Source: Orobanche coerulescens (Eukaryota > Streptophyta > Magnoliopsida > Lamiales > Orobanchaceae). From it: a DNA stretch of 64,000 nt. Below are positions 1 through 64,000 of this stretch, piece by piece. The position numbers were made by a program, and so were the translations under genes. The stretch covers positions 169,565,965 to 169,629,964 of the forward strand of contig CM065802.1 in assembly GCA_033398695.1 (NCBI GenBank). Reading direction: 5' to 3'. The notes under the pieces were generated by a model. It searched no databases. It was not told where the DNA came from and saw only the letters and a list, made by a program, of their open reading frames with translations. The number at the start of each line of letters is the position of its first letter. Position 1 is the stretch's first letter.

Positions 1-182
1 ACGTCGTGCTTGGAGGGGCGATCGGTTGCATAGGTCTGTCAGGTTTAGACGACGACCTCTTGTAGGGCGAGCGATCCGTCCTCTTTTTTGTTTGTTTTTG
101 TCGAGGTGCATCATATATATGGGATTGGAAAATCTCATTATACTCTTTTTACATTGTGTAATTGAAACTGGATACAAAGTTC

Positions 183-449
183 TCACTGATAGTATTTCTT
201 CAAATGTATGGCGTTCCAGGGATATTGGTCCGGAGTGCCGTCAGGATGTTCAAGTTCGTAAGCTCCCCTACTTAGCCATTTAGATACCCTAAAGGGGCCT
301 TCCCAATTTCGGCCAAAGACTCCAGTGTGGGTCTGGACCTTTTTGAGGACTAGGTCGCCTACTTGGAACTGTCTTTCCTTGACTTTCGAATTGAAGAACT
401 TCTCGGATCTCCTTTTGTGGATTGTGTTCTTCATTTCCGAGGTCAGTCG
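183..449 (-). pseudogene. T1 integrase C-terminal domain
   Basis: The segment reads FQVGDLVLKKVQ, NWEGPFRVSKWLSRGAYELE and PWNAIHLKKYYQ before the stop. This is the usual end of Tat-lineage pol. There is no chromodomain, which separates it from the Tekay-like elements in the rest of the window. Bases 1-182 beyond the stop would be 3' untranslated element sequence; I see no polypurine tract or LTR start in them. Confidence 0.78.
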
Positions 450-775
450 TCATTCTTTGAGCATGTCAAGGTCGATCCGTCGGGCCACATCATTGTGTGT
501 CGTCATCTCTTGTTCGGTTCGATGGTTGAGGACGGCGATCTCTGAGGGGATCACCGCTTCTATTCCTAAGGAGAGGGCGAATGGGGTTTCGCCAGTTGAA
601 TTTCGGGTCGTCGTTCGATAAGACCACAAAATGTCTGGGAGCTCGCTCGCCCATCGTCCTTGCCTGGATTCGAGTCGTGCTTTAATCGTGTGTTTGAGGA
701 TTTTGTTTACGGATTCTACCTGCCCGTTCGTCTGAGGGTGGTAGGGGGCCGAGAACAACTTTTGATTCCCCACTT
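450..775 (-). pseudogene. T1 integrase catalytic core, second part
   Basis: This piece holds the end of the DDE core: SAPYHPQTNGQVES, with the catalytic Glu retained, then DILWSYRTTTRNSTGETPF and the region before the C-terminal domain. It ends at a TGA after LDMLKE; the C-terminal domain continues in the same frame downstream. Confidence 0.8.
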
Positions 776-990
776 CTCGTAGAATTGCATGAATTCTAAG
801 CCGTCGAACTGCTTTCCGTTGTCGGAGATGATGGCCTGGGGTAGACCGAATCGGCATATGATGTTTTTCCAGATGAACTTGATTACTTGCTCTTGGCCGA
901 TCTTGTTGAGCGGTTCGGGCTCAGCCCATTTAGTGAAATAATCGACCCCTACGATGGCAAACTTACAGCCCCTGGCGCTGTCGGCAAGGG
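716..990 (-). pseudogene. T1 integrase catalytic core, first part
   Basis: The core domain continues in a shifted frame: FAIVGVDYFTKWAEPEPL, then GLPQAIISDNGKQFDG, which holds the second catalytic Asp, then MQFYEKWGIK. The frame is lost again near 770, where the matching sequence moves to the next frame. With the pieces on either side this gives a Tat-type integrase disrupted by two frameshifts. Confidence 0.78.
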
Positions 991-1620
991 ACCTATAAGG
1001 TCGATCCCCCATTGGGCGAAAGGCCATGGGCTGTACATTGAAGTGAGCTGCTCGGGGTAGAGCTTGATGTTTGGGCCCATTACTTGACACCTGTGACATG
1101 ATCTGGCGTAGGCGATCGCATCCTTATGAAGTGAAGGCCAGAAAAAACCTTGCCTGGTTGTTTTATGGATGAGAGGTCGCCCGCCAGCATGGTTTCTGCA
1201 GATCCCGTCATGGATCTCGGCTAAAACGAGCTGACCTTCCTCCGGTGTAATACACTTGAGGAGGGGAAGGCTGAAAGCTCGTTTGTAAAGCCGGTCGTCC
1301 AATACGGTGTATATGGTCGCACATAGCTGGAGTTGGCGAGCTTTGATACGGTTGTCAGGGACCATTCCGTCCTTTAAGTATTTGATGAATGGAGTCATCC
1401 AGTTCTCCTCGGCAACGACAACTGTGGTAACCAGGTTTCTGTCGATCGCCGGCCTTGCTGATTTTGTGATTTGGATATTAAAGAAATCGGCTGCCCCATC
1501 TGACGACGCTAGCTTGGATAGGGCATCGGCCTGGGAGTTGTGCTCTCTCGGGACTTGTTTGATTAGCACTTCCTCAAATTTCGTGCATATTTGGGCGACC
1601 AATTCTTGGTATTTGACCAT
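949..1620 (-). pseudogene. T1 integrase HHCC zinc finger and linker
   Basis: The fragment opens with a linker containing VPREHNSQADALSKLAS, the usual tail after the Tat RNase H. It then shows the integrase N-terminal zinc finger, with His residues in HDGICRNHAGG and the cysteine pair in CHRCQ, followed by the start of the catalytic core (QWGIDLIGPLP, first Asp). After about residue 218 it departs from the family; the core continues in another frame. The loss of frame near 985 is best explained by a small indel. Confidence 0.8.
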
Positions 1621-1893
1621 CTATTCACCGCGCGCCTCGTATTCTCCCTTGACTTGGTTCACGACCAAGAGGGAGTCCATGAAGATATGGAGGCGACGAA
1701 CATCTAGGGCGAGGGCTAGATCGAGCCCGCCTACCAAGGCTTCATACTCGGCTTCATTGTTGGTCGCACGAAACCCGAAACGCACAGAATTTGTGAAACT
1801 TTGCCCGTCGGGGCTGATGAGGACAATCCCTGCCCCTGCTCGCGAGTTGGTCACCGAGCCATCTACGTACAGCTTCCAGGCAGGGCAGCCGAT
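1621..1893 (-). pseudogene. T1 second (archaeal-type) RNase H
   Basis: This segment reads YVDGS (near 1876), GAGIVL, NNEAEYEAL and FMDSLLVVNQ. These are the Asp, Glu and Asp positions of the extra RNase H found in Tat-lineage retrotransposons and related to plant and archaeal RNase HI. The domain would degrade RNA in the RNA/DNA hybrid during reverse transcription. It is about 90 codons long and ends at a stop at 1621, after GEYEARGE. The catalytic positions look intact, but the surrounding pol is broken. Confidence 0.8.
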
Positions 1894-2244
1894 CTAGGTT
1901 GGACTGTGAGGAAATGTTAATTCCACCACGAAGTCTGCCATAGCCTGGCCTTTGATCGCTGTGCGAGGAGTGTACGTGATACCGTATTGGGCGATCTCCA
2001 GTGACCACTTGAGGAGTCGCCCGTTGGTGTCCGGTCGGTGTAGAACTTGCCTTAGAGGGAGAGTTGTCAGAACCTCCACTTCATGTTCGAAGAAGTAGGC
2101 TCTTAGCTTGCGAACACTCATGACTAGAGCGTAGGCGATCTTCTCCAGAGGTGTGTATCGCGTTTCCACGTCGTGGAGCGCTTGACTAACGAAGTAGATC
2201 GGAAAGTGGACTTGTCCCTCCGCTCGCACCAAAACGGCACTCAC
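1894..2244 (-). pseudogene. T1 retroviral-type RNase H, pol fragment
   Basis: An open stretch of about 116 codons matches the RNase H that follows RT in Ty3/gypsy pol. Visible landmarks are YFVSQALHDVETRYTPLEK, then a MADFVVEL tail that normally ends this domain. The RT palm upstream is missing because the reading runs into unrelated K1 sequence at about 2247. It ends at a TAG after PHSPT, and the following RNase H is in the same frame, so this stop is a simple nonsense mutation inside pol. Not functional. Confidence 0.8.
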
Positions 2245-2247
2245 AGA

Positions 2248-3090
2248 AGTAGCATCTTTTGATTCTACTAATTCTTTTATTCGAAGTGGATCGGATTTGG
2301 AACTTCTGTATTTTCGACTCTGTCGACTCGTTTATGTTCGTTGACATTTTCTGAGCTTGTCCTGCCCCTTGCTTTTGTTGATCGAACGAGGGTGGTATTA
2401 TTTCGGAATTACTCGTTCGTCGTTGTGACTTTTCAATTGTTATTCCCTTTCCTGTGGATCTTATGTGAGTGTGCATCTTGTTGTTTTCACCAGATCATGT
2501 TTTGTCTCGAGTCGAGATGTGATCCTCGGAGTTGTCGGTTGAACCTTATTGTTCTTCGTGATCCGAACATGATCATTCGATTTTTGTTGTCTCCATCTTT
2601 GTGGTTCGATCGTTTGATTGTTCGCTTTTTGTTGATCTCGTTTTGTGATTGTTGAACATTCAGAATCCTTCGTAATTCCCTTAAGTTCGGGAAATTAGTC
2701 TCGTTTTCGATCTTCCAACCCCTGGGTGGTGGAATTCCGTATTTGTTCAGCGATTGGCTCGCGTTTTGATTGATGTACCGTTGGGTTGGTCAATCATATT
2801 GATTTTCGTTCGTTATGTTTTGTGATTGTTCGGATAATTGACTTGACTATATTATCCATTTAATGACGCTTGTCATTTGTTGGTTTTATTATATCCCTAT
2901 CGGCGACATTGTGTTGGTCATCGTGGAGCGTGTTTTCACGCCGTATATTCCTTTGCGTTGCTTGTAACGTTTCGCCAATGGGCGTAAGTTACATGTTTCT
3001 TGTGTATCTCGTTGAGTTTTCCTGGCGGTATATTGCTTCTCCCTACTTATTTTAAGTTTCGGGACGAAACTTCTTTTAAGGAGGGTAGAA
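2248..3090 (+). mobile_element. K1 internal 3' remnant, noncoding
   Basis: This 843-bp stretch resembles the end of the K2 internal region (about 11722-12480). Both start with GAAGTARCATCTTTT-like sequence and end with TTTAAGTTTCGGGA, a polypurine tract and then an LTR starting TGTAATATCCGCAATTTCG. I see no intact pol domain. Only the 3' part of the K1 internal region remains, truncated against T1 at about 2247. Confidence 0.7.
3078..3090 (+). other. K1 polypurine tract
   Basis: AAGGAGGGTAGAA lies directly before the LTR start TGTAATATCC. Position and composition fit the plus-strand primer for reverse transcription; K2 has almost the same tract at 12468-12480. Confidence 0.8.
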
Positions 3091-3627
3091 TGTAATATCC
3101 GCAATTTCGAATTTTGGTAATTATCTTTTTTTCGGCGGAAGTCCGTTTTGACAGCTCGCTCATGACCGTTTCGTCATTCCGAGAATGATTAATTCTGCAC
3201 TTTTTGTCATCCGAGTTCGTTTCGGTGTTGTTTTGTTGAGTTCCGTCTCTTTTGACGACTTTTCCGCACTTGTGCTCGATTCTTGCGAATCTCGTCCGAA
3301 ACTATTGTTTCGAGTTTCTCCTAAGTTCATTTAATGTTATTATTCATGTTGCGAGCTTTGTTTCGGTGTTTCGATCATGTATCGTGTATTTCGGACGTTT
3401 TGGGCCATTTTTGTAATTTCCCAAAGTTTGGGGTAATTACTTCCGTTGTCGAATTTCGAGCCTTCGGGTGGTCGGAATCGCGTGTTCTCTTAGCTCTTAG
3501 ATTCGTCTTTGCGAGTACGTCGTAACCGTACCTTCGATTTATACTCAGGTTCGGGTTTCGGGGTCGTCCGGGCCGTCGGAGTGGCCACGGCCGAGTCACG
3601 GCCGGAGCAGGGCCTGGCCTGGCCGAG

Positions 3628-3909
3628 TTACGGCCGTAAGGGCCGAGAGTTACGGCCGTATGGCGCCTGGCAGCTTCCGGACGAATGCCAGTTACGGCCG
3701 TAAGGCGCGATCGGGTACGGCCGTACGTGCGCTGGGCATCTTCCTGACGAAGGCCGGTTACGGCCGTAATGTGTGCCAGTTACGGCCGTAAGTGTCCGAC
3801 AGGTGCTGGGCTGATTTTTTGACGAATGCCGGTTACGGCCATAAGGCCTGCCGAGTACGGACGTATGGGCCGAGTTACGGCCGTAAGTCACTGCCGGTTA
3901 CGGCCGTAA
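3628..3909 (+). promoter_or_regulatory. K1 U3 array of ten TTACGGCCGTAA palindromes
   Basis: Perfect 12-bp palindromes TTACGGCCGTAA start at 3628, 3692, 3758, 3780, 3875 and 3898. One- or two-base variants, or a 10-bp core, lie at 3650, 3716, 3833 and 3856. They form five pairs with in-pair steps of 22, 24, 22, 23 and 23 bp. The last ends 20 bp before the TATA box. The position fits upstream activating sites of the LTR promoter; the binding protein is unknown. Confidence 0.85.
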
Positions 3910-3928
3910 GTGTCCGGCAGTGACCGGC

Positions 3929-3937
3929 TATATAAGG
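3929..3937 (+). promoter_or_regulatory. K1 LTR TATA box
   Basis: TATATAAGG lies immediately downstream of the palindrome array and about 840 bp into the LTR. Transcription would be expected to start about 25-30 bp further on, near 3960. Confidence 0.7.
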
Positions 3938-4927
3938 CCTGGCAGCCCATTTTTGTTCATTTCCTCACTTTTCTTGCGGCTATCGGACGGGTGCGACGGG
4001 AAATCGAGTTCTTGGTCGATTATAATCATTTCCAAGGCATTTTGGAAGATTCTTGTTGATTATATCATCATCCAATCCGTGTTCTTCGTCGAATCAAGGT
4101 ATATTCTTGATTTTCCTTCAGGTTGACATTTTGGAGAAATTGTTCTTGATTTCGTTTCTAATCCGATTTTGATACATCGGTTGGTGTAGTATGATGTTAT
4201 TAATCGTGTTCTATGGGTTGTATATCCATATATCGAGTTTGTTTAACTCGATTGATGATTCGAGTGTTCTTGGGAATTATTGAACATTTAGTGTTCGATT
4301 AAATGTCCCAATGAGTTTCCCTTCGATAGTTTGTTGGGATTTCCGTTGTTTTGGCCTTGATTCTCGTTGTAACCATGTGTTATTGTTCCTTCCGGAGGTT
4401 TATAGGTGTTCGAGGATTCCGATGTTGAATCCTGTTTGGTGATTGATGATTCGTGTGGTGTTATACTCGTAATACTCGTGGTGCTATCGCGTTCTTGATA
4501 TTGTTCGGGGGTTCGGGGCTATTCGACCGCGTCCTATCCGTCGTCTTGTTGCGATCGTGATTTTGAGGCAAGTACCTTGTCCATATAATTCTTGTTTTGT
4601 GGATACGATAATTAGTGATCGTCTAAATGTGGTTGTTTGGTCGTTTGAATTAAACTTTCAAAAGATTCGGTTTAGCCTTGTTAAAGGCTTGCTTTCAAAA
4701 CACGTGTGTTTTGTGAATGGTGTGGTTTGCAAATAACTATGTGAATTCTATGGATATGTTTGGTATTGATGTTGCACTTGGTATTGCGTGTGGATGTATA
4801 TTATTTCTTTTCGGTGCGTTGTGGATTGACGTGGTGTTTTGCTAAGTGTTTGATGCCTCTGAGCGAATTGTTTGAATATCCTTGATGTGATATGTTATTT
4901 GTGTGAATGTGTGGATATGGTTGAAGG

Positions 4928-5261
4928 TCTACGGTGACACATGGCACGTGATCATGTGGTCAGGATGCAACAAGTGATTGATCCAACCGTGAGAGCCTGA
5001 GATAATCTACGGTGGCACATGGCATGTGATCATGTGGCCAGGATGCAACAAGCGATTGATCCAACCGTGAGATGTGTGTGATTTGTTTAGCTAGCCAGCT
5101 CGGGAGGGTCCTTAGAGGCCTCGGGCAGGATCAATGATATTACTCTGTTCCCAAGGCGATGCATGTGTTGTGATTTGTTTATCTAGCCAGCTCGGGAGGG
5201 TCCTTCGAGGCCTCGGGCGGGATCAATGGTATTACCCTGTTCCCACGGCGATGCTTGTGCA
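4928..5261 (+). repeat. K1 LTR minisatellites (78 bp x2, 92 bp x2)
   Basis: A unit starting TCTACGGTG recurs at 4928 and 5006 (78-bp step). A different unit starting GTGATTTGTTT recurs at 5078 and 5170 (92-bp step) and contains GAGGCCTCGGGC. The other LTR families carry different short tandem repeats in a comparable position. Confidence 0.8.
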
Positions 5262-5620
5262 TGATTACGTTGTGTTGATTTTATATCCGTCGAGGATACG
5301 TGATGTTGGGCTCTGGCCCTGTGAATTGTTGTCGGTTTTCTATCTGCGAAAACAAAACCTTTGGGCTGTGACCCTGTTGATTTTGGAAAGAAAAGGATTT
5401 GATAATCCTAAATTGTTTTCTATTAAAACTCTTGATGGCATTTTAAACCGTTTTATAAATTGTTTTCCCTTGATTTGTGATCTTTCGGTTTTGAAATGTT
5501 TTACCCAAACTCATGCCTCGGGAAGTACTTTTCGTTACTTTGGACTTTTGAGGATTCCTGATTATTGTTATTCGTGGAACTTGAATTATATGGCTCGTAT
5601 TTGCACTTTGTATTTGCACT

Positions 5621-5662
5621 AGCAAAATAGTGGAGTTTTGCTAACCCCCGAGTATTCGGGGG
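5621..5662 (+). other. K1 LTR conserved double hairpin
   Basis: Hairpin I pairs AGCAAAA (5621-5627) with TTTTGCT (5636-5642). Hairpin II pairs CCCCCGA (5645-5651) with TCGGGGG (5656-5662) around a GTAT loop. The same pair of stems, with compensatory changes, is present in every Tekay-like LTR of the window, and lies about 25 nt before an acceptor-like CAG/GT. Confidence 0.75.
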
Positions 5663-6018
5663 GTGGATGTCTGTTTTTGCATTCAGGTTTGGGAGCATAA
5701 CACAGGGTCGGCGCGAAGGATGATGAAAGATGAACGATACTAATCACACGAGGATCCATATGAGGTCTTTGGTTTAGTTGTATTTTATTTCATTTGCAAG
5801 ATTCTTTCCCCGCCAGACGGAGTGTGTTGTATTCGACCCCTGCGTGGGCATGTATTGTAATTAAGTTGTATGTATTTATTGAAAGACCAAATCGGTCTAC
5901 TGAGTCATTTTAGCCTTAAAGGCATTGTTGAGTTGTTCGGTTTTGTTACCAGCCTGGTAGAACCTTGAGGAAAGGTTCTGCGGCGTGTAATATCTCTGAG
6001 TGGATTGGGGGTGTTACA

Positions 6019-6115
6019 ATTGCATTCATACAACGGAAAAATAATGTTGTTTGTATTCATTCAACATAACTTTCAAGTATGAACGTTTAGCAACCGAATA
6101 ATAATAATAATGATG

Positions 6116-6157
<42 letters not shown>

Positions 6158-6316
6158 GCTGTAACACTAATACTAGAAGTAACAACAATATCCATGGGGA
6201 GAAGCAGCAACTAAAAAGCAATGGATTAACCGGAAAACCAAACTTGCTAACTAACAGGATATATGTATTCAATCATATTATCAAAGAAACATAGTAAGAA
6301 AAGGCGTGTCAAAAAC
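6019..6316. repeat. Host flank with (AAT)n microsatellite
   Basis: Noncoding host DNA. An (AAT)n tract, broken once by TGATGAT, covers about 6098-6157. The stretch borders the K1 LTR end at 6018 and the first phosphatase exon at 6317. Nothing else recognised. Confidence 0.7.
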
Positions 6317-6559
6317 ATACGCTATATCCCCAGCAGTAGATGGTGATCCATACTCATCAAAAATCGACATAAGATCCCCCAATTGCCCATGCAAATCACC
6401 AAATATCTTAATAGGAGCCTTCAGCTGTAGTACACTAGGTTCACTTTCAAATATTCTCTCAACACTATCACAAAGATCTGCAATCTCATTGCAGTCCAAG
6501 AAAAAGTGTCTGCAGACTGGAGGGTTCCAACCACGAGGTTTGAGAAGATAAACAAGCAC
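6317..6559 (-). pseudogene. BSL exon: start of phosphatase catalytic domain
   Basis: The 243-nt open block is bounded by CAG at 6560-6562 (acceptor) and GTTTTT at 6311-6316 (donor), both on the minus strand. It encodes 81 residues from VLVYLLKPRGW to GDIAY, including GDLHGQ, which supplies metal ligands in the PPP phosphatase family. The exon that should follow, with the GDYVDRG motif, is not found before the K1 LTR. Confidence 0.82.
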
Positions 6560-6989
6560 CTGGGAGATGGACAAAGCGCAGTCAGGATGCTACAACTTCA
6601 ACAATATAAAGGGCAATGGTCATGATTTCTGATTTATTACTTTCGACCATTAATTCAAATAAATTCTAAAAGAAACGACAGAAAACGAAAATTTTATTTT
6701 TCAATTGATTTTTAGTATCACAATTTTTTTAAAGAAGCTAACATAGAACTTCATTTGGTTTATTGAACATTCACATTTTCAAGAAACAAACTTCCTTATG
6801 CTGTTCTACAGAACATGATGGCATCAAAGTTCATATTGATCAGAAACTGTGCCATCTAGGAACTTGAAGGTAGAAGGAAAGATGAACCAAGCAACAATAT
6901 TTTATAATTCATCACTATTTTTACATATATATATATATATATATAACCCAGATATTATTTCTAGAGTATCATTTACATGGGAAGGATAC
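6560..6989. other. BSL pseudogene intron with (AT)n tract
   Basis: AT-rich sequence between two phosphatase exons. An (AT)n run lies at 6925-6945. No other feature seen. Confidence 0.6.
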
Positions 6990-7160
6990 CGTATTTGGTA
7001 CACTGTTTATAGACATTTGCCGATCTAAAAGCTTCCTAGCTGCCGTTACACATTCTGAAGATCCATAACTGACCCACCTGCCCTCACTTTCGAACTGATC
7101 AATCGAAAGCTGTCTGACCATATCACCTAAAGCACCACCAGTCTCTGTAGCTACAACTAC
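6990..7160 (-). pseudogene. BSL exon: linker before phosphatase domain
   Basis: The 171-nt block starts after TTTGTAG (acceptor) and ends at ACG/GTATCC (donor). Its 57 residues run from VVVATETGGALGD to MSINSVPNT. It joins in phase 0 to the downstream block at 6559 and shows no internal stop. Confidence 0.8.
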
Positions 7161-7430
7161 CTACAAATGTATACATAACAGATAACTGATCAACAACTCA
7201 ACTCTAACCGAATTTAATGCATTCATTATCATGACACTGACAGCACGATGATGAAGCCTAACTCCAGCAGGGGCAGAATTGTTCGACATTACAGAATGTG
7301 GATTGATCAAGGTAGATATTTGTTTTCAACTAGGGGTAGCCTCGGCCCCACAATCTCTATCGGGCAGCTCAACTTCTCCATTAACTTGCCGAGCCTTAGC
7401 AGCCGTCAATGCGGCAGTAATAGCTCACTT

Positions 7431-7755
7431 CATGCGAAATTTCAACCAAGTACTCAACGCCTTTGGTCATTCTTCTCTACATTATTAGCATACTTAGTAT
7501 CAGAACAAAAGCAAACATCATAGCCAAATACAGAATTATGCAGCCCGACAAAAGGCAAGGGAAGATTCATTTATCGGTAACCTTGCATCGTTGCATTTTC
7601 TATGCTTATATCTGTATAAATATCACCATTTATAGGGGGACAATAGGGTTTCCTACCACAACAGCACAATCAGATTATGAACTTATATTTCATCTTTAGG
7701 TCTTAATAATCAAGCAAACATGGGCTTATTTTATATAAGCCAAAATATATAGGCT
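7431..7755. other. Host noncoding flank left of K2
   Basis: AT-rich DNA between the BSL remnant and the K2 target site. I found no convincing further kelch exon or other gene. Confidence 0.5.
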
Positions 7756-7760
7756 TAAAC
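7756..7760. repeat. K2 target-site duplication, left copy
   Basis: TAAAC directly precedes the 5' LTR and is repeated exactly after the 3' LTR at 15556-15560. A 5-bp duplication is the norm for Ty3/gypsy integration and fixes the ends of K2. Confidence 0.9.
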
Positions 7761-10099
7761 TGTAATATCCGCAATTTCGATTTCCGGTCATTTCTTTTTT
7801 TTGGCGGGAGTCCGTTTTGATGACTCGCTTATGACCGTTTCGTCATTCTGAGAATGATTAATTTTGTACTTTTTGGCATCCGAGTTCGTTTCTGTGTTGT
7901 TTTGTTGAGTTCCGTGCTTCTTAGCAACTTTTCCGCATTTGAGTTCGATTCTTACGAATCTCGTTCGAAACTTCTGTTGCGAGTTTCCTGTAATTCAGTT
8001 TAACTTTTTTAGACGTGTTGTCAACTTCGGTTTGGTTATTCGGTCACGTATTGTGATTTTCGGGCATTTTGGGCCATTTTGTAATTTACCCAAAAGTTGT
8101 GGGTATCCGCATTCTTATTTGTTGTCTTGACCCTTTTGTCCGATTCGTTCCGTATTGTTGATTATGACATGATGGGTATGATAAATCTTAATATTATTCA
8201 TGTGTTTAACATTATTTAATCAATTGTTCTTCGTCGAATCAAGGTATATTTCTTGATTTCCTTCGAGTTGACTTTTTGGGGGATTTGTTCTTGATTTCAT
8301 TTTCCATCCGTTTTTGATGAACCGATTGTCGTAAAATGATGTTTTTAAACATATCCTATGGATTGAATATCCATATTTCGGTTGGGAATTCCATTTTCAT
8401 GTTTTCTCGGGTCGATTCGTGTTCTTGGCCGTTTTGGGGGAAACCCTTGAACTTTCATCGTTTGTTACTTGAATTCAGCGGCTTTGGGTTGTACTTTGGA
8501 ATTCATTTTCGTTGTTCTTGTTGTCGTTCGTAGTTTTTTGTTGCGGGTTGTCGTTCGGCGGAGTCGGCGGGTTCGTAGTCGGTCCGAGTCTCCTCACTTC
8601 GGTCGATTCTCCGCATTGTGATTATTCGAGGCAAGTATCTTTCCCATACATTTCATGTTTCATAGGCAAAATTATTGGTAAATGATTTTATGTAAAATCC
8701 GGATGTTTAATGAATGTTAAAAGTATCGGTATGTTCTCGATAAATGCTATCTTTCAACGAAAACTCGGATGCTTCGTGAATAAGTGTGTTGTTAGCCTTT
8801 GTGTGTTAACTCTGTTGGTTGAAAGATTTATGATCACATTTAGTGAATGTAATAAACCGTAATCATTTCCCAAGGATAACATGTTGTTATGTGTACTTGT
8901 TCGGTGAATATGTGATGGGTGATAGTGGTTGTTACTCCTTTGAAAGGAACTTGTGATGCTTAATGTTGCTTGGATTGATAGTTGATTATTGTTGTGTGCT
9001 TGTTGTATGTGATGTGCCTCTAGGTAGGATTGTTGAATCTCTGGGATCCGTACTTGCTAGTATGGGTCGGGCATGGCCGTAGGGTTATCCACCAGGTATG
9101 TCTTGCGGGACTCCGAGGTTCGTGGCTTGTTAGCCCGATGCCGAGCTAACTGATGGGGTTATCGTCGGGTATGTCTTGCGGGGACTCCGAGGTTCGTATC
9201 TTATTAGCGCGATGCCGGGATAACTTACGGTTGTGGTTTGGTTAAGTACGTATCTGTGCTTGTAGTCACGTGACTATCGTTACGGTGACATGTGGTTTGA
9301 TATAGTTTCCCTGTGGGTTATTAACTCGGGTTTGTTCTACGGGAGCATCTGAGGTCCGTGGCTTGCTAGCACGGAATGCGAATAATCTGTGGAAATAGAT
9401 TGTTATGGTATGATCGGGTCATGGACCCCGCGTGTTGTTATCGTAATTTTGTTTTGGGAAAATGACTTTTGGGATGTGTCCCTAAATGTTTTCGAAAGGC
9501 TTGAGAGTTCTTAAAATCCCAAATGTTTTCAAAACTCCCGAGATCGTAAAATGTTTTTACAAGATGCATATCGGGTTTACCCCTATCTTTCGATTTAACC
9601 GTTTTGATCAAGTGATTTACCTCGGGACGTATGTTTAGGATTATCTTGTTCCATGGAGTATGATATGTATGTCTCATTTTCTTATTTTATACTTGCACTA
9701 GCAAAACAGTGGAGTTTTGCTAACCCCCGAGTATTCGGGGAGTGGATGTCTCTATTGCATTCAGGTTTTGGAGCATAGCACAGGGTCGGCATGAAGGATG
9801 ATGAAAGATGAACGATACTAATCACACGAGGACCTGTTGATTTCGTATTGGTTTAGTTGTATTTTATTTTCCGCTGCAGTATTCTTTCCCCGTTGTACGG
9901 GAGTGTGTTGTACTCGACCCCTGCGTGGGCATGTGTTGTGATTGAGTTGTATGTATTTATTGAAAGACCAAATCGGTCTACTGAGTCATTTTATCCTTAA
10001 AGGCATTGTTGAGTTGTTCGATGTTGTTACCAGCCTGGTAGATCCTTGAGGAAAGGTTCTACGGCGTGTAATATCCCTGAGCGGATTGGGGGTGTTACA
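7761..10099 (+). repeat. K2 5' LTR, promoter region deleted
   Basis: Starts TGTAATATCCGC and ends GGGGGTGTTACA. Compared with the 3' LTR it lacks the block equivalent to about 12853-13591, with the junction near 8137 at CCCTTTT/GTCC. The missing block holds the TATA box and all ten upstream palindromes. The AG/GCAAGTA site (intron start 8631), double hairpin (9700-9740) and acceptor-like CAG (9764) are kept. Confidence 0.88.
9700..9740 (+). other. K2 5' LTR double hairpin
   Basis: AGCAAAA at 9700 pairs with TTTTGCT ending 9721. CCCCGA pairs with TCGGGG around GTAT (9725-9740). An acceptor-like TTCAG/GT follows at 9764. Confidence 0.7.
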
Positions 10100-10103
10100 T
10101 AAA

Positions 10104-10120
10104 TGGTATCAGAGCTTAGG
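10104..10120 (+). other. K2 primer-binding site (initiator tRNA-Met)
   Basis: TGGTATCAGAGCTTAGG begins four bases after the LTR end. It matches the usual plant retrotransposon site complementary to the 3' end of initiator tRNA-Met. Confidence 0.88.
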
Positions 10121-11239
10121 TTGTGGAAACCTAGGCTGTCGGGTTTAGTGGTGTCTGTTGAGTTTTTGTCTCGTCAGATTTTGTCTGACTGAGTCGTGTC
10201 GCGACGTGTCGTCTGAGTTTGTTGGTCGTGATTAGTATCGTGGGGCGATCATCATCTTCGTGCGACCTATGGATGTAAGTCTCCCTCTTTTGTGTTGTGC
10301 CTCGTGTGGCATGAGTTACTGGTATGATTATGTGTTAAGTGATGGAATCCTTATGCAGATTCTTGTTTTTGTGATGCGTTTGTGTGACTCTCATATTTCG
10401 TTTATATGAGTAGTGTTGTCACTATTTATGTCCTGTTGACTGTGATATTTGACTGTTTGTTTTCCGGTAAAAGACATGTGCTATCTTGATTTTGAGCAAG
10501 TTGATGCGTGTGTTGTGGTGTATGTAAGTGAATATTGTTACATGTGAGTTTTTAGGCATTCTAGCCTAATAGATTTTCGAAAACCTTGAGTATCTTAGAA
10601 AATAAATTTCGAGACGTACCTTTAAAATGAATTATTTTCTCGCAGTACTTTCAAAGTGCTTTCTAGTGCCGCAATATATTTCAAATTATTCCAATTGGGG
10701 ACCAAAATATTTTGAGATATTTTCAATTATTTAGAAATGCTTTGCTTAGACCCGAGGGTCGAATATTTTCGAAAGTTTTTCACTAAAAGAAGAGTGTCCT
10801 CATTTTTGTTCAACGCAAGATGGTTTTCAAAGTCTCGACAATGATGTTTGTTCAACTTTTTGTAAAGTGATACTCAAGATCAACTAGTGTTTCCAAAAAA
10901 TTTTACCGTTAGTGGTGGTGTGAGCATGGAGTCGTTCGCCACACAGTTGTTGTATTAGCCCTCTGTGAGAAGTGTAATGTTGGTATTGAATATTGTCGCT
11001 TTGCGATGATTTATGTGTTATCGCACCCGTGCGAGCTGTTGAAACTTGAGTTTGCATGATTGTGTACATACGTGGTTGTTTCGTGATGTTTAGTAATTAT
11101 ATGCTGGTCATCGTTCGGGCCGTTGTAATCGTCGAATGATGCCGTGGTTGTTGTGATTTTAGTATGTGTTGATATGTTATGCCAAGTTGGCATCTCCGGT
11201 TTGTTGTTTTGTGATGTTATGTTCCATTGTATCTAGCAT

Positions 11240-11506
11240 TTGTATATTTGGTATGCCGAGCCGAGGTGTTTCAACCGTTGTGTGTCGGGCGCAAGCACGT
11301 ACCAATTATCCTTCTCGTCAGTAACGTGTTTCAAGTGTGGACCCGAGAGACACAGGATTCAGTTTTGTGAGTTGGGTTCCGAGTCTTTCGGGGTGCGAAC
11401 TTCAGTACAGATATCAGGATCGGCTCTAAGAGGCCCATGGGAAATGTTTCCGTCGACTGCTTTTGTGTTGTTGCCTTGTTTCCGTTATTGGGAGTTGCAG
11501 GGATGA
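11240..11506 (+). pseudogene. K2 decayed gag zinc-knuckle region
   Basis: An open stretch of 88 codons contains CFKCGPERHRIQFC, an intact CX2CX4HX4C zinc knuckle, preceded by a damaged EPRCFNRC. The order and neighbouring residues resemble the double knuckle of K3 gag (20140-20343). No capsid part is recognisable upstream, and the start of the open stretch is arbitrary. A second CX2CX4H motif (CFECGQVGH, then a stop) lies near 11970-12030. Confidence 0.6.
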
Positions 11507-11793
11507 CCTTCTTTTATAAGAGGTCGAATATAATACTCGTATTGTTTTTGGACTTCTGCATTTCCTCTTTCTCAGGTCTGTCGACTCGCTCCTGTTCGTT
11601 GATACTTTCTGAACTTGTCATATATTTCGGTTTCATCGTTCGAACGAGCCATGATCTTGTTTTGGGTCGATCCGGTTATTGCTGTGACTTTTCCGAGTTC
11701 GATTCGATTCTTGTGAACCTTGTTCGGAAGTAACATCTTTTGGTTCTACTTGTTCTTTCGATGTCTTGAGTTGATGTGTGAACTTCGGAGTCA

Positions 11794-11919
11794 TTGTTCG
11801 ACCGTTGTCATTCGATCATTGTTGTTCGATCGTTGTTATTCGATCATTGTTGTTCGATTGTTGTTGTTTGATCGTTGTTGCTCGATCATTGTTTTTCGAT
11901 CGTTGTTGTTCGATCGGGA
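11794..11919 (+). repeat. 14-bp tandem repeat with GATC core
   Basis: Nine consecutive 14-bp units vary around TTGTTCGATCGTTG, the first starting at 11794 and the last ending at 11919. They lie in the noncoding 3' part of the K2 internal region. Confidence 0.85.
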
Positions 11920-12467
11920 TTGTCTGACTATGGTTGCCTGATCTCGTACCGCGAAGAATTGTCATTCACTGTTAGTCAACTGTTTCGAGTGTGGCCAGGT
12001 GGGTCACTGAGCCGTGCATTGCGAGACGGTAGCTGAGAGATTTGGGGATCGAGGCTGCATTTATGCTCCGAAAGGACACGTAGATGCCTATTGTGGTTTT
12101 GAGGATTTCGGCGTAGTCCGAATTGTTTGTGATTGTCCTTGTGGATCGTTTTGTGTTTATTTCTGTTTTCTCGACTGTGCGTGTTTCCTTGTAATAGGTG
12201 CTTTGTGTTTTGGGATTGTTCAGATAATTGATTTGATTGTATTATTTGTTAGATGATGCTTGTCACTTGTTGGTTTTATTATGTCTCTACCGGTGGCGTT
12301 GTGTTGGTCGTCGTGGAGCGTGTTTTCACGCCGTATATTTCTTCGCGTTGCTTGTAACGTTTTGCAGTTGGGCACGAGTTCTAGATTCTTTTGTATATCA
12401 TTGAGTGTTTCCTGACGGGATATTGCTTCTCCGTACTTGTTTTAAGTTTCGGGAAGAAACTTGTTTT

Positions 12468-12480
12468 AAGGAGGGTAGTA
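12468..12480 (+). other. K2 polypurine tract
   Basis: AAGGAGGGTAGTA directly precedes the 3' LTR start at 12481. Confidence 0.82.
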
Positions 12481-13053
12481 TGTAATATCCGCAATTTCGA
12501 TTTCCGGTCATTTCTTTTTTTTTGAAGGAGTCCGTTTTGATGACTCTCTTGTGACCGTTTCGTCATTCTGAGAATGATTAATTCTGCACTTTTTGGCATC
12601 CGAGTTTGTTTCGGTGTTGTTTTGTTGAGTTTCGTGCTTCTTAGCAACTTTTCCGTATTTGAGTTCGATTCGAATCTCATTCGAAACTGCTGTTTCAAGT
12701 TTCCTGTAAGTCCGTTTAACTTTGTTAGACGTGTTGCGAACTTCGGTTTGGTTATTCGGTCACGTATTGTGATTTTTGGGCGTTTTGGGCCATTTTGTAA
12801 TTTACCCAAAGTTGTGGGTATCCGCATAAGTATTTGTTGTCTTGACCCTTTTCATGGTCGCGTGTGATTAATTGTTGCATGATATTTCATTTCGGGACGA
12901 TGTCGCTGTCCGCGAGCATTTCTTCGTGTTCGTTCCGTGCGTTTTTGGGAATCGAGTCGCTAGGCCACTACAGCTGGGCGCTGGCCAGACGGTTGCGGGA
13001 GGAACCAGCACGGCAGTTGGGCGCTGGCCGGACGGGTGCGGAAGGTACCGGCA

Positions 13054-13350
13054 TAGCGTACGCTACTACCGGGAGAATGCGCGCGCTAACCGGCAGGCGT
13101 AGCGCACGGTATGCGGCATCCAGTGCGCGCTACCTCGGCCGGGCAATGGGGCACCTGAGGTTCTGGACTCCGGAGGGTTGGCAAGTAGCGCACGCTGGGG
13201 CCGGTCTCTGCGCACGCTAACCAGCAGACGTAGCGCACGCTGCTCGGCAGCCAGCGCGCGCTACCGTGGCGGGGGGATCGGTCCAGGAGGCTCTGGATTA
13301 GACCATGGCCGGCCCGCTAACGCACGCTGCCGGCACCCTAGCGCACGCTA
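13054..13350 (+). promoter_or_regulatory. K2 U3 array of ten TAGCGCACGCTA-like palindromes
   Basis: Twelve-base CpG-rich palindromes or near-palindromes start at 13054, 13077, 13100, 13121, 13186, 13208, 13231, 13252, 13318 and 13339. Steps are 23, 23, 21, 65, 22, 23, 21, 66 and 21 bp, so most are about one unit of 22 and two are about three units. They form five pairs, as in K1, although the motif is different. The TATA box follows the last copy by about 12 bp. Confidence 0.85.
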
Positions 13351-13362
13351 GGGCGGCCAGCC

Positions 13363-13369
13363 TATATAT
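13363..13369 (+). promoter_or_regulatory. K2 3' LTR TATA box
   Basis: TATATAT follows the palindrome array; the 5' LTR copy of this site is deleted. Confidence 0.65.
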
Positions 13370-15155
13370 TTGACCGAGCAGCCCTGTTTCCAACCATTTT
13401 TCATTTCCCATCTTTCTTTTCCGCGACAAGAGATTTTTAGAGCGAGGAGACATGTTGTTGAACAACAAATCCATGAAGTTCTTGAGTTCATATCATTGAT
13501 TGATCATTCCATAACATCCTTTGATCCAGCGAATCAATGTTAGATTTCCTAGAACCCTATCTTTGGGAAATTTTGGAGTTTTCGGGTTCTTGTCCAATTC
13601 GTTCCGTATTGTTGATTAATACATGATGGGTATGATTAATCTTAATATTATTCATGTGTTTAACATCATTTAATCCATTGTTCTTCGTCGAATCAAGGTA
13701 TATTTTTTGATTTCCTTCGAGTTGACTTTTTGGGGGATTTGTTCTTGATTTCATTTTCCTTCCGTTTTTGATGAACCGATTGTTGTAAAATGATGTTTTT
13801 AAACATATCCTATGGATTGAATATCCATATTTCGGTTGGGAATTCCATTTTCATGTTTTGTCGTGTCGATTCGTGTTCTTGGCCGTTTTGGGGGAAACCC
13901 TTGAACTTTCATCGTTTGTTACTTGAATTCAGCGGCTTTGGGTCGTACTATGGAATTCATTTTCATTGTTATTGTTGTCGTTCGTAGTTTATTGTTGCGG
14001 GTTGTCGTTTGGCGGAGTCAGCGGGTTCATAGTCGGTCCGAGTCTCCTCAATTCGGTTGATTCTCCGTGTTGTGATTATTCGAGGCAAGTATCTTTCCCA
14101 TACATTTCAGGTTTCGTAGGCATAATTGTTGGTAAATGATTTTATGTAAAATCCTGATGTTTAATGAATGTTAAAAAGTATCGGTATGTTCTCGATAAAT
14201 GCTGTCTTTCAACGATAACTTGGATGCTTCGTGAATAAGTGTGTTTTTGGCCTATGTGAGTTAACTCCATTGGTTGAAAGATTTATGATCACATTTAGTG
14301 AATGTAATAAACCGTAATCATTTACCAAGGATAACGTGTTGTTATGTGTACTTGTTCGGTGAATATGTGACGGGTGATAGTGGTTGTTACTCATTTGAAA
14401 TGAAGTTGTGATGCTTAATGTTGCTTGGCTTGATAGTTGATTATTGTTGTGTGCTTGTTGTATGTGATGTGCCTCCGGGTAGGATTGTTGAATCTCCGGA
14501 ATCCGTACTTGCTAGTATGGGTCGGGCGTGGCCGTAGGTTTATCCACCGGGTATGTCTTGCGGGGACTCTGAGGTCCGTGGCTTGTTAGCCCGATGCCGA
14601 GATAACTGATGGGGTTATCGTCGGGTATGTCTTGAGGGGACTCCGAGGTTCGTAGCTTGTTAGCGCGATGCTGGGTTAACTTACGGTTGTGGTTTGGTTA
14701 AGTACGTATCTGTGCTTGTAGTGACGTGACTGTCGTTACGGTGACATGTGGTTTGATATAGTTTCCATGTGGGTTATTCACTCGGGTTTGTTCTACGGGA
14801 GCATCTGAGGTCCGTGGCTTGCTAGCACGGGACGTGAATAATCTATGGAAATAGGTTGTTATGGTATGATCGGGTCATGGACCCCGCGTGTTGTTATCGT
14901 AATTTTGTTTTGGGAAAATGACTTTTGGGCTGTGTCCCTAAATGTTTTCGAAAGGCTTGAGAGTTCTTAAAATCCCAAATGTTTTCAAAACTCCCGAGAT
15001 CGTAAAATGTTTTTATAAGATGCATATCGGGTTTACCCCTATCTTTTGATTTAACCGTTTTGATCAAGTGATTTACCTCGGGAAGTATGTTTAGGATTAT
15101 CATGTTCCGTGGAGTATGATATGTATGGCTCATTTTCGTATTTTATACTTGCACT

Positions 15156-15195
15156 AGCAAAACAGTGGAGTTTTGCTAACCCCTGAGTATTCGGG
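15156..15195 (+). other. K2 3' LTR double hairpin
   Basis: AGCAAAA pairs with TTTTGCT (15156-15177). In the second stem the left arm has changed from CCCCCGA to CCCCTGA, which keeps pairing to TCGGG through a G-U wobble. Acceptor-like TTCAG/GT at 15220. Confidence 0.65.
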
Positions 15196-15555
15196 CGGTG
15201 GATGTCTATATTGCATTCAGGTTTTGGAGCATAGCATAGGGTCGGCATGAGGGATGATGAAAGATGAACGATACTAATCACACGAGGACCCGTTGATGTC
15301 GTATTAGTTTAGTTGTATTTTATTTTCCGCTGCAGTATTCTTTCCCCATTGTACGGGAGTGTGTTGTACTCGACCCCTGTGTGGGCATGTGTTGTGATTG
15401 AGTTGTATGTATTTATTGAAAGACCAAATCGGTCTACTGAGTCATTTTAGCCTTAAAGGCATTGTTGAGTTGTTCGATGTTGTTACCAACCTGGTAGATC
15501 CTTAAGGAAAGATTCTACGGCATGTAATATCCTTGAGCAGATTGGGGGTATTACA

Positions 15556-15560
15556 TAAAC
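15556..15560. repeat. K2 target-site duplication, right copy
   Basis: TAAAC, identical to 7756-7760. Confidence 0.9.
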
Positions 15561-15973
15561 AAACACCTCCCTTAGCATACAAACTACATAACCATTTAAT
15601 GTAACTTGCTAAAACTCAACCAACAAAGAAACAAAGAAAACAATAAAAATTTATAAGCAATGTTCATAGTATTTAGTAATCCTTAGAAGTATTTCATATT
15701 GCATTTCAACTTTTGATTTGATTTGGATTGTGTACTTTTTTAGAAACTTTTTATAAGTCCGTGGAATATTAGAACATATACTATAGATAGAATTGACTAA
15801 CAATGATTCATGAAAATCAGCCATGAATGAATGATTGGTTTCAGTCGGTTGGTGTTCTGTCCCAACAAAGGTAAATTTCTGAATAAGAGTCATTAATGTA
15901 TTAAACTACTACTATTTATGTAAATTTTCTGAATAACAAAATTGTTCTTAATACAGATTTCGTTCTGCATTAG
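15561..15973. other. Host noncoding AT-rich stretch
   Basis: About 410 bp of AT-rich DNA between K2 and the PPR fragment. I see nothing else in it; it ends with ATTAG, which could be a splice acceptor or simply the truncation point of the gene copy. Confidence 0.5.
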
Positions 15974-16219
15974 CTTGATGAGAAAGAGAAAGAACGATAC
16001 TTGGTTCAGCACAGTGAGAAAATTGTTGTGGCATTTGGGTTCATAAGTATGTCTAAAACGAAACCAATAATGGTGTTCAAGATTATGAGACTATGTGGAG
16101 ACTGTCACACTGCAATGAAGTACATATCAGTTGCAAGGGGAAGAGAAATAGTGGTGAAAGATTTGAATAAGTTTCAGCATTTTAAGAATGTGTTGTTTTC
16201 GTGCAATGAGTATTGGTGA
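15974..16219 (+). pseudogene. PPR protein C-terminal DYW domain, 5'-truncated
   Basis: The 81 codons from LDEKEKERYLVQHSEK to the stop match the C-terminal DYW cytidine-deaminase-like domain of plant organellar PPR proteins. Visible are HSEK (zinc ligand His and active Glu), CGDCHTAMKY (zinc Cys pair) and the end CNEYW, where most relatives have DYW. No PPR repeats are found upstream; about 400 bp away lies K2. Such genes usually lack introns and encode several hundred residues, so this is a truncated copy and very probably not functional. The reading frame itself is undamaged, which suggests recent truncation or a fragment not yet decayed. Confidence 0.85.
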
Positions 16220-16993
16220 TTCATTAGGTTCTGTATAACATGCGGTTTAAGGTTCTTATTAGCAGCAAAAGAATGAAAGATGTTGAACCTGTAAGCACTG
16301 TATTAAGCCGGAATCAGGTTCAATTTTTTTAGTTCATTATTCTGATCTCTTACTGCAAATAAGTTATAGGGATATTAAGTTTACTTTTTGGCATATTTAG
16401 CAAAATAAGATCAAATTGTGCACAAAGTGGTAAAAATGGATTAGATTTTTTCCAAATAGGGAAATTTTGCATTTATTTAACTGAACCGAGTAAATTTATA
16501 TATAACAGGGAGATAGCGAAAATACTTAGAGAGTCCTCATTATTTATTGTTAAGTATTAAAGCTTCAAGTAGTCTATGAAAATTGATGAGGGCTGTGTAA
16601 TAAATGTCGAAGTCATAGGCATAATTTAATTGCAAGAAACTAATGTAAGGAGGAAGATTAATATCAACTGGCCCTGCAGTTTCATCTTTGAAGCATTTAC
16701 AGCACCAAACAATTTCAGTTCTATAATATCAATTGTTGTTGCAGTTTTAGGTATATAATATATTATGCAGTTACAACCCAAAAGAATTTTAACCATTTAC
16801 ATCAATAAATCTTTAAATGTGACTTTTCACTTGGATTTTTGAAGATTATAAATAACCAAACAAATCCACGTCTATCCTAATCCCTTCCACCACCTCCCAA
16901 AAACAACAAACAACTGAAACAAATACCAAACCCATCTCCACAACAGATCGAAAAATAAAGAAAAAGGAATCTTAAATTTCTGAAATAGGTCTT
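16220..16993. other. Host noncoding AT-rich stretch left of K3
   Basis: About 770 bp downstream of the DYW stop with no convincing gene. Pre-insertion continuity with the LINE tail at 25618 is suggested by the K3 target duplication (GTCTT here, ATCTT on the right). Confidence 0.5.
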
Positions 16994-17379
16994 TATAATA
17001 CCCCCAAAACCATATGGGAATATTACACGCCGTAGACACTTTCCACAAGGATCTACCAGGCTAAACATCCATAAACAACCAAATGCTTTCCCGGCCAGGG
17101 TCAAACAATATAATAATACAGACTGTTAAGGTCACTTACACATGAATATACAGACCGATGAGGTCACACAACTCTATCAACAGAACTGACTAAAACAACA
17201 TTACCCACACAGGGGTCGAAACACAATACAGTGGAAGACTGAAATCAAATCTGACAACACTACAAGAATCAAAACATCTCTCAACTCTTGATTAGTATCA
17301 CAGATCGTCATCCACTTGTGCCAATCCTGTGACTGCTTCCCCGAACCTGCATGTACCTGGACACAAAACAGACATCCAC

Positions 17380-17421
17380 CCCCCAATTACTCGGGGGTTA
17401 GTAAAAGTCTACTGTTTTACT
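17380..17421 (-). other. K3 3' LTR double hairpin
   Basis: On the minus strand, AGTAAAA pairs with TTTTACT; K1 and K2 have AGCAAAA and TTTTGCT here, a C-G to T-A compensatory change. The second stem is CCCCCGA with TTGGGGG around GTAA, where the C-to-T change is tolerated by a G-U pair. Confidence 0.75.
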
Positions 17422-17740
17422 AGTGCAAGTATAATACGATACGAAATGCAACAAGTAAATAGCAACTACGAATTTAATACGGAAATCAATTATCAAATGT
17501 TCCCTAGAAGTTTTAAAATTTCGAACTCAAGCAAGAGATATTTGAAAAGGAACTCATCATCTCGGGGATTTTTGAAGTAGAAATTCTTTTGGACCTCGAG
17601 TCCCAATTTACAAAACCTTTTCGTAAACATTAGGGCCTCAGCCCTATTCTCATTTCAAAACACACTAGATAAGGTTTCATTATGAGTCCGAGACCCATAT
17701 ATAAAATGTTATCCAAACAATCACTGTTGTTCAATCATTG

Positions 17741-17995
17741 TTCGTACACATCATGTACCGAACTTCGGAGGCCTCGACGGACCTTACCCGGACCACACGC
17801 ACTGTTCGTACACATCATGTACCGAACTCCGGAGGCCTCGACGGACCCTACCCGGCCACAAACATCGTTCGTACACGTTATGTACCAAACTCCAGAGGCC
17901 TCGTCAGATCCTACCTGGATCACACACCTTTGTTCGTACACATCATGTACCGAACTCCAGAGGCCTCGTCAGGCCTTACCTGGAACACACACATC
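17741..17995 (-). repeat. K3 3' LTR minisatellite, four 64-bp units
   Basis: Units beginning TTCGTACACATCATGTACC (plus strand) start at 17741, 17805, 17868 and 17933. Each contains GAGGCCTCG and a CGACGGACC or CGTCAGATCC core. The 5' LTR has the same four units from 23751. Confidence 0.85.
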
Positions 17996-19581
17996 GACAC
18001 GACACAACTCATAATCATCAAATGTCGAGCCATTCCACATTACACCGAAATGTATAACCAAGTATGTAAATTAAAACGACACAAGTATCATAATCATCAC
18101 GACAACTCAACACTGACCAAACACACCCGGCACAACTTAGATGATTAACACAACCAACACAATTCCACGACGTTGTCTAAGTGAGGGTATTATCGCTACC
18201 ATCAATTGTTCATAATAATCAATTCATACGAAGCATATCCTCGAAAGTAAAACAATGCATCACAACCATAACACGACGTCCCTATTCACAAGACACAATT
18301 CGTATAGTAAAATACTTTCCTTAATAACCGCTACCGAATACTCCGAAGAACACGGTTCGACCGGGAAGCTCGGACCCCAAAAAGACAACGAACGGAAGGG
18401 TTTCGACTCGAGTTCTTCACAAGAATTTCGTCCCTAAGTCATACCAATGATAAATCAACAATCGTACGATGAATAATAATCAAACAACGCCCAATACCCC
18501 CTTTAAGACCTTTCATCGGACACCTTCAAGGCGTCAATTAAGAACTCGATCGAAACGACGAATCGATACGATCCAACCATGGAATAACAAGGGAAATGGT
18601 GTAATACATCTAAATAATCATCAATCCATCACAATCCTAAGTTAAATCGGATTAAACGGACGAAATCCAACAAAATCCCCAAATTCCCCAAAACTAGATT
18701 TATAGAAAATCTAACCTTGATTCGGTCGATCGGGGGAGGTTATGGAATGATTAATCGATGTTAGAAGCTCAAGAACTTCGTGGATTCACCACCTGACAAC
18801 ATGCCTTCGACCTCTCCAAGCTTCCAGCCGCGGAAGGAGAAGAACGAAATGAAAAACGGGTGAAGAAGTAGCCTGCCCGACCATATATATATCGCCCTGA
18901 CGCGACGCACGCACGCACGACAGGCGCGTCGGTCGCGGCGCGCCACCGCCAGACCGCCGACGCACGAGCACCGGGCACGAGCACTCGCCGCGTGCGCAGG
19001 TGCCGTGGCCGCACGAGCACCGGATCGCGGCGTGTACTCGTGGCGCCACGCCAGGCGCACTGGCCGGTCCTCGCCGCACGTGGCCGGCCCGTGTTTAGCC
19101 GCCATGACTCGACGACTCAATTCCAAAACGCATTTAACGAACACGATGAATAGTACAACATTCAAAAAATGAGTGAAGCACTAAACAAACACATGATTCC
19201 GACAACCCGAAGGTTGAAAGGACGATACGAAGGCATACACCCCAAAACTTTGGGATTTTACGAAAATGGGCCAAAACGTCCGAAATACACGATACACGAT
19301 CGAAACACCAAACCAAAGCTCGCAACATGAATAATAACATTCAATGAACTTACGAGAAACTCTAAACAACTGTTTCGGACGAGATACGCAAGAATCGAAC
19401 TCAAGTGCGGAAAAGCCGCTTAAGAACACGGAACTCAACAAAACGATACTGAAACGAACTCGGATGACAAAAAGTGCAGAATTAACCATCCTCGAAATGA
19501 CGAAACGGTCAGAACAGAGTCTCTAAGATGGACTTCCGCCAAAAAATAAAATTACCGAAAATCGAAATTGCGGATATTACA

Positions 19582-19598
19582 TACTACCCTCCTTAAAA
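19582..19598 (-). other. K3 polypurine tract
   Basis: TTTTAAGGAGGGTAGTA on the minus strand, adjacent to the 3' LTR; nearly identical to the K1 and K2 tracts. Confidence 0.8.
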
Positions 19599-20139
19599 GA
19601 AGTTTCGTCCCGAAACTTAAAACAAGTAGGGAGAAGCAATATCCCGCCAGGAAAACTAAACGAGATACACAATAAATGCATAACTTTCGCCTATCGACGA
19701 AACATTACAAGCAACGCAAAAGAAAATACGGCGTGAAAACACGCTCCACGACGATTAACACAACGCCACCGGCTAAGATTCAAATATTAACGAGTAAATA
19801 ATGACACATCACATACCACATCACATGCATACATTAATCAAAGAAACGCACGCAACGACAAGTCTGGCTCGTCAAACACTACAACAGAGTATACCAAATC
19901 GTTCCCGACAGAAAAACAAATTCCATATAATCATAAGGGCACGAAATAACCGACACCAACCGACACATAATAAATTGCTAATTTCATGACTCCATGGTCC
20001 ACTGTCACGTCTCCGTAGGTTCAGAAACCATACGAAACTTATTCAAAAAAAATATGAGTCGTCAAGCTCCAAACATAAAAATGTCACAAAATGCATCTCT
20101 ACACGAGAAACAATCCACGTAACGAGTACGAAAACACCA
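19599..20139. other. K3 internal noncoding 3' tail
   Basis: About 540 bp between the gag stop and the polypurine tract. The segment next to the tract matches the ends of the K1 and K2 internal regions (TTTAAGTTTCGGGACG). No pol domain is present. Confidence 0.6.
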
Positions 20140-20343
20140 TCACTGGACATCACTGAGCCCTCCAGGAGTAGGGATGGAACTTCGGTTCCCTACCATCTTG
20201 GCAACAACCTCGCAATACTGAACTCGATGCCCCTCGCGTCCACAATTATAACAAGTCACCGGCGGTTTCTTACAATGCGCGTTTTCATAGCCCAAAACAT
20301 TACAGTTGAAACACCTAGGAGCATTACCAAAACTCAAAGACAC
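20140..20343 (-). pseudogene. K3 gag C-terminus: double CCHC zinc knuckle
   Basis: The 67-codon stretch continues gag after a TGA at about 20371. The first knuckle, CFNCNVLGYENAHC, has Tyr where the family has His, consistent with a CAT-to-TAT transition, so zinc binding is probably lost. The second, CYNCGREGHRVQYC, is intact CX2CX4HX4C. The knuckles bind genomic RNA during packaging. The reading ends at GGLSDVQ and the expected protease does not follow. Confidence 0.78.
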
Positions 20344-20370
20344 CGGCTTGGGTCTTTTAGATTCTCGAGC

Positions 20371-21261
20371 TCACCGAGAAGGTCCCATACTCGACTGATA
20401 CGAGGGTCGAGGTTTAGGAATCCCAATTCCCACACTTCCCGATGCATCATCGGAAATATTCTGCTTCTTCGCTACCAATACAGACTCTGTAGACATCATA
20501 GCCATTTCAAATGCTAAGGCTCGATCTTGATAGTCCTTCAACGTTGTACACATAAAAAGGGCCATACACTTCCGAACCTGAGGTTTCATACGCATATCAA
20601 AGTAACGGACCTTATCTGTCTCACTTCGCACTTGATCTCGAACGTAACACACCTGTCGATTGTAATCGACTATTGCTTGAGATATAGACACATCTCGGGG
20701 TGTAGCCGAGAAAAACTCGACAATTCTACATTCCTTAATAGGCGACGGGCAATACTCGGCCTCCATAGCGGTCTTGAATTCAGCCCAAGTAGCGGTACGA
20801 TCGCTAGGCGCTACGGCCTCCCACCAGTCTGCAGCTTCCCTGTCGAGCAGGTATTGAGCAATAGGCACTCTTCTCTCATCGGGACAAGCTATGGCATCAA
20901 ATGTTCTGTCCAACTGGAAGAGCCAGTTCTCCCAACCTAACGAGTCCGAAGAACCTACAAAACGGGGCGGGTGCATTCTCATCACACCTCGTAACCACTT
21001 ACTAGCTCCATTATCTTCATCTAGGATCCCATCCCGGTGTATGGTCTGATTCATATGTTCCAACTGGTCAATCACATAACGAAGAATGGTGGCGGCGCCA
21101 ATGTCAGCATTTTCCCCAGTTGATTGCCTCTGCTCATGCGATTGGTCATCTTGACCACCTGTACTGAGCTCATTGGTGCTCGACAACGAGCGAGTCGCCC
21201 TCTCATGCTCCTGATTCCGACCTCTACCACGACCACGCTCTCGACCTCTACCTCTCAGCAT
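20371..21261 (-). CDS. K3 gag, capsid region
   Basis: The 296-codon reading starts MLRGRGRERGRGRGR, the Arg/Gly-rich start also seen in K4 gag. The retrotransposon_gag core spans about residues 85-210, with RMHPPRFVG, WENWLFQLDRTFDA, AADWWEAV, TWAEFKTAMEAEYCP and the coiled part LAFEMAMM. The product would form the particle that packages element RNA. It ends at an in-frame TGA just before the zinc knuckles, which continue in the adjacent reading. The 1.7 kb upstream to the LTR is untranslated leader. It could be a truncated capsid-only protein, but loss of the knuckles argues for decay. Confidence 0.82.
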   Translation of the reverse strand: MLRGRGRERGRGRGRNQEHERATRSLSSTNELSTGGQDDQSHEQRQSTGENADIGAATILRYVIDQLEHMNQTIHRDGILDEDNGASKWLRGVMRMHPPRFVGSSDSLGWENWLFQLDRTFDAIACPDERRVPIAQYLLDREAADWWEAVAPSDRTATWAEFKTAMEAEYCPSPIKECRIVEFFSATPRDVSISQAIVDYNRQVCYVRDQVRSETDKVRYFDMRMKPQVRKCMALFMCTTLKDYQDRALAFEMAMMSTESVLVAKKQNISDDASGSVGIGIPKPRPSYQSSMGPSR

Positions 21262-22985
21262 ACTAAACGGCCACCGATCAAAACAACAAAATAAATATCA
21301 CATAATCAACATAGGGCAACAAACAGCAGCATAATAAAGTATTCACTCCAAATCATCACACGAGTACACGAACTAAAACTGCAATAATAGACTTAAATTC
21401 ATAAGTAATTCGCACGGTTACACCATCAGAGGTGCACGACTTTTACCAAAGTAAACACAGTCAAGACTACATACATGTCATTGAAATCAGGTACTTGTCA
21501 CATTCTTTAAAAATAATTTTTTTTTTCGAGGTATTTGTTCGAATGATAATATTTTAAAATTTGTGAGTTTAAAAGATTTTGATGAAATGAAATTTTTGAA
21601 AACATTTTTAATACCTCGTCATTTAACCAAAACCACAAACTCATTATCAAAATTGTTTTGCTTGAAGTTATTTACAAAACAACACATTGAAACTTCAATC
21701 TTCTCGATAAACGATATCCGCAAAATGGCCTTGCCAATACATATATTATTATTATCATCGTTAACGACATACAGGATATTCACAGTCGTCCCTGGCGGAC
21801 CATACGACTATATCTATTGAAAACAATTAATTGGTAGAGGGCGCGGATACAACTATAACAACAAGGTTATTACCGCGACAGTCAAAAGCTTACGGCCGTA
21901 ACATCTATGTGCTTACGGCCGTAATGGAAAACATCTTACGGCCATAAACACTAGCTGCAGGACAGCAGGATTGTCCTAGCAGCCCCGACACGGCTCCAAA
22001 GATTAAGGATCGACTCCTAACAATGTACTCCAACCTATAAAAAAAACTATAACATTCTCCGACAAGTATAACAACATAACAAACCTGTCGTAACGACTTA
22101 GTCCCAACACACAAACACATAACTTTTAAATTCCAAAAATTAGATTCATTTTGCAAAATAGAAATTTTCCAAAAAAAATCCTTTCGATCATAATAAAAAT
22201 GACGATGGTATTTTGCAATGTCCGAAGTATTTTAAAACACATTTTCCAAATACCGTCTGATGGTGTCATTTGAAAATATGTGGCCCATTTATCAAAATTT
22301 AACCGATTTTAGAATCCATACAAACTGTGGTTGGACCAAACCACCAAAATATTTTCCAAAAATCGATTTCTACAAAAATCCTCAAACCGTAATGTCCTTC
22401 AGAAAACATTCTCAAACCTACCCTTAGCGGGCAAAATTACAACATTCCAAAAACAGTCGAATTTAAAACCACCTGCTCAAACGGCAACTAGGGTCGCCAA
22501 TTCAATCAAATGCATCTCGTGGCACCAAGTTTAAACACACAACAAAATCATTCATCGGAGTTTCTCACAAATTCTACCGTCGATACCTTTTCGAAGCCCA
22601 TCAAGGTTTACAACTTTCACCCCATACCACCCACATGGTGGTTCAAAGGTAAAACAACAATACGCCCAGTTTTATACATATACTATGTGCCACAATTATT
22701 AAATACAACTATGTTACACAACACCGTGCAAATAAAATTATGCAGCGCAATTAATTAACTAAGATAAAATCATGATACACAGGTACCTCGCATAAAAGAG
22801 GAGACTTACATCCACAGGCCGCACGGATATGACGGTCGCCCATGATACTAATCTCATCCGACAACATATCCGACATGTTGTGATTACGCATAACTCAACT
22901 TGTCACCCGACATCTCGAATGACAAAACCACACAATACTCGACAAATCACGACTCGACTTGACCCAACAGCCTAGGTTTCTGCAA
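21262..22985. other. K3 untranslated leader
   Basis: AT-rich internal sequence between the primer-binding site and gag. Apart from the three palindromes listed separately I see no coding domain. Confidence 0.6.
21890..21947 (-). promoter_or_regulatory. K3 leader palindromes at 23-bp step
   Basis: TTACGGCCGTAA lies at 21890 and 21913 and TTACGGCCATAA at 21936, exactly 23 bp apart. The motif and spacing equal those of the array-family LTRs, yet these copies are in the K3 internal leader, not in its LTR, whose own motif is different. Confidence 0.7.
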
Positions 22986-23002
22986 CCTAAGCTCTGATAC
23001 CA
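22986..23002 (-). other. K3 primer-binding site (initiator tRNA-Met)
   Basis: TGGTATCAGAGCTTAGG on the minus strand, four bases inside the 5' LTR end. Confidence 0.87.
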
Positions 23003-23366
23003 TAAATGTAACACCCCCAAAACCGTATGGGAATATTACACACCGTACCCTTTCCACAAGGATCTACCAGGCTAAACATCCATAAACAACCAAATGCTTG
23101 CCCGGATAGGGTCAAAAATATAATAATACAGACCATTAAGGTCACTTACACATGAATACACAGACCGATGAGGTCACACAACTCCATCAACAGAACTGAC
23201 TAAAACAACATTACCCACACAGGGCTAGAAACACAATACAACGGAAGACTGAAATCAACTCTGACAACACTACAAGAATCAAAACATCTCTCAACTCTTG
23301 ATTAGTATCACACCTCGTCATCCACTTGTGCCAATCCTGTGACTGCTCCCCCGAACCTGCATGTAC

Positions 23367-24333
23367 CTGGACACAAAATAGACATCCACCCCCCAATTAC
23401 TCGGGGGTTAGTAAAACTCCACTGTTTTACTAGTGCAAGTATAATACGATACGAAATGCAACAAGTAAATAGCAACTACGAATTTAATACGGAAATCAAT
23501 TATCAAATGTTCCCGAGAAGTTTTAAAATTTCGAACTCAAGCAAGAGATATTTGAAAAGGAACTCATCATCTCGGGGATTTTTGAAGTAGAAATTCTTTT
23601 GGACCTTGAGTCCCAATTTACAAAACCTTTTCGTAAACATTAGGGCCTCAGCCCGATTCTCGTTTCAAAACACACTAGATAAGGTATCATTATGAGTTTG
23701 AGACCCATATATAAAATGTTATCCAAACAATCACTGTTATTCAATCATTATTCGTACACATCATGTATCGAACTCCGGAGGCCTCGACGGACCTTACCCG
23801 GACCACATGCACTGTTCGTACACATCATGTACCGAACTCCGTAGGCCTCGACAGACCCTACCCGGCCACAAACATCATTCGTACACGTCATGTACCTAAC
23901 TCCAGAGGCCTCGTCAGACCCTACCTGGATCACACACCTTTGTTCGTACACATCATGTACCGAACTCCAGAGGCCTCGTCAGGCCTTACCTGGAACACAC
24001 ACACACATCGACACGACACAACTCGTAATCATCAAATGTCGAGCCATTCCACATTACATCGAAATGTATAACCAAGTATGTAAATCGAAACGACACAAGT
24101 ATCATAACCATCACGACAACTCAACAATAACCAAACATGCCCGGCACAACTTAGATGATTAACATGACCAACACAATTCCACGACGTTGTCTAAGTGAGG
24201 GTATTATCGCTACCATCAATTGTTCATAATAATCAATTCATATGAAGCATATTCACGAAAGTAAACCAGTGCATCACAACCATAACACGACGTCCCTATT
24301 CACAAGACACAATTCGTATAGTAAAATACTTGC
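23367..24333 (-). other. Candidate GC-AG leader intron in K3 5' LTR
   Basis: Minus-strand AAG/GCAAGTATTTT begins at 24333, and a pyrimidine-rich TTTTGTGTCCAG/GT ends at 23367, about 23 nt after hairpin II. Equivalent site pairs exist in the other LTR families. Inferred from conservation only. Confidence 0.38.
23751..24006 (-). repeat. K3 5' LTR minisatellite, four 64-bp units
   Basis: Units beginning TTCGTACACATCATGTA start at 23751, 23815, 23878 and 23943, colinear with those in the 3' LTR. Confidence 0.85.
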
Positions 24334-24897
24334 CTTAATAACCACTACCGAATACTCCGAAGAACACGGTTCGAGCAGGAAGCTCGAACCCCAAAAAAGA
24401 AAATGAACGGAAGGGTTTCGACTCGAGTTCTTCACAAGAATTTCGTCCCTAAGTCATACCAATGATAAATCAAGAATCGTACAATGGATAATAATCACAC
24501 AACACCCAATCCCCCCTCTAAGACCTTTCATCGGACACCTTCAAGGCTTTGATTAAGAACTCGACCGAAACGATGAATTGATACGATCCAACCATGGAAT
24601 AACAAAGGAAATGATGTAATACATCTAGATAATCATCAATCCATCACAAACCTAAGTTAAATCGGATTAAACGGACGAAATCTAACAAAATCCCCAATTT
24701 CCCCAAAAATAGATTTGTAGAAAATCTAACCTTGATTCGGTCGATCGGAGGAGGTTATGGAATGATTAATCGATGTTACAAGCTCAAGAACTTCGTGGAT
24801 TCACCGCCTGACAACATGCCTTCGACCTCTACAAGCTTCCAGCCGCGGAAGGAGAAGAACAAAATGAAAAACGGGTGAAGAAGTAGCCTGCCCGACC

Positions 24898-25088
24898 ATA
24901 TATATACTACCCAGCGACGCACGAGCAGGCACGCACGAGTGGCCGATCGTGCGCCGGGTCGTGCGCGCCCACTGCCAGCAATCTGCCGGGACGCACGAGC
25001 ACTGGGAACGAGCACTCGCTCGTGCGTGTGCAGTCAGGGCCGCACGAGCACCGGATCGTGCGCGCAACTCATGCGCCACGCTCGTGCG
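24898..25088 (-). promoter_or_regulatory. K3 5' LTR TATA box with inverted half-site array
   Basis: TATATATAT at 24898-24906 is preceded (minus orientation) by about ten CGCACGAGC or GCTCGTGCG half-sites between 24918 and 25088. Two form perfect 22-bp inverted repeats, CGCACGA-N8-TCGTGCG, at 24932-24953 and 25041-25062. This is the K3 counterpart of the palindrome arrays of K1 and K2. Confidence 0.7.
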
Positions 25089-25632
25089 CACCTGGCCGGT
25101 CCCTGCCGCACGTGGCCGGCCCGTGCCTAGCCGCCATGACTCGACGACTCGAATTCCCGAAAACGTACGGAACGAACACGATGAATAGTATAACATTCAA
25201 GACACGAGTGAAGCACTAAACAAACACATGATTTCGACAATCCGAAGGTTGAAAGGACGATACGAAGGCATACAGCCCAAAACTTTGGGAAATTACGAAA
25301 ATGGCCCAAAACGTTCGAAATACACGATACATGATCGAAACACAAAAACCAAAGCTCACAACATGAATAATAACATTCAATGAACTTACGAGAAACTCGA
25401 AACAACAGTTTCGGATGAGATTCGCAAGAATTGAACTGAAGTGCGGAAAAGCCGCTTAAGAACATGGAACTCAACAAAACGATACCGAAATGAACTCGGA
25501 TGAGAAAAACTGCAGAATTAATCATTCTCGAAATGACGAAAAGGTCACAACAGCGTCTCTAAGATGGACTTCCGCCAAAAAAAATTACCGGAAATCGAAA
25601 TTGCGAATATTACAATCTTTTTTTTTTTTTTT

Positions 25633-26092
25633 GAACGACTGAATGATATATATTAATAATGACCGACTAACAAATCATTAGTGGTCACAAAGCAATACAA
25701 AGTACAAGCAAACATGAAACAAAGGAAATACCAAACAAAAAGACCAAAACAAAGAAAGACCCCGAATTTTAACTGCGAAGACAACAAAAAGGGGTGAAAA
25801 AAAAACTCGAACCGCTTACGGAAATAAATCCAAGATTCAAGAAAAAAACCCCAATCACAAAGGTCGTGCCAATGGTTTTCACTTTGTGATTGTTTTTGAT
25901 GTGTCTCATGCAAACCCGGGGCGAAACCAACCCGACGAACCGATTGATCACCTTAACCCAAAACGGTTCACCAACCCACGACCAAAGGAATCGCATCAGT
26001 AGCCATCGTCCCAACACAACATTACAAGTAAACAACGTGGTGAAATCCTCAACCGAAGTGACCAGCAAGCACAATACAGAAAAACGACTCGC
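25633..26092 (-). other. LINE 3' UTR
   Basis: Noncoding sequence between the ORF2 stop and the poly(A) tail. No separate feature seen. Confidence 0.6.
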
Positions 26093-26740
26093 TCAGCTTA
26101 ATGGGTCAGCTAGCCAAGTGAGCCAAGTGACCTGATGTTTGTTGCTTCTTTTCGTAACCCACAGAAATGCCGAAGACATTGTATTAAAGAACAAATCGTC
26201 ACACCTTTCCTTACACTGATTGTGAATCCAATTATTCCTAGCTTTCCAAAGGTTCCACCACCACGTGAACATAATCGCCTTTAATCTCTCGTCCTTTTTT
26301 CTTTGAAGCTGAAGACCGTCAATCCAAACCATCGTCTCTTTTGGACTAGAATCAGGGATGATTACACCAATCCACCTACTAATCTGTCTTCTAGTTTTCG
26401 TGGCTAGCTCGCATCTTTTAAAAATATGAATCGACGTTTCAATCCCATGATTACACCAAAGGCATCTCATTGTTTGAACATCGATCCCCCTAGCGAATAA
26501 ATTAGTATATGTCGGCAAACAATCTCTGAGCATTCTCCACGCAAACAAGTTGACTTTCTTTGGGACGAGAGGAATCCAACTCGTCTTATTTCGGTTTGAA
26601 ACTTGAGCTATCCTTTTCTGAACTTTGTTCCTAATTATCGCCACCATGAACTTTTCGCTCTTACCATCCAACCAAACCCAACTATCCTTTTCATCGCTAG
26701 ACAATCTGCTCGGGAGAAGACTAACCAGATCGTTGAATTG
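26093..26740 (-). pseudogene. LINE ORF2 C-terminus with zf-RVT domain
   Basis: In a shifted frame, this part contains the zinc-binding region typical of plant LINE ORF2 ends (zf-RVT): WIPLVPKKVNLFAWRMLRD, LPTYTNLFARGI, CLWCNHGIETSIHIFKRC, then WWWNLWKARNNWI. The Cys and His ligands CxxC, H and C are visible. It ends at 26093 and is followed by about 460 bp of 3' UTR and the poly(A). The frameshift relative to the RT part makes the ORF2 non-functional. Confidence 0.82.
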
Positions 26741-27942
26741 CGACCCAAGACGTCCCGACCTGACAGGGATACGCCAAGACCAACCCAATTGTTGTTATCA
26801 AACCGGTCCCTAATCGAACATCCTTTGTCCGTCTCTAATGCAAATAACCGGGGGAATCGAGCAGCTAGTTTGATGTCCCCAATCCAACAATCTTGCCAAA
26901 ACTTAGTATCGGTACCATCTCCTACCTTCCTAGATACCCACTGTTTCGCACCAGTTTCAATCGTATGGACCCAATGGATAGCTTTCACAATATTCGACCA
27001 CATACCCTTATGAGAAACCGACAATTCTGAGAAACAACTATCGCCGTGGATTACCTTAATTACTTTAACCCAAGGACTTTGCGGGGTATTTAAGCCACGC
27101 CATCTCCATTTGTACAATAAGGCCAAATTCATTGCATCAAGACTTCCAAATCCCACACCCCCATCCTCTTTATCAGCGATAACGTCTTCCCAACTTATCC
27201 ATGACATTTTTCTTTTACCATTATGATAACCCCAGAAAAACCCAGCTCTCAACGACTCAAGGATAGAAATAACTTTTTTAGGGGCTTTAAATAGAGAGAA
27301 GAAATAATTACCCAAAGCTCCGAGGACAGAAGATATGAGTGTTGCCCTTCCCCCCATTGATAGCAGACCTGCTTTCCAGTTTGAGAGCTTATTCTTGAAC
27401 TTAGTAATTATAGGCTCCCACATGTCCACGCTGCCATGTCTCCCCCCGATAGGAATGCCAAGATACTTAAAAGGAAGACCTTGACATTTGCATCCAATCC
27501 TCCTAGCCAGCAGCTCAATCTCCACGCGATTAGGGCCGATGCCAATTAGTGACGATTTCTCAATGTTTATTTTCAGTCCGGATATACAGTGAAAAAATCT
27601 CAGAGCATTAACAATTGTGGTCAGGTTCGCTTCGGTCCATTCGCCCACCAACAGAGCGTCATCTGCATAAAAAAGATGGGAAATACACAAACCGTTAATG
27701 TTAGCACCTAAAAAAATGCCGCGACTCACCAGGTTATCCATAGCCACATGAAGCCCTTCCATGGCGATTATGAACAGGAAAGGCGCCATAGGATCTCCTT
27801 GTCGTAGCCCTCTTTGAAGTTGAAAATCATCAGTCGGGCTCCCATTAATTAACACGGAGGACCTAGCCGAGGTGAGACACGCCTTCATCCAAGAAATCCA
27901 CTTATTACCGAATCCCATGGCTTCCAAGATGACAAAAAACAC
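26635..27942 (-). pseudogene. LINE reverse transcriptase, ORF2 fragment
   Basis: 435 codons show the RT core of plant LINEs: INGSPTDDFQLQRGLRQGDP, LFIIAMEGLHVAMD, FYADDALLVGEW (catalytic ADD), GLKINIEKSS, FKYLGIPIG and the thumb region (SWISWEDVIADKEDGGVGFG). The domain would copy LINE RNA at a nicked target. It lacks the N-terminal endonuclease, and the frame is lost near 26690, where the C-terminal part continues in another frame. The RT motifs themselves have no obvious lesion. Confidence 0.85.
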
Positions 27943-27950
27943 CCGAAAAA

Positions 27951-29637
27951 CAAATCTTAAATGCTAAACACCCGAGAAGACAAAAAACATCATAGATCTG
28001 TCAAATGTTAAACTTCTCTTTCGTATCCGAAAATATAGAAAGGAATTATAACAAATCTGTTATATCCTATCTTTGTTTCGTCCAAATAAACACATAACGA
28101 AAAATATAATCCAATACCTACCCGATACCTTGGTTGTTACAAGATCTTGAAGCTGAAATTTCTTGAGTCCTTTGGAGGTTATAAGATTCGAGCAAAAGCT
28201 TGATTTAATACCCGAAACAAAAAAAAAAGGAAAAGAAACATAACAAGTCGATCTGTTATTTTTCTTCCTTTGGTTCATTCAAAACACAAACAAATAACAA
28301 TAATAACATAAGTCGAACCTACCAGAGACCCTCCAAAGGATCTATTTTGATCTGGATTGAGAAGAAAAATACATCAAGGTAAAAGTACGGTAGTGAGATT
28401 GTGTTTTTCATGTTGGATATGTTATTTGTTCGGTTATAATTGTTGATGGAAACTTTGATGGAGATGAGATGATGATTAGATGAGATTTTAGATGATGTGT
28501 TAGGTGAGAGAAGATAAGTGGTAGGCGATGATATCTGTGTGTGAGATTAGATTATCACAAATACATAAGAGTAGGGTTATCTTTATAACCGGGTATGACT
28601 TATGGTTTGGATTGGATTATACAATTGGACTTTTAACGTGCTTATTGTTATATTCGATTGTTGGGATAAATTTGTACGGTTGAGTGTCATAACAGAGATA
28701 TATATGGAGTGATGGCAACAGGTCTAGGGACAAATAGTGATAATATGGAAATTATTCATCACAAAACTTGAGACTATCCACGAAAGAAGGTGCAACTTTT
28801 ATATGAGATTGTTCACATGCAAATTTGATTTGATATTGTTGCATTATCACTGTGATCAGTTTCCTTTCCTCTATTTGTTTAAAGGTTCGATTTAGCTATC
28901 AACTTTATCTTAATATATGCAGAATGTAAGGTAACTGCCACCTGCAAGTGCGCTGGCTATACCAAAAATTTGAGCCAAAAGTATTTATTATCCGATGTAA
29001 TTTTTAATGCATTGTGTTAAGGTGAGCTATATAGTATCAAGACATTTGATGAACCTTTATTATGTTTTTCATTTGTTTAAAAGTTAAATCGTATGCATCT
29101 ACACTTGAAGTTCATTTTGAAGACATTCAATTCTCTTTCAAGTTTCAAGTATGCAACTTTTGTCCTATAATATAGTTTTAACTTCAATATTTACTATTTT
29201 GCAGCTATGTGAGTGTAGCAAGCACACGAAAGTTTTTGAATTAGGACAATGATATGTAGTTTCTTTTTTTTTTGTTAATCTTAAGAAAGTACTTGAACTT
29301 AAATGTAGTTTTCACCTTTTACATTTTATAAGGCAAACATCAAGCTTAGTGATTTTGAATCTTGCTTGGAATATCTTTACGTAGTCTAGACTTCAAAAGT
29401 TGTCAATTGTGAATGGAACAATATCTAAAATCTAAACCAAATGTGAAAATTTGTTGGTGAAGTTATGCATAATATTCAATTGGTGACCCAAATCACTTCC
29501 CGAAAGTTTGAAAATAGAAAATTAACATATGTTCAGAAAAAGCGGGTCGAAGAGTTGAGATATCCATAACTTATATAAATAATTTTCATCTTTTTAATTA
29601 CTATTTGAGCATTCTATAATTTGTGAATTTAAAGGTT
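27951..29637. other. Host noncoding AT-rich region
   Basis: About 1.7 kb with no convincing exon on either strand. It is AT-rich with short A and T runs. I could not identify terminal inverted repeats or a transposon. Confidence 0.5.
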
Positions 29638-30018
29638 TGAGATGATATTTAGAATATCACGCTACGTGAAATGATAAAGTCAATCTCGGGCTTAATACTT
29701 AATGATTATGTTAGATTTGAGGTTGACTCAACTTATTTTAAAACTATTTGGCTAAGAATTGCAATGCACATTTCAACTTTTCAATCATATCCATCATTAG
29801 ATTTTATACTTCAATGGTTTACGCTGAACATTACGTAAAAAACAATTAAATAAACCTGAGATGATATTTAGAATATCACGCTACGTGAAATAATGAAGTC
29901 AATCTCGGGCTTAATACTTAATGATTATGTTAGATTTGAGCTTAACTCAAGTTATTTTAAAACTATTTAGCTAAGAATTGCGATGCACATTTCTACTTTT
30001 CAATCATATCCATCATAG
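29638..30018. repeat. Direct duplication, 163 bp x2 at 219-bp step
   Basis: A segment beginning TGAGATGATATTTAGAAT lies at 29638-29800 and again at 29857-30018, with scattered substitutions. Both copies contain CACGCTACGTGAAAT and end TCATATCCATCAT. The sequence is noncoding. Confidence 0.85.
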
Positions 30019-30222
30019 TCTAAACCAGCAAACTTGGATAGTAGAGCTCAGAGCCTAGCTCTACTAGGTGCAGCTCGGTCCCTATAAGTCTACGCCCAAC
30101 AGGTGTAGACTTGCCAAGTCTAGACCAGTAAACTTGGAGAGTAGAGCTCAGAGCCTAGCTCTACTAGGTGTAGCTCGGTCCCTACAAGTCTACCCCCAAC
30201 AGGTGTAGACCTGCCAAGTCTA
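30017..30222. repeat. 100-bp tandem repeat x2 with two hairpins per unit
   Basis: Units occupy 30017-30116 and 30117-30216, followed by the first six bases of a third (AGTCTA). Each unit contains GTAGAGCT-N8-AGCTCTAC. The first unit also contains AGTCTAC-N11-GTAGACT. The tract abuts LTR-A of the chromovirus array. Confidence 0.9.
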
Positions 30223-30614
30223 TGTAACACCCCCAAGATGTTCAGGGCGTATTACAGCGCCGTGGACCCCACACTTTGGAATACACCAGGCTAACAAACC
30301 GACCTGACAAACAACAAGGACATATGTCACAAATAATCGAACAATTTCTCAAACCACGACATTCAAATAAAAGACTAAAATCCGACAATACAATCTGACA
30401 TCAAATCCATTTCCCAAAACGGGTACACAACATTAACAAATTCAAAAAGGAAGTACTCGAGTACTTAAACCAATTTCATAATACAGAAATCTCAAAACAA
30501 GACATCAATAAATAAACGACAGGATAGAACACCAACAAATGACTACTGAACAGTATCATGCTTGCCCATCATCCTCATACGGCTCGTATGCTCGCTTGTC
30601 TCAAAGACCTGTAC

Positions 30615-31023
30615 CTGAAATACAAAAAAAGTATTTCCCCCATTTAAGGGGTTAGCGACAACTGCTAGTGCAAGTACAATCCATTTGAACTACCATTCTA
30701 ATCAGATGAAAATATGCGCCAAAATCATTTTAGAAATCATTTATATTCCGGAATATCTTACGGTGCACAAGCACAAAACACATTTCTCCAACAAAACATT
30801 TCAATGTTAACCTCTGTACGAGACTCACGGCCACCGTACCCCACAGAGCCCCGTCGGACATCCCTGGGTGGTTAACCATAGTTCGCTATATGAAACTCAC
30901 GGCAACGTATACCTAGAGGCCCCGTCGGACCATCCCTAGGTGAACATACACATATATATCTGCACAACCACGAGAAGCCATAATTCAAATACTAGAACGC
31001 GTAAACAAATGCAAAGTACTTAC
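30615..31023 (-). other. Candidate leader intron in KA LTR-A
   Basis: Minus-strand AAAG/GTAAGTACTT (intron start 31023) and TTTGTATTTCAG/GT (end 30615) bound 409 nt. The paralogous LTRs have AG/GCAAGT at the donor (37809 and 44633). The double hairpin lies just upstream of the acceptor. Inferred only. Confidence 0.4.
30637..30666 (-). other. KA LTR-A double hairpin
   Basis: CCCC and GGGG pair around TTAAAT, next to a shorter AGC/GCT stem. Copies lie at 37472-37501 and 44247-44276. Confidence 0.6.
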
Positions 31024-31584
31024 CTTTGAGACATCTTCGAAGAATTTGGAATGAATAACGGCTATGAACAATCCGAATGGAAAACGACGGTTCCTAAACA
31101 AAGGATCAACATAACTCAGTCCTAACGGACAATAATAGTCGAATGGAATACAGCCATAACCCCGATTACAAACTACGACAATGAATGATCAATCGATACG
31201 GGCGAGGGTTTACGCAAAATCTCCCCGAATCGATAATTCACGACTATAACTTGATGAAATGGATTAGGATTCACCAAATAAAAACAATCAATGAGGAACA
31301 ATACAACATATATGGACAATTCGGAATTAATCACGAAAAAACCCGAAAAACCCCCAAATTAGATAAGTTTAGGGTTCCTGGAGAAAATACCTTGGAATCG
31401 GATGATAGAGGATGATTACGTTGATGCTGATATGTTATCATGAGCCTACGGTGGTGGAATACAAAGAATTCTAGGATAGAAACTGAAGGGAATCACCATC
31501 TGCATCGCCCGAAGAAGAAAACGAGAGAAGAGATAGAAAATGGGGTGTTTGGATTCTGCCCGCTGTACTTAAAACAACAGGCCA

Positions 31585-31665
31585 TTATGGCCGTAACAAA
31601 TGTTACATTACGGCTGTAACAAGGCTAATATTACAGCCGTAACGAATGGGGTGTTACCGCCGTAA
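31585..31665 (-). promoter_or_regulatory. KA LTR-A palindromes, exact 23-bp step
   Basis: Four copies at 31585, 31608, 31631 and 31654 read TTATGGCCGTAA, TTACGGCTGTAA, TTACAGCCGTAA and TTACCGCCGTAA. Each has one base changed from the palindrome. A TATA-like TTTTAAG lies at about 31570-31576, just downstream in minus orientation. Confidence 0.8.
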
Positions 31666-32190
31666 CACCCTGCTGGACAGCAGTCTAACAGCTGTTGTCC
31701 GAACCGTTCTAGACGACTCCGAAACTCAGACCTGCTATCGAACCGAAAATACAGCTACGAAGAATATTCGATGATGAGTCTAACCGTTACAAGAAAACAA
31801 CATTCCGACTACCAGGGAATCCGAAATACGAAAACGAATAAGGAATTCCCTAAACTTATAGGAAATTACAAAAATGGCCCAAGTGCCCGAAAATCTCGAT
31901 ACGACGTCGGATTAACAAACCGAAAGTCTCAACACGACCAACTCAACCATACGAACTTGTGCAAACCAAGAAACAACGAAAATGAACGAGTTTTATGAGA
32001 ATCGAATGCACAAACGACAAAACATGTCATAAAATGGAATCACTCAAAAACATCACCAAAACTCGTCCAAATGGAAAAACTCCAAGAATAAAGTAGATTC
32101 AAAATGTCGAAACGGTTAAAAGCGAGACGATAAAAATAGACATACACCAAAAATGGAAATTTCTAAGAATAGAAAGGTACGGATATTACA

Positions 32191-32207
32191 TTCTCCCCCT
32201 CTAAAAA
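32191..32207 (-). other. KA unit 1 polypurine tract
   Basis: TTTTTAGAGGGGGAGAA (minus), repeated at 38976 and 45808 next to LTR-B and LTR-C. Confidence 0.82.
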
Positions 32208-32240
32208 GAAGTTTCGTCCCGAAACTTAAGAATCAAAAAG

Positions 32241-32729
32241 CTCGGGGTACCTCGAACGCATATCCTCCTCTAACTCCCACGTCGCTTCTTCTACTCCGTG
32301 CCTAGACCATTACACTTTAACTAAAGGAATGGTTTTGTGCCTTAACTGTTTGACTCGACGCTCTAAAATTCTGACGGGCCTCTACTCAAACGTATCATCC
32401 TTCTCGATCTTCACGTCTCCGAAATCAATAATATGGGACGGGTCCGGAACATACTTCCTCAACTGAGAGACGTGAAACACACTATGTACATGACTCAACG
32501 ATGTAGGTAATGCTAAACAGTACGCTAACTCGCCAACTCTCTCCAATATCTCGAAAGATCCAATGTACCTCGGGCTGAGCTTCCCCTTTTTCCCAAAACG
32601 GAAAACTCCTTTCGACGGAGACACTCTCAACAGCACATGATCTCCCACCTCAAACTCCAAAGGTCGACGTCTAACATCTGCATAAGACGTTTGCCGACTC
32701 TGAGCTGCTAACATTCTCTTTCTAATCAA
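32241..32729 (-). pseudogene. Unit 1 integrase C-terminus and chromodomain-like tail
   Basis: The open part 32382-32729 reads [29 protein letters not shown], then LPTSLSHVHSVFHVSQLRKY, the integrase C-terminal domain of Tekay-like chromoviruses. It ends DDTFE at a TAG, also present at this codon in units 2 and 3. Beyond it, down to about 32241, the frame continues into the chromodomain-like tail (compare [12 protein letters not shown] in K4), with a further shared TAA. A one-base deletion near 32729 shifts this part relative to the integrase core. Confidence 0.8.
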
Positions 32730-33397
32730 TTCAACTTTCTCCTCATCTCCAACACAAGGTCCGGCTCGGTGCCAACAAGATCGGACGGCTCATCCCAACA
32801 TATTGGTGATCGGCAATGTCGGCCATAAAGTGCCTCATACGGTGCCATCTTAATCGACGCGTGCCAACTATTATTATACGTAAACTCAATCAAGGCCAGA
32901 TGCTCCTCCCAGTCACTACTCCAGTCTAACGCACACGCGCGCAACATATCCTCGAACGTCTGAATGGTACGTTCGGACTGTCCGTCGGTCTGAGGATGGA
33001 AAGATGTACTCAAACACAAACGTGTCCCCAATGCCTTATGTACCGCCTGCCAGAAATGCGATACAAACCAGCCATCTCTGTCCGAAATAATATTCCTCGG
33101 CGTACCATGAAGCCTCACTATCTGAGCGATAAAAACACGAGCCAATCTTTCTGGACCCCACGTATCATTGATGCCCAGAAAATGCACCGACTTAGTCAGT
33201 CGGTCCACGATCACCCACACCATATTTATTCCGGTCTTCGTCCTCAGCAAACTCGTGACAAAGTCCATCGAGATATCCTCCCACTTCCATTCTGGGACGG
33301 GAAGTGGTTTCAACAATCCAGCTGGCCGCTGATGCTCGATTTTGACTTGTTGACACGTCAAACACTTAGCCACAAATTGAACCACCTCATTCTTCAT
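32726..33397 (-). pseudogene. Unit 1 integrase catalytic core
   Basis: 223 codons carry the DDE core: ISMDFVTSL, TPRNIISDRDGWF and [17 protein letters not shown], with all three catalytic acids present, and [20 protein letters not shown]. The CLTCQQ half of the zinc finger starts the fragment. Integrase would join element DNA to the genome. It is separated from the upstream part by a shared Trp-to-stop change at 33404-33406. Confidence 0.83.
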
Positions 33398-33406
33398 GTC
33401 ATTCCA

Positions 33407-33943
33407 CTAGAAATTCTTTCTCAAATTTTTATACATTTTACTCGAGCCCGGATGGACTGAGTAAGGTGACGCGTGAGCCTCTCGCATAATACTCTGCCTC
33501 AATTCCAAGTCGTTCGGAACACAAAGCCGACCTTGGAATCTCAACACACCATCCTCATGTATCAAGAATCTCGGGGCTTTCCCTTTCCCTACATTCTCTT
33601 GAAGCTGAATAAACATCGGGTCCTCTAACTGTCCCGATTTAATGTCGTCAACTAGAGACGATGAAATATTGGGTGTACGCAACTGCCCAGAACTCTCTGG
33701 TAGCACGATCTCAACGCTCAACCTCATTAACTCTCGCTGAAGTCCCGACTGGGCCATATGCAATTCAAGCGCCCGAAGCGATACCGATTTCCGGCTCAAG
33801 GCATCTGCCACCACATTTACCTTACCCTGATGATAAATAATTTCGAGGTCATAATCCTTAATCAACTCCAACCATCTCCTCTGCCTCATATTTAGCTCTT
33901 TTTGCGTGAAAATGTACTTCAGGCTCTTGTGATCGGTGAAAAT
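33407..33943 (-). pseudogene. Unit 1 RNase H C-terminus and integrase linker
   Basis: Contains [19 protein letters not shown] and [10 protein letters not shown], the end of RNase H, then the linker with [18 protein letters not shown] and [15 protein letters not shown] before the stop. It lies between two nonsense codons shared by all three units. Confidence 0.8.
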
Positions 33944-34675
33944 CTAACACGACGAGCCATACAAGTAATGACGCCAGATCTTCAATGCAAATACAACCGC
34001 GGCCAACTCAAAATCGTGCGTAGGGTAATTCAACTCGTATGGTCTCAACTGACGGGAAGCATAGGCAATTGTCCTCCCGTGCTGTATGAATACACATCCG
34101 AGCCCTTGGCCCGAAGCAGCACTAAAAACTGAGAATCCCTCATTACCACTCGGTAAAGCCAAAACAAGAGCGGTCGTCAACTGCTTCTTCAACTCCTCAA
34201 AACTCTTATGTCTCTCATCAGTCCACAAGAACTTCTCTGGCTTCTGTAACAACTGAGTCAGCGGTCGAGCGAGCTTAGAGAACCCCTCGACAAAACTACG
34301 ATACCCATCCAAACCCAGAAAACTACGGACCTCCTTCACGTTCTTGGGTGGCGCCCAATCCAACACTGCCTCTACTTTATGTGGGTCTATACGAACACCC
34401 TCGGCCGAGATCACGTGATCGAGAAACATCACCTCTCGCAACCAAAACTCACACTTTGAGAACTTCGCAAAAAGATGTTGAGTTCTCAAAATATCTAACA
34501 TGATATGCAAATGAAGGGGATGCTCCTCCTCGCTCCTCGAGTAAATCAGGATATCATCGATAAAAACGACTACACACCTATCGAGGTACTCGATAAAGAC
34601 TTTGTTCATAAGCTGCATGAACACGGCTGGGGCGTTGGTTAGCCCAACCGCAAACTTGTAGTGACCGTATCTCGT
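33944..34675 (-). pseudogene. Unit 1 RT C-terminus and RNase H
   Basis: RT palm and connection: [28 protein letters not shown] (catalytic DD), [20 protein letters not shown], then RNase H with the [19 protein letters not shown] region. The usual YSDAS reads FSAAS, so the first RNase H acid appears lost, as in units 2 and 3. A 9-bp in-frame deletion near 34650 and a TAG at 34676 are specific to this unit. Confidence 0.8.
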
Positions 34676-35704
34676 CTAAAAGGCCGTCTTCGGAATATCG
34701 GTATCCTTCACTCGGAGTTGATAATACCCCGATCTCAAATCAATCTTCGAAAACACGGTTGCCCCTTGCAATTGGTCGAACAAATCATCGATCCTCAGGA
34801 GCGGATACTTGTTTATAATAGTCACTTTGTTCAACTCACGATAGTCGATACACAGAGGAAGTGACCCATCCTTCTTCTTCACAAACAGGACCGGTGCGCC
34901 CCAAGGCGAAGCGCTCGGTCGAATATACCCCATGTCAAGCATCTCTCCCAACTGTTTCTTCAACTCAAGCATCTCAGCAGGCGCCATACGATATGGCGTC
35001 TTAGAAATCGGTGCCGCACCCGGCTCCAAATCAACAGTAAACTCGACCTCTCGATCCGGCAGCAAACCCGGCAACTCATCTGGAAAGACGTCAGGATAAT
35101 CACACACTACTGGAATAGACGAGAGCTCGACTCCCACTTCTCCCGATCTCAAAGCGTAACACCAATACCCCGTACAACCTCCTCGAAGAAGTCTCATCGC
35201 TTTCAAAGCGCTGATCAAGAATCTCTGACTACTCCGCTTACGCCCCACAAAAGAATGCTCTGTACCGTCAGAGGCTAACATCGAAACGGTTCTCATTCTA
35301 TAATTCATGATTGCCCCATGACGGTCCAGCCAATCCTCACCCAGGATCAAATCCTCATCTCTAATATCTACCGCGATCAGATTAGAAGGCCAAACCCTCC
35401 CCGCGATACTCACTGGAAAATATCTAACCTCACGATCCCCCACGATGCTGTCCCCACTAGGCAGTTTAACAACAAATGGTTCACACGTAACTAGGCAATC
35501 AACATGCAGATGATGCACACAATCCAGAGATATGAAAGAATGCGTAGCACCAGAATCGAATAATACAGAAACAGGATGGTCAAGGATGTGAACGGTACCT
35601 ATAGCCACCGTCGCGTTTGGGTCTCCCGATCGTCTCATCTCATATACTCGGGGCGGAAGAGAACCCGCACTAAAAGCTCCCCCTCTAGAAGGTTGTCCAC
35701 GTCC
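34676..35704 (-). pseudogene. Unit 1 protease and RT N-terminus
   Basis: Protease active site [13 protein letters not shown], then the [12 protein letters not shown] segment, the linker [17 protein letters not shown] and the RT fingers ([44 protein letters not shown]). The aspartic protease would cut gag-pol. The frame is open except for the TGA upstream at 35703 and the TAG at 34676. Confidence 0.83.
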
Positions 35705-36007
35705 TCAACCTCTACCAAAACTCTGATGTGGCTGAGAAGCTATCGGTCCCTGATTTACACTCGGTTCCCCAGCAGCTCGGGCTGACATTTGAGTAACTGG
35801 TGCCCGAGCAGCATCTGTACAGAACTTGGCACGATGCCCCATCCGACCGCAGGAATGACACTGAATCGGAGGCCTGTCACACTCACTCATAATATGTCCA
35901 GGGCGACCACAGTTAAAGCAATTAGGACCACGCACTGAACCAGTAGGAGCAGACATAGAACCGTTTCCTCGTCCAAGTGACGGGGAATGACTCTCAAATA
36001 GTCGCAA
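35705..36007 (-). pseudogene. Unit 1 gag zinc knuckles
   Basis: Two intact CCHC knuckles: [14 protein letters not shown] and [14 protein letters not shown], followed by a Gln/Pro-rich linker. Upstream lies the shared stop KK*K near 36070. Confidence 0.8.
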
Positions 36008-36069
36008 ACCAGACTGAGTCTTCTGATACCCTCCAGTCTTGCCTCCCGAAAACTGGCCGGAGGTCTTCT

Positions 36070-36835
36070 ACTTCTTTCCCTCGGCTGCCGTCTCTATCGC
36101 AGAAAACGACATCTCATAAGCCATATCGAAGTGACGAATATTATCAAGTTCATCTCGGATTTCGTTTCTCACATAATGAAGTTGTTGGTTGTAGTCCTTG
36201 ATTGCCTACGAAATCAGGACATCTTGGGGCTTAGCCTCAAAGAAGGCTCGGATCCTCCCTTATTTAACTGGCCACGAACAAAACTTGTCTTCCATCAGCT
36301 CCCGGAACAATGCCCATGTGGCTGCCCGGTCACGCGGTTTCACCGCTTGCCACCATGTTGCCGCCTCTTTGGCGAGTAAGTACTGAGCGATGGGTACCTT
36401 CTTCTCCTCAGAGCAGTTAGCAGCCTCAAATACCTTCTCTATCTCAAATAACCAACTCTCCCAACTGGAAGGGTCAGAAGCACCATCAAACTATGGAGGA
36501 CACATACGAATCACGTACTGAAGTAATTTATCATTACCGAATCCAGTAGGTAGAACCGGGTTAGCATTAGCCTGGCCGACCAAAACGGCCTGAGTCAGTA
36601 GCGTCATCTGGTTCACTACTTGCTGTAAAATATTCACCACTCTAACATTCTCATGCGCGTTGCCGGAGCAAGCAGACTGATCCTGCTGACCTCCGGAACT
36701 AGGTGGAACACTGTTCGACAAGAAAGGCATCGCCGAATCAGTTCGCGAGTTATCGGACATCGCTGCCCCACCGGCTGCGCCACGTCCCCTAACGCGTCCG
36801 CGACTGCGTCCGCGTCCTCTACCAGCAGGAATTCT
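36070..36835 (-). pseudogene. Unit 1 gag N-terminus and capsid, multiply interrupted
   Basis: The Arg/Gly-rich start lies near 36835, followed by MSDNSRTDSAMPFLSNS and QVVNQMTLLTQAVLV. A stop after MCPP at about 36490 is found in all units. The capsid core continues to about 36115 with further stops at EGRIRAFFE-like and IKDYNQQ-like positions. Nonfunctional. Confidence 0.7.
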
Positions 36836-37033
36836 GAAGAAGTACCGGGTGAGTACAATTCAAACGCAAAACGCAACAAGATATCAGGAAAGGAAACAGA
36901 ACAGGACAACGTAACGAGTCAAGTTAGGAAAACTTACGAGCACCGGCATATTAAGATGATAGCATGGCAGCGATACTGTTCAAAAACGACACTCGACTAG
37001 ACCCAAATAATCGACAGCCTAGGTATCCATAAA

Positions 37034-37050
37034 CCTAAGCTCTGATACCA
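37034..37050 (-). other. KA unit 1 primer-binding site (initiator tRNA-Met)
   Basis: TGGTATCAGAGCTTAGG (minus) beside LTR-B. The same site lies beside LTR-C near 43813-43829. Confidence 0.85.
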
Positions 37051-37055
37051 TATTC

Positions 37056-38975
37056 AGTAACACCCCCAAGACTTTCAGGGCGTATTACAGTGCCGTGGAC
37101 CCCACACTTTGGAATCCACCAGGCTAACAAACCGACCCGACAAACAACAAGGACATACATCACTAATAATCGAACAATTTCTCAAACCACGACATTCAAA
37201 TAAAAGACTAAAATCCGACAATACAATCTGAAATCAAATCCATTTCCCAAAACGGGTACACAACATTAACAAATTCAAAAAGGAAGTACTCGAGTACTTA
37301 AACCAATTTCATAATACAGAAATCTCAAAACAAGACATCAATAAATAAACGACAGGACAGAACACCAATAAATGACTACTGAACAGTATCATGCTTTCCC
37401 ATCATCCTCATACGGCTCGTATGCTCGCTTGTCTCCAAGACCTGTACCTGAAATACAAAAAAAAAGTATTTCCCCCATTTAAGGGGTTAGCGACAACTGC
37501 TAGTGCAAGTACAATCCATTTGAACTACCATTCTAATCAGATGAAAATATGCGCCAAAATCATTTTAGAAATCATTTATATTCTGGAATATCTTACGGTG
37601 CACAAGCACAAAACACATTTCTCCAACAAAACATTTCAAAGTTAACCTCGGTACGAGACTCACGGCCACCGTACCCCACAGAGCCCCGCCGGACATCCCT
37701 GGGTGGTTAACCATAGTTCACGATACGAAACATACACATATACATCCGCACAACCACGAGAAGCCATAATTCAAATACTAGAACGCGTAAAAAAATGCAA
37801 AGCACTTGCCTTTGAGACATCTACGAAGAATTTGGAATGAATAACGGCTACGAACGATCCGAATGGAAAACGACGGTTCCTAAACGAAGGATCAACATAA
37901 CTCAGTCCTAACGGACAATAATAGTCGAATGGAATACACCCATAACCCTGATTACAAACTACGACAATGAATGATCAATCGATATGGGCGAGGGTTTACG
38001 CAAAATCTACCTGAATCGATAATTCACGAATATAACTTGATGAAATGGATTAGGATTCACCAAATAACAACAATCAATGAGGAATAATACAACATATATG
38101 GACAACTCGGAATTAATCACGAAAAACCCAAAAAAAGCCCAAATTAGATAAGTTTAGGGTTCCTGGAGAAAATACCTTGGAATCGGACGATGGTGGATGA
38201 TTACGTTGATGTTGATGTGTTATCACGAGCCTACGGTGGTGGAATACAAAGAATTCTCGGATAGAAACTGAAGGGAATCACCCTCTGCGTCGCCCGAAGA
38301 AGAAAACGAGAGAAGAGATAGAAAATGGGGTGTTTTGATTCTGCCCGCTGTACTTAAAACAACAGGCCGTTACGGCCGTAACAAATGTTACATTACGGCC
38401 GTAACAAGGCTAATATTACAGCCGTAACGAATGGGGTGTTACGGCCGTAACACCCTGTTGACGGCTGATCCAATTTCTTTATCTGAACCGTTCCGGACAA
38501 CTCCGAAACTCAGACCTGCTATCGAACCGAAAATACAGCTACGAAGAATATTCGATGACGAGTCTAACCGTTACAAGAAAACAACATTCCGACTACCAGG
38601 GAATCCAAAATACGACAACGAATAAGGAATTCCCTAAACTTATAGGAAATTACCAAAATGGCCCAAGTGCCCGAAAATCTCGATACGACGTCGGATTAAC
38701 AAACCGAAAGTCTCAACACGACCAACTCAACCATATGAACTTGTGCAAACCAAGAAACAACGAAAACGAACGAGTTTTACGAGAATCGAATGCACAAACG
38801 ACAAAACATGTCATAAAATGGAATCACGCAAAAACATCACCAAAACTCGTCCAAATGGAAAAACTCCAAGAATAAAGTAGATTCAAAATGTCGAAACGGT
38901 TACAAGCGAGACGATAAAAATAGACATACACCAAAAATGGAAACTGCTAAGAATAGAAAGGTACGGATATTACAT
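37056..38975 (-). repeat. KA LTR-B (shared by units 1 and 2)
   Basis: Lies between the unit 1 primer-binding site and the unit 2 polypurine tract. It has a deletion of about 60 bp near 37729 relative to LTR-A and LTR-C, in the duplicated CCCCGTCGGAC segment. Four palindromes at 38370, 38393, 38416 and 38439. The last base toward the primer-binding site differs from the outer LTR end (GTTACT rather than GTTACA). Confidence 0.87.
38370..38450 (-). promoter_or_regulatory. KA LTR-B palindromes, exact 23-bp step
   Basis: TTACGGCCGTAA at 38370, 38393 and 38439 and TTACAGCCGTAA at 38416; each step is exactly 23 bp. A TATA-like TTTTAAG lies about 8 bp beyond the last copy in minus orientation. Confidence 0.83.
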
Positions 38976-39165
38976 TCTCCCCCTCTAAAAAGAAGTTTCG
39001 TCCCGAAACTTAAGAATCAAAAAGCTCGGGGTACCTCGAACGCATATCCTCCTCTAACTCCCACGTCGCTTCTTCTACTCCGTGCCTAGACCATTACACT
39101 TTAACTAAAGGAATGGTTTTATGCCTTAACTGTTTGACTCGACGCTCTAAAATTCTGACGGGCCT

Positions 39166-40101
39166 CTACTCAAACGTATCATCCTTCTCGATCTTCACAT
39201 CTCCGAAATCAATAATATGGGACGGGTCCGGAACATACTTCCTCAACTGAGAGATGTGAAACACACTATGTACATGACTCAATGACGTAGGTAATGCTAA
39301 ACGGTACGCTAACTCGCCAACTCTCTCCAATATCTCGAAAGGTCCAATGTACCTCGGGCTGAGCTTCCCCTTTTTCCCAAAACGAAAAACTCCTTTCGAC
39401 GGAGACACTCTCAACAGCACATGATCTCCCACCTCAAACTCCAAAGGTAGACGTCTAACATCCGCATAAGACTTTTGCCGACTCTGAGCTCCTAACATTC
39501 TCTTTCTAATCAATTCAACTTTCTCCTTCGTCTCCAACACAAGGTCCGGCTCGGTGCCAACAAGATCGGACGTCTCATCCCAACATATTGGTGATCGGCA
39601 ATGTCGGCCATAAAGTGCCTCATACTGTTCCATCTTAATCGACGCGTGCCAACTATTATTATACGTAAACTCAATCAAGGACAGATGCTCCTCCCAGTCA
39701 CTACTCCAGTCTAACGCAAACGCGCGCAACATATCCTCGAATGTCTGAATGGTATGTTCGGACTGCCCGTCGGTCTGAGAATGGAAAGATGTACTCAAAC
39801 ACAAACGTGTCCCCAATGCCTTATGTACTTCCTGCCAGAAATGCGATACAAACCATCCATCTCTGTCCGAAATAATAGTCCTCAGCGTACCATGAAGCCT
39901 CACTATCTGAGCGATAAAAACACGAGCCAATCTTTCTGGACCCCAAGTATCATTGATGCCCAGAAAATGCGCCGACTTAGTCAGTCGGTCCACGATCACC
40001 CACACCATATTCATTCCGGTCTTCGTCCTCGGCAAACTCGTGACAAAGTCCATCGAGATATCCTCCCACTTCCATTCTAGGACGGGAAGTGGTTTCAACA
40101 A
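39166..40101 (-). pseudogene. Unit 2 integrase core and C-terminus
   Basis: 311 codons with ISMDFVTSLPRTK, IISDRDGWF and HSQTDGQSEHTIQTFED (catalytic acids kept), then FEVGDHVLLRVSPSK and VFHISQLRKY. It is continuous here where unit 1 has a frameshift. It ends at the shared TAG after DDTFE. The zinc finger upstream is cut by a stop near 40115. Confidence 0.83.
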
Positions 40102-40191
40102 TCTGGCTGGCCACTAATGCTCGATTTTGACTTGTTGACAAGTCAAACACTTAGCCACAAACTGAACCACCTCATTCTTCATGTCATTCCA

Positions 40192-40726
40192 CTAGAAATT
40201 CTTTCTCAAAATTTTATACATTTTACTCGAGCCCGGATGAACTGAGTAAGGTGACGCGTGAGCCTCTCGCATAATATTCTGCCTCAATTCCAAGTCGTTC
40301 GGAACACAAAGCCGACCTTGGAATCTCAACACACAATCCTCATGTATCAAGAATCCCGGGGCTTTCCCTTTCCCAACATTCTCTTGAAGCTGAATAAACA
40401 TCGGGTCCTCTAACTGTCCCGATTTAATGTCGTCGACTAGAGACGACGAAATATCGAGTGTACGCAACTGCCCGGAACTCTCTGGTAGCACGATCTCAAC
40501 GATCAACCTCATTAACTCTCGCTGAAGTCCCGACTGGGCAGTAAGCAACTCAAGCGCCCGAAGCGATACCGATTTCCGGCTCAAGGCATCTGCCACCACA
40601 TTTGCCTTACCCTGATGATAAATAATTTCGAGGTCGTAATCCTTAATCAACTCCAACCATCTCCTATGCCTCATATTTAGCTCTTTTTGCATGAAAATGT
40701 ACTTCAGGCTCTTGTGATCGGTGAAA
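40192..40726 (-). pseudogene. Unit 2 RNase H end and integrase linker
   Basis: [21 protein letters not shown], then [14 protein letters not shown] and [12 protein letters not shown]. Bounded by the same two nonsense codons as in units 1 and 3. Confidence 0.8.
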
Positions 40727-40728
40727 AT

Positions 40729-41049
40729 CTAACACGAGGAGCCATACAAGTAATGACGCCAGATCTTCAATGCAAATACAACCGTGACCAACTCAAGATC
40801 GTGCGTAGGGTAATTCAACTCGTATGGTCTCAACTGACGGGAAGCATAGGCAATTGTCCTCCCGTGCTGCATGAGTACACATCCGAGCCCTTGGCCCGAA
40901 GCAGCACTAAAAACTGAGAATCCCTCATTACCACTCGGTAAAGCCAAAACAGGAGTGGTCGTCAACTGCTTCTTCAACTCCTCAAAACTCTTCGGTCTCT
41001 CATCAGTCCACACGAACTTCTCTGACTTCTGTAACAACTGAGTCAGCGG
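40729..41049 (-). pseudogene. Unit 2 RNase H N-terminus
   Basis: [35 protein letters not shown] and [20 protein letters not shown]. It ends at the shared stop before IFTDHKSL. Confidence 0.8.
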
Positions 41050-41568
41050 TCAAGCGAGCTTAGAGAACCCCTCGACAAATCTATGATAATACCCATCCAA
41101 ACCCAGAAAACTACAGACCTCCTTCACGTTCTTAGGCGGCGCCCAATCCAACACTGCCTCTACTTTATGTGGGTCCACACGAACACCCTCGGCTGAGATC
41201 ACGTGACCGAGAAACATCACCTCTCGCAACCAAAACTCACACTTTGAGAACTTCGCAAAAAGATGTTGAGTTCTCAAAATATCTAACACGATATGCAAAT
41301 GACGGGCATGCTCCTCCTCGCTCCTCGAGTAAATCAGGATATCATCGATAAAAACGACTATACACCTATCGAGGTACTCGATAAAGACTTTGTTCATAAG
41401 CTGCATGAACACGGATGGGGCGTTGGTTAGCCCAAAAGGCATAACCGCAAACTCGTAGTGACCGTATCTCGTCCGAAAGGCCGTCTTCGGAATATCGTTA
41501 TCCTTCACTCGGAGTTGATAATACCCCAATCTCAAATCAATCTTCGAAAACAAGGTTGCCCCTTGCAA
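41050..41568 (-). pseudogene. Unit 2 RT palm and thumb
   Basis: [35 protein letters not shown] and [12 protein letters not shown] (catalytic DD intact). It begins after a unit-specific stop in LFD*LQG and ends at a TGA after EGFSKLA. Confidence 0.82.
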
Positions 41569-42753
41569 TTAGTCGAACAAATCATTGATCCTCAGGAGCG
41601 GATACTTGTTTATAATAGTCACTTTGTTCAACTCACGATAGTCGATACACAGACAAAGTGACCCATCATTCTTCTTCACAAACAGGACCGGTGCGCCCCA
41701 AGGCGAAGCGCTCGGTCGAATATACCCCATGTCAAGCAACTCTCCCAACTGTTTCTTCAACTCAAGCATCTCAGCAGGCTCCATACAATATGGTGTCTTA
41801 GAAATCGGTGCCGCACCCGGCTCCAAATCAACAGTAAACTCGACCTCTCGATCCGGCAGCAAACCCGGAAACTCATCTGGAAAGACGTCAGGATAATCAC
41901 ACACTACTGGAATAGACGAGAGCTCGACTCCCACTTCTCCCGATCTCAAAGCGTAACACCAATACCCCGTACAACCTCCTCGAAGAAGTCTCACCGCTTT
42001 CAAAGCGCTGATCAAGAATCTCTGACTACTCCGCTTACGCCCCACAAAAGAATGCTCTGTACCATCAGAGGCTAACATCGAAATGGTTCTCATTCTATAA
42101 TTCATGATTGCCCCATGACGGTCTAGCCAATCCTCACCCAGAATCAAATCCTCATCTCTAATATCTACCGCGATCAGATTAGAAGGCCAAACCCTCCCCG
42201 CGAGACTCACTGGAAAATCTCTAACCTCACGATCCCCCACGATGCTATCCCCACTAGGCAGTTTAACAACAAATGGTTCACACGCAACTAGGCAATCAAC
42301 ATGCAGATGATGCACACAATCCAGAGATATGAAAGAATGCGTAGCACCAGAATCGAATAATACGGAAACAGGATGGTCAAGGATGTGAACGGTACCTATA
42401 GCCACCGTCGCGTTTGGGTCTCCCGCTCGTCTCATCTCATATACTCGGGGCGGAACAGAACCCGCACTAGAAGCTCCCCCTCTAGAAGGTTGTCCACGTC
42501 CTCGACCTCTACCAAAACTCTGATGTGGCTGAGAAGCTATCGGTGCCTGATTTACACTCGGTTCCCCTGCAGTTGGGGCTGACATCTGAGTAACTGGTGC
42601 CCGAGCAGCATCTGTACAAAACTTGGCACGATGCCCCATCCGACTGCAGGAATGACACTGAATCGGAGGCCTGTCACACTCACTCATAATGTGTCCAGGA
42701 CGACCACAGTTAAAGCAATTAGGACCATGCACTGAACCAGTAGGAGCAGACAT
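41569..42753 (-). pseudogene. Unit 2 gag knuckles, protease and RT fingers
   Basis: 394 open codons. [14 protein letters not shown] and [14 protein letters not shown] knuckles at about residues 13-47, protease [10 protein letters not shown] at about 130-140, then the RT fingers [20 protein letters not shown] near the end. A fused gag-pol reading with no frameshift between gag and protease is normal for this group. Confidence 0.85.
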
Positions 42754-42864
42754 AGAACCGTTTCCTCGTCCAAGTGATGGGGAATGACTCCCGAATACTC
42801 GCGAACCAGACTGAGTCTTCTGATACCCTACAGTCTTGCCTCCCGAAAACTGGCCGGAGGTCTT

Positions 42865-43686
42865 CTACTTCTTTCTCTCGGCTGCCGTCTCTGTCGCATA
42901 AAACGACATCTCATAAGCCACATCGAAGTGGCGGATATTATCAAGTTTATCTCGGATTTTGTTTCTCACATAATGAAGTTGTTGGTTGTAGTCCTTGATT
43001 GCCTGCGAAATCAGGACATCTTGGGGCTTAGCCTCAAAGAAGGCTCGGATCCTCCCTTCTTTAACTGGCCACGAACAAAACTCGTCTTCCATCAGCTCCC
43101 GGAACTCTACCCATGTGGCTGCCCGGTCACGCGGTTTCACCGCTTGCCACCACGTTGCCGCCTCTTTGGCGAGGAAGTACTGAGCGATGGGTACCTTCTT
43201 CTCCTCAGAGCAGTTAGCAGCCTCAAATACCTTCTCTATCTCAAATAACCAACTCTCCCAACTGGAAGGGTCAGAAGCACCATCAAACTATGGAGGACAC
43301 ATACGAATCACGTACTGAAGTAATTTATCATTACCGGATCCAGTAGGCGGAACCGGGTTAGCATTAGCCTAGCTGACCAAAACGGCCTGAGTCAGTAGCG
43401 TCATCTGGTTCGCTACTTGCTGTAAAATATTCACCACTCTAACATTCTCATGCGCGTTGCCGGAGCAAGCAGACTGATCCTGCTGACCTACGGAACTAGG
43501 TGGAACACTGTTCGACAAGAAAGGCATCGCCGAATCAGTTCCCGAGTTATCAGACATTGCCGCCCCACCGGTTGCGCCACGTCCCCTACCGTCCTCTACC
43601 AGCAGAAATTCTGAAGAAGTAGCGGGTGAGTACAATTCAAACGCAAAACGCAACAAGATATCGGGAAAGGAAACAGAACAGGACAA
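42865..43686 (-). pseudogene. Unit 2 gag capsid, interrupted
   Basis: The capsid core 42865-43140 reads ATWVEFRELMEDEFCSWPVK, IRAFFEAKPQDVLISQAIK and DNIRHFDVAYEMSF. The N-terminal part lies at about 43369-43590, including MSDNSGTDSAMPFL. Shared stops occur at MCPP* (about 43288) and KK*K (about 42866), with a unit-specific stop near 43369. Confidence 0.75.
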
Positions 43687-43834
43687 CGTAACGAGTCAAG
43701 TTAGAAAAACTTACGAGCACCGGCATATTAAGATGATAGCATGGCAGCGATACTGTTCAAAAATGACACTCGACTAGACCCAAATAACCGCAGCCTAGGT
43801 ATCCATAAACCTAAGCTCTGATACCATATTCAGT

Positions 43835-45807
43835 AACACCCCCAAGACGTTCAGGGCGTATTACAGCGCCGTGGACCCCACACTTTGGAATCCACCAGGC
43901 TAACAAACCAACCCGACAAACAACAAGGACATACATCACTAATAATCGAACAATTTCTCAAACCACGACATTCAAATAAAAGACTAAAATCCGACAATAC
44001 AATCTGACATCAAATCCATTTCCCAAAATGGGTACACAACATTAACAAATTCAAAAAGGAAGTACTCGAGTACTTAAACCAATTTCATAATAGAGAAATC
44101 TCAAAACAAGACATCAATAAATAAACGACAGGACAGAACACCAACAAATGACTACTGAACAGTATCATGCTTGCCCATCATCCTCATACAGCTCGTGTGC
44201 TCGCTTGTCTCCAATACCTGTACCTGAAATACAAAAAAAAGTATTTCCCCCATTTAAGGGGTTAGCGACAACTGCTAGTGCAAGTATAATCCATTTGAAC
44301 TACCATTCTAATCAGATGAAAATATGCGCCAAAATCATTTTAGAAATCATTTATATTCCGGAATATCTTACGATGCACAAGCACAAAACACATTTCTCCA
44401 ACAAAACATTTCAAAGTTCACCTCGGTACGAGACTCATGGCCATCGTACCCCACAGAGCCCCGTCGGACATCCCTGGGTGGTTAACCATAGTTCGCGATA
44501 CGAAACTCATGGCAACGTATCCCTTGAGGCCCCGTCGGACCATCCCTAGGTGAACATACATATATACATCCGCACAACCACGAGAAGCCATAATTCAAAT
44601 ACTAGAACGCGTAAAAAAATGCAAAGTACTTGCCTTTGAGACATCTTCGAAGAATTTGGAATGAATAACGGCTATGAACAATCCGAATGGAAAACGACGG
44701 TTCCTAAAAAAAGGATCAACATAACTCAGTCCTAACGGACAATAATAGTCGAATGGAATACACCCATAACCCCGATTACAAACTACGACAATGAATGATC
44801 AATCGATACGGGCGAGGGTTTACGCAAAATCTCCCCGAATCGATAATTCACGATTATAACTTGATGAAATGGATTAGGATTCACCAAATAAAAACATTCA
44901 ATGAGGAATAATACAACATATATGGACAATTCGGAATTAATCACGAAAAAACCCGAAAAAACCCCAAATTAGATAAGTTTAGGGTTCCTGGAGAAAATAC
45001 CTTGGAATCGGACGATGGAGGATGATTACGTTGATGCTGATATGTTATCACGAGCCTACGGTGGTGGAATACAAAGAATTCTAGGATAGAAACTGAAGGG
45101 AATCACCATCTGCGTCGCCCGAAGAAGAAAACGAGAGAAGAGATAGAAAATGGGGTGTCTTGATTCTGCCCGCTGTACTTAAAACAACAGGCCGTTACGG
45201 CCGTAACAAATGTTACATTACGGCCGTAACAAGGCTAATATTACAGCCGTAACGAATGGGGTGTTACGGCCGTAACACCCTGTTGGACAGCAGTCTAACA
45301 GCTGCTGTCCGAACCGTTCTAGACGACTCCGAAACTCAGACCTGCTATCGAACCGAAAATACAGCTACGAAGAATATTCGATGATGAGTCTAACCGTTAC
45401 AAGAAAACAACATTCCGACTACCAAGGAATCCGAAATACGAAAATGAATAAGGAATTCCCTAAACTTATAGGAAATTACAAAAATGGCCCAAGTGCCAAA
45501 AAATCTCGATACGACGTCGGATTAACAAACCGAAAGTCTCAACACGACCAACTCAACCATACGAACTTGTGCAAACCAAGAAACAACGAAAATGAACGAG
45601 TTTTACGAGAATCGAATGCACAAACGACAAAACATGTCATAAAATGGAATCACGCAAAAACATCACCAAAACTCGTCCAAATGGAAAAACTCCAAGAATA
45701 AAGTAGATTCAAAATGTCGAAACGGTTAAAAGCGAGACGATAAAAATAGACATACACCAAAAATGGAAATTGCTAAGAATAGAAAGGTACGGATATTACA
45801 TTCTCCC
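43835..45807 (-). repeat. KA LTR-C (shared by units 2 and 3)
   Basis: Bounded by the unit 2 primer-binding site on the left and the unit 3 polypurine tract (45808-45824) on the right. Palindromes at 45195-45275, AG/GCAAGTA donor-like site with intron start 44633, double hairpin 44247-44276. Confidence 0.87.
45195..45275 (-). promoter_or_regulatory. KA LTR-C palindromes, exact 23-bp step
   Basis: TTACGGCCGTAA at 45195, 45218 and 45264, TTACAGCCGTAA at 45241. The third copy carries the same G-to-A change in all three LTRs. Confidence 0.83.
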
Positions 45808-45991
45808 CCTCTAAAAAGAAGTTTCGTCCCGAAACTTATGAATCAAAAAGCTCGGGGTACCTCGAACGCATATCCTCCTCTAACTTCCACATCGCTTCTT
45901 CTACTCCGTGCCTAGACCATTACACTTTAACTAAAGGAATGGTTTTGTGCCTTAACTGTTTGACTCGACGCTCTAAAATTCTGACGGGCCT

Positions 45992-47008
45992 CTACTCAAA
46001 CGTATCATCCTTCTCGATCTTCATATCTCCGAAATCAATAATATGGGACGGGTCCGGAACATACTTCCTCAACTGAGAGACGTGAAACACACTATGTACA
46101 TGACTCAACGACGTAGGTAATGCTAAACGGTACGCTAACTCGCCAACTCTCTCCAATATCTCGAAAGGTCCAATGTACCTCGGGCTGAGCTTCCCCTTTT
46201 TCCCAAAACGGAAAACTCCTTTCGACGGAGACACTCTCAACACCACATGATCTCCCACCTCAAACTCCAAAGGTCGACGTCTAACAACTGCATAAGACTT
46301 TTGCCGACTCTGAGCTGCTAACATTCTCTTTCTAATCAATTCAACTTTCTCCTTCGTCTCCAACAGAAGGTCCGGCTCGGTGCCAACAAGATCGGACGGC
46401 TCATCCCAACATATTGGTGATCGGAAATTTCGGCCATAAAGTGCCTCATACGGTGCCATCTTAATCGACGCGTGCCAACTATTATTATACGTAAACTCAA
46501 TCAAGGCCAGATGCTCCTCCCAGTCACTACTCCAGTCTAACGCACACGCGCGCAACATATCCTCGAACGTCTGAATGGTACGTTCGGACTGTCCGTCGGT
46601 CTGAGGATGGAAAGATGTACTCAAACACAAACGTGTCCCCAATGCCTTATGTACCGCCTGCCAGAAATGTGATACAAACCAGCCATCTCTGTCCGAAATA
46701 ATAGTCCTCGGCGTACCATGAAGCCTCACTATCTGAGCGATAAAAACACGAGCCAATCTTTCTGGACCCCAAGTATCATTGATGCCCAGAAAATGCGCCG
46801 ACTTAGTCAGTCGGTCCACGATCACCCACACCATATTCATTCCGGTCTTCATCATCAGCAAACTCATGACAAAGTCCATCGAAATATCCTCCCACTTCCA
46901 TTCTAGGACGGGAAGTGGTTTCAACAATCCGGCTGGCCGCTGATGCTCGATTTTGACTTGTTGACATGTCAAACACATAGCCACAAACTGAACCACCTCA
47001 TTCTTCAT
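45992..47008 (-). pseudogene. Unit 3 integrase
   Basis: 338 open codons: the [16 protein letters not shown] half of the zinc finger, [35 protein letters not shown], then the C-terminal domain to DDTFE. All three catalytic acids are present. This is the best-preserved integrase of the array, but it is cut from the rest of pol by the shared Trp-to-stop codon and by the K4 insertion. Confidence 0.84.
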
Positions 47009-47104
47009 GTCATTCCACTAGAAATTATTTCTCAAATTTTTATACATTTTACTCGAGCCCGGATGGACTGAGTAAGGTGACGCGTTAGCCTCTCGCATAA
47101 TACT

Positions 47105-47363
47105 CTACCTCAATTCCAAGTCATTCGGAACACAAAGCCGACCTTGGAATATCAACACACAATCCTCATGCATCAAGAATCTCGGGGCTTTCCCTTTCCC
47201 TACATTCTCTCGAAGCTGAATAAACATCGGGTCCTCTAACTGTCCCGATTTAATGTCGTCGACTAGAGACGACGAAATATCAAGTGTATGCAACTGCCCG
47301 GAACTCTCTGGTAGCACGATCTCAACCCTCAACCTAATTAACTCTCGCTGAAGTCCCGACTGG
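47105..47363 (-). pseudogene. Unit 3 RNase H/integrase linker, split by K4
   Basis: Encodes [20 protein letters not shown], then NDLELR and a stop at 47105. At 47364 the sequence is interrupted by K4; the upstream part of pol resumes at 56499. Confidence 0.8.
47359..47363. repeat. K4 target-site duplication, left copy
   Basis: ACTGG, repeated at 56494-56498. Removing K4 and one copy restores colinearity with units 1 and 2. Confidence 0.93.
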
Positions 47364-47690
47364 TGTAACACCCCGAGATATTCGGAATAATTACAGCGCC
47401 GTAAACCCTTTAAGTAAGGATTTACAAGGCTAAATAAAAGAAATGTAATTATAAAACATCAATACCATGGAAATTCAAGTTTACAAAACTGGTTCCAACT
47501 GGTTCAACGAGTTAATTAATACAACCATATCGAAGTGATAATAATTAGACACACGTACTCGAGTACTGAAATTGAACCAAGAAGACAAATCACAAACAAC
47601 AACAAACATCACTGAACCCCTTCGTCGTCACATCGGTACTGTGGCTGTTTCCCTGCTCCTCGGCTACCTGAACATCAAAACAAATGTCCA

Positions 47691-47718
47691 CCCCCGAAGG
47701 GGTTAGCAAAACGATGCT
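47691..47718 (-). other. K4 3' LTR double hairpin
   Basis: CCCC and GGGG pair around TTCG on the minus strand, an unusually stable RNA tetraloop. The neighbouring stem pairs AGCA with TGCT. The 5' LTR copy is at 55013-55040. Confidence 0.7.
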
Positions 47719-47851
47719 AGTACAAGTATCATTTAAACAAATCGAATATGCATCAACAATACATAACAAGATACACCACACGGACTTCTGCTACCAGAAT
47801 CCGACAATGCGAATCCAAAAGATTCCATTAACACAGCAAGGGTATTCCAAT

Positions 47852-48010
47852 GATCCAGCGCCGTCAGCATAGATCCCAAGATGATCCCGTCGGACCAACA
47901 CGAGGTGGAAATAACCAGTCCAATGATCCAACGCCCTCAGCGTAGATCCCAAGATGATCCCGTCGGATCAACACGAGGTGGACATCCGATCCAGCGCCCT
48001 CAGCATAGAT
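47852..48010 (-). repeat. K4 LTR minisatellite
   Basis: Two and a partial unit of about 77 bp, each with GATCCAGCGCCCTCAGC, GATCCCAAGATGATCCCGTC and ACACGAGGTGGA-like blocks. The 5' LTR has the same units near 55174-55332. Confidence 0.75.
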
Positions 48011-48381
48011 CGTACAACATACACAAACACAACTCATGCATACATATATGCCACATCGCTATGTCCATCGACATGAACATACAAACACCAGATAACGAAT
48101 ATCATGACAATTCAACGAAATAAATCCCATGTTCAAGAACATGAATAAACCACATGCATGCTCAAAATACCAATATTAACACATTACGATACTTGCCTCG
48201 AAAATAGCAAGAACGAAACACTTCAATGATCTCAACACACTCGAAGGCCGCCTCCTTCGATCAACATATCAAGCTCGAACCTTAACAAAAGAAATGATAT
48301 AGAATTCATCTCAAGTCGTTCATTGCCTATCAATCCGGTCAACGGCCAAAAGCTCTAAATATGTAATCTGCCTGAACTACT

Positions 48382-48596
48382 TAGCATACGCTACGTACTC
48401 TACGTAACGTGCGCTAAGTCTGTCTGTTAACGTACGCAAATGACCAAGTCTAGCGTACGCTAGACATGTACTGACAGTTCTCCCTGATCAACCGACTGAC
48501 TCGACTGGTAACATAACGTACGTTACGTACCAAACGTAGCGTACGTTAACTCATTCCCGATAGCGCACGTTAATATACATATGTTAGCGTGCGCTA
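48382..48596 (-). promoter_or_regulatory. K4 LTR palindrome cluster B (eight copies)
   Basis: TAGCGTACGCTA-like 12-mers start at 48382, 48405, 48428, 48451, 48514, 48537, 48561 and 48585; steps are 23, 23, 23, 63, 23, 24 and 24 bp. A TATA-like TACATATTTAG lies at about 48358-48370, downstream in minus orientation, so this could be a second promoter. The 5' LTR keeps the cluster (from 55704). Confidence 0.8.
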
Positions 48597-49295
48597 ACCG
48601 TGCATGTGATTTACTCGCGAGAAAACTTGATCTAATGGTGATGAAACTCATAAATTCTATGGTGATAATACATGTCATCCCCGTGCATATCATGCTCATA
48701 TGGTTTTGTGAAAGATCTTTACGGATTAAACGACTACGAGATACAAGGTTACGCATAACCATCACAACACCATAATTCATCTTGATTTTCAAGGAATATC
48801 CTAAGTTCAATCCATTACATTTCCCAAAACGTATGATTCCTTTATGTAACGACATAAGAACTTTGAAAATCTCCATATACTTGTCACAAATCGGTTTGAA
48901 GCTTCATAAAACGCTAAGAGTTCAAACACTAAAAGGTTCAATGGTTTATACGATGAATAAGTACCGAAATATCGAAAATATCCTTCTAGCACATGATGTT
49001 CGACTACTTATGAATTTAACTGACTAGGTAATCACAAAACATGATCAAAACGTCCTTCAGAATACTACTAATATTGGTAAAGAATCACCTACCTCAAAGT
49101 AGCGAAGAACATGAAGGAACTTGAAGAAAATCCAACACCGAGAGCTTGAACACCAATCTTCAATGATCTAAAATCTTCAAACTCGAGCTAGGAGGATGAT
49201 ATGAGAGGTTTGAGGAGGGAGGAAGTAACTCTCTGAGCTCAAAAATTCGGATTAGGGAACTGGAAATATCTGAATAATGAAAAAGTATGTTGTCC

Positions 49296-49303
49296 TATAT
49301 ATA
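49296..49303 (-). promoter_or_regulatory. K4 3' LTR TATA box
   Basis: TATATATA in CCTATATATAGG, next to cluster A. This site is deleted from the 5' LTR. Confidence 0.65.
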
Positions 49304-49315
49304 GGAAATGGTTAT

Positions 49316-49620
49316 TAGCGCGCGCTAGTACATATCCATAGCGTGCGCTAACGGCCATACGGAGCTTATTGACTTCACTGTACTCAGCGTTTAGCGTGCG
49401 CTATCAATATATCATTAGCGTGCGCTACCGCGTTGACTTAGCTTTTCCCGAAAGCCGTCCATGTTCATCCCGACATGATCCGACTGGAATCCTCAGCCGA
49501 TCTCACCTACCACCCTATCGCAATCATGCTGACTACGTATAGCGTGCGCTAATGTTCATGCACAGCGTGCGCTACGGATCCAAATTAGCGTACGCTACAC
49601 TTAGACGATAGCGTGCGCTA
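49316..49620 (-). promoter_or_regulatory. K4 LTR palindrome cluster A (eight copies)
   Basis: Copies start at 49316, 49339, 49392, 49416, 49540, 49563, 49586 and 49609, in four pairs with in-pair steps of 23, 24, 23 and 23 bp. Most read TAGCGTGCGCTA; the first is the perfect palindrome TAGCGCGCGCTA and one is TAGCGTACGCTA. Confidence 0.85.
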
Positions 49621-49805
49621 CTTGCACAGAATCACAATTTAAATCGCATTCATGAAATCATGCGCTCAACAACACCGGATTATGAAATACGGAGAATAAT
49701 ACTCAGATAAAAATGCAACAATTACAATATCACAAGTTCCAAATACATATCAGAAATCTCGGGTATTACATCCTTCCTCCCTAAAAAGAAGTTTCGTCCT
49801 GAAAC

Positions 49806-50255
49806 TTAAGATGAAAACAACTCTGGATATCTAGTCTTCATACTGTCCTCCGTTTCCCAAGTGGCCTCTTCAACTCCGTGCCTTGACCATTGTACTTTAA
49901 CCAAGGGTATTGGTTTATTCCTCAATTGTTTGGTCCGAATCTCAAGTATCTTGATTGGTCTCTCCTCGAAGGTGCCGTCATTAGCTATCTCGATCTCATC
50001 GAACTCAATGATATGACTGGGATCCGGTACATAATTCCACAATTGGGATACGTGAAACACATTGTGAACGTGACTCAGCGATGGCGGTAAGGCCACCCTA
50101 TATGCTAAATCCCCCACTCTCTCGAGGATCTCAAATGGTCCGATATATCTCGGACTTAGCTTACCTTTCTTCCCAAAATGGAAAATTCCTCGTGTAGGAG
50201 ACACCTTCAATAGCAAATGGTCCCCAATGTCGAACTCTAGAGGGAGACGACGCAC
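49806..50255 (-). pseudogene. K4 integrase C-terminus and chromodomain-like tail
   Basis: 149 codons: [56 protein letters not shown], then [18 protein letters not shown] and the terminal YPELFSS. The tail is the chromodomain-like region that directs chromoviruses to particular chromatin. It is in the same frame as the integrase core upstream, separated only by a TAG at about 50280. Confidence 0.84.
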
Positions 50256-50279
50256 ATATGCATAAGACTTCTGTCGACT

Positions 50280-52094
50280 CTAGGCAGTCAACAGTCTTTC
50301 CCGAATCAAAGCTATCTTCTCTTGAGTTTGAACTATCAATTCCGGTTCTGTCCCGATCAAGTCCGAAGATTCATCCCAGCACAAGGGTGATCGAAATCTT
50401 CTCCCATACAAAGCTTCAAATGGTGCCATCTTAATAGAAGCATGCCAACTATTGTTATAGGTGAATTCAATCAATGGCAAGTGAACTTCCCAATCAGTTG
50501 ACCAATCCAACGCACAAGCTCTAAGCATGTCTTCTACTGTTTGAATAGTCCTTTTGGACTGACCGTCCGTTTGGGGATGATAAGCTGTGCTAAAGTTGAG
50601 TTCAGTCCCCAAAGCCCTATGAACTGCTTTCCAGAAGTGCGACACGAAGCGACCATCTCGATCTGAAATAATGGTCTTCGGCGTCCCATGCAATCTGACT
50701 ATCTCCGCAATGAATACTCGCGCCAATCTCTCGGGTCCCCATGTGTCTTTAATTCCTAGTAAATGAGCCGACTTGGTAAGTCGATCAACTATAACCCAAA
50801 TCATGTTCATTCCCGTCTTGGCTCTTGGCATATTGGTGATGAAATCCATCGAGATATCCTCCCATTTCCACTCAGGGATTGGAAGCGGCTTTAACATTCC
50901 GGCAGGTCGCTGATGTTCAATCTTAACCTGCTGACAAGTCAAACACTTCAAAACGTACTCTGCTACGTCCTTCTTCATATTCCCCCACCAGAAGTATTGT
51001 TTTAGATCCTTATACATCTTACTGCTGCCCGGGTGAATAGAATATGGCGTGCTGTAAGCTTCCTTCAGAATTGTCCGTCTCAATTCATCATTATCGGGAA
51101 CGCAAAGTCGATTCTGAAATCTCAGAACTCTATCATCTTGTATCACGAATCCTGGGGCTTTTCCTTTCTTTACTTCATCACATAACCGAAGGAGCAGAGA
51201 ATCATTCAACTGCTTAGATTTGATTTCCTCGGCTAGTGACGAAGTCAGTTCCATCACATATAGTTGCCCTTGGATTTCTGGTGCCCATACTTCAATCCTT
51301 TCGCGGATCAGTTCTCGTTGAATGCTGATTTGGGACGTAAGTGCTTCCAACACTCGAAGAGAAACAGGTTTACGGCTCAATGCATTGGCTACAACGTTTG
51401 CTTTACCCGGATGATAGAGAATTTCCAAGTCGTAATCCTTGATCAATTCTAGCCACCTTCTTTGCCTCATGTTTAATTCTTTCTGACTGAAAATGTACTT
51501 GAGGCTTTTATGATCTGTAAAGATCTGACAGTGAGTACCGTATAAATAATGTCGCCAAATTTTCAAGGCAAAGACCACAGCTGCTAACTCCAGATCATGA
51601 GTCGGGTAATTTACTTCGTACGGTTTCAACTGCCGATAGGCATAGGCAATCACCTTATCCTTTTGCATTAACACACATCCCAGACCCTGATTTGAAATGT
51701 CGCTGTATACCATGAATCCACCAGTTTCATCTGGTAATGCTAATATAGGTGCTGTCGTTAGTCTCTTCTTAAGTTCGTCAAAACCAGCCTGGCATTTCTC
51801 GTTCCACGTGAACTTTTGAGTTTTCTGTAACAGCTGAGTGAGCGGACGAGCAATTTTGGAAAATCCCTCTACAAAATGGCGATAATACCCAGCAAGTCCT
51901 AAGAAGCTTCGGACTTCTTTCACGTTTTTAGGAGCTTCCCATTCCAAGATTGCTTCGACTTTCTTCGGGTCTACCTGAACTTCGTCAGCTGATATCACAT
52001 GCCCAAGGAAAGTTACTTCCCTAAGCCAGAACTCACATTTAGAAAGCTTCCCATAGAGCTGTTCCTTCCTCAAGGTGCTCAAAACCACACGCAA
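50280..52094 (-). CDS. K4 RT end, RNase H and integrase
   Basis: 604 open codons, the longest pol reading of K4. RT thumb ([20 protein letters not shown]) at 20-40, RNase H at about 140-260 ([41 protein letters not shown]; acids kept), integrase zinc finger ([16 protein letters not shown]) near 400 and core at about 420-560 ([18 protein letters not shown]). The third catalytic position reads GQSKRTIQ; units 1 and 3 have GQSER, so the catalytic Glu is replaced by Lys and the integrase should be inactive. Confidence 0.86.
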
Positions 52095-52109
52095 ATGCTC
52101 GGCATGCTC

Positions 52110-52919
52110 CTATGTGTCTTTCGAATAGATCAAGATGTCATCATTGAAAACGACTACAAACTTATCTAGGTATTCTAAGAATACCCGATTCATCAGTTGC
52201 ATAAATACCGCAGGAGCATTGGTAAGTCCGAATGGCATCACCACGAATTCATAGTGCCAGTACCGGGATCGGAAAGCAGATTTCGGTATACCCAATTCCT
52301 TAATTCTCAACTGATGATATCCTGATCGCAAGTCAATCTTTGAGAATACCCTTGCTCCTTGCAGTTGATCAAACAAGTCATCGATCCGAGGTAAATGATA
52401 CTTGTTCTTGATCGTCACCTTGTTTAGTTCCCTGTAATCAATACATAACCAGAGGGATCCATCTTTCTTTCGGACAAAGAGAACGGGCGCTCCCCAAGGA
52501 GAAACGCTAGGTTGAATATAACCCTTCTGTAATAATTCCTCCAGTTGCTTCTTTAGTTCATACATCTCGGTTGGCGCCATGCGGTATGGTGCTCTGGAAA
52601 TAGGAGCGGCTTCAGGCTCTAATTCGATAGTCAACTCCACTTCTCTCTGCGGAGGTAACCCAGGTAGTTCGTCAGGGAATACATCTGAAAATTTATTCAC
52701 AACTGGAATAGATGAGAGTTCTACTCCTTCTTCTTTCTTCATGGCATAACACCAAAGTCCATGACATCCTTGCTTCAGTAATTTCACAACTTTCATCGCT
52801 TTGATCAATTTTCCTGAGCTTCCCGGTCTCCATCCTCTGAATAAGTGTTCAGATCCGTCCTCAGCAATGATAGAAATGACTCTCTTTCGATAATTCAGAA
52901 TAGCTCCATAATGGTGGAG
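52110..52919 (-). pseudogene. K4 RT fingers and palm
   Basis: From the end of the protease region through [69 protein letters not shown] and [18 protein letters not shown] to [11 protein letters not shown]. The residue before the catalytic DD pair is Asn, where the array units have Ile. It ends at a TAG (KDT*EHAEH) at 52110 and is in frame with both neighbours. Confidence 0.84.
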
Positions 52920-53855
52920 CTAATCATCTCCGAGAATTAAATCGTCACCATGAATGTCAACTACAATAAGATTCGATGGACAATCTCTCCCTCCTATAGA
53001 CACTGGAAAATCTCTAGTTTCTAGGGTTCCCACAATTCTCTCTCCGCTCGGCAAACCCACAACATATGGTTCACAATCGAATAAGCACGATATTTTTAAA
53101 CGATTAACACAGCTCAATGATATGAAAGAATGTGTAGCTCCGGAATCGAATAAGACACTAACTGGTTGCAAAAGGATCTGAATCGTACCTGATGCAACAG
53201 CAGTGTTCTGATCATCAGATTTCCTCATCTCGTACAGGCGCGGAGGAACGGACCCAGTACTGGATGTCTCTCTCTTCCCAATATTTTGCTGCTGAAACCC
53301 ACTCTGCTGCATCTGGTTCACACTTATCTCCTTTGGAACTGGCGCTGGAGTGCGAGTACCAAAAGATCTACTAGCAACTCCACAGAAAGCCGCACGGTGC
53401 CCTTCTTGCCCATAATCGTAACAAGTCACAGAAGATGCGGGGCAATCACGTCGAATATGCCCTGCTCGACCACAATTATAGCATTTCTTTGATGCGTCCG
53501 AAACTACTGATGTTGTCCGGAACTTCTTTCCACCTCTAGAAGGATGTGGAGGTTTCCTAGCCGAATAAAAGGAAGACTGGCCCTTGCGGGGGCCACCATT
53601 CTTGTTTTCTGAGAAATTGCCGGTCACCTTCTGCTTCTTTGCCTCCACCGATTTCTCCACCGCTGCCTCTTTCATGTCATAGGCCAGCGCTTTGTCTTGA
53701 TACTGTCGCAACGTAGTACGCTCGAATCCGGACATGTATTGCTGAATTTCTGGCTTCATTCGCATATCGAAATGAAGAATCTTTTCTGCCTCCGTTCTGA
53801 CCAAGTGTCGCACACAAGTCAGCTGATGATTAAAAGTTTTGATTATATGCATCAC
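52920..53855 (-). pseudogene. K4 gag C-terminus and protease
   Basis: 311 codons: end of capsid (KILHFDMRMKPEIQQYM, ALAYDMKEAAVEK), zinc knuckles CYNCGRAGHIRRDC (intact) and CYDYGQEGHRAAFC (second Cys changed to Tyr), then protease [16 protein letters not shown]. It ends where the family reads a Trp after DD, here TAG. Confidence 0.84.
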
Positions 53856-54145
53856 GATTGCTTCGAACTCTGTGGTGAGAAAAACTCTCGGATTTTTGCC
53901 TCTCTAACTGGACAAGGACAATACTGTGCTTCCATCATTAGTTTGAATTCCGTCCAATCCGCATTATGATTCTCGGGTCGAATAGCCTCCCACCAGTCAA
54001 AAGCCTCCCCAGTCAGAAAATAATGGGCAATAGGAACTTTTCGGTCCTCGGGACAGTTAATACCCGTGAATATCTTCTCTAACTCCTTTAGCCAATGATC
54101 CCAAGTAAGTGCCTCAGCAGATCCATCAAATTTTGGCGGGTGCAA
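53852..54145 (-). pseudogene. K4 gag capsid N-part
   Basis: MHPPKFDGSAEALTWDHWLK, VPIAHYFLTGEAFDWWEAI and TEFKLMMEAQYCPCPVREAK match the retrotransposon_gag core. The frame is lost near 53880; the remainder of capsid continues in the next reading after a one-base shift. Confidence 0.82.
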
Positions 54146-54196
54146 TTTGACCCCCTCAGCAAGCCATCTGTCTCCCCGGTTATCCTCGTGGTGCTG

Positions 54197-54481
54197 CTAT
54201 CCCATCGCCGTCTGCATGCGGTCAACTACCTGAGCGAACTGGTTTATCTGAGCCACCACCTGTTGAAGCACTCCCGACATGTTAGGATTTGCGTCGTCAT
54301 TTGCCGATCCCTGCTGCCCTCCAGAATGGGAATCGGTTCTACTAGCCGATAATTCTAGGGTAGTTGCGGAATCCTCCTGTCTCATGTTACCACGTCCGCG
54401 TCCACGACCGCGTCCACGTCCACGTCCTCCCCTCAACATACTGTAAACACAATTTCTCAATATCCAGGACAAAATTTTCAA
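54197..54481 (-). pseudogene. K4 gag N-terminus
   Basis: The likely start is the Met of MLRGGRGRGRGR (about residue 15 of the open stretch), by comparison with K3 gag. It has a Gln/Ser-rich segment and QQVVAQINQFAQVVDRMQ, an amphipathic helix. It ends at a TAG in frame with the capsid part. Confidence 0.8.
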
Positions 54482-54663
54482 AAATAAAGCCCGTCAATAC
54501 TCACAAAACAGAATTTAAGTAAAACGGTAGTACAAGAGATTAGGAGACTTACAACCACGGTCCACATGACGACTTTGGTTGAACAGTGATGTTACGAACG
54601 ACCCAGAAATCAATAACGTAAACAGACCCAACTTTAAAACCCGACTGCCAAGATATCCATGAA

Positions 54664-54680
54664 TCTTAGCTCCGATACCA
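54664..54680 (-). other. K4 primer-binding site (initiator tRNA-Met)
   Basis: TGGTATCGGAGCTAAGA (minus), a variant of the initiator tRNA-Met site in the other elements, beside the 5' LTR. Confidence 0.8.
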
Positions 54681-54685
54681 TAATC

Positions 54686-56493
54686 AGTAACACCCCGAGA
54701 TATTCGGAATAAATACAGCGCCGTAAACCCTTTAAGTAAGGATTTACGAGGCTAAATAAAAGAAATGTAATTATAAAACATCAATACCATGGAAATTCAA
54801 GTTTACAAAACCTGTTCCAACTGGTTCAACGAGTTAATTAATACAACCATATCGATGTGATAATAATTAGACACACGTACTCGAGTACTGAAATTGAACC
54901 AAGAAGACAAATCACAAACAACAACAAACATCACTGAACCCCTTCGTCGTCACATCGGTACTGTGGTTGTTTCCCTGCTCCTCGGCTACCTGAACATCAA
55001 AAAAAATGTCCACCCCCGAAGGGGTTAGCAAAACGATGCTAGTACAAGTATCATTTAAACAAATCGAATATGCACCAACAATACATAACAAGATACACCA
55101 CATGGACTTCCGCTACCGGAATCCAACAATGCGAATCCAAAAGATTCTATTAACACAGCAAGGGTATTCCAATGATCCAGCGCCCTAAGCATAGATCCCA
55201 AGATGATCCCGTCGGACCAACATGAGGTGGAAATAACCCGTCCAATGATCCAGTGCCCTCAGCCTAGATCCCAAGATGATCCCGTCGGACCAACACGAGG
55301 TGGACATCCGATCCAGCACCCTCAGCATAGATCGTACAACATACACAAACACAACTCATGCATACATATATGCCACATCGCTATGTCCATCGACATGAAC
55401 ATACAAACACTAGATAACGAATATCATGACAATTCAACGAAATAAATCCCATTTTCAACAACATGAATAAACCACATCCATGCTCAAAATACCAATATTA
55501 ACACATTACGATACTTGCCTCGAAGATAGCAAGAACGAAACACTTCAATGATCTCAACACACTCGAAGGCCGCCTCCTTCGATCAACGTAGCAAGCTCGA
55601 ACCTTAACAAAAGAAATGATATAGAATTCATCTCAAGTCGTACACTTCCTATCAATCCGGTCAATGGCCAAAAGCTCTAAATATGTAATCTGCCTGAACT
55701 ACTTAGCGTACGCTACGTACCCTACGTAACGTGCGCTAAGTCTGTCTGTTAACGTACGCAAATGACCAAGTCTAGCGTACGCTAGCCATGTACTGACAGT
55801 TCTCCCTGATCAGCCGACTGACTCGACTGGTAACATAACGTACGTTACGTACCAAACGTAGCGTACGTTAACTCATTCCCGATAGCGCACGTTAATATAC
55901 ATATGTCAGCATGCGCTAACCGTGCATGGCAGTTTACTACTGGCAGAAAACTTGATCTAATGGTGATGAAACTCATAAATTCTATGGTGATAATACATGT
56001 CATCCCCGTGCATATCATGCTCATATGGTTTTGTGAAAGATCTTTACGGATTAAACGACTACGAGATACAAGGTTACGCATAACCATCACAACACCATAA
56101 TTCATCTTGATTTTCAAGGAATATCCTAAGTTCAATCCATTACATTTCCCAAAACGTATGATTCCTTTATGTAACGACATAAGAACTTTGAAAATCTCCA
56201 TATACTTGTCACAAATCGGTTTGAAGCTTCATAAAACGCTAAGAGTTCAAACACTAAAAGGTTCAATGGTTTATACGATGAATAAGTACCGAAATATCGA
56301 AAATATCCTTCTAGCACATGATGTTAGACGATAGCGTGCGCTACTTGCGCAGAATCACAATTTAAATCACATTCATGAAATCATGCGCTCAACAACACCG
56401 GATTATGAAATACGGAGAATAATACTCAGATCAAAATGCAACAATTACAATATCACAAGTTCCAAATACATATCAGAAATATCGGGTATTACA
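54686..56493 (-). repeat. K4 5' LTR with 602-bp promoter deletion
   Basis: Colinear with the 3' LTR but missing the equivalent of 49001-49602; the junction is at about 56325 (GATGTT/AGACG). The loss removes the TATA box and seven of the eight cluster A palindromes. Cluster B (55704 to about 55920), AG/GCAAGTA, minisatellite and double hairpin remain. Confidence 0.9.
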
Positions 56494-56498
56494 ACTGG
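56494..56498. repeat. K4 target-site duplication, right copy
   Basis: ACTGG, identical to 47359-47363. Confidence 0.93.
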
Positions 56499-56689
56499 GC
56501 AGTAAGCAACTCAAGCGCCCGAAGTGATACCGATTTCCAGCTCAAGGCATCTGCCACCACATTTGCCTTACCGTGATGATAAATAATTTCGAGGTCGTAA
56601 TCCTTAATCAACTCCAACCATCTCCTATGCCTCATATTTAGCTCTTTTTGCGTGAAAATGTACTTCAGGCTCTTTTGATCGGTGAAAAT
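56499..56689 (-). pseudogene. Unit 3 RNase H C-terminus (resumes after K4)
   Basis: Continues the reading interrupted at 47363: [17 protein letters not shown] and VVADALS, then the shared TAG at 56687-56689 before the RNase H core. Confidence 0.78.
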
Positions 56690-58693
56690 CTAACACGACG
56701 AGCCATACAAGTAATGACGCCAGATCTTCAATACAAATACAACCGCGACCAACTCAAGATCGTGCGTAGGGTAATTCAACTCGTATGGTCTCAACTGACG
56801 GGAAGCATAGGTAATTGTCCTCCCGTGCTGCATGAGTACACATCCGAGCCCTTGGCCCGAAGCACCACTAAAAACTGAGAATCCCTCATTACCACTCGGT
56901 AAAGCCAAAACAGGAGTGGTCGTCAACTGCTTCTTCAACTCCTCAAAACTCTTCTGTCTCTCATCAGTCCACACGAACTTCTCTGACTTCTGTAACAACT
57001 GAGTCAGCGGTCGAGCGAGCTTAGAGAACCCCTCGACAAATCTACGATAATACCCAGCCAAACCTAGAAAACTACGGACCTCCTTTACGTTCTTGGGCGG
57101 CACCCAATCCAACACTGCCTCTAATTTATATGGGTCCACACGAACACCCTCGGCCGAAATCACGTGACCGAGAAACATCACCTCTCGCAACCAAAACTCA
57201 CACTTTGAGAACTTCGCAAAAAGATGTTGAGTTCTGAAAATATCTAACACGATATGTAAATGACGGGCGTGCTCCTCCTCGCTCCTCGAGTAAATCAGGA
57301 TATCATCGATAAAAACGACTACACACCTATCGAGGTACTCGATAAAGACTTTGTTCATAAGCTGCATGAACACGGCTGGGGCGTTGGTTAGCCCAAAAGG
57401 CATAACCGCAAACTCGTAGTGACCGTATCTCGTCCGAAAGGCCGTCTTCAGAATATTGGTATCCTTCACTCGGAGTTGATAATACCCCGATCTCAAATCA
57501 ATATTCGAAAACACGGTTGCCCCTTGCAATTGGTCGAACAAATCATCGATCCTCAGGAGCGGATACTTGTTTTTAATAGTCACTTTGTTCAACTCACGAT
57601 AGTCGATACACAGACGAAGTGACCCATCCTTCTTCTTCACAAACAGGACTGGTGCGCCCCAAGGCGAAGCGCTCGGTCGAATATACCCCATGTCAAGCAA
57701 CTCTCCCAACTGTTTCTTCAACTCAAGCATCTCAGCAGGCGCCATACGATATGGCGTCTTAGAAATCGATGCCGCACCCGGCTCCAAATCAACAGTAAAC
57801 TCGACCTCTCGATCGGGCAGCAAACCCGGCAACTCATCTAGAAAGACCTCAGGATAATCACACACTGATGGAATAGACGAGAGCTCGACTCCCACTTCTC
57901 TCGATCTCAAAGCGTAACACCAATACCCCGTACAACCTCCTCGAAGAAGTCTCACCGCTTTCAAAGCACTGATCAGGAATCTCTGACTACTCCGCTTACG
58001 CCCCACAAAAGAATGCTCTGTACCGTCAGAGGCTAACATCGAAATGGTTCTCATTTTATAATTCATGATTGCCCCATGACGGTCTAGCCAATCCTCACCC
58101 AGAATCAAATCCTCATCTCTAATATCTACCGCGATCAGATTAGAAGGCCAAACCCTCCCCGCGATACTCACTGGAAAATCTCTAACCTCACGATCCCCCA
58201 CGATGCTATCCCCACTAGGCAGTTTAACAACAAATGGTTCACACGTAACTAGGCAATCAACATGCAGATGATGCACACAATCCAGAGATATGAAAGAATG
58301 CGTAGCACGAGAATCGAATAATACGGAAACAGGATGGTCAAGGATGTGAACGGTACCTATAGCCACCGTCGCGTTTGGGTCTCCCGCTCGTCTCATCTCA
58401 TATACTCGGGGCGGAACAGAACCCGCACTAGAAGCTCCCCCTCTAGAAGGTTGTCCATGTCCTCGACCTCTACCAAAACTCTGATGTGGCTGAGAAGCTA
58501 TCGGTGCCTGATTTACACTCGGTTCCCCCACAGCTGGGGCTGACATCTGAGTAACTGGTGCCCGAGCAGCATCTGTACAAAACTTGGCACGATGCCCCAT
58601 CCGACCGCAGGAATGACACTGAATCGGAGGCCTGTCACACTCACTCATAATGTGTCCAGGGCGACCACAGTTAAAGCAATTAGGACCACGCAC
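56690..58693 (-). CDS. Unit 3 gag knuckles, protease, RT and RNase H
   Basis: 667 open codons, the longest reading in the window. Zinc knuckles [14 protein letters not shown] and [14 protein letters not shown] at the start, protease at about 125-140, RT from about 330 ([62 protein letters not shown]) and RNase H at about 590-667. The protease motif reads [10 protein letters not shown] instead of [10 protein letters not shown], so its active site is probably dead. The first RNase H acid also appears lost (FSGAS). It ends at the stop shared with units 1 and 2. RT motifs are otherwise intact. Confidence 0.87.
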
Positions 58694-58825
58694 TGAACCA
58701 GTAGGAGCAGACTTTGAACCGTTTCCTCGTCCAAGTGACGGGGAATGACTCCCGAATACTCGCGAACCAGAGTGAGTCTTCTGAGACCCTCCAGTCTTGC
58801 CTCCCGATAACTGGCCGGAGGTCTT

Positions 58826-59379
58826 CTACTTCTTTCCCTCGGCTGCCGTCTCTGTCGCAGAAAACGACATCTCATAAGCCATATCAAAGTTGCGGATATT
58901 ATCAAGTTCATCTCGGATTTCGTTTCTCACATAATTAAGTTGTTGTTTGTAGTCCTTGATTGCCTGCGAAATCGGGACATCTTGGGGCTTAGCCTCAAAG
59001 AAGGCTCGGATCCTCCCTTCTTTAACTGGCCATGAACAAAACTCGTCTTCCATCAACTCCTGGAACTCTGCCCATGTGGCTGCCCGGTCACGCGGTTTCA
59101 CCGCTTGCCACCACGTTGCCGCCTATTTGGCGAGGAAGTACTTAGCGATGGGTACCTTCCTCTCCTCAGAGCAGTTAGCAGCCTCAAATACCTTCTCTAT
59201 CTCAAATAACCAACTCTCCCAACTGGAAGGGTCAGAAGCACCATCAAACTATGGAGGACACATACGAATCACGTACTGAAGTAATTTATCATTACCGGAT
59301 CCAGTAGGCGGAACCGGGTTAGCATTAGCCTGGCCGACCAAAACGGCCTGAGTCAGTAGCGTCATCTGGTTTGCTACTG
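58826..59379 (-). pseudogene. Unit 3 gag capsid, truncated
   Basis: The core 58826-59101 reads ATWAEFQELMEDEFCSWPVK, IRAFFEAKPQDVPISQAIK and DNIRNFDMAYEMSF. The shared stop MCPP* lies at about 59250. Sequence homologous to units 1 and 2 ends at 59379, within the N-terminal gag helix; about 430 bp of leader and the 5' LTR are missing. Confidence 0.8.
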
Positions 59380-59958
59380 TTGGGATATTTCTTACACACA
59401 AGTGCACGTCATCGTTTACAAGTAATAAAGTGATAAGTAGAGTATCGTTCCCACGAGGACTGAATCTCTAACTACCGATTTTTGTGTATTCCAATTTTGT
59501 TTGAACAATCGAATTTGGGTTTTTGCAATTAATAACTAAGAGAATTACTAAGCGACTAAGCAGTAGAAAACGATACCTTGAATAAAAGAAATCAAATGAT
59601 GAATAAGTCTAGGATTCTGAATCCACCTCAGTTTATCCGAATTTACTCTCGATTATCCGTAATAAATAATTTTCCCAATTTATTGAAGGCGGAGATTGCT
59701 AATATATTTTACCGCCTCTCCCGAGGTCAATAGATTTATCTAAAGGCGAATAACACACTCTATCCCTAGGTGAATTAATTCGTCAATAGGCGAAAAGCAT
59801 AAAATCCCCCAAAGGCCACGTAGTTCCTATGAGTATATTCCTATCTCACAGAATAAAACGGTCCTCACCAATAGTTCCTCACCAATTCTCCTCTCCCGAT
59901 TCGAATTGAATGATTAAATCAATACAACTATTGGCCAGATAATTGCAAGCATTAAACA
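59380..59958. other. Unassigned 580-bp segment
   Basis: Starts GTTGGGATATTTCTTACAC where unit 3 homology stops (TGTTGGGA if the preceding T is included) and ends at the T2 LTR. It is AT-rich, without coding sequence, and contains GTATCGTTCCCACGAGGACT. The TGTTGGGATATT start looks like an LTR terminus, so it may be the left part of another element, itself interrupted by T2. I cannot assign a family. Confidence 0.35.
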
Positions 59959-61120
59959 CTGTTGTTGCCCAAAATATTTATCCGAAGATTAATACTGCTG
60001 GAAGACGGACAACAAACAACAATTGCGGGAGCACTTCCGAGAGTAGATAAATAATACAAGATTTGCCGGGTTTGTTAGGCCCGGGCTTGAATGCTCTCGC
60101 GAGATGTTATTAATACAAATATTCGTGGATACAAGTATTAATGAGAGAAATCTAAATACAATGAGCGTAAAAAGACTCTGTTAATCCGGCTCTTGAGCGA
60201 AGCTCGGTGTTCTTCGTCCCCGCCGATAATCTGCTGGATGAGATAGGCCGGGAGAAGCAAGACCGAATGATAGCTGTTGTCAAGAGTTGGAGATAGCCAA
60301 GTGCTGTGTATTTCGCTTCTGTATGGTATGAAATGCGAGAATGCAGAGCCCGAATCCAAGTGCAGGCTGCCCTCTTTATATAGGGGTTCAGGTACCTTGT
60401 TCCCTAGTGGGCGATCGCCTTTCGGCCATTAATGTAATGGGGCGATCGTCCTAAAGGGCACATGGGCTGCCTGCCAAAAGTCTAAGGCTACAGCTGGTAG
60501 CCAGCTGTGCGGTCCAATGAGGAGCCAGCACGCGTCCGGAAGTACTGTCACAGGAGGTCCCACTTTGTTACTTTCGGCGGACTGTGTCAGTAGGAAAGGT
60601 AGGTGACAGGCTGTGGTCACCAGTCTTGTCCATCAGCTCCTTTCGCAGGTCTGCGGCCCTGTTGGTAGGTGAGGTAGGTGACAGGTTTGTCAGCGCCTTT
60701 TGCGGATCTACACGTGGGTGCTGTCCTGTTGCTCGGCCTTGGCCGACTGGATGGCCATCGGCCCAGATCATCATGATGCGGTCATCTCTAGCTGGACACC
60801 GAGGATCGTTCTCGGCCAGTCACTGAAGGTCGGCATTGGTTGGTCACCATGGGTCGGTCAGCAAAGCGCTGAGAGATGATCGTCCATAAGTCGGTCGCCA
60901 GAAGTCGGTTGCCAGGCGCCGAGAGATGATCGTATTGGATGTCGATCGCTCGGCACCGGGACTTGTCCTGGGACCTTCGGCTGGCCGATTCATGCTTACT
61001 CACGGCGAAGGCTAGGTCGCTGGTTCTTTGGTCGTGATTCTTCCTTGGGCCTTCAGCGGCGGCTTGGTCGCCCGACCTCCTAGCGATCGCGGTCGGAAGG
61101 TGTTAATTCTTGACACAACA
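59959..61120 (-). repeat. T2 3' LTR (proposed)
   Basis: The outer end at 59959 is fixed by the match to the second copy. The inner end at 61120 is proposed because the minus strand there reads purine-rich AAGTCGGGGCAAT followed by TGTTGTGTCA, a polypurine tract and LTR start. A TATA box (TATATAA, minus) lies at 60376-60382. The first 710 bp match 63293-64000 with roughly twenty differences by eye. Confidence 0.7.
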
Positions 61121-61799
61121 ATTGCCCCGACTTGCTCCTATGTTGAAGACATGGGGCGAGGTGGTTCTTCACCCGATCGTGTAAGGATGAGGACGGGCGA
61201 TCTTCTTGGTGACTTATGATTTCGGACTTGGGCTATCATGGTCGATTGGCTTAGCTATCTTTCGGTCTTGTACCTGCAAAAACAACATTGGCCAATCCCC
61301 CATGGAAACTTGGTGGTTTCGCTTTGTTTGAGGAATCGTGCACGGTCGCGGAGATCGATGGACCGACTCCATGACCGTGTCTTGGTGCGCGAAGACATTG
61401 AGTGTCCCGTGACTCACTTTATTATGAGGGTCCTCTGTTAGGCTGCGCCTCGCCTCGTATTTAAACGAAGGGCGTGCGGTCTCGGTCTAGAGGAGTCCTT
61501 GCGCGGGGCAGCGTCGGATGAATCAACTCCACGCCCGCGGCTTGTTAGCTCTGCTTCCACCTCGGCCAGCCATGGAGATGGCCGACCTCGACGGTGTACG
61601 TTGAGATGGGGATTGTGGCATGTGTCCACTGATTAATGTTGGAGAGCCCTCAGACTACGCCGGCCTCGTATTTAAACGAAGGGCGGGCGATCTCGGCCGA
61701 AAGGGACCTTGCATGGCCGAAGCAGCCGGTTCCATCGACTGCCAGGACCATGGCTTTATGATGTGCGGTGGAGGCGATCTTATGCCTTAGTCCGTCATG
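61121..61799 (-). other. T2 internal noncoding 3' region
   Basis: No pol domain. A polypurine-like AAGTCGGGGCAA (minus) lies at about 61122-61133. A segment with CTCGTATTTAAACGAAGGGC occurs twice, near 61453 and 61661. Confidence 0.6.
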
Positions 61800-62546
61800 T
61801 TATATGCTGGAATGTAGATGGCGATCGTGTCCACCGGGTTGCTGATGATGTAGCGTGATGATCGGCGATCGGGCTGGAAGACTGGCGATCGTCGCTCGAC
61901 TGCCGATCGCTTTATTCGTAGGTCGACATCGGCGATCGGGCGGGAGATCGTCGTCCGGGCGCCGATCGCGCTGCTCACAGGCTAAGAAGGAACCTTTGCC
62001 TGGCCAGAAAATCTGCGGCTCTAGCCCGGAAGGCTGCGTAGGTTGTAGGTTGGGTCTTCGTGAGATGCCTGAACATAGGCGAAAACCCTGAAATCCTCCT
62101 AGGACCGCGTAGAGGGCGGTCTCATCGCTTACGGGCTCGCCATTGAGGATGATTACGTCTACCCGGTCGATGTAGTCCGAGTCGGACTCTTCTTCTCCCT
62201 GCTTGATTTGCATCATGCGGAGGGGACCTTCGGGCCAGACGACCCTGGTGGCGAAGTACTCCGTGAAGACGTGCGCCAACTCGTTAAAGGAGCCAATGGA
62301 CCGAGGTGGCAATGAAGTGTACCACCGGTGGGCGAGGTCGTCCAGCGTCAGAGGGAACATTCGGCACCTGGTCGCGTCGATGCCCCACACCCGGTCATGT
62401 AGATATTGAACTTCCTCGGGTGCACTGGGTCCGATCGCCCTCGTACACGGGTGTTTGCGGGGAGCGATCTTGTGCCGCACGGGGCGAGCTCGATGTCGAT
62501 CGTGAGCGGCTCGCTTGGCCCGGCGATCGTCTTTGGCGCCCGCCAC
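61800..62546 (-). pseudogene. T2 gag capsid core
   Basis: The reading carries WGIDATRCRMFPLTLDDLAH, RWYTSLPPRSIGSFNELAHV and FFTEYFAT-like capsid sequence, then IKQGEEESDSDYIDRV, matching the retrotransposon_gag domain of Tat-lineage elements. The part upstream of about 62440 belongs in another frame. After about residue 160 the similarity fades into Arg/Pro-rich sequence, and no zinc knuckle or protease is visible. The open stretch therefore spans a frameshift and is not an intact gag. Confidence 0.72.
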
Positions 62547-63164
62547 GGATTCCAGGCGCCTTCATGTCGCCGAGTTGACGTTGCATCGCAGCCATTGCCG
62601 TGGCTTGGTCGCTGCAGATCGGCTTTGGGAGCGAGCCGAGGCGATCGTGTACCGATCTCCGGGCTCGGCCGCCGGCCTTGGCAATTTGGCGAGGGGGAGC
62701 CAGGCTTTCTGGGAGTCGGATAGGCCGAGCTCCTAGTGATGGACTCAGACTCTGTCGACTCGTAGATGGGGCCGGACTGCCCCGGTAGCCAGGTCGGGTC
62801 ACTGCCCAGGTGATCGAAGACATACGTGCCCCGGCTGCCGAGTGCCTCTTCTTGCGGGCGAGAGCCTCCTGGTGCTCGCTCGGCCAGTAGTGCCTTGAGC
62901 TTCCGCTTGATCTTCCGGCGGGAGACCGAGGGGGTGATAGCAGGAGGCGCGTCGAGAGCACTCCGTCGTTCCTGAAGGGCGGCTATGGCCTCTTCGATCT
63001 GTTCATTGGTGCGGAACTGATCGAGCGAGAGGCTCGGGCCGCCGTTCCGGGACGGGATCGAGCGCCTCTGACCGCGGCGGCTGCCTTCCACCATCGGCTG
63101 CGGCTCGGACTGGGACAGGGGTCCGGCCGGTCGGGGCTTTCTTCGACGCGGAGGCGGAAGACAT
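62348..63164 (-). pseudogene. T2 gag N-terminal region, frameshifted
   Basis: A likely start is the Met at 63164 (MSSASASKKAPTGRTPVPV), following a short leader; the reading changes frame near 63050. The next part (SLSLDQFRTNEQIEEAIAAL, a predicted helix, then Pro/Ser-rich sequence) precedes the capsid core. At least one more frame change near 62440 separates it from the capsid reading. Confidence 0.6.
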
Positions 63165-63272
63165 GTTTTCTGAAGGATTTCTTTGAAGTGCAGTAAGTGT
63201 CACTTCAAGTATCTGCCCCGAGAACAGTGAGTGTTCTTCGGGACGGTAGGTATAAAAATTCGAGGGTTGGAT

Positions 63273-63290
63273 CCCCTTCCTCTAGCGCCA
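63273..63290 (-). other. T2 primer-binding site (tRNA-Asp-like)
   Basis: The minus strand reads TGGCGCTAGAGGAAGGGG two bases after the LTR end CAACA. The TGGCGC start is typical of Tat elements primed by a tRNA ending GCGCCA, such as tRNA-Asp. The rest of the match was not checked. Confidence 0.65.
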
Positions 63291-63292
63291 AT

Positions 63293-64000
63293 TGTTGTTG
63301 TCCAAAATATTTATCCGAAGATTAATACTGCTGGAAGACGGAAAACAAACAACAATTGCGGGAGCACTTCCGAGAGTAGATAAATAATACAAGATTTGCC
63401 GGGTTTGTTAGGCTCGGGCTTGAATGCTCTCGCGAGATGTTATTAATACAAATATTCGTGGATACAAGTATTAATGAGAGAAATCTAAATACAATGAGTG
63501 TAAAAAGACTCTGTTAATCCGGCTCTTGAGCGAAGCTCGGTGTTCTTCGTCCCCGCCGATAATCTGCTGGATGAGATAGGCCGGGAGAAGCAAGACCGAA
63601 TGATAGCTGTTGTCAAGAGTTGGAGATAGCCAAGTGCTGTGTATTTTGCTTCTGTATGGTATGAAATGCGAGAATGCAGAGCCCGAATCCAAGTGCAGGC
63701 TGCCCTCTTTATATAGGGGTTCAGGTGCCTTGTTCCCTAGTGGGCGATCGCCTTTCGGCCATTAATGTAATGGGGCGATCGTCCTAAAGGGCACATGGGC
63801 TGCCTGCCAAAAGTCTAAGGCTACAACTGGTAGCCAGCTGTGCGGTCCAATGAGGAGCCGACGCGCGTCGGAAATCTTATCACAGGAGGTCCCACTTTGT
63901 TACTTTCGGCGGACTTTGTCAGTAGGAAAGGTAGGTGACAGGCTGTGGTCACCAGTCTTGTCCATCAGCTCCTTTCGCAGGTCTGCGGCCCTGTTGGTAG
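63293..64000 (-). repeat. T2 5' LTR, cut by window end
   Basis: Outer part outside the window. TATA box copy at 63709-63715. About 450 bp more would be expected if the 3' LTR is 1162 bp. Confidence 0.75.

What the first reader, a model, noticed from the sequence alone, without database searches (positions are those of the whole stretch)
3628..49620. Palindrome arrays with fixed 23-bp geometry but exchanged motif in several LTR families
Seen: K1 (3628-3909), K2 (13054-13350), the KA LTRs (31585, 38370, 45195), K4 (49316-49620 and 48382-48596) and the K3 leader (21890-21947) all carry 12-bp CpG-rich palindromes stepping 21-24 bp, most often exactly 23. The LTR arrays, except K4 cluster B, end 8-20 bp before the TATA box or TATA-like site. 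The motif differs: TTACGGCCGTAA, TAGCGCACGCTA or TAGCGTGCGCTA. K1 and K2 both have five pairs. Known: VANDAL transposons carry clustered short motifs bound by their own VANC anti-silencing proteins, with fast motif turnover. Inference: these arrays are cis sites for a dimeric factor on one helical face (two turns), either a host activator or a silencing-escape system whose recognition sequence is repeatedly replaced. I found no candidate trans factor in the window.
Basis: partly seen in the sequence, partly recalled or inferred. Interest (0 to 1): 0.9.

Follow-up and report, generated by a model that had tools for sequence, protein, structure and literature searches.

The report
Palindrome arrays and likely VANC-like binder
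Retrotransposon promoters in this plant carry hundreds of thousands of regularly spaced palindromes, and a protein gene found in two other retrotransposons of the same genome belongs to a family predicted to resemble a known transposon anti-silencing protein, which makes it a candidate for binding them.

Summary
The arrays are real and genome-wide. Pairs of TTACGGCCGTAA (class A) 21-25 bp apart occur 43,298 times, pairs of TAGCGYRCGCTA (class B) 438,914 times; backward controls gave 0. Of 20 random 10-kb pieces 15 carry three or more such sites. Unrelated spacers share the same 23/24-bp step (48 spacer clusters), so tandem duplication does not explain it. A TATA-like box often lies one step beyond the last palindrome (15 of 24 LTRs). 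LTRs with 80-90% identical upstream flanks carry different classes at the same position. K2 and K4 share one motif.

The parts
3091..6018 (+). K1 LTR (TGTAATATCC... to ...GGTGTTACA)
   Evidence: LTR end motifs and polypurine tract upstream
3628..3909 (+). K1 class A array (TTACGGCCGTAA), five pairs, one partner degenerate
3929..3935 (+). K1 TATA box, 31 bp after start of last palindrome
12481..15555 (+). K2 3' LTR carrying the array; the other K2 LTR (7761-10099) has lost a block that includes array and TATA
13054..13350 (+). K2 class B array (TAGCGCACGCTA and degenerate copies), five pairs
13363..13369 (+). K2 TATA box, 24 bp after start of last palindrome
21890..21947 (-). class A array of 3 in the leader between K3 5' LTR and gag, exact 23-bp steps
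   Evidence: gag ORF 20374-21297
18880..19140 (-). K3 LTR: different repeat block (GCACGAGCACCGG...) at the array position
24900..25170 (-). K3 other LTR: split-dyad repeats CGCACGA-N-TCGTGCG
31585..31665 (-). KA copy 1, class A array of 4, steps 23/23/23
38370..38450 (-). KA copy 2, class A array of 4, steps 23/23/23
45195..45275 (-). KA copy 3, class A array of 4, steps 23/23/23
31568..31574 (-). KA TATA-like TTTTAAG, about 22 bp after start of last palindrome
47364..49770 (-). K4 3' LTR
49316..49620 (-). K4 class B promoter array
49296..49303 (-). K4 TATA box, 24 bp after start of last palindrome
48382..48596 (-). K4 second (B/C) array, downstream of TATA
55704..55870 (-). second array kept in the K4 5' LTR (54687-56493), which lacks most of the promoter-array block

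Best explanation
The arrays are promoter-proximal binding sites for a small number of sequence-specific regulators that retrotransposons themselves encode. The regulators are the third ORF ('env-like' position, Pfam PF20167) of a Sirevirus-like Ty1/copia and an Athila-like element, a family whose core is predicted to have the fold of VANC21, the DNA-binding anti-silencing protein of VANDAL transposons. A dimer (C-terminal long helix) would bind each palindrome, neighbouring dimers would sit about two helical turns apart, and the last one a set step from the TATA box. The factor would act on its own internal promoter and on the LTRs, keeping them active or free of silencing. The Tekay-like elements of this window, where no PF20167 gene was found, would use the sites in trans; swapping the array block swaps which factor they respond to. 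Shown: arrays, spacing, class exchange, frequent TATA phase, array-TATA-ORF order in two elements. Predicted: VANC-like fold. Inferred: binding, dimerisation, anti-silencing, borrowing.
Confidence: 0.55

Rival explanations
1. Host transcription-factor sites: the arrays bind a few dimeric host activators (paralogues with different specificity), and LTRs exchange promoter modules to change their expression niche, as in tobacco Tnt1 (recalled).
For: A small fixed set of motif classes is shared by unrelated LTR families; promoter anatomy; mosaic LTRs.
Against: Arrays also head the two PF20167 ORFs, a family whose predicted fold is that of a TE-encoded DNA-binding anti-silencing protein. No host motif was matched, but I made no motif-library comparison: six motif strings were searched in papers and 7 papers on other subjects were listed (listing only).
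Confidence: 0.29
2. RNA or small-RNA structure: adjacent identical palindromes fold into hairpins in LTR RNA and serve RNA processing or are siRNA hot spots, as argued for maize Sirevirus palindromes.
For: Palindromes and pairs are self-complementary; Sirevirus palindrome clusters attract small RNAs (PMC5311732 and PMC10760457, passages).
Against: The frequent TATA phase, the sharp step and gaps near 10.6-10.8 bp multiples (suggestive) point to double-stranded DNA; hairpins need no such step. siRNA targeting can be a consequence. RNA folding was not run.
Confidence: 0.08
3. Neutral tandem duplication of a longer unit, or an artefact of composition.
For: 7 of 18 arrays have spacers more alike than shuffles (z of 3 or more).
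Against: 48 unrelated spacer clusters share mostly the 23/24-bp step; 16 clusters for class A; shuffles give almost no sites.
Confidence: 0.03

Closest known systems
VANDAL/VANC anti-silencing system of Arabidopsis (Hosaka et al. 2017, PMC5735166, abstract and passages; VANC21-DNA structure 9lnj, seen only as a fold-search row)
   Same: TE-encoded protein family with predicted VANC21-like fold; dense same-orientation arrays of a short motif in non-coding DNA; motif differs between related families; sites also present in unrelated elements
   Different: Carriers are LTR retrotransposons of both superfamilies, not MULEs; motifs are 12-bp palindromes with a two-turn step; no sequence match; no methylation or binding data
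Sirevirus repeated motifs, RM boxes (Bousios et al. 2010, PMC2829016, sections 9 and 19 and passages)
   Same: Palindromes, CpG-rich, upstream of TATA in LTRs, extra copies ahead of the ENV gene; all but Tnd-1 with a CGG-CCG core, as in class A
   Different: That report calls them Sirevirus-specific among the Ty1/copia elements studied and found no common binder; here the same motifs fill both Sirevirus-like and Ty3/gypsy Tekay-like elements, with a defined step and class exchange
Plastic 5' CpG island of Del (Tekay) LTRs (Cruz et al. 2014, PMC4029996, abstract and passages)
   Same: Variable, CpG-rich block in the 5' half of Tekay LTRs, suggested to help escape silencing
   Different: No palindromes ('palindrom' occurs 0 times in the text); eudicot Del were said to lack such islands, whereas the host here is probably a eudicot close to Orobanche
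aORFs of plant LTR retrotransposons with PF20167 (Merkulov et al. 2024, PMC11728184, abstract and passages)
   Same: Sunflower Athila 3' ORF carries PF20167 and a predicted nuclear signal; that paper mentions VANDAL aORFs as functional examples
   Different: 'DNA-binding' occurs 0 times in its text and no arrays appear in the passages seen. It also describes a 5' aORF in one sunflower Tekay group; I did not look for such ORFs in the Tekay-like elements here beyond Pfam scans

Membership tests
VANC anti-silencing system | TE-encoded protein with the VANC fold | tested here: met
VANC anti-silencing system | Detectable sequence relation to VANC21 | tested here: inconclusive
   Profile A1 against PDB sequences, E up to 10: VANC21 not among the 14 matches
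VANC anti-silencing system | Dense same-orientation motif arrays in non-coding DNA of the element | tested here: met
   Arrays in LTR and before the ORF; class B orientation bias 63 to 8
VANC anti-silencing system | Protein binds the motif | not testable with these tools
   Needs EMSA or DAP-seq
VANC anti-silencing system | Causes loss of DNA methylation of targets | not testable with these tools
   Needs bisulfite data
VANDAL (MULE) transposons | Carrier is a MULE DNA transposon | tested here: not met
   Carriers encode retrotransposon polymerases: RVT_1 in KA and K4, RVT_2 in L033
Tekay/Del chromovirus (window elements KA, K4) | Ty3/gypsy pol | tested here: met
   RVP_2, RVT_1, RNase H, H2C2 integrase, Tf2-1-like SH3
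Tekay/Del chromovirus (window elements KA, K4) | Chromodomain at the integrase C-terminus | tested here: inconclusive
   K4: PF00385, 20.5 bits, below the cut-off of 25.1; none reported for the KA pieces
Tekay/Del chromovirus (window elements KA, K4) | RT phylogeny with known Tekay | not tested
Sirevirus (L033) | Ty1/copia pol, third ORF behind pol, repeated polypurine tract | tested here: met
   RVT_2 and PF20167; two AAAAAGGGGGAGA and one CAGGGGGAG before the LTR, read by eye; RT phylogeny not tested
Athila (L030) | Athila pol domains | tested here: inconclusive
   Integrase C-terminal wording recalled as Athila-like; no family above cut-off for that piece

The most novel reading that the evidence does not exclude
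The 'env-like' third genes of plant LTR retrotransposons are not envelopes but VANC-fold, sequence-specific anti-silencing factors. Each has a palindrome code placed before its own gene and in LTRs, and Tekay retrotransposons without the gene pirate the code, changing allegiance by swapping the array block. One genome thus holds a trans-acting network across Ty1/copia and Ty3/gypsy.
Probability: 0.4. Interest if true: 0.95.

Novelty: new variant of a known kind. Interest (0 to 1): 0.88.

Why it matters
If true, it gives a function to genes long filed as envelope-like, explains the palindrome boxes of Sireviruses and the plastic CpG block of Tekay LTRs with one mechanism, and extends VANC anti-silencing from a DNA transposon lineage to abundant plant retrotransposons. 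It can be tested directly: protein class should predict motif class.

Tried and rejected
Host motif identity: NAC, SBP, LBD, BZR and others were thought through from memory; none seemed to fit all classes; no test made. Paper search for six motif strings listed 7 papers on other subjects (listing only). Pattern search of viral contigs: 0. gag of K3 against the protein database: nothing scored. Dyad covariation within classes: no excess. Gap phasing on unique gap values: not significant, 0.31; significant only with lineage-collapsed gaps, lineages assigned by me. The flank/array identity drop is plain for L017-8059/K3, K3/L017+1480 and L003/L017+1480, but not for K1/K2 or L014/L023+3750, where gapped alignment stays at 0.50-0.84 over the array. 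L024 shows a few CTGATCAG copies before its next ORF, too few to build on. Bousios et al. 2016 on maize Sirevirus palindromes is not held and is known here only through passages of other papers. In some searches a few steps and spacers of the LTR nested in L017 were counted under both L017 entries.

Not answered: mixed A-B arrays, class A distance distribution, class B distance distribution, class D count, PF20167 genome search. The class A and class B pair counts were first unanswered (14) and then answered. Class D therefore has no genome-wide count.
Full report
What is there. The window is G000:C2:169565965-169629964 of a 3.65-Gb genome. It is a nest of LTR retrotransposons. KA (three LTRs in tandem, the third copy interrupted by K4) and K4 lie on the minus strand with Ty3/gypsy pol domains. 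LTRs begin TGTAATA[TC]CC, many behind a polypurine tract, and end ...GTTACA, in several cases followed by TGGTATCAGAG, as recalled for Tekay/Del elements. The database homologues of L033's third ORF are all from Orobanche species (28 of 28), so the host is probably a relative of Orobanche; the genome itself is unnamed.

The observation. Among similar palindrome pairs in the window 20 lie 21-24 bp apart, 17 of them exactly 23; ten shuffles gave none. K2 and K4 carry one motif, since K4 is on the other strand.

Genome-wide. Class A pairs (N9-13): 43,298, backward control 0. Class B pairs: 438,914, control 0. In 20 random 10-kb pieces of contig C1 there are 227 sites of classes A-D (at most one mismatch) against 4, 3 and 1 in three shuffles; 15 of 20 pieces have three or more. 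Of all 4096 12-bp palindromes in these pieces plus the window, the abundant ones that are not AT runs are A (31), two exact B forms (14, 11), D GTGCCGCGGCAC (12), C TAACGTACGTTA (11) and GTACTCGAGTAC (10; in the window outside the arrays). So the repertoire is small.

Geometry. In 18 representative LTRs 114 of 188 steps up to 130 bp are 21-24 bp, 128 are 20-25 and 2 are 26-40 (a few steps of a nested LTR count twice). Of the first 50 listed class A pairs 30 step 22 and 18 step 23, over 16 spacer clusters. Of the first 100 listed class B pairs 57 step 23, 38 step 24, 3 step 22, 2 step 21 and none 25, over 48 spacer clusters. That contradicts simple tandem duplication, although 7 of 18 arrays show some spacer similarity. 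Larger gaps, merged within 11 lineages that I assigned (33 gaps from 10 of them), lie at 41-46, 50-53, 63-67, 71-75 and 86 bp, with 30 and 38 as outliers: best period 10.6-10.8 bp, p 0.0004 (uniform) and 0.0014 (jitter). On unique gap values alone this is not significant, so I hold it as suggestive.

Promoter. The best TATA-like match starts 21-25 bp after the start of the last palindrome in 15 of 24 LTRs, or 8 of 13 lineages. The other nine LTRs: K1 31, L006 19, L014 30, L017-8059 35, L017-6888 33, L017+1480 43, L021 58, L026 19, L028 49. The match was weak (5-6 of 7) for KA, L011, L002 and L016 class D. The 21-25 window was set after seeing the data.

Exchange. LTR pairs with alike flanks differ in class: L014 (A) and L023+3750 (degenerate B), 89.7% over 331 bp; L017-8059 (A) and K3 (split dyad), 87.5% over 408 bp before and 80.9% over 361 bp after the array, with 0.42-0.62 identity in 8 of 9 windows between and 0.76 in one; K3 and L017+1480 (D) likewise. 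In K1/K2 and L014/L023+3750 gapped alignment shows no such plain drop. L017+1480 resembles the K1-type LTRs at its 5' end and L023-8967 further down (81% over 823 bp), so LTRs are mosaics; recombination between co-packaged RNAs is a natural route (inference). Palindromes are more alike than spacers in 4 of 5 comparisons and equal in L008/K1.

Trans factor. Of 35 frames of 200 or more residues in the random pieces I scanned 22 with Pfam, plus three pieces of L030. PF20167 was found at two loci; a tblastn with 28 homologues and the L030 pieces over the window and all loci added only a weak stretch in L034 (E 0.02). L033: a Ty1/copia element, pol 2622-4769, class B array 4822-5006, TATATATA at 5025 (30 bp after the start of the last palindrome), ORF of 434 residues with PF20167 (E 1.9e-12, 47.9 bits, cut-off 45), then polypurine tracts and an LTR from about 6759 with a long class B array 6852-7653 and TATAAAT 51 bp after its last palindrome starts. 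L030: minus strand, class A array of four pairs 9079-8850, TATTAAA 23 bp after the start of the last palindrome, then a PF20167 ORF in two pieces (E 1.5e-10 and 2.4e-7, both below the cut-off), and another class A array at 5564-5487. Its upstream integrase piece looks Athila-like (recalled). This is the layout Bousios et al. described for Sireviruses: boxes in the LTR and ahead of the ENV gene.

Mechanism. I take the arrays as sites of PF20167 factors that keep the promoters active, acting on their own gene and LTRs, with Tekay-like elements as borrowers. VANC6 motifs in unrelated AT9TSD1 elements, which VANC6 affects, are the precedent for borrowing. Nothing here shows binding, activation or demethylation. 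In print I found no statement that PF20167 proteins bind DNA motifs or that Tekay LTRs hold such arrays, in the listings and the passages; the library holds open-licence papers only.

Noticed in passing
window 7761-10099 and 54687-56493: K2 and K4 each have one LTR that lost a block including most of the promoter array and the TATA box, while the other LTR keeps it.
   Followed up: partly
window 47364-56493: K4 is inserted in the third KA copy; homology to KA resumes at 56494.
   Followed up: partly
random loci L016-L035 pooled: CpG observed/expected is about 0.99 in 200 kb of TE-rich DNA, without the depletion usual for methylated plant repeats (expectation recalled).
   Followed up: no
L024 8558-8742: Repeated CTGATCAG palindromes between a copia pol and the next ORF: possibly another motif class.
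   Followed up: partly
larger gaps of arrays, e.g. window 13139-13186 (K2) and 3802-3832 (K1): A second short element (CTGGACT in class B gaps, TGACGAA in class A gaps) seems to recur in the larger gaps of arrays (seen by eye).
   Followed up: no
window 26093-27963: Remnant of a non-LTR element (RVT_1, zf-RVT) on the minus strand.
   Followed up: no
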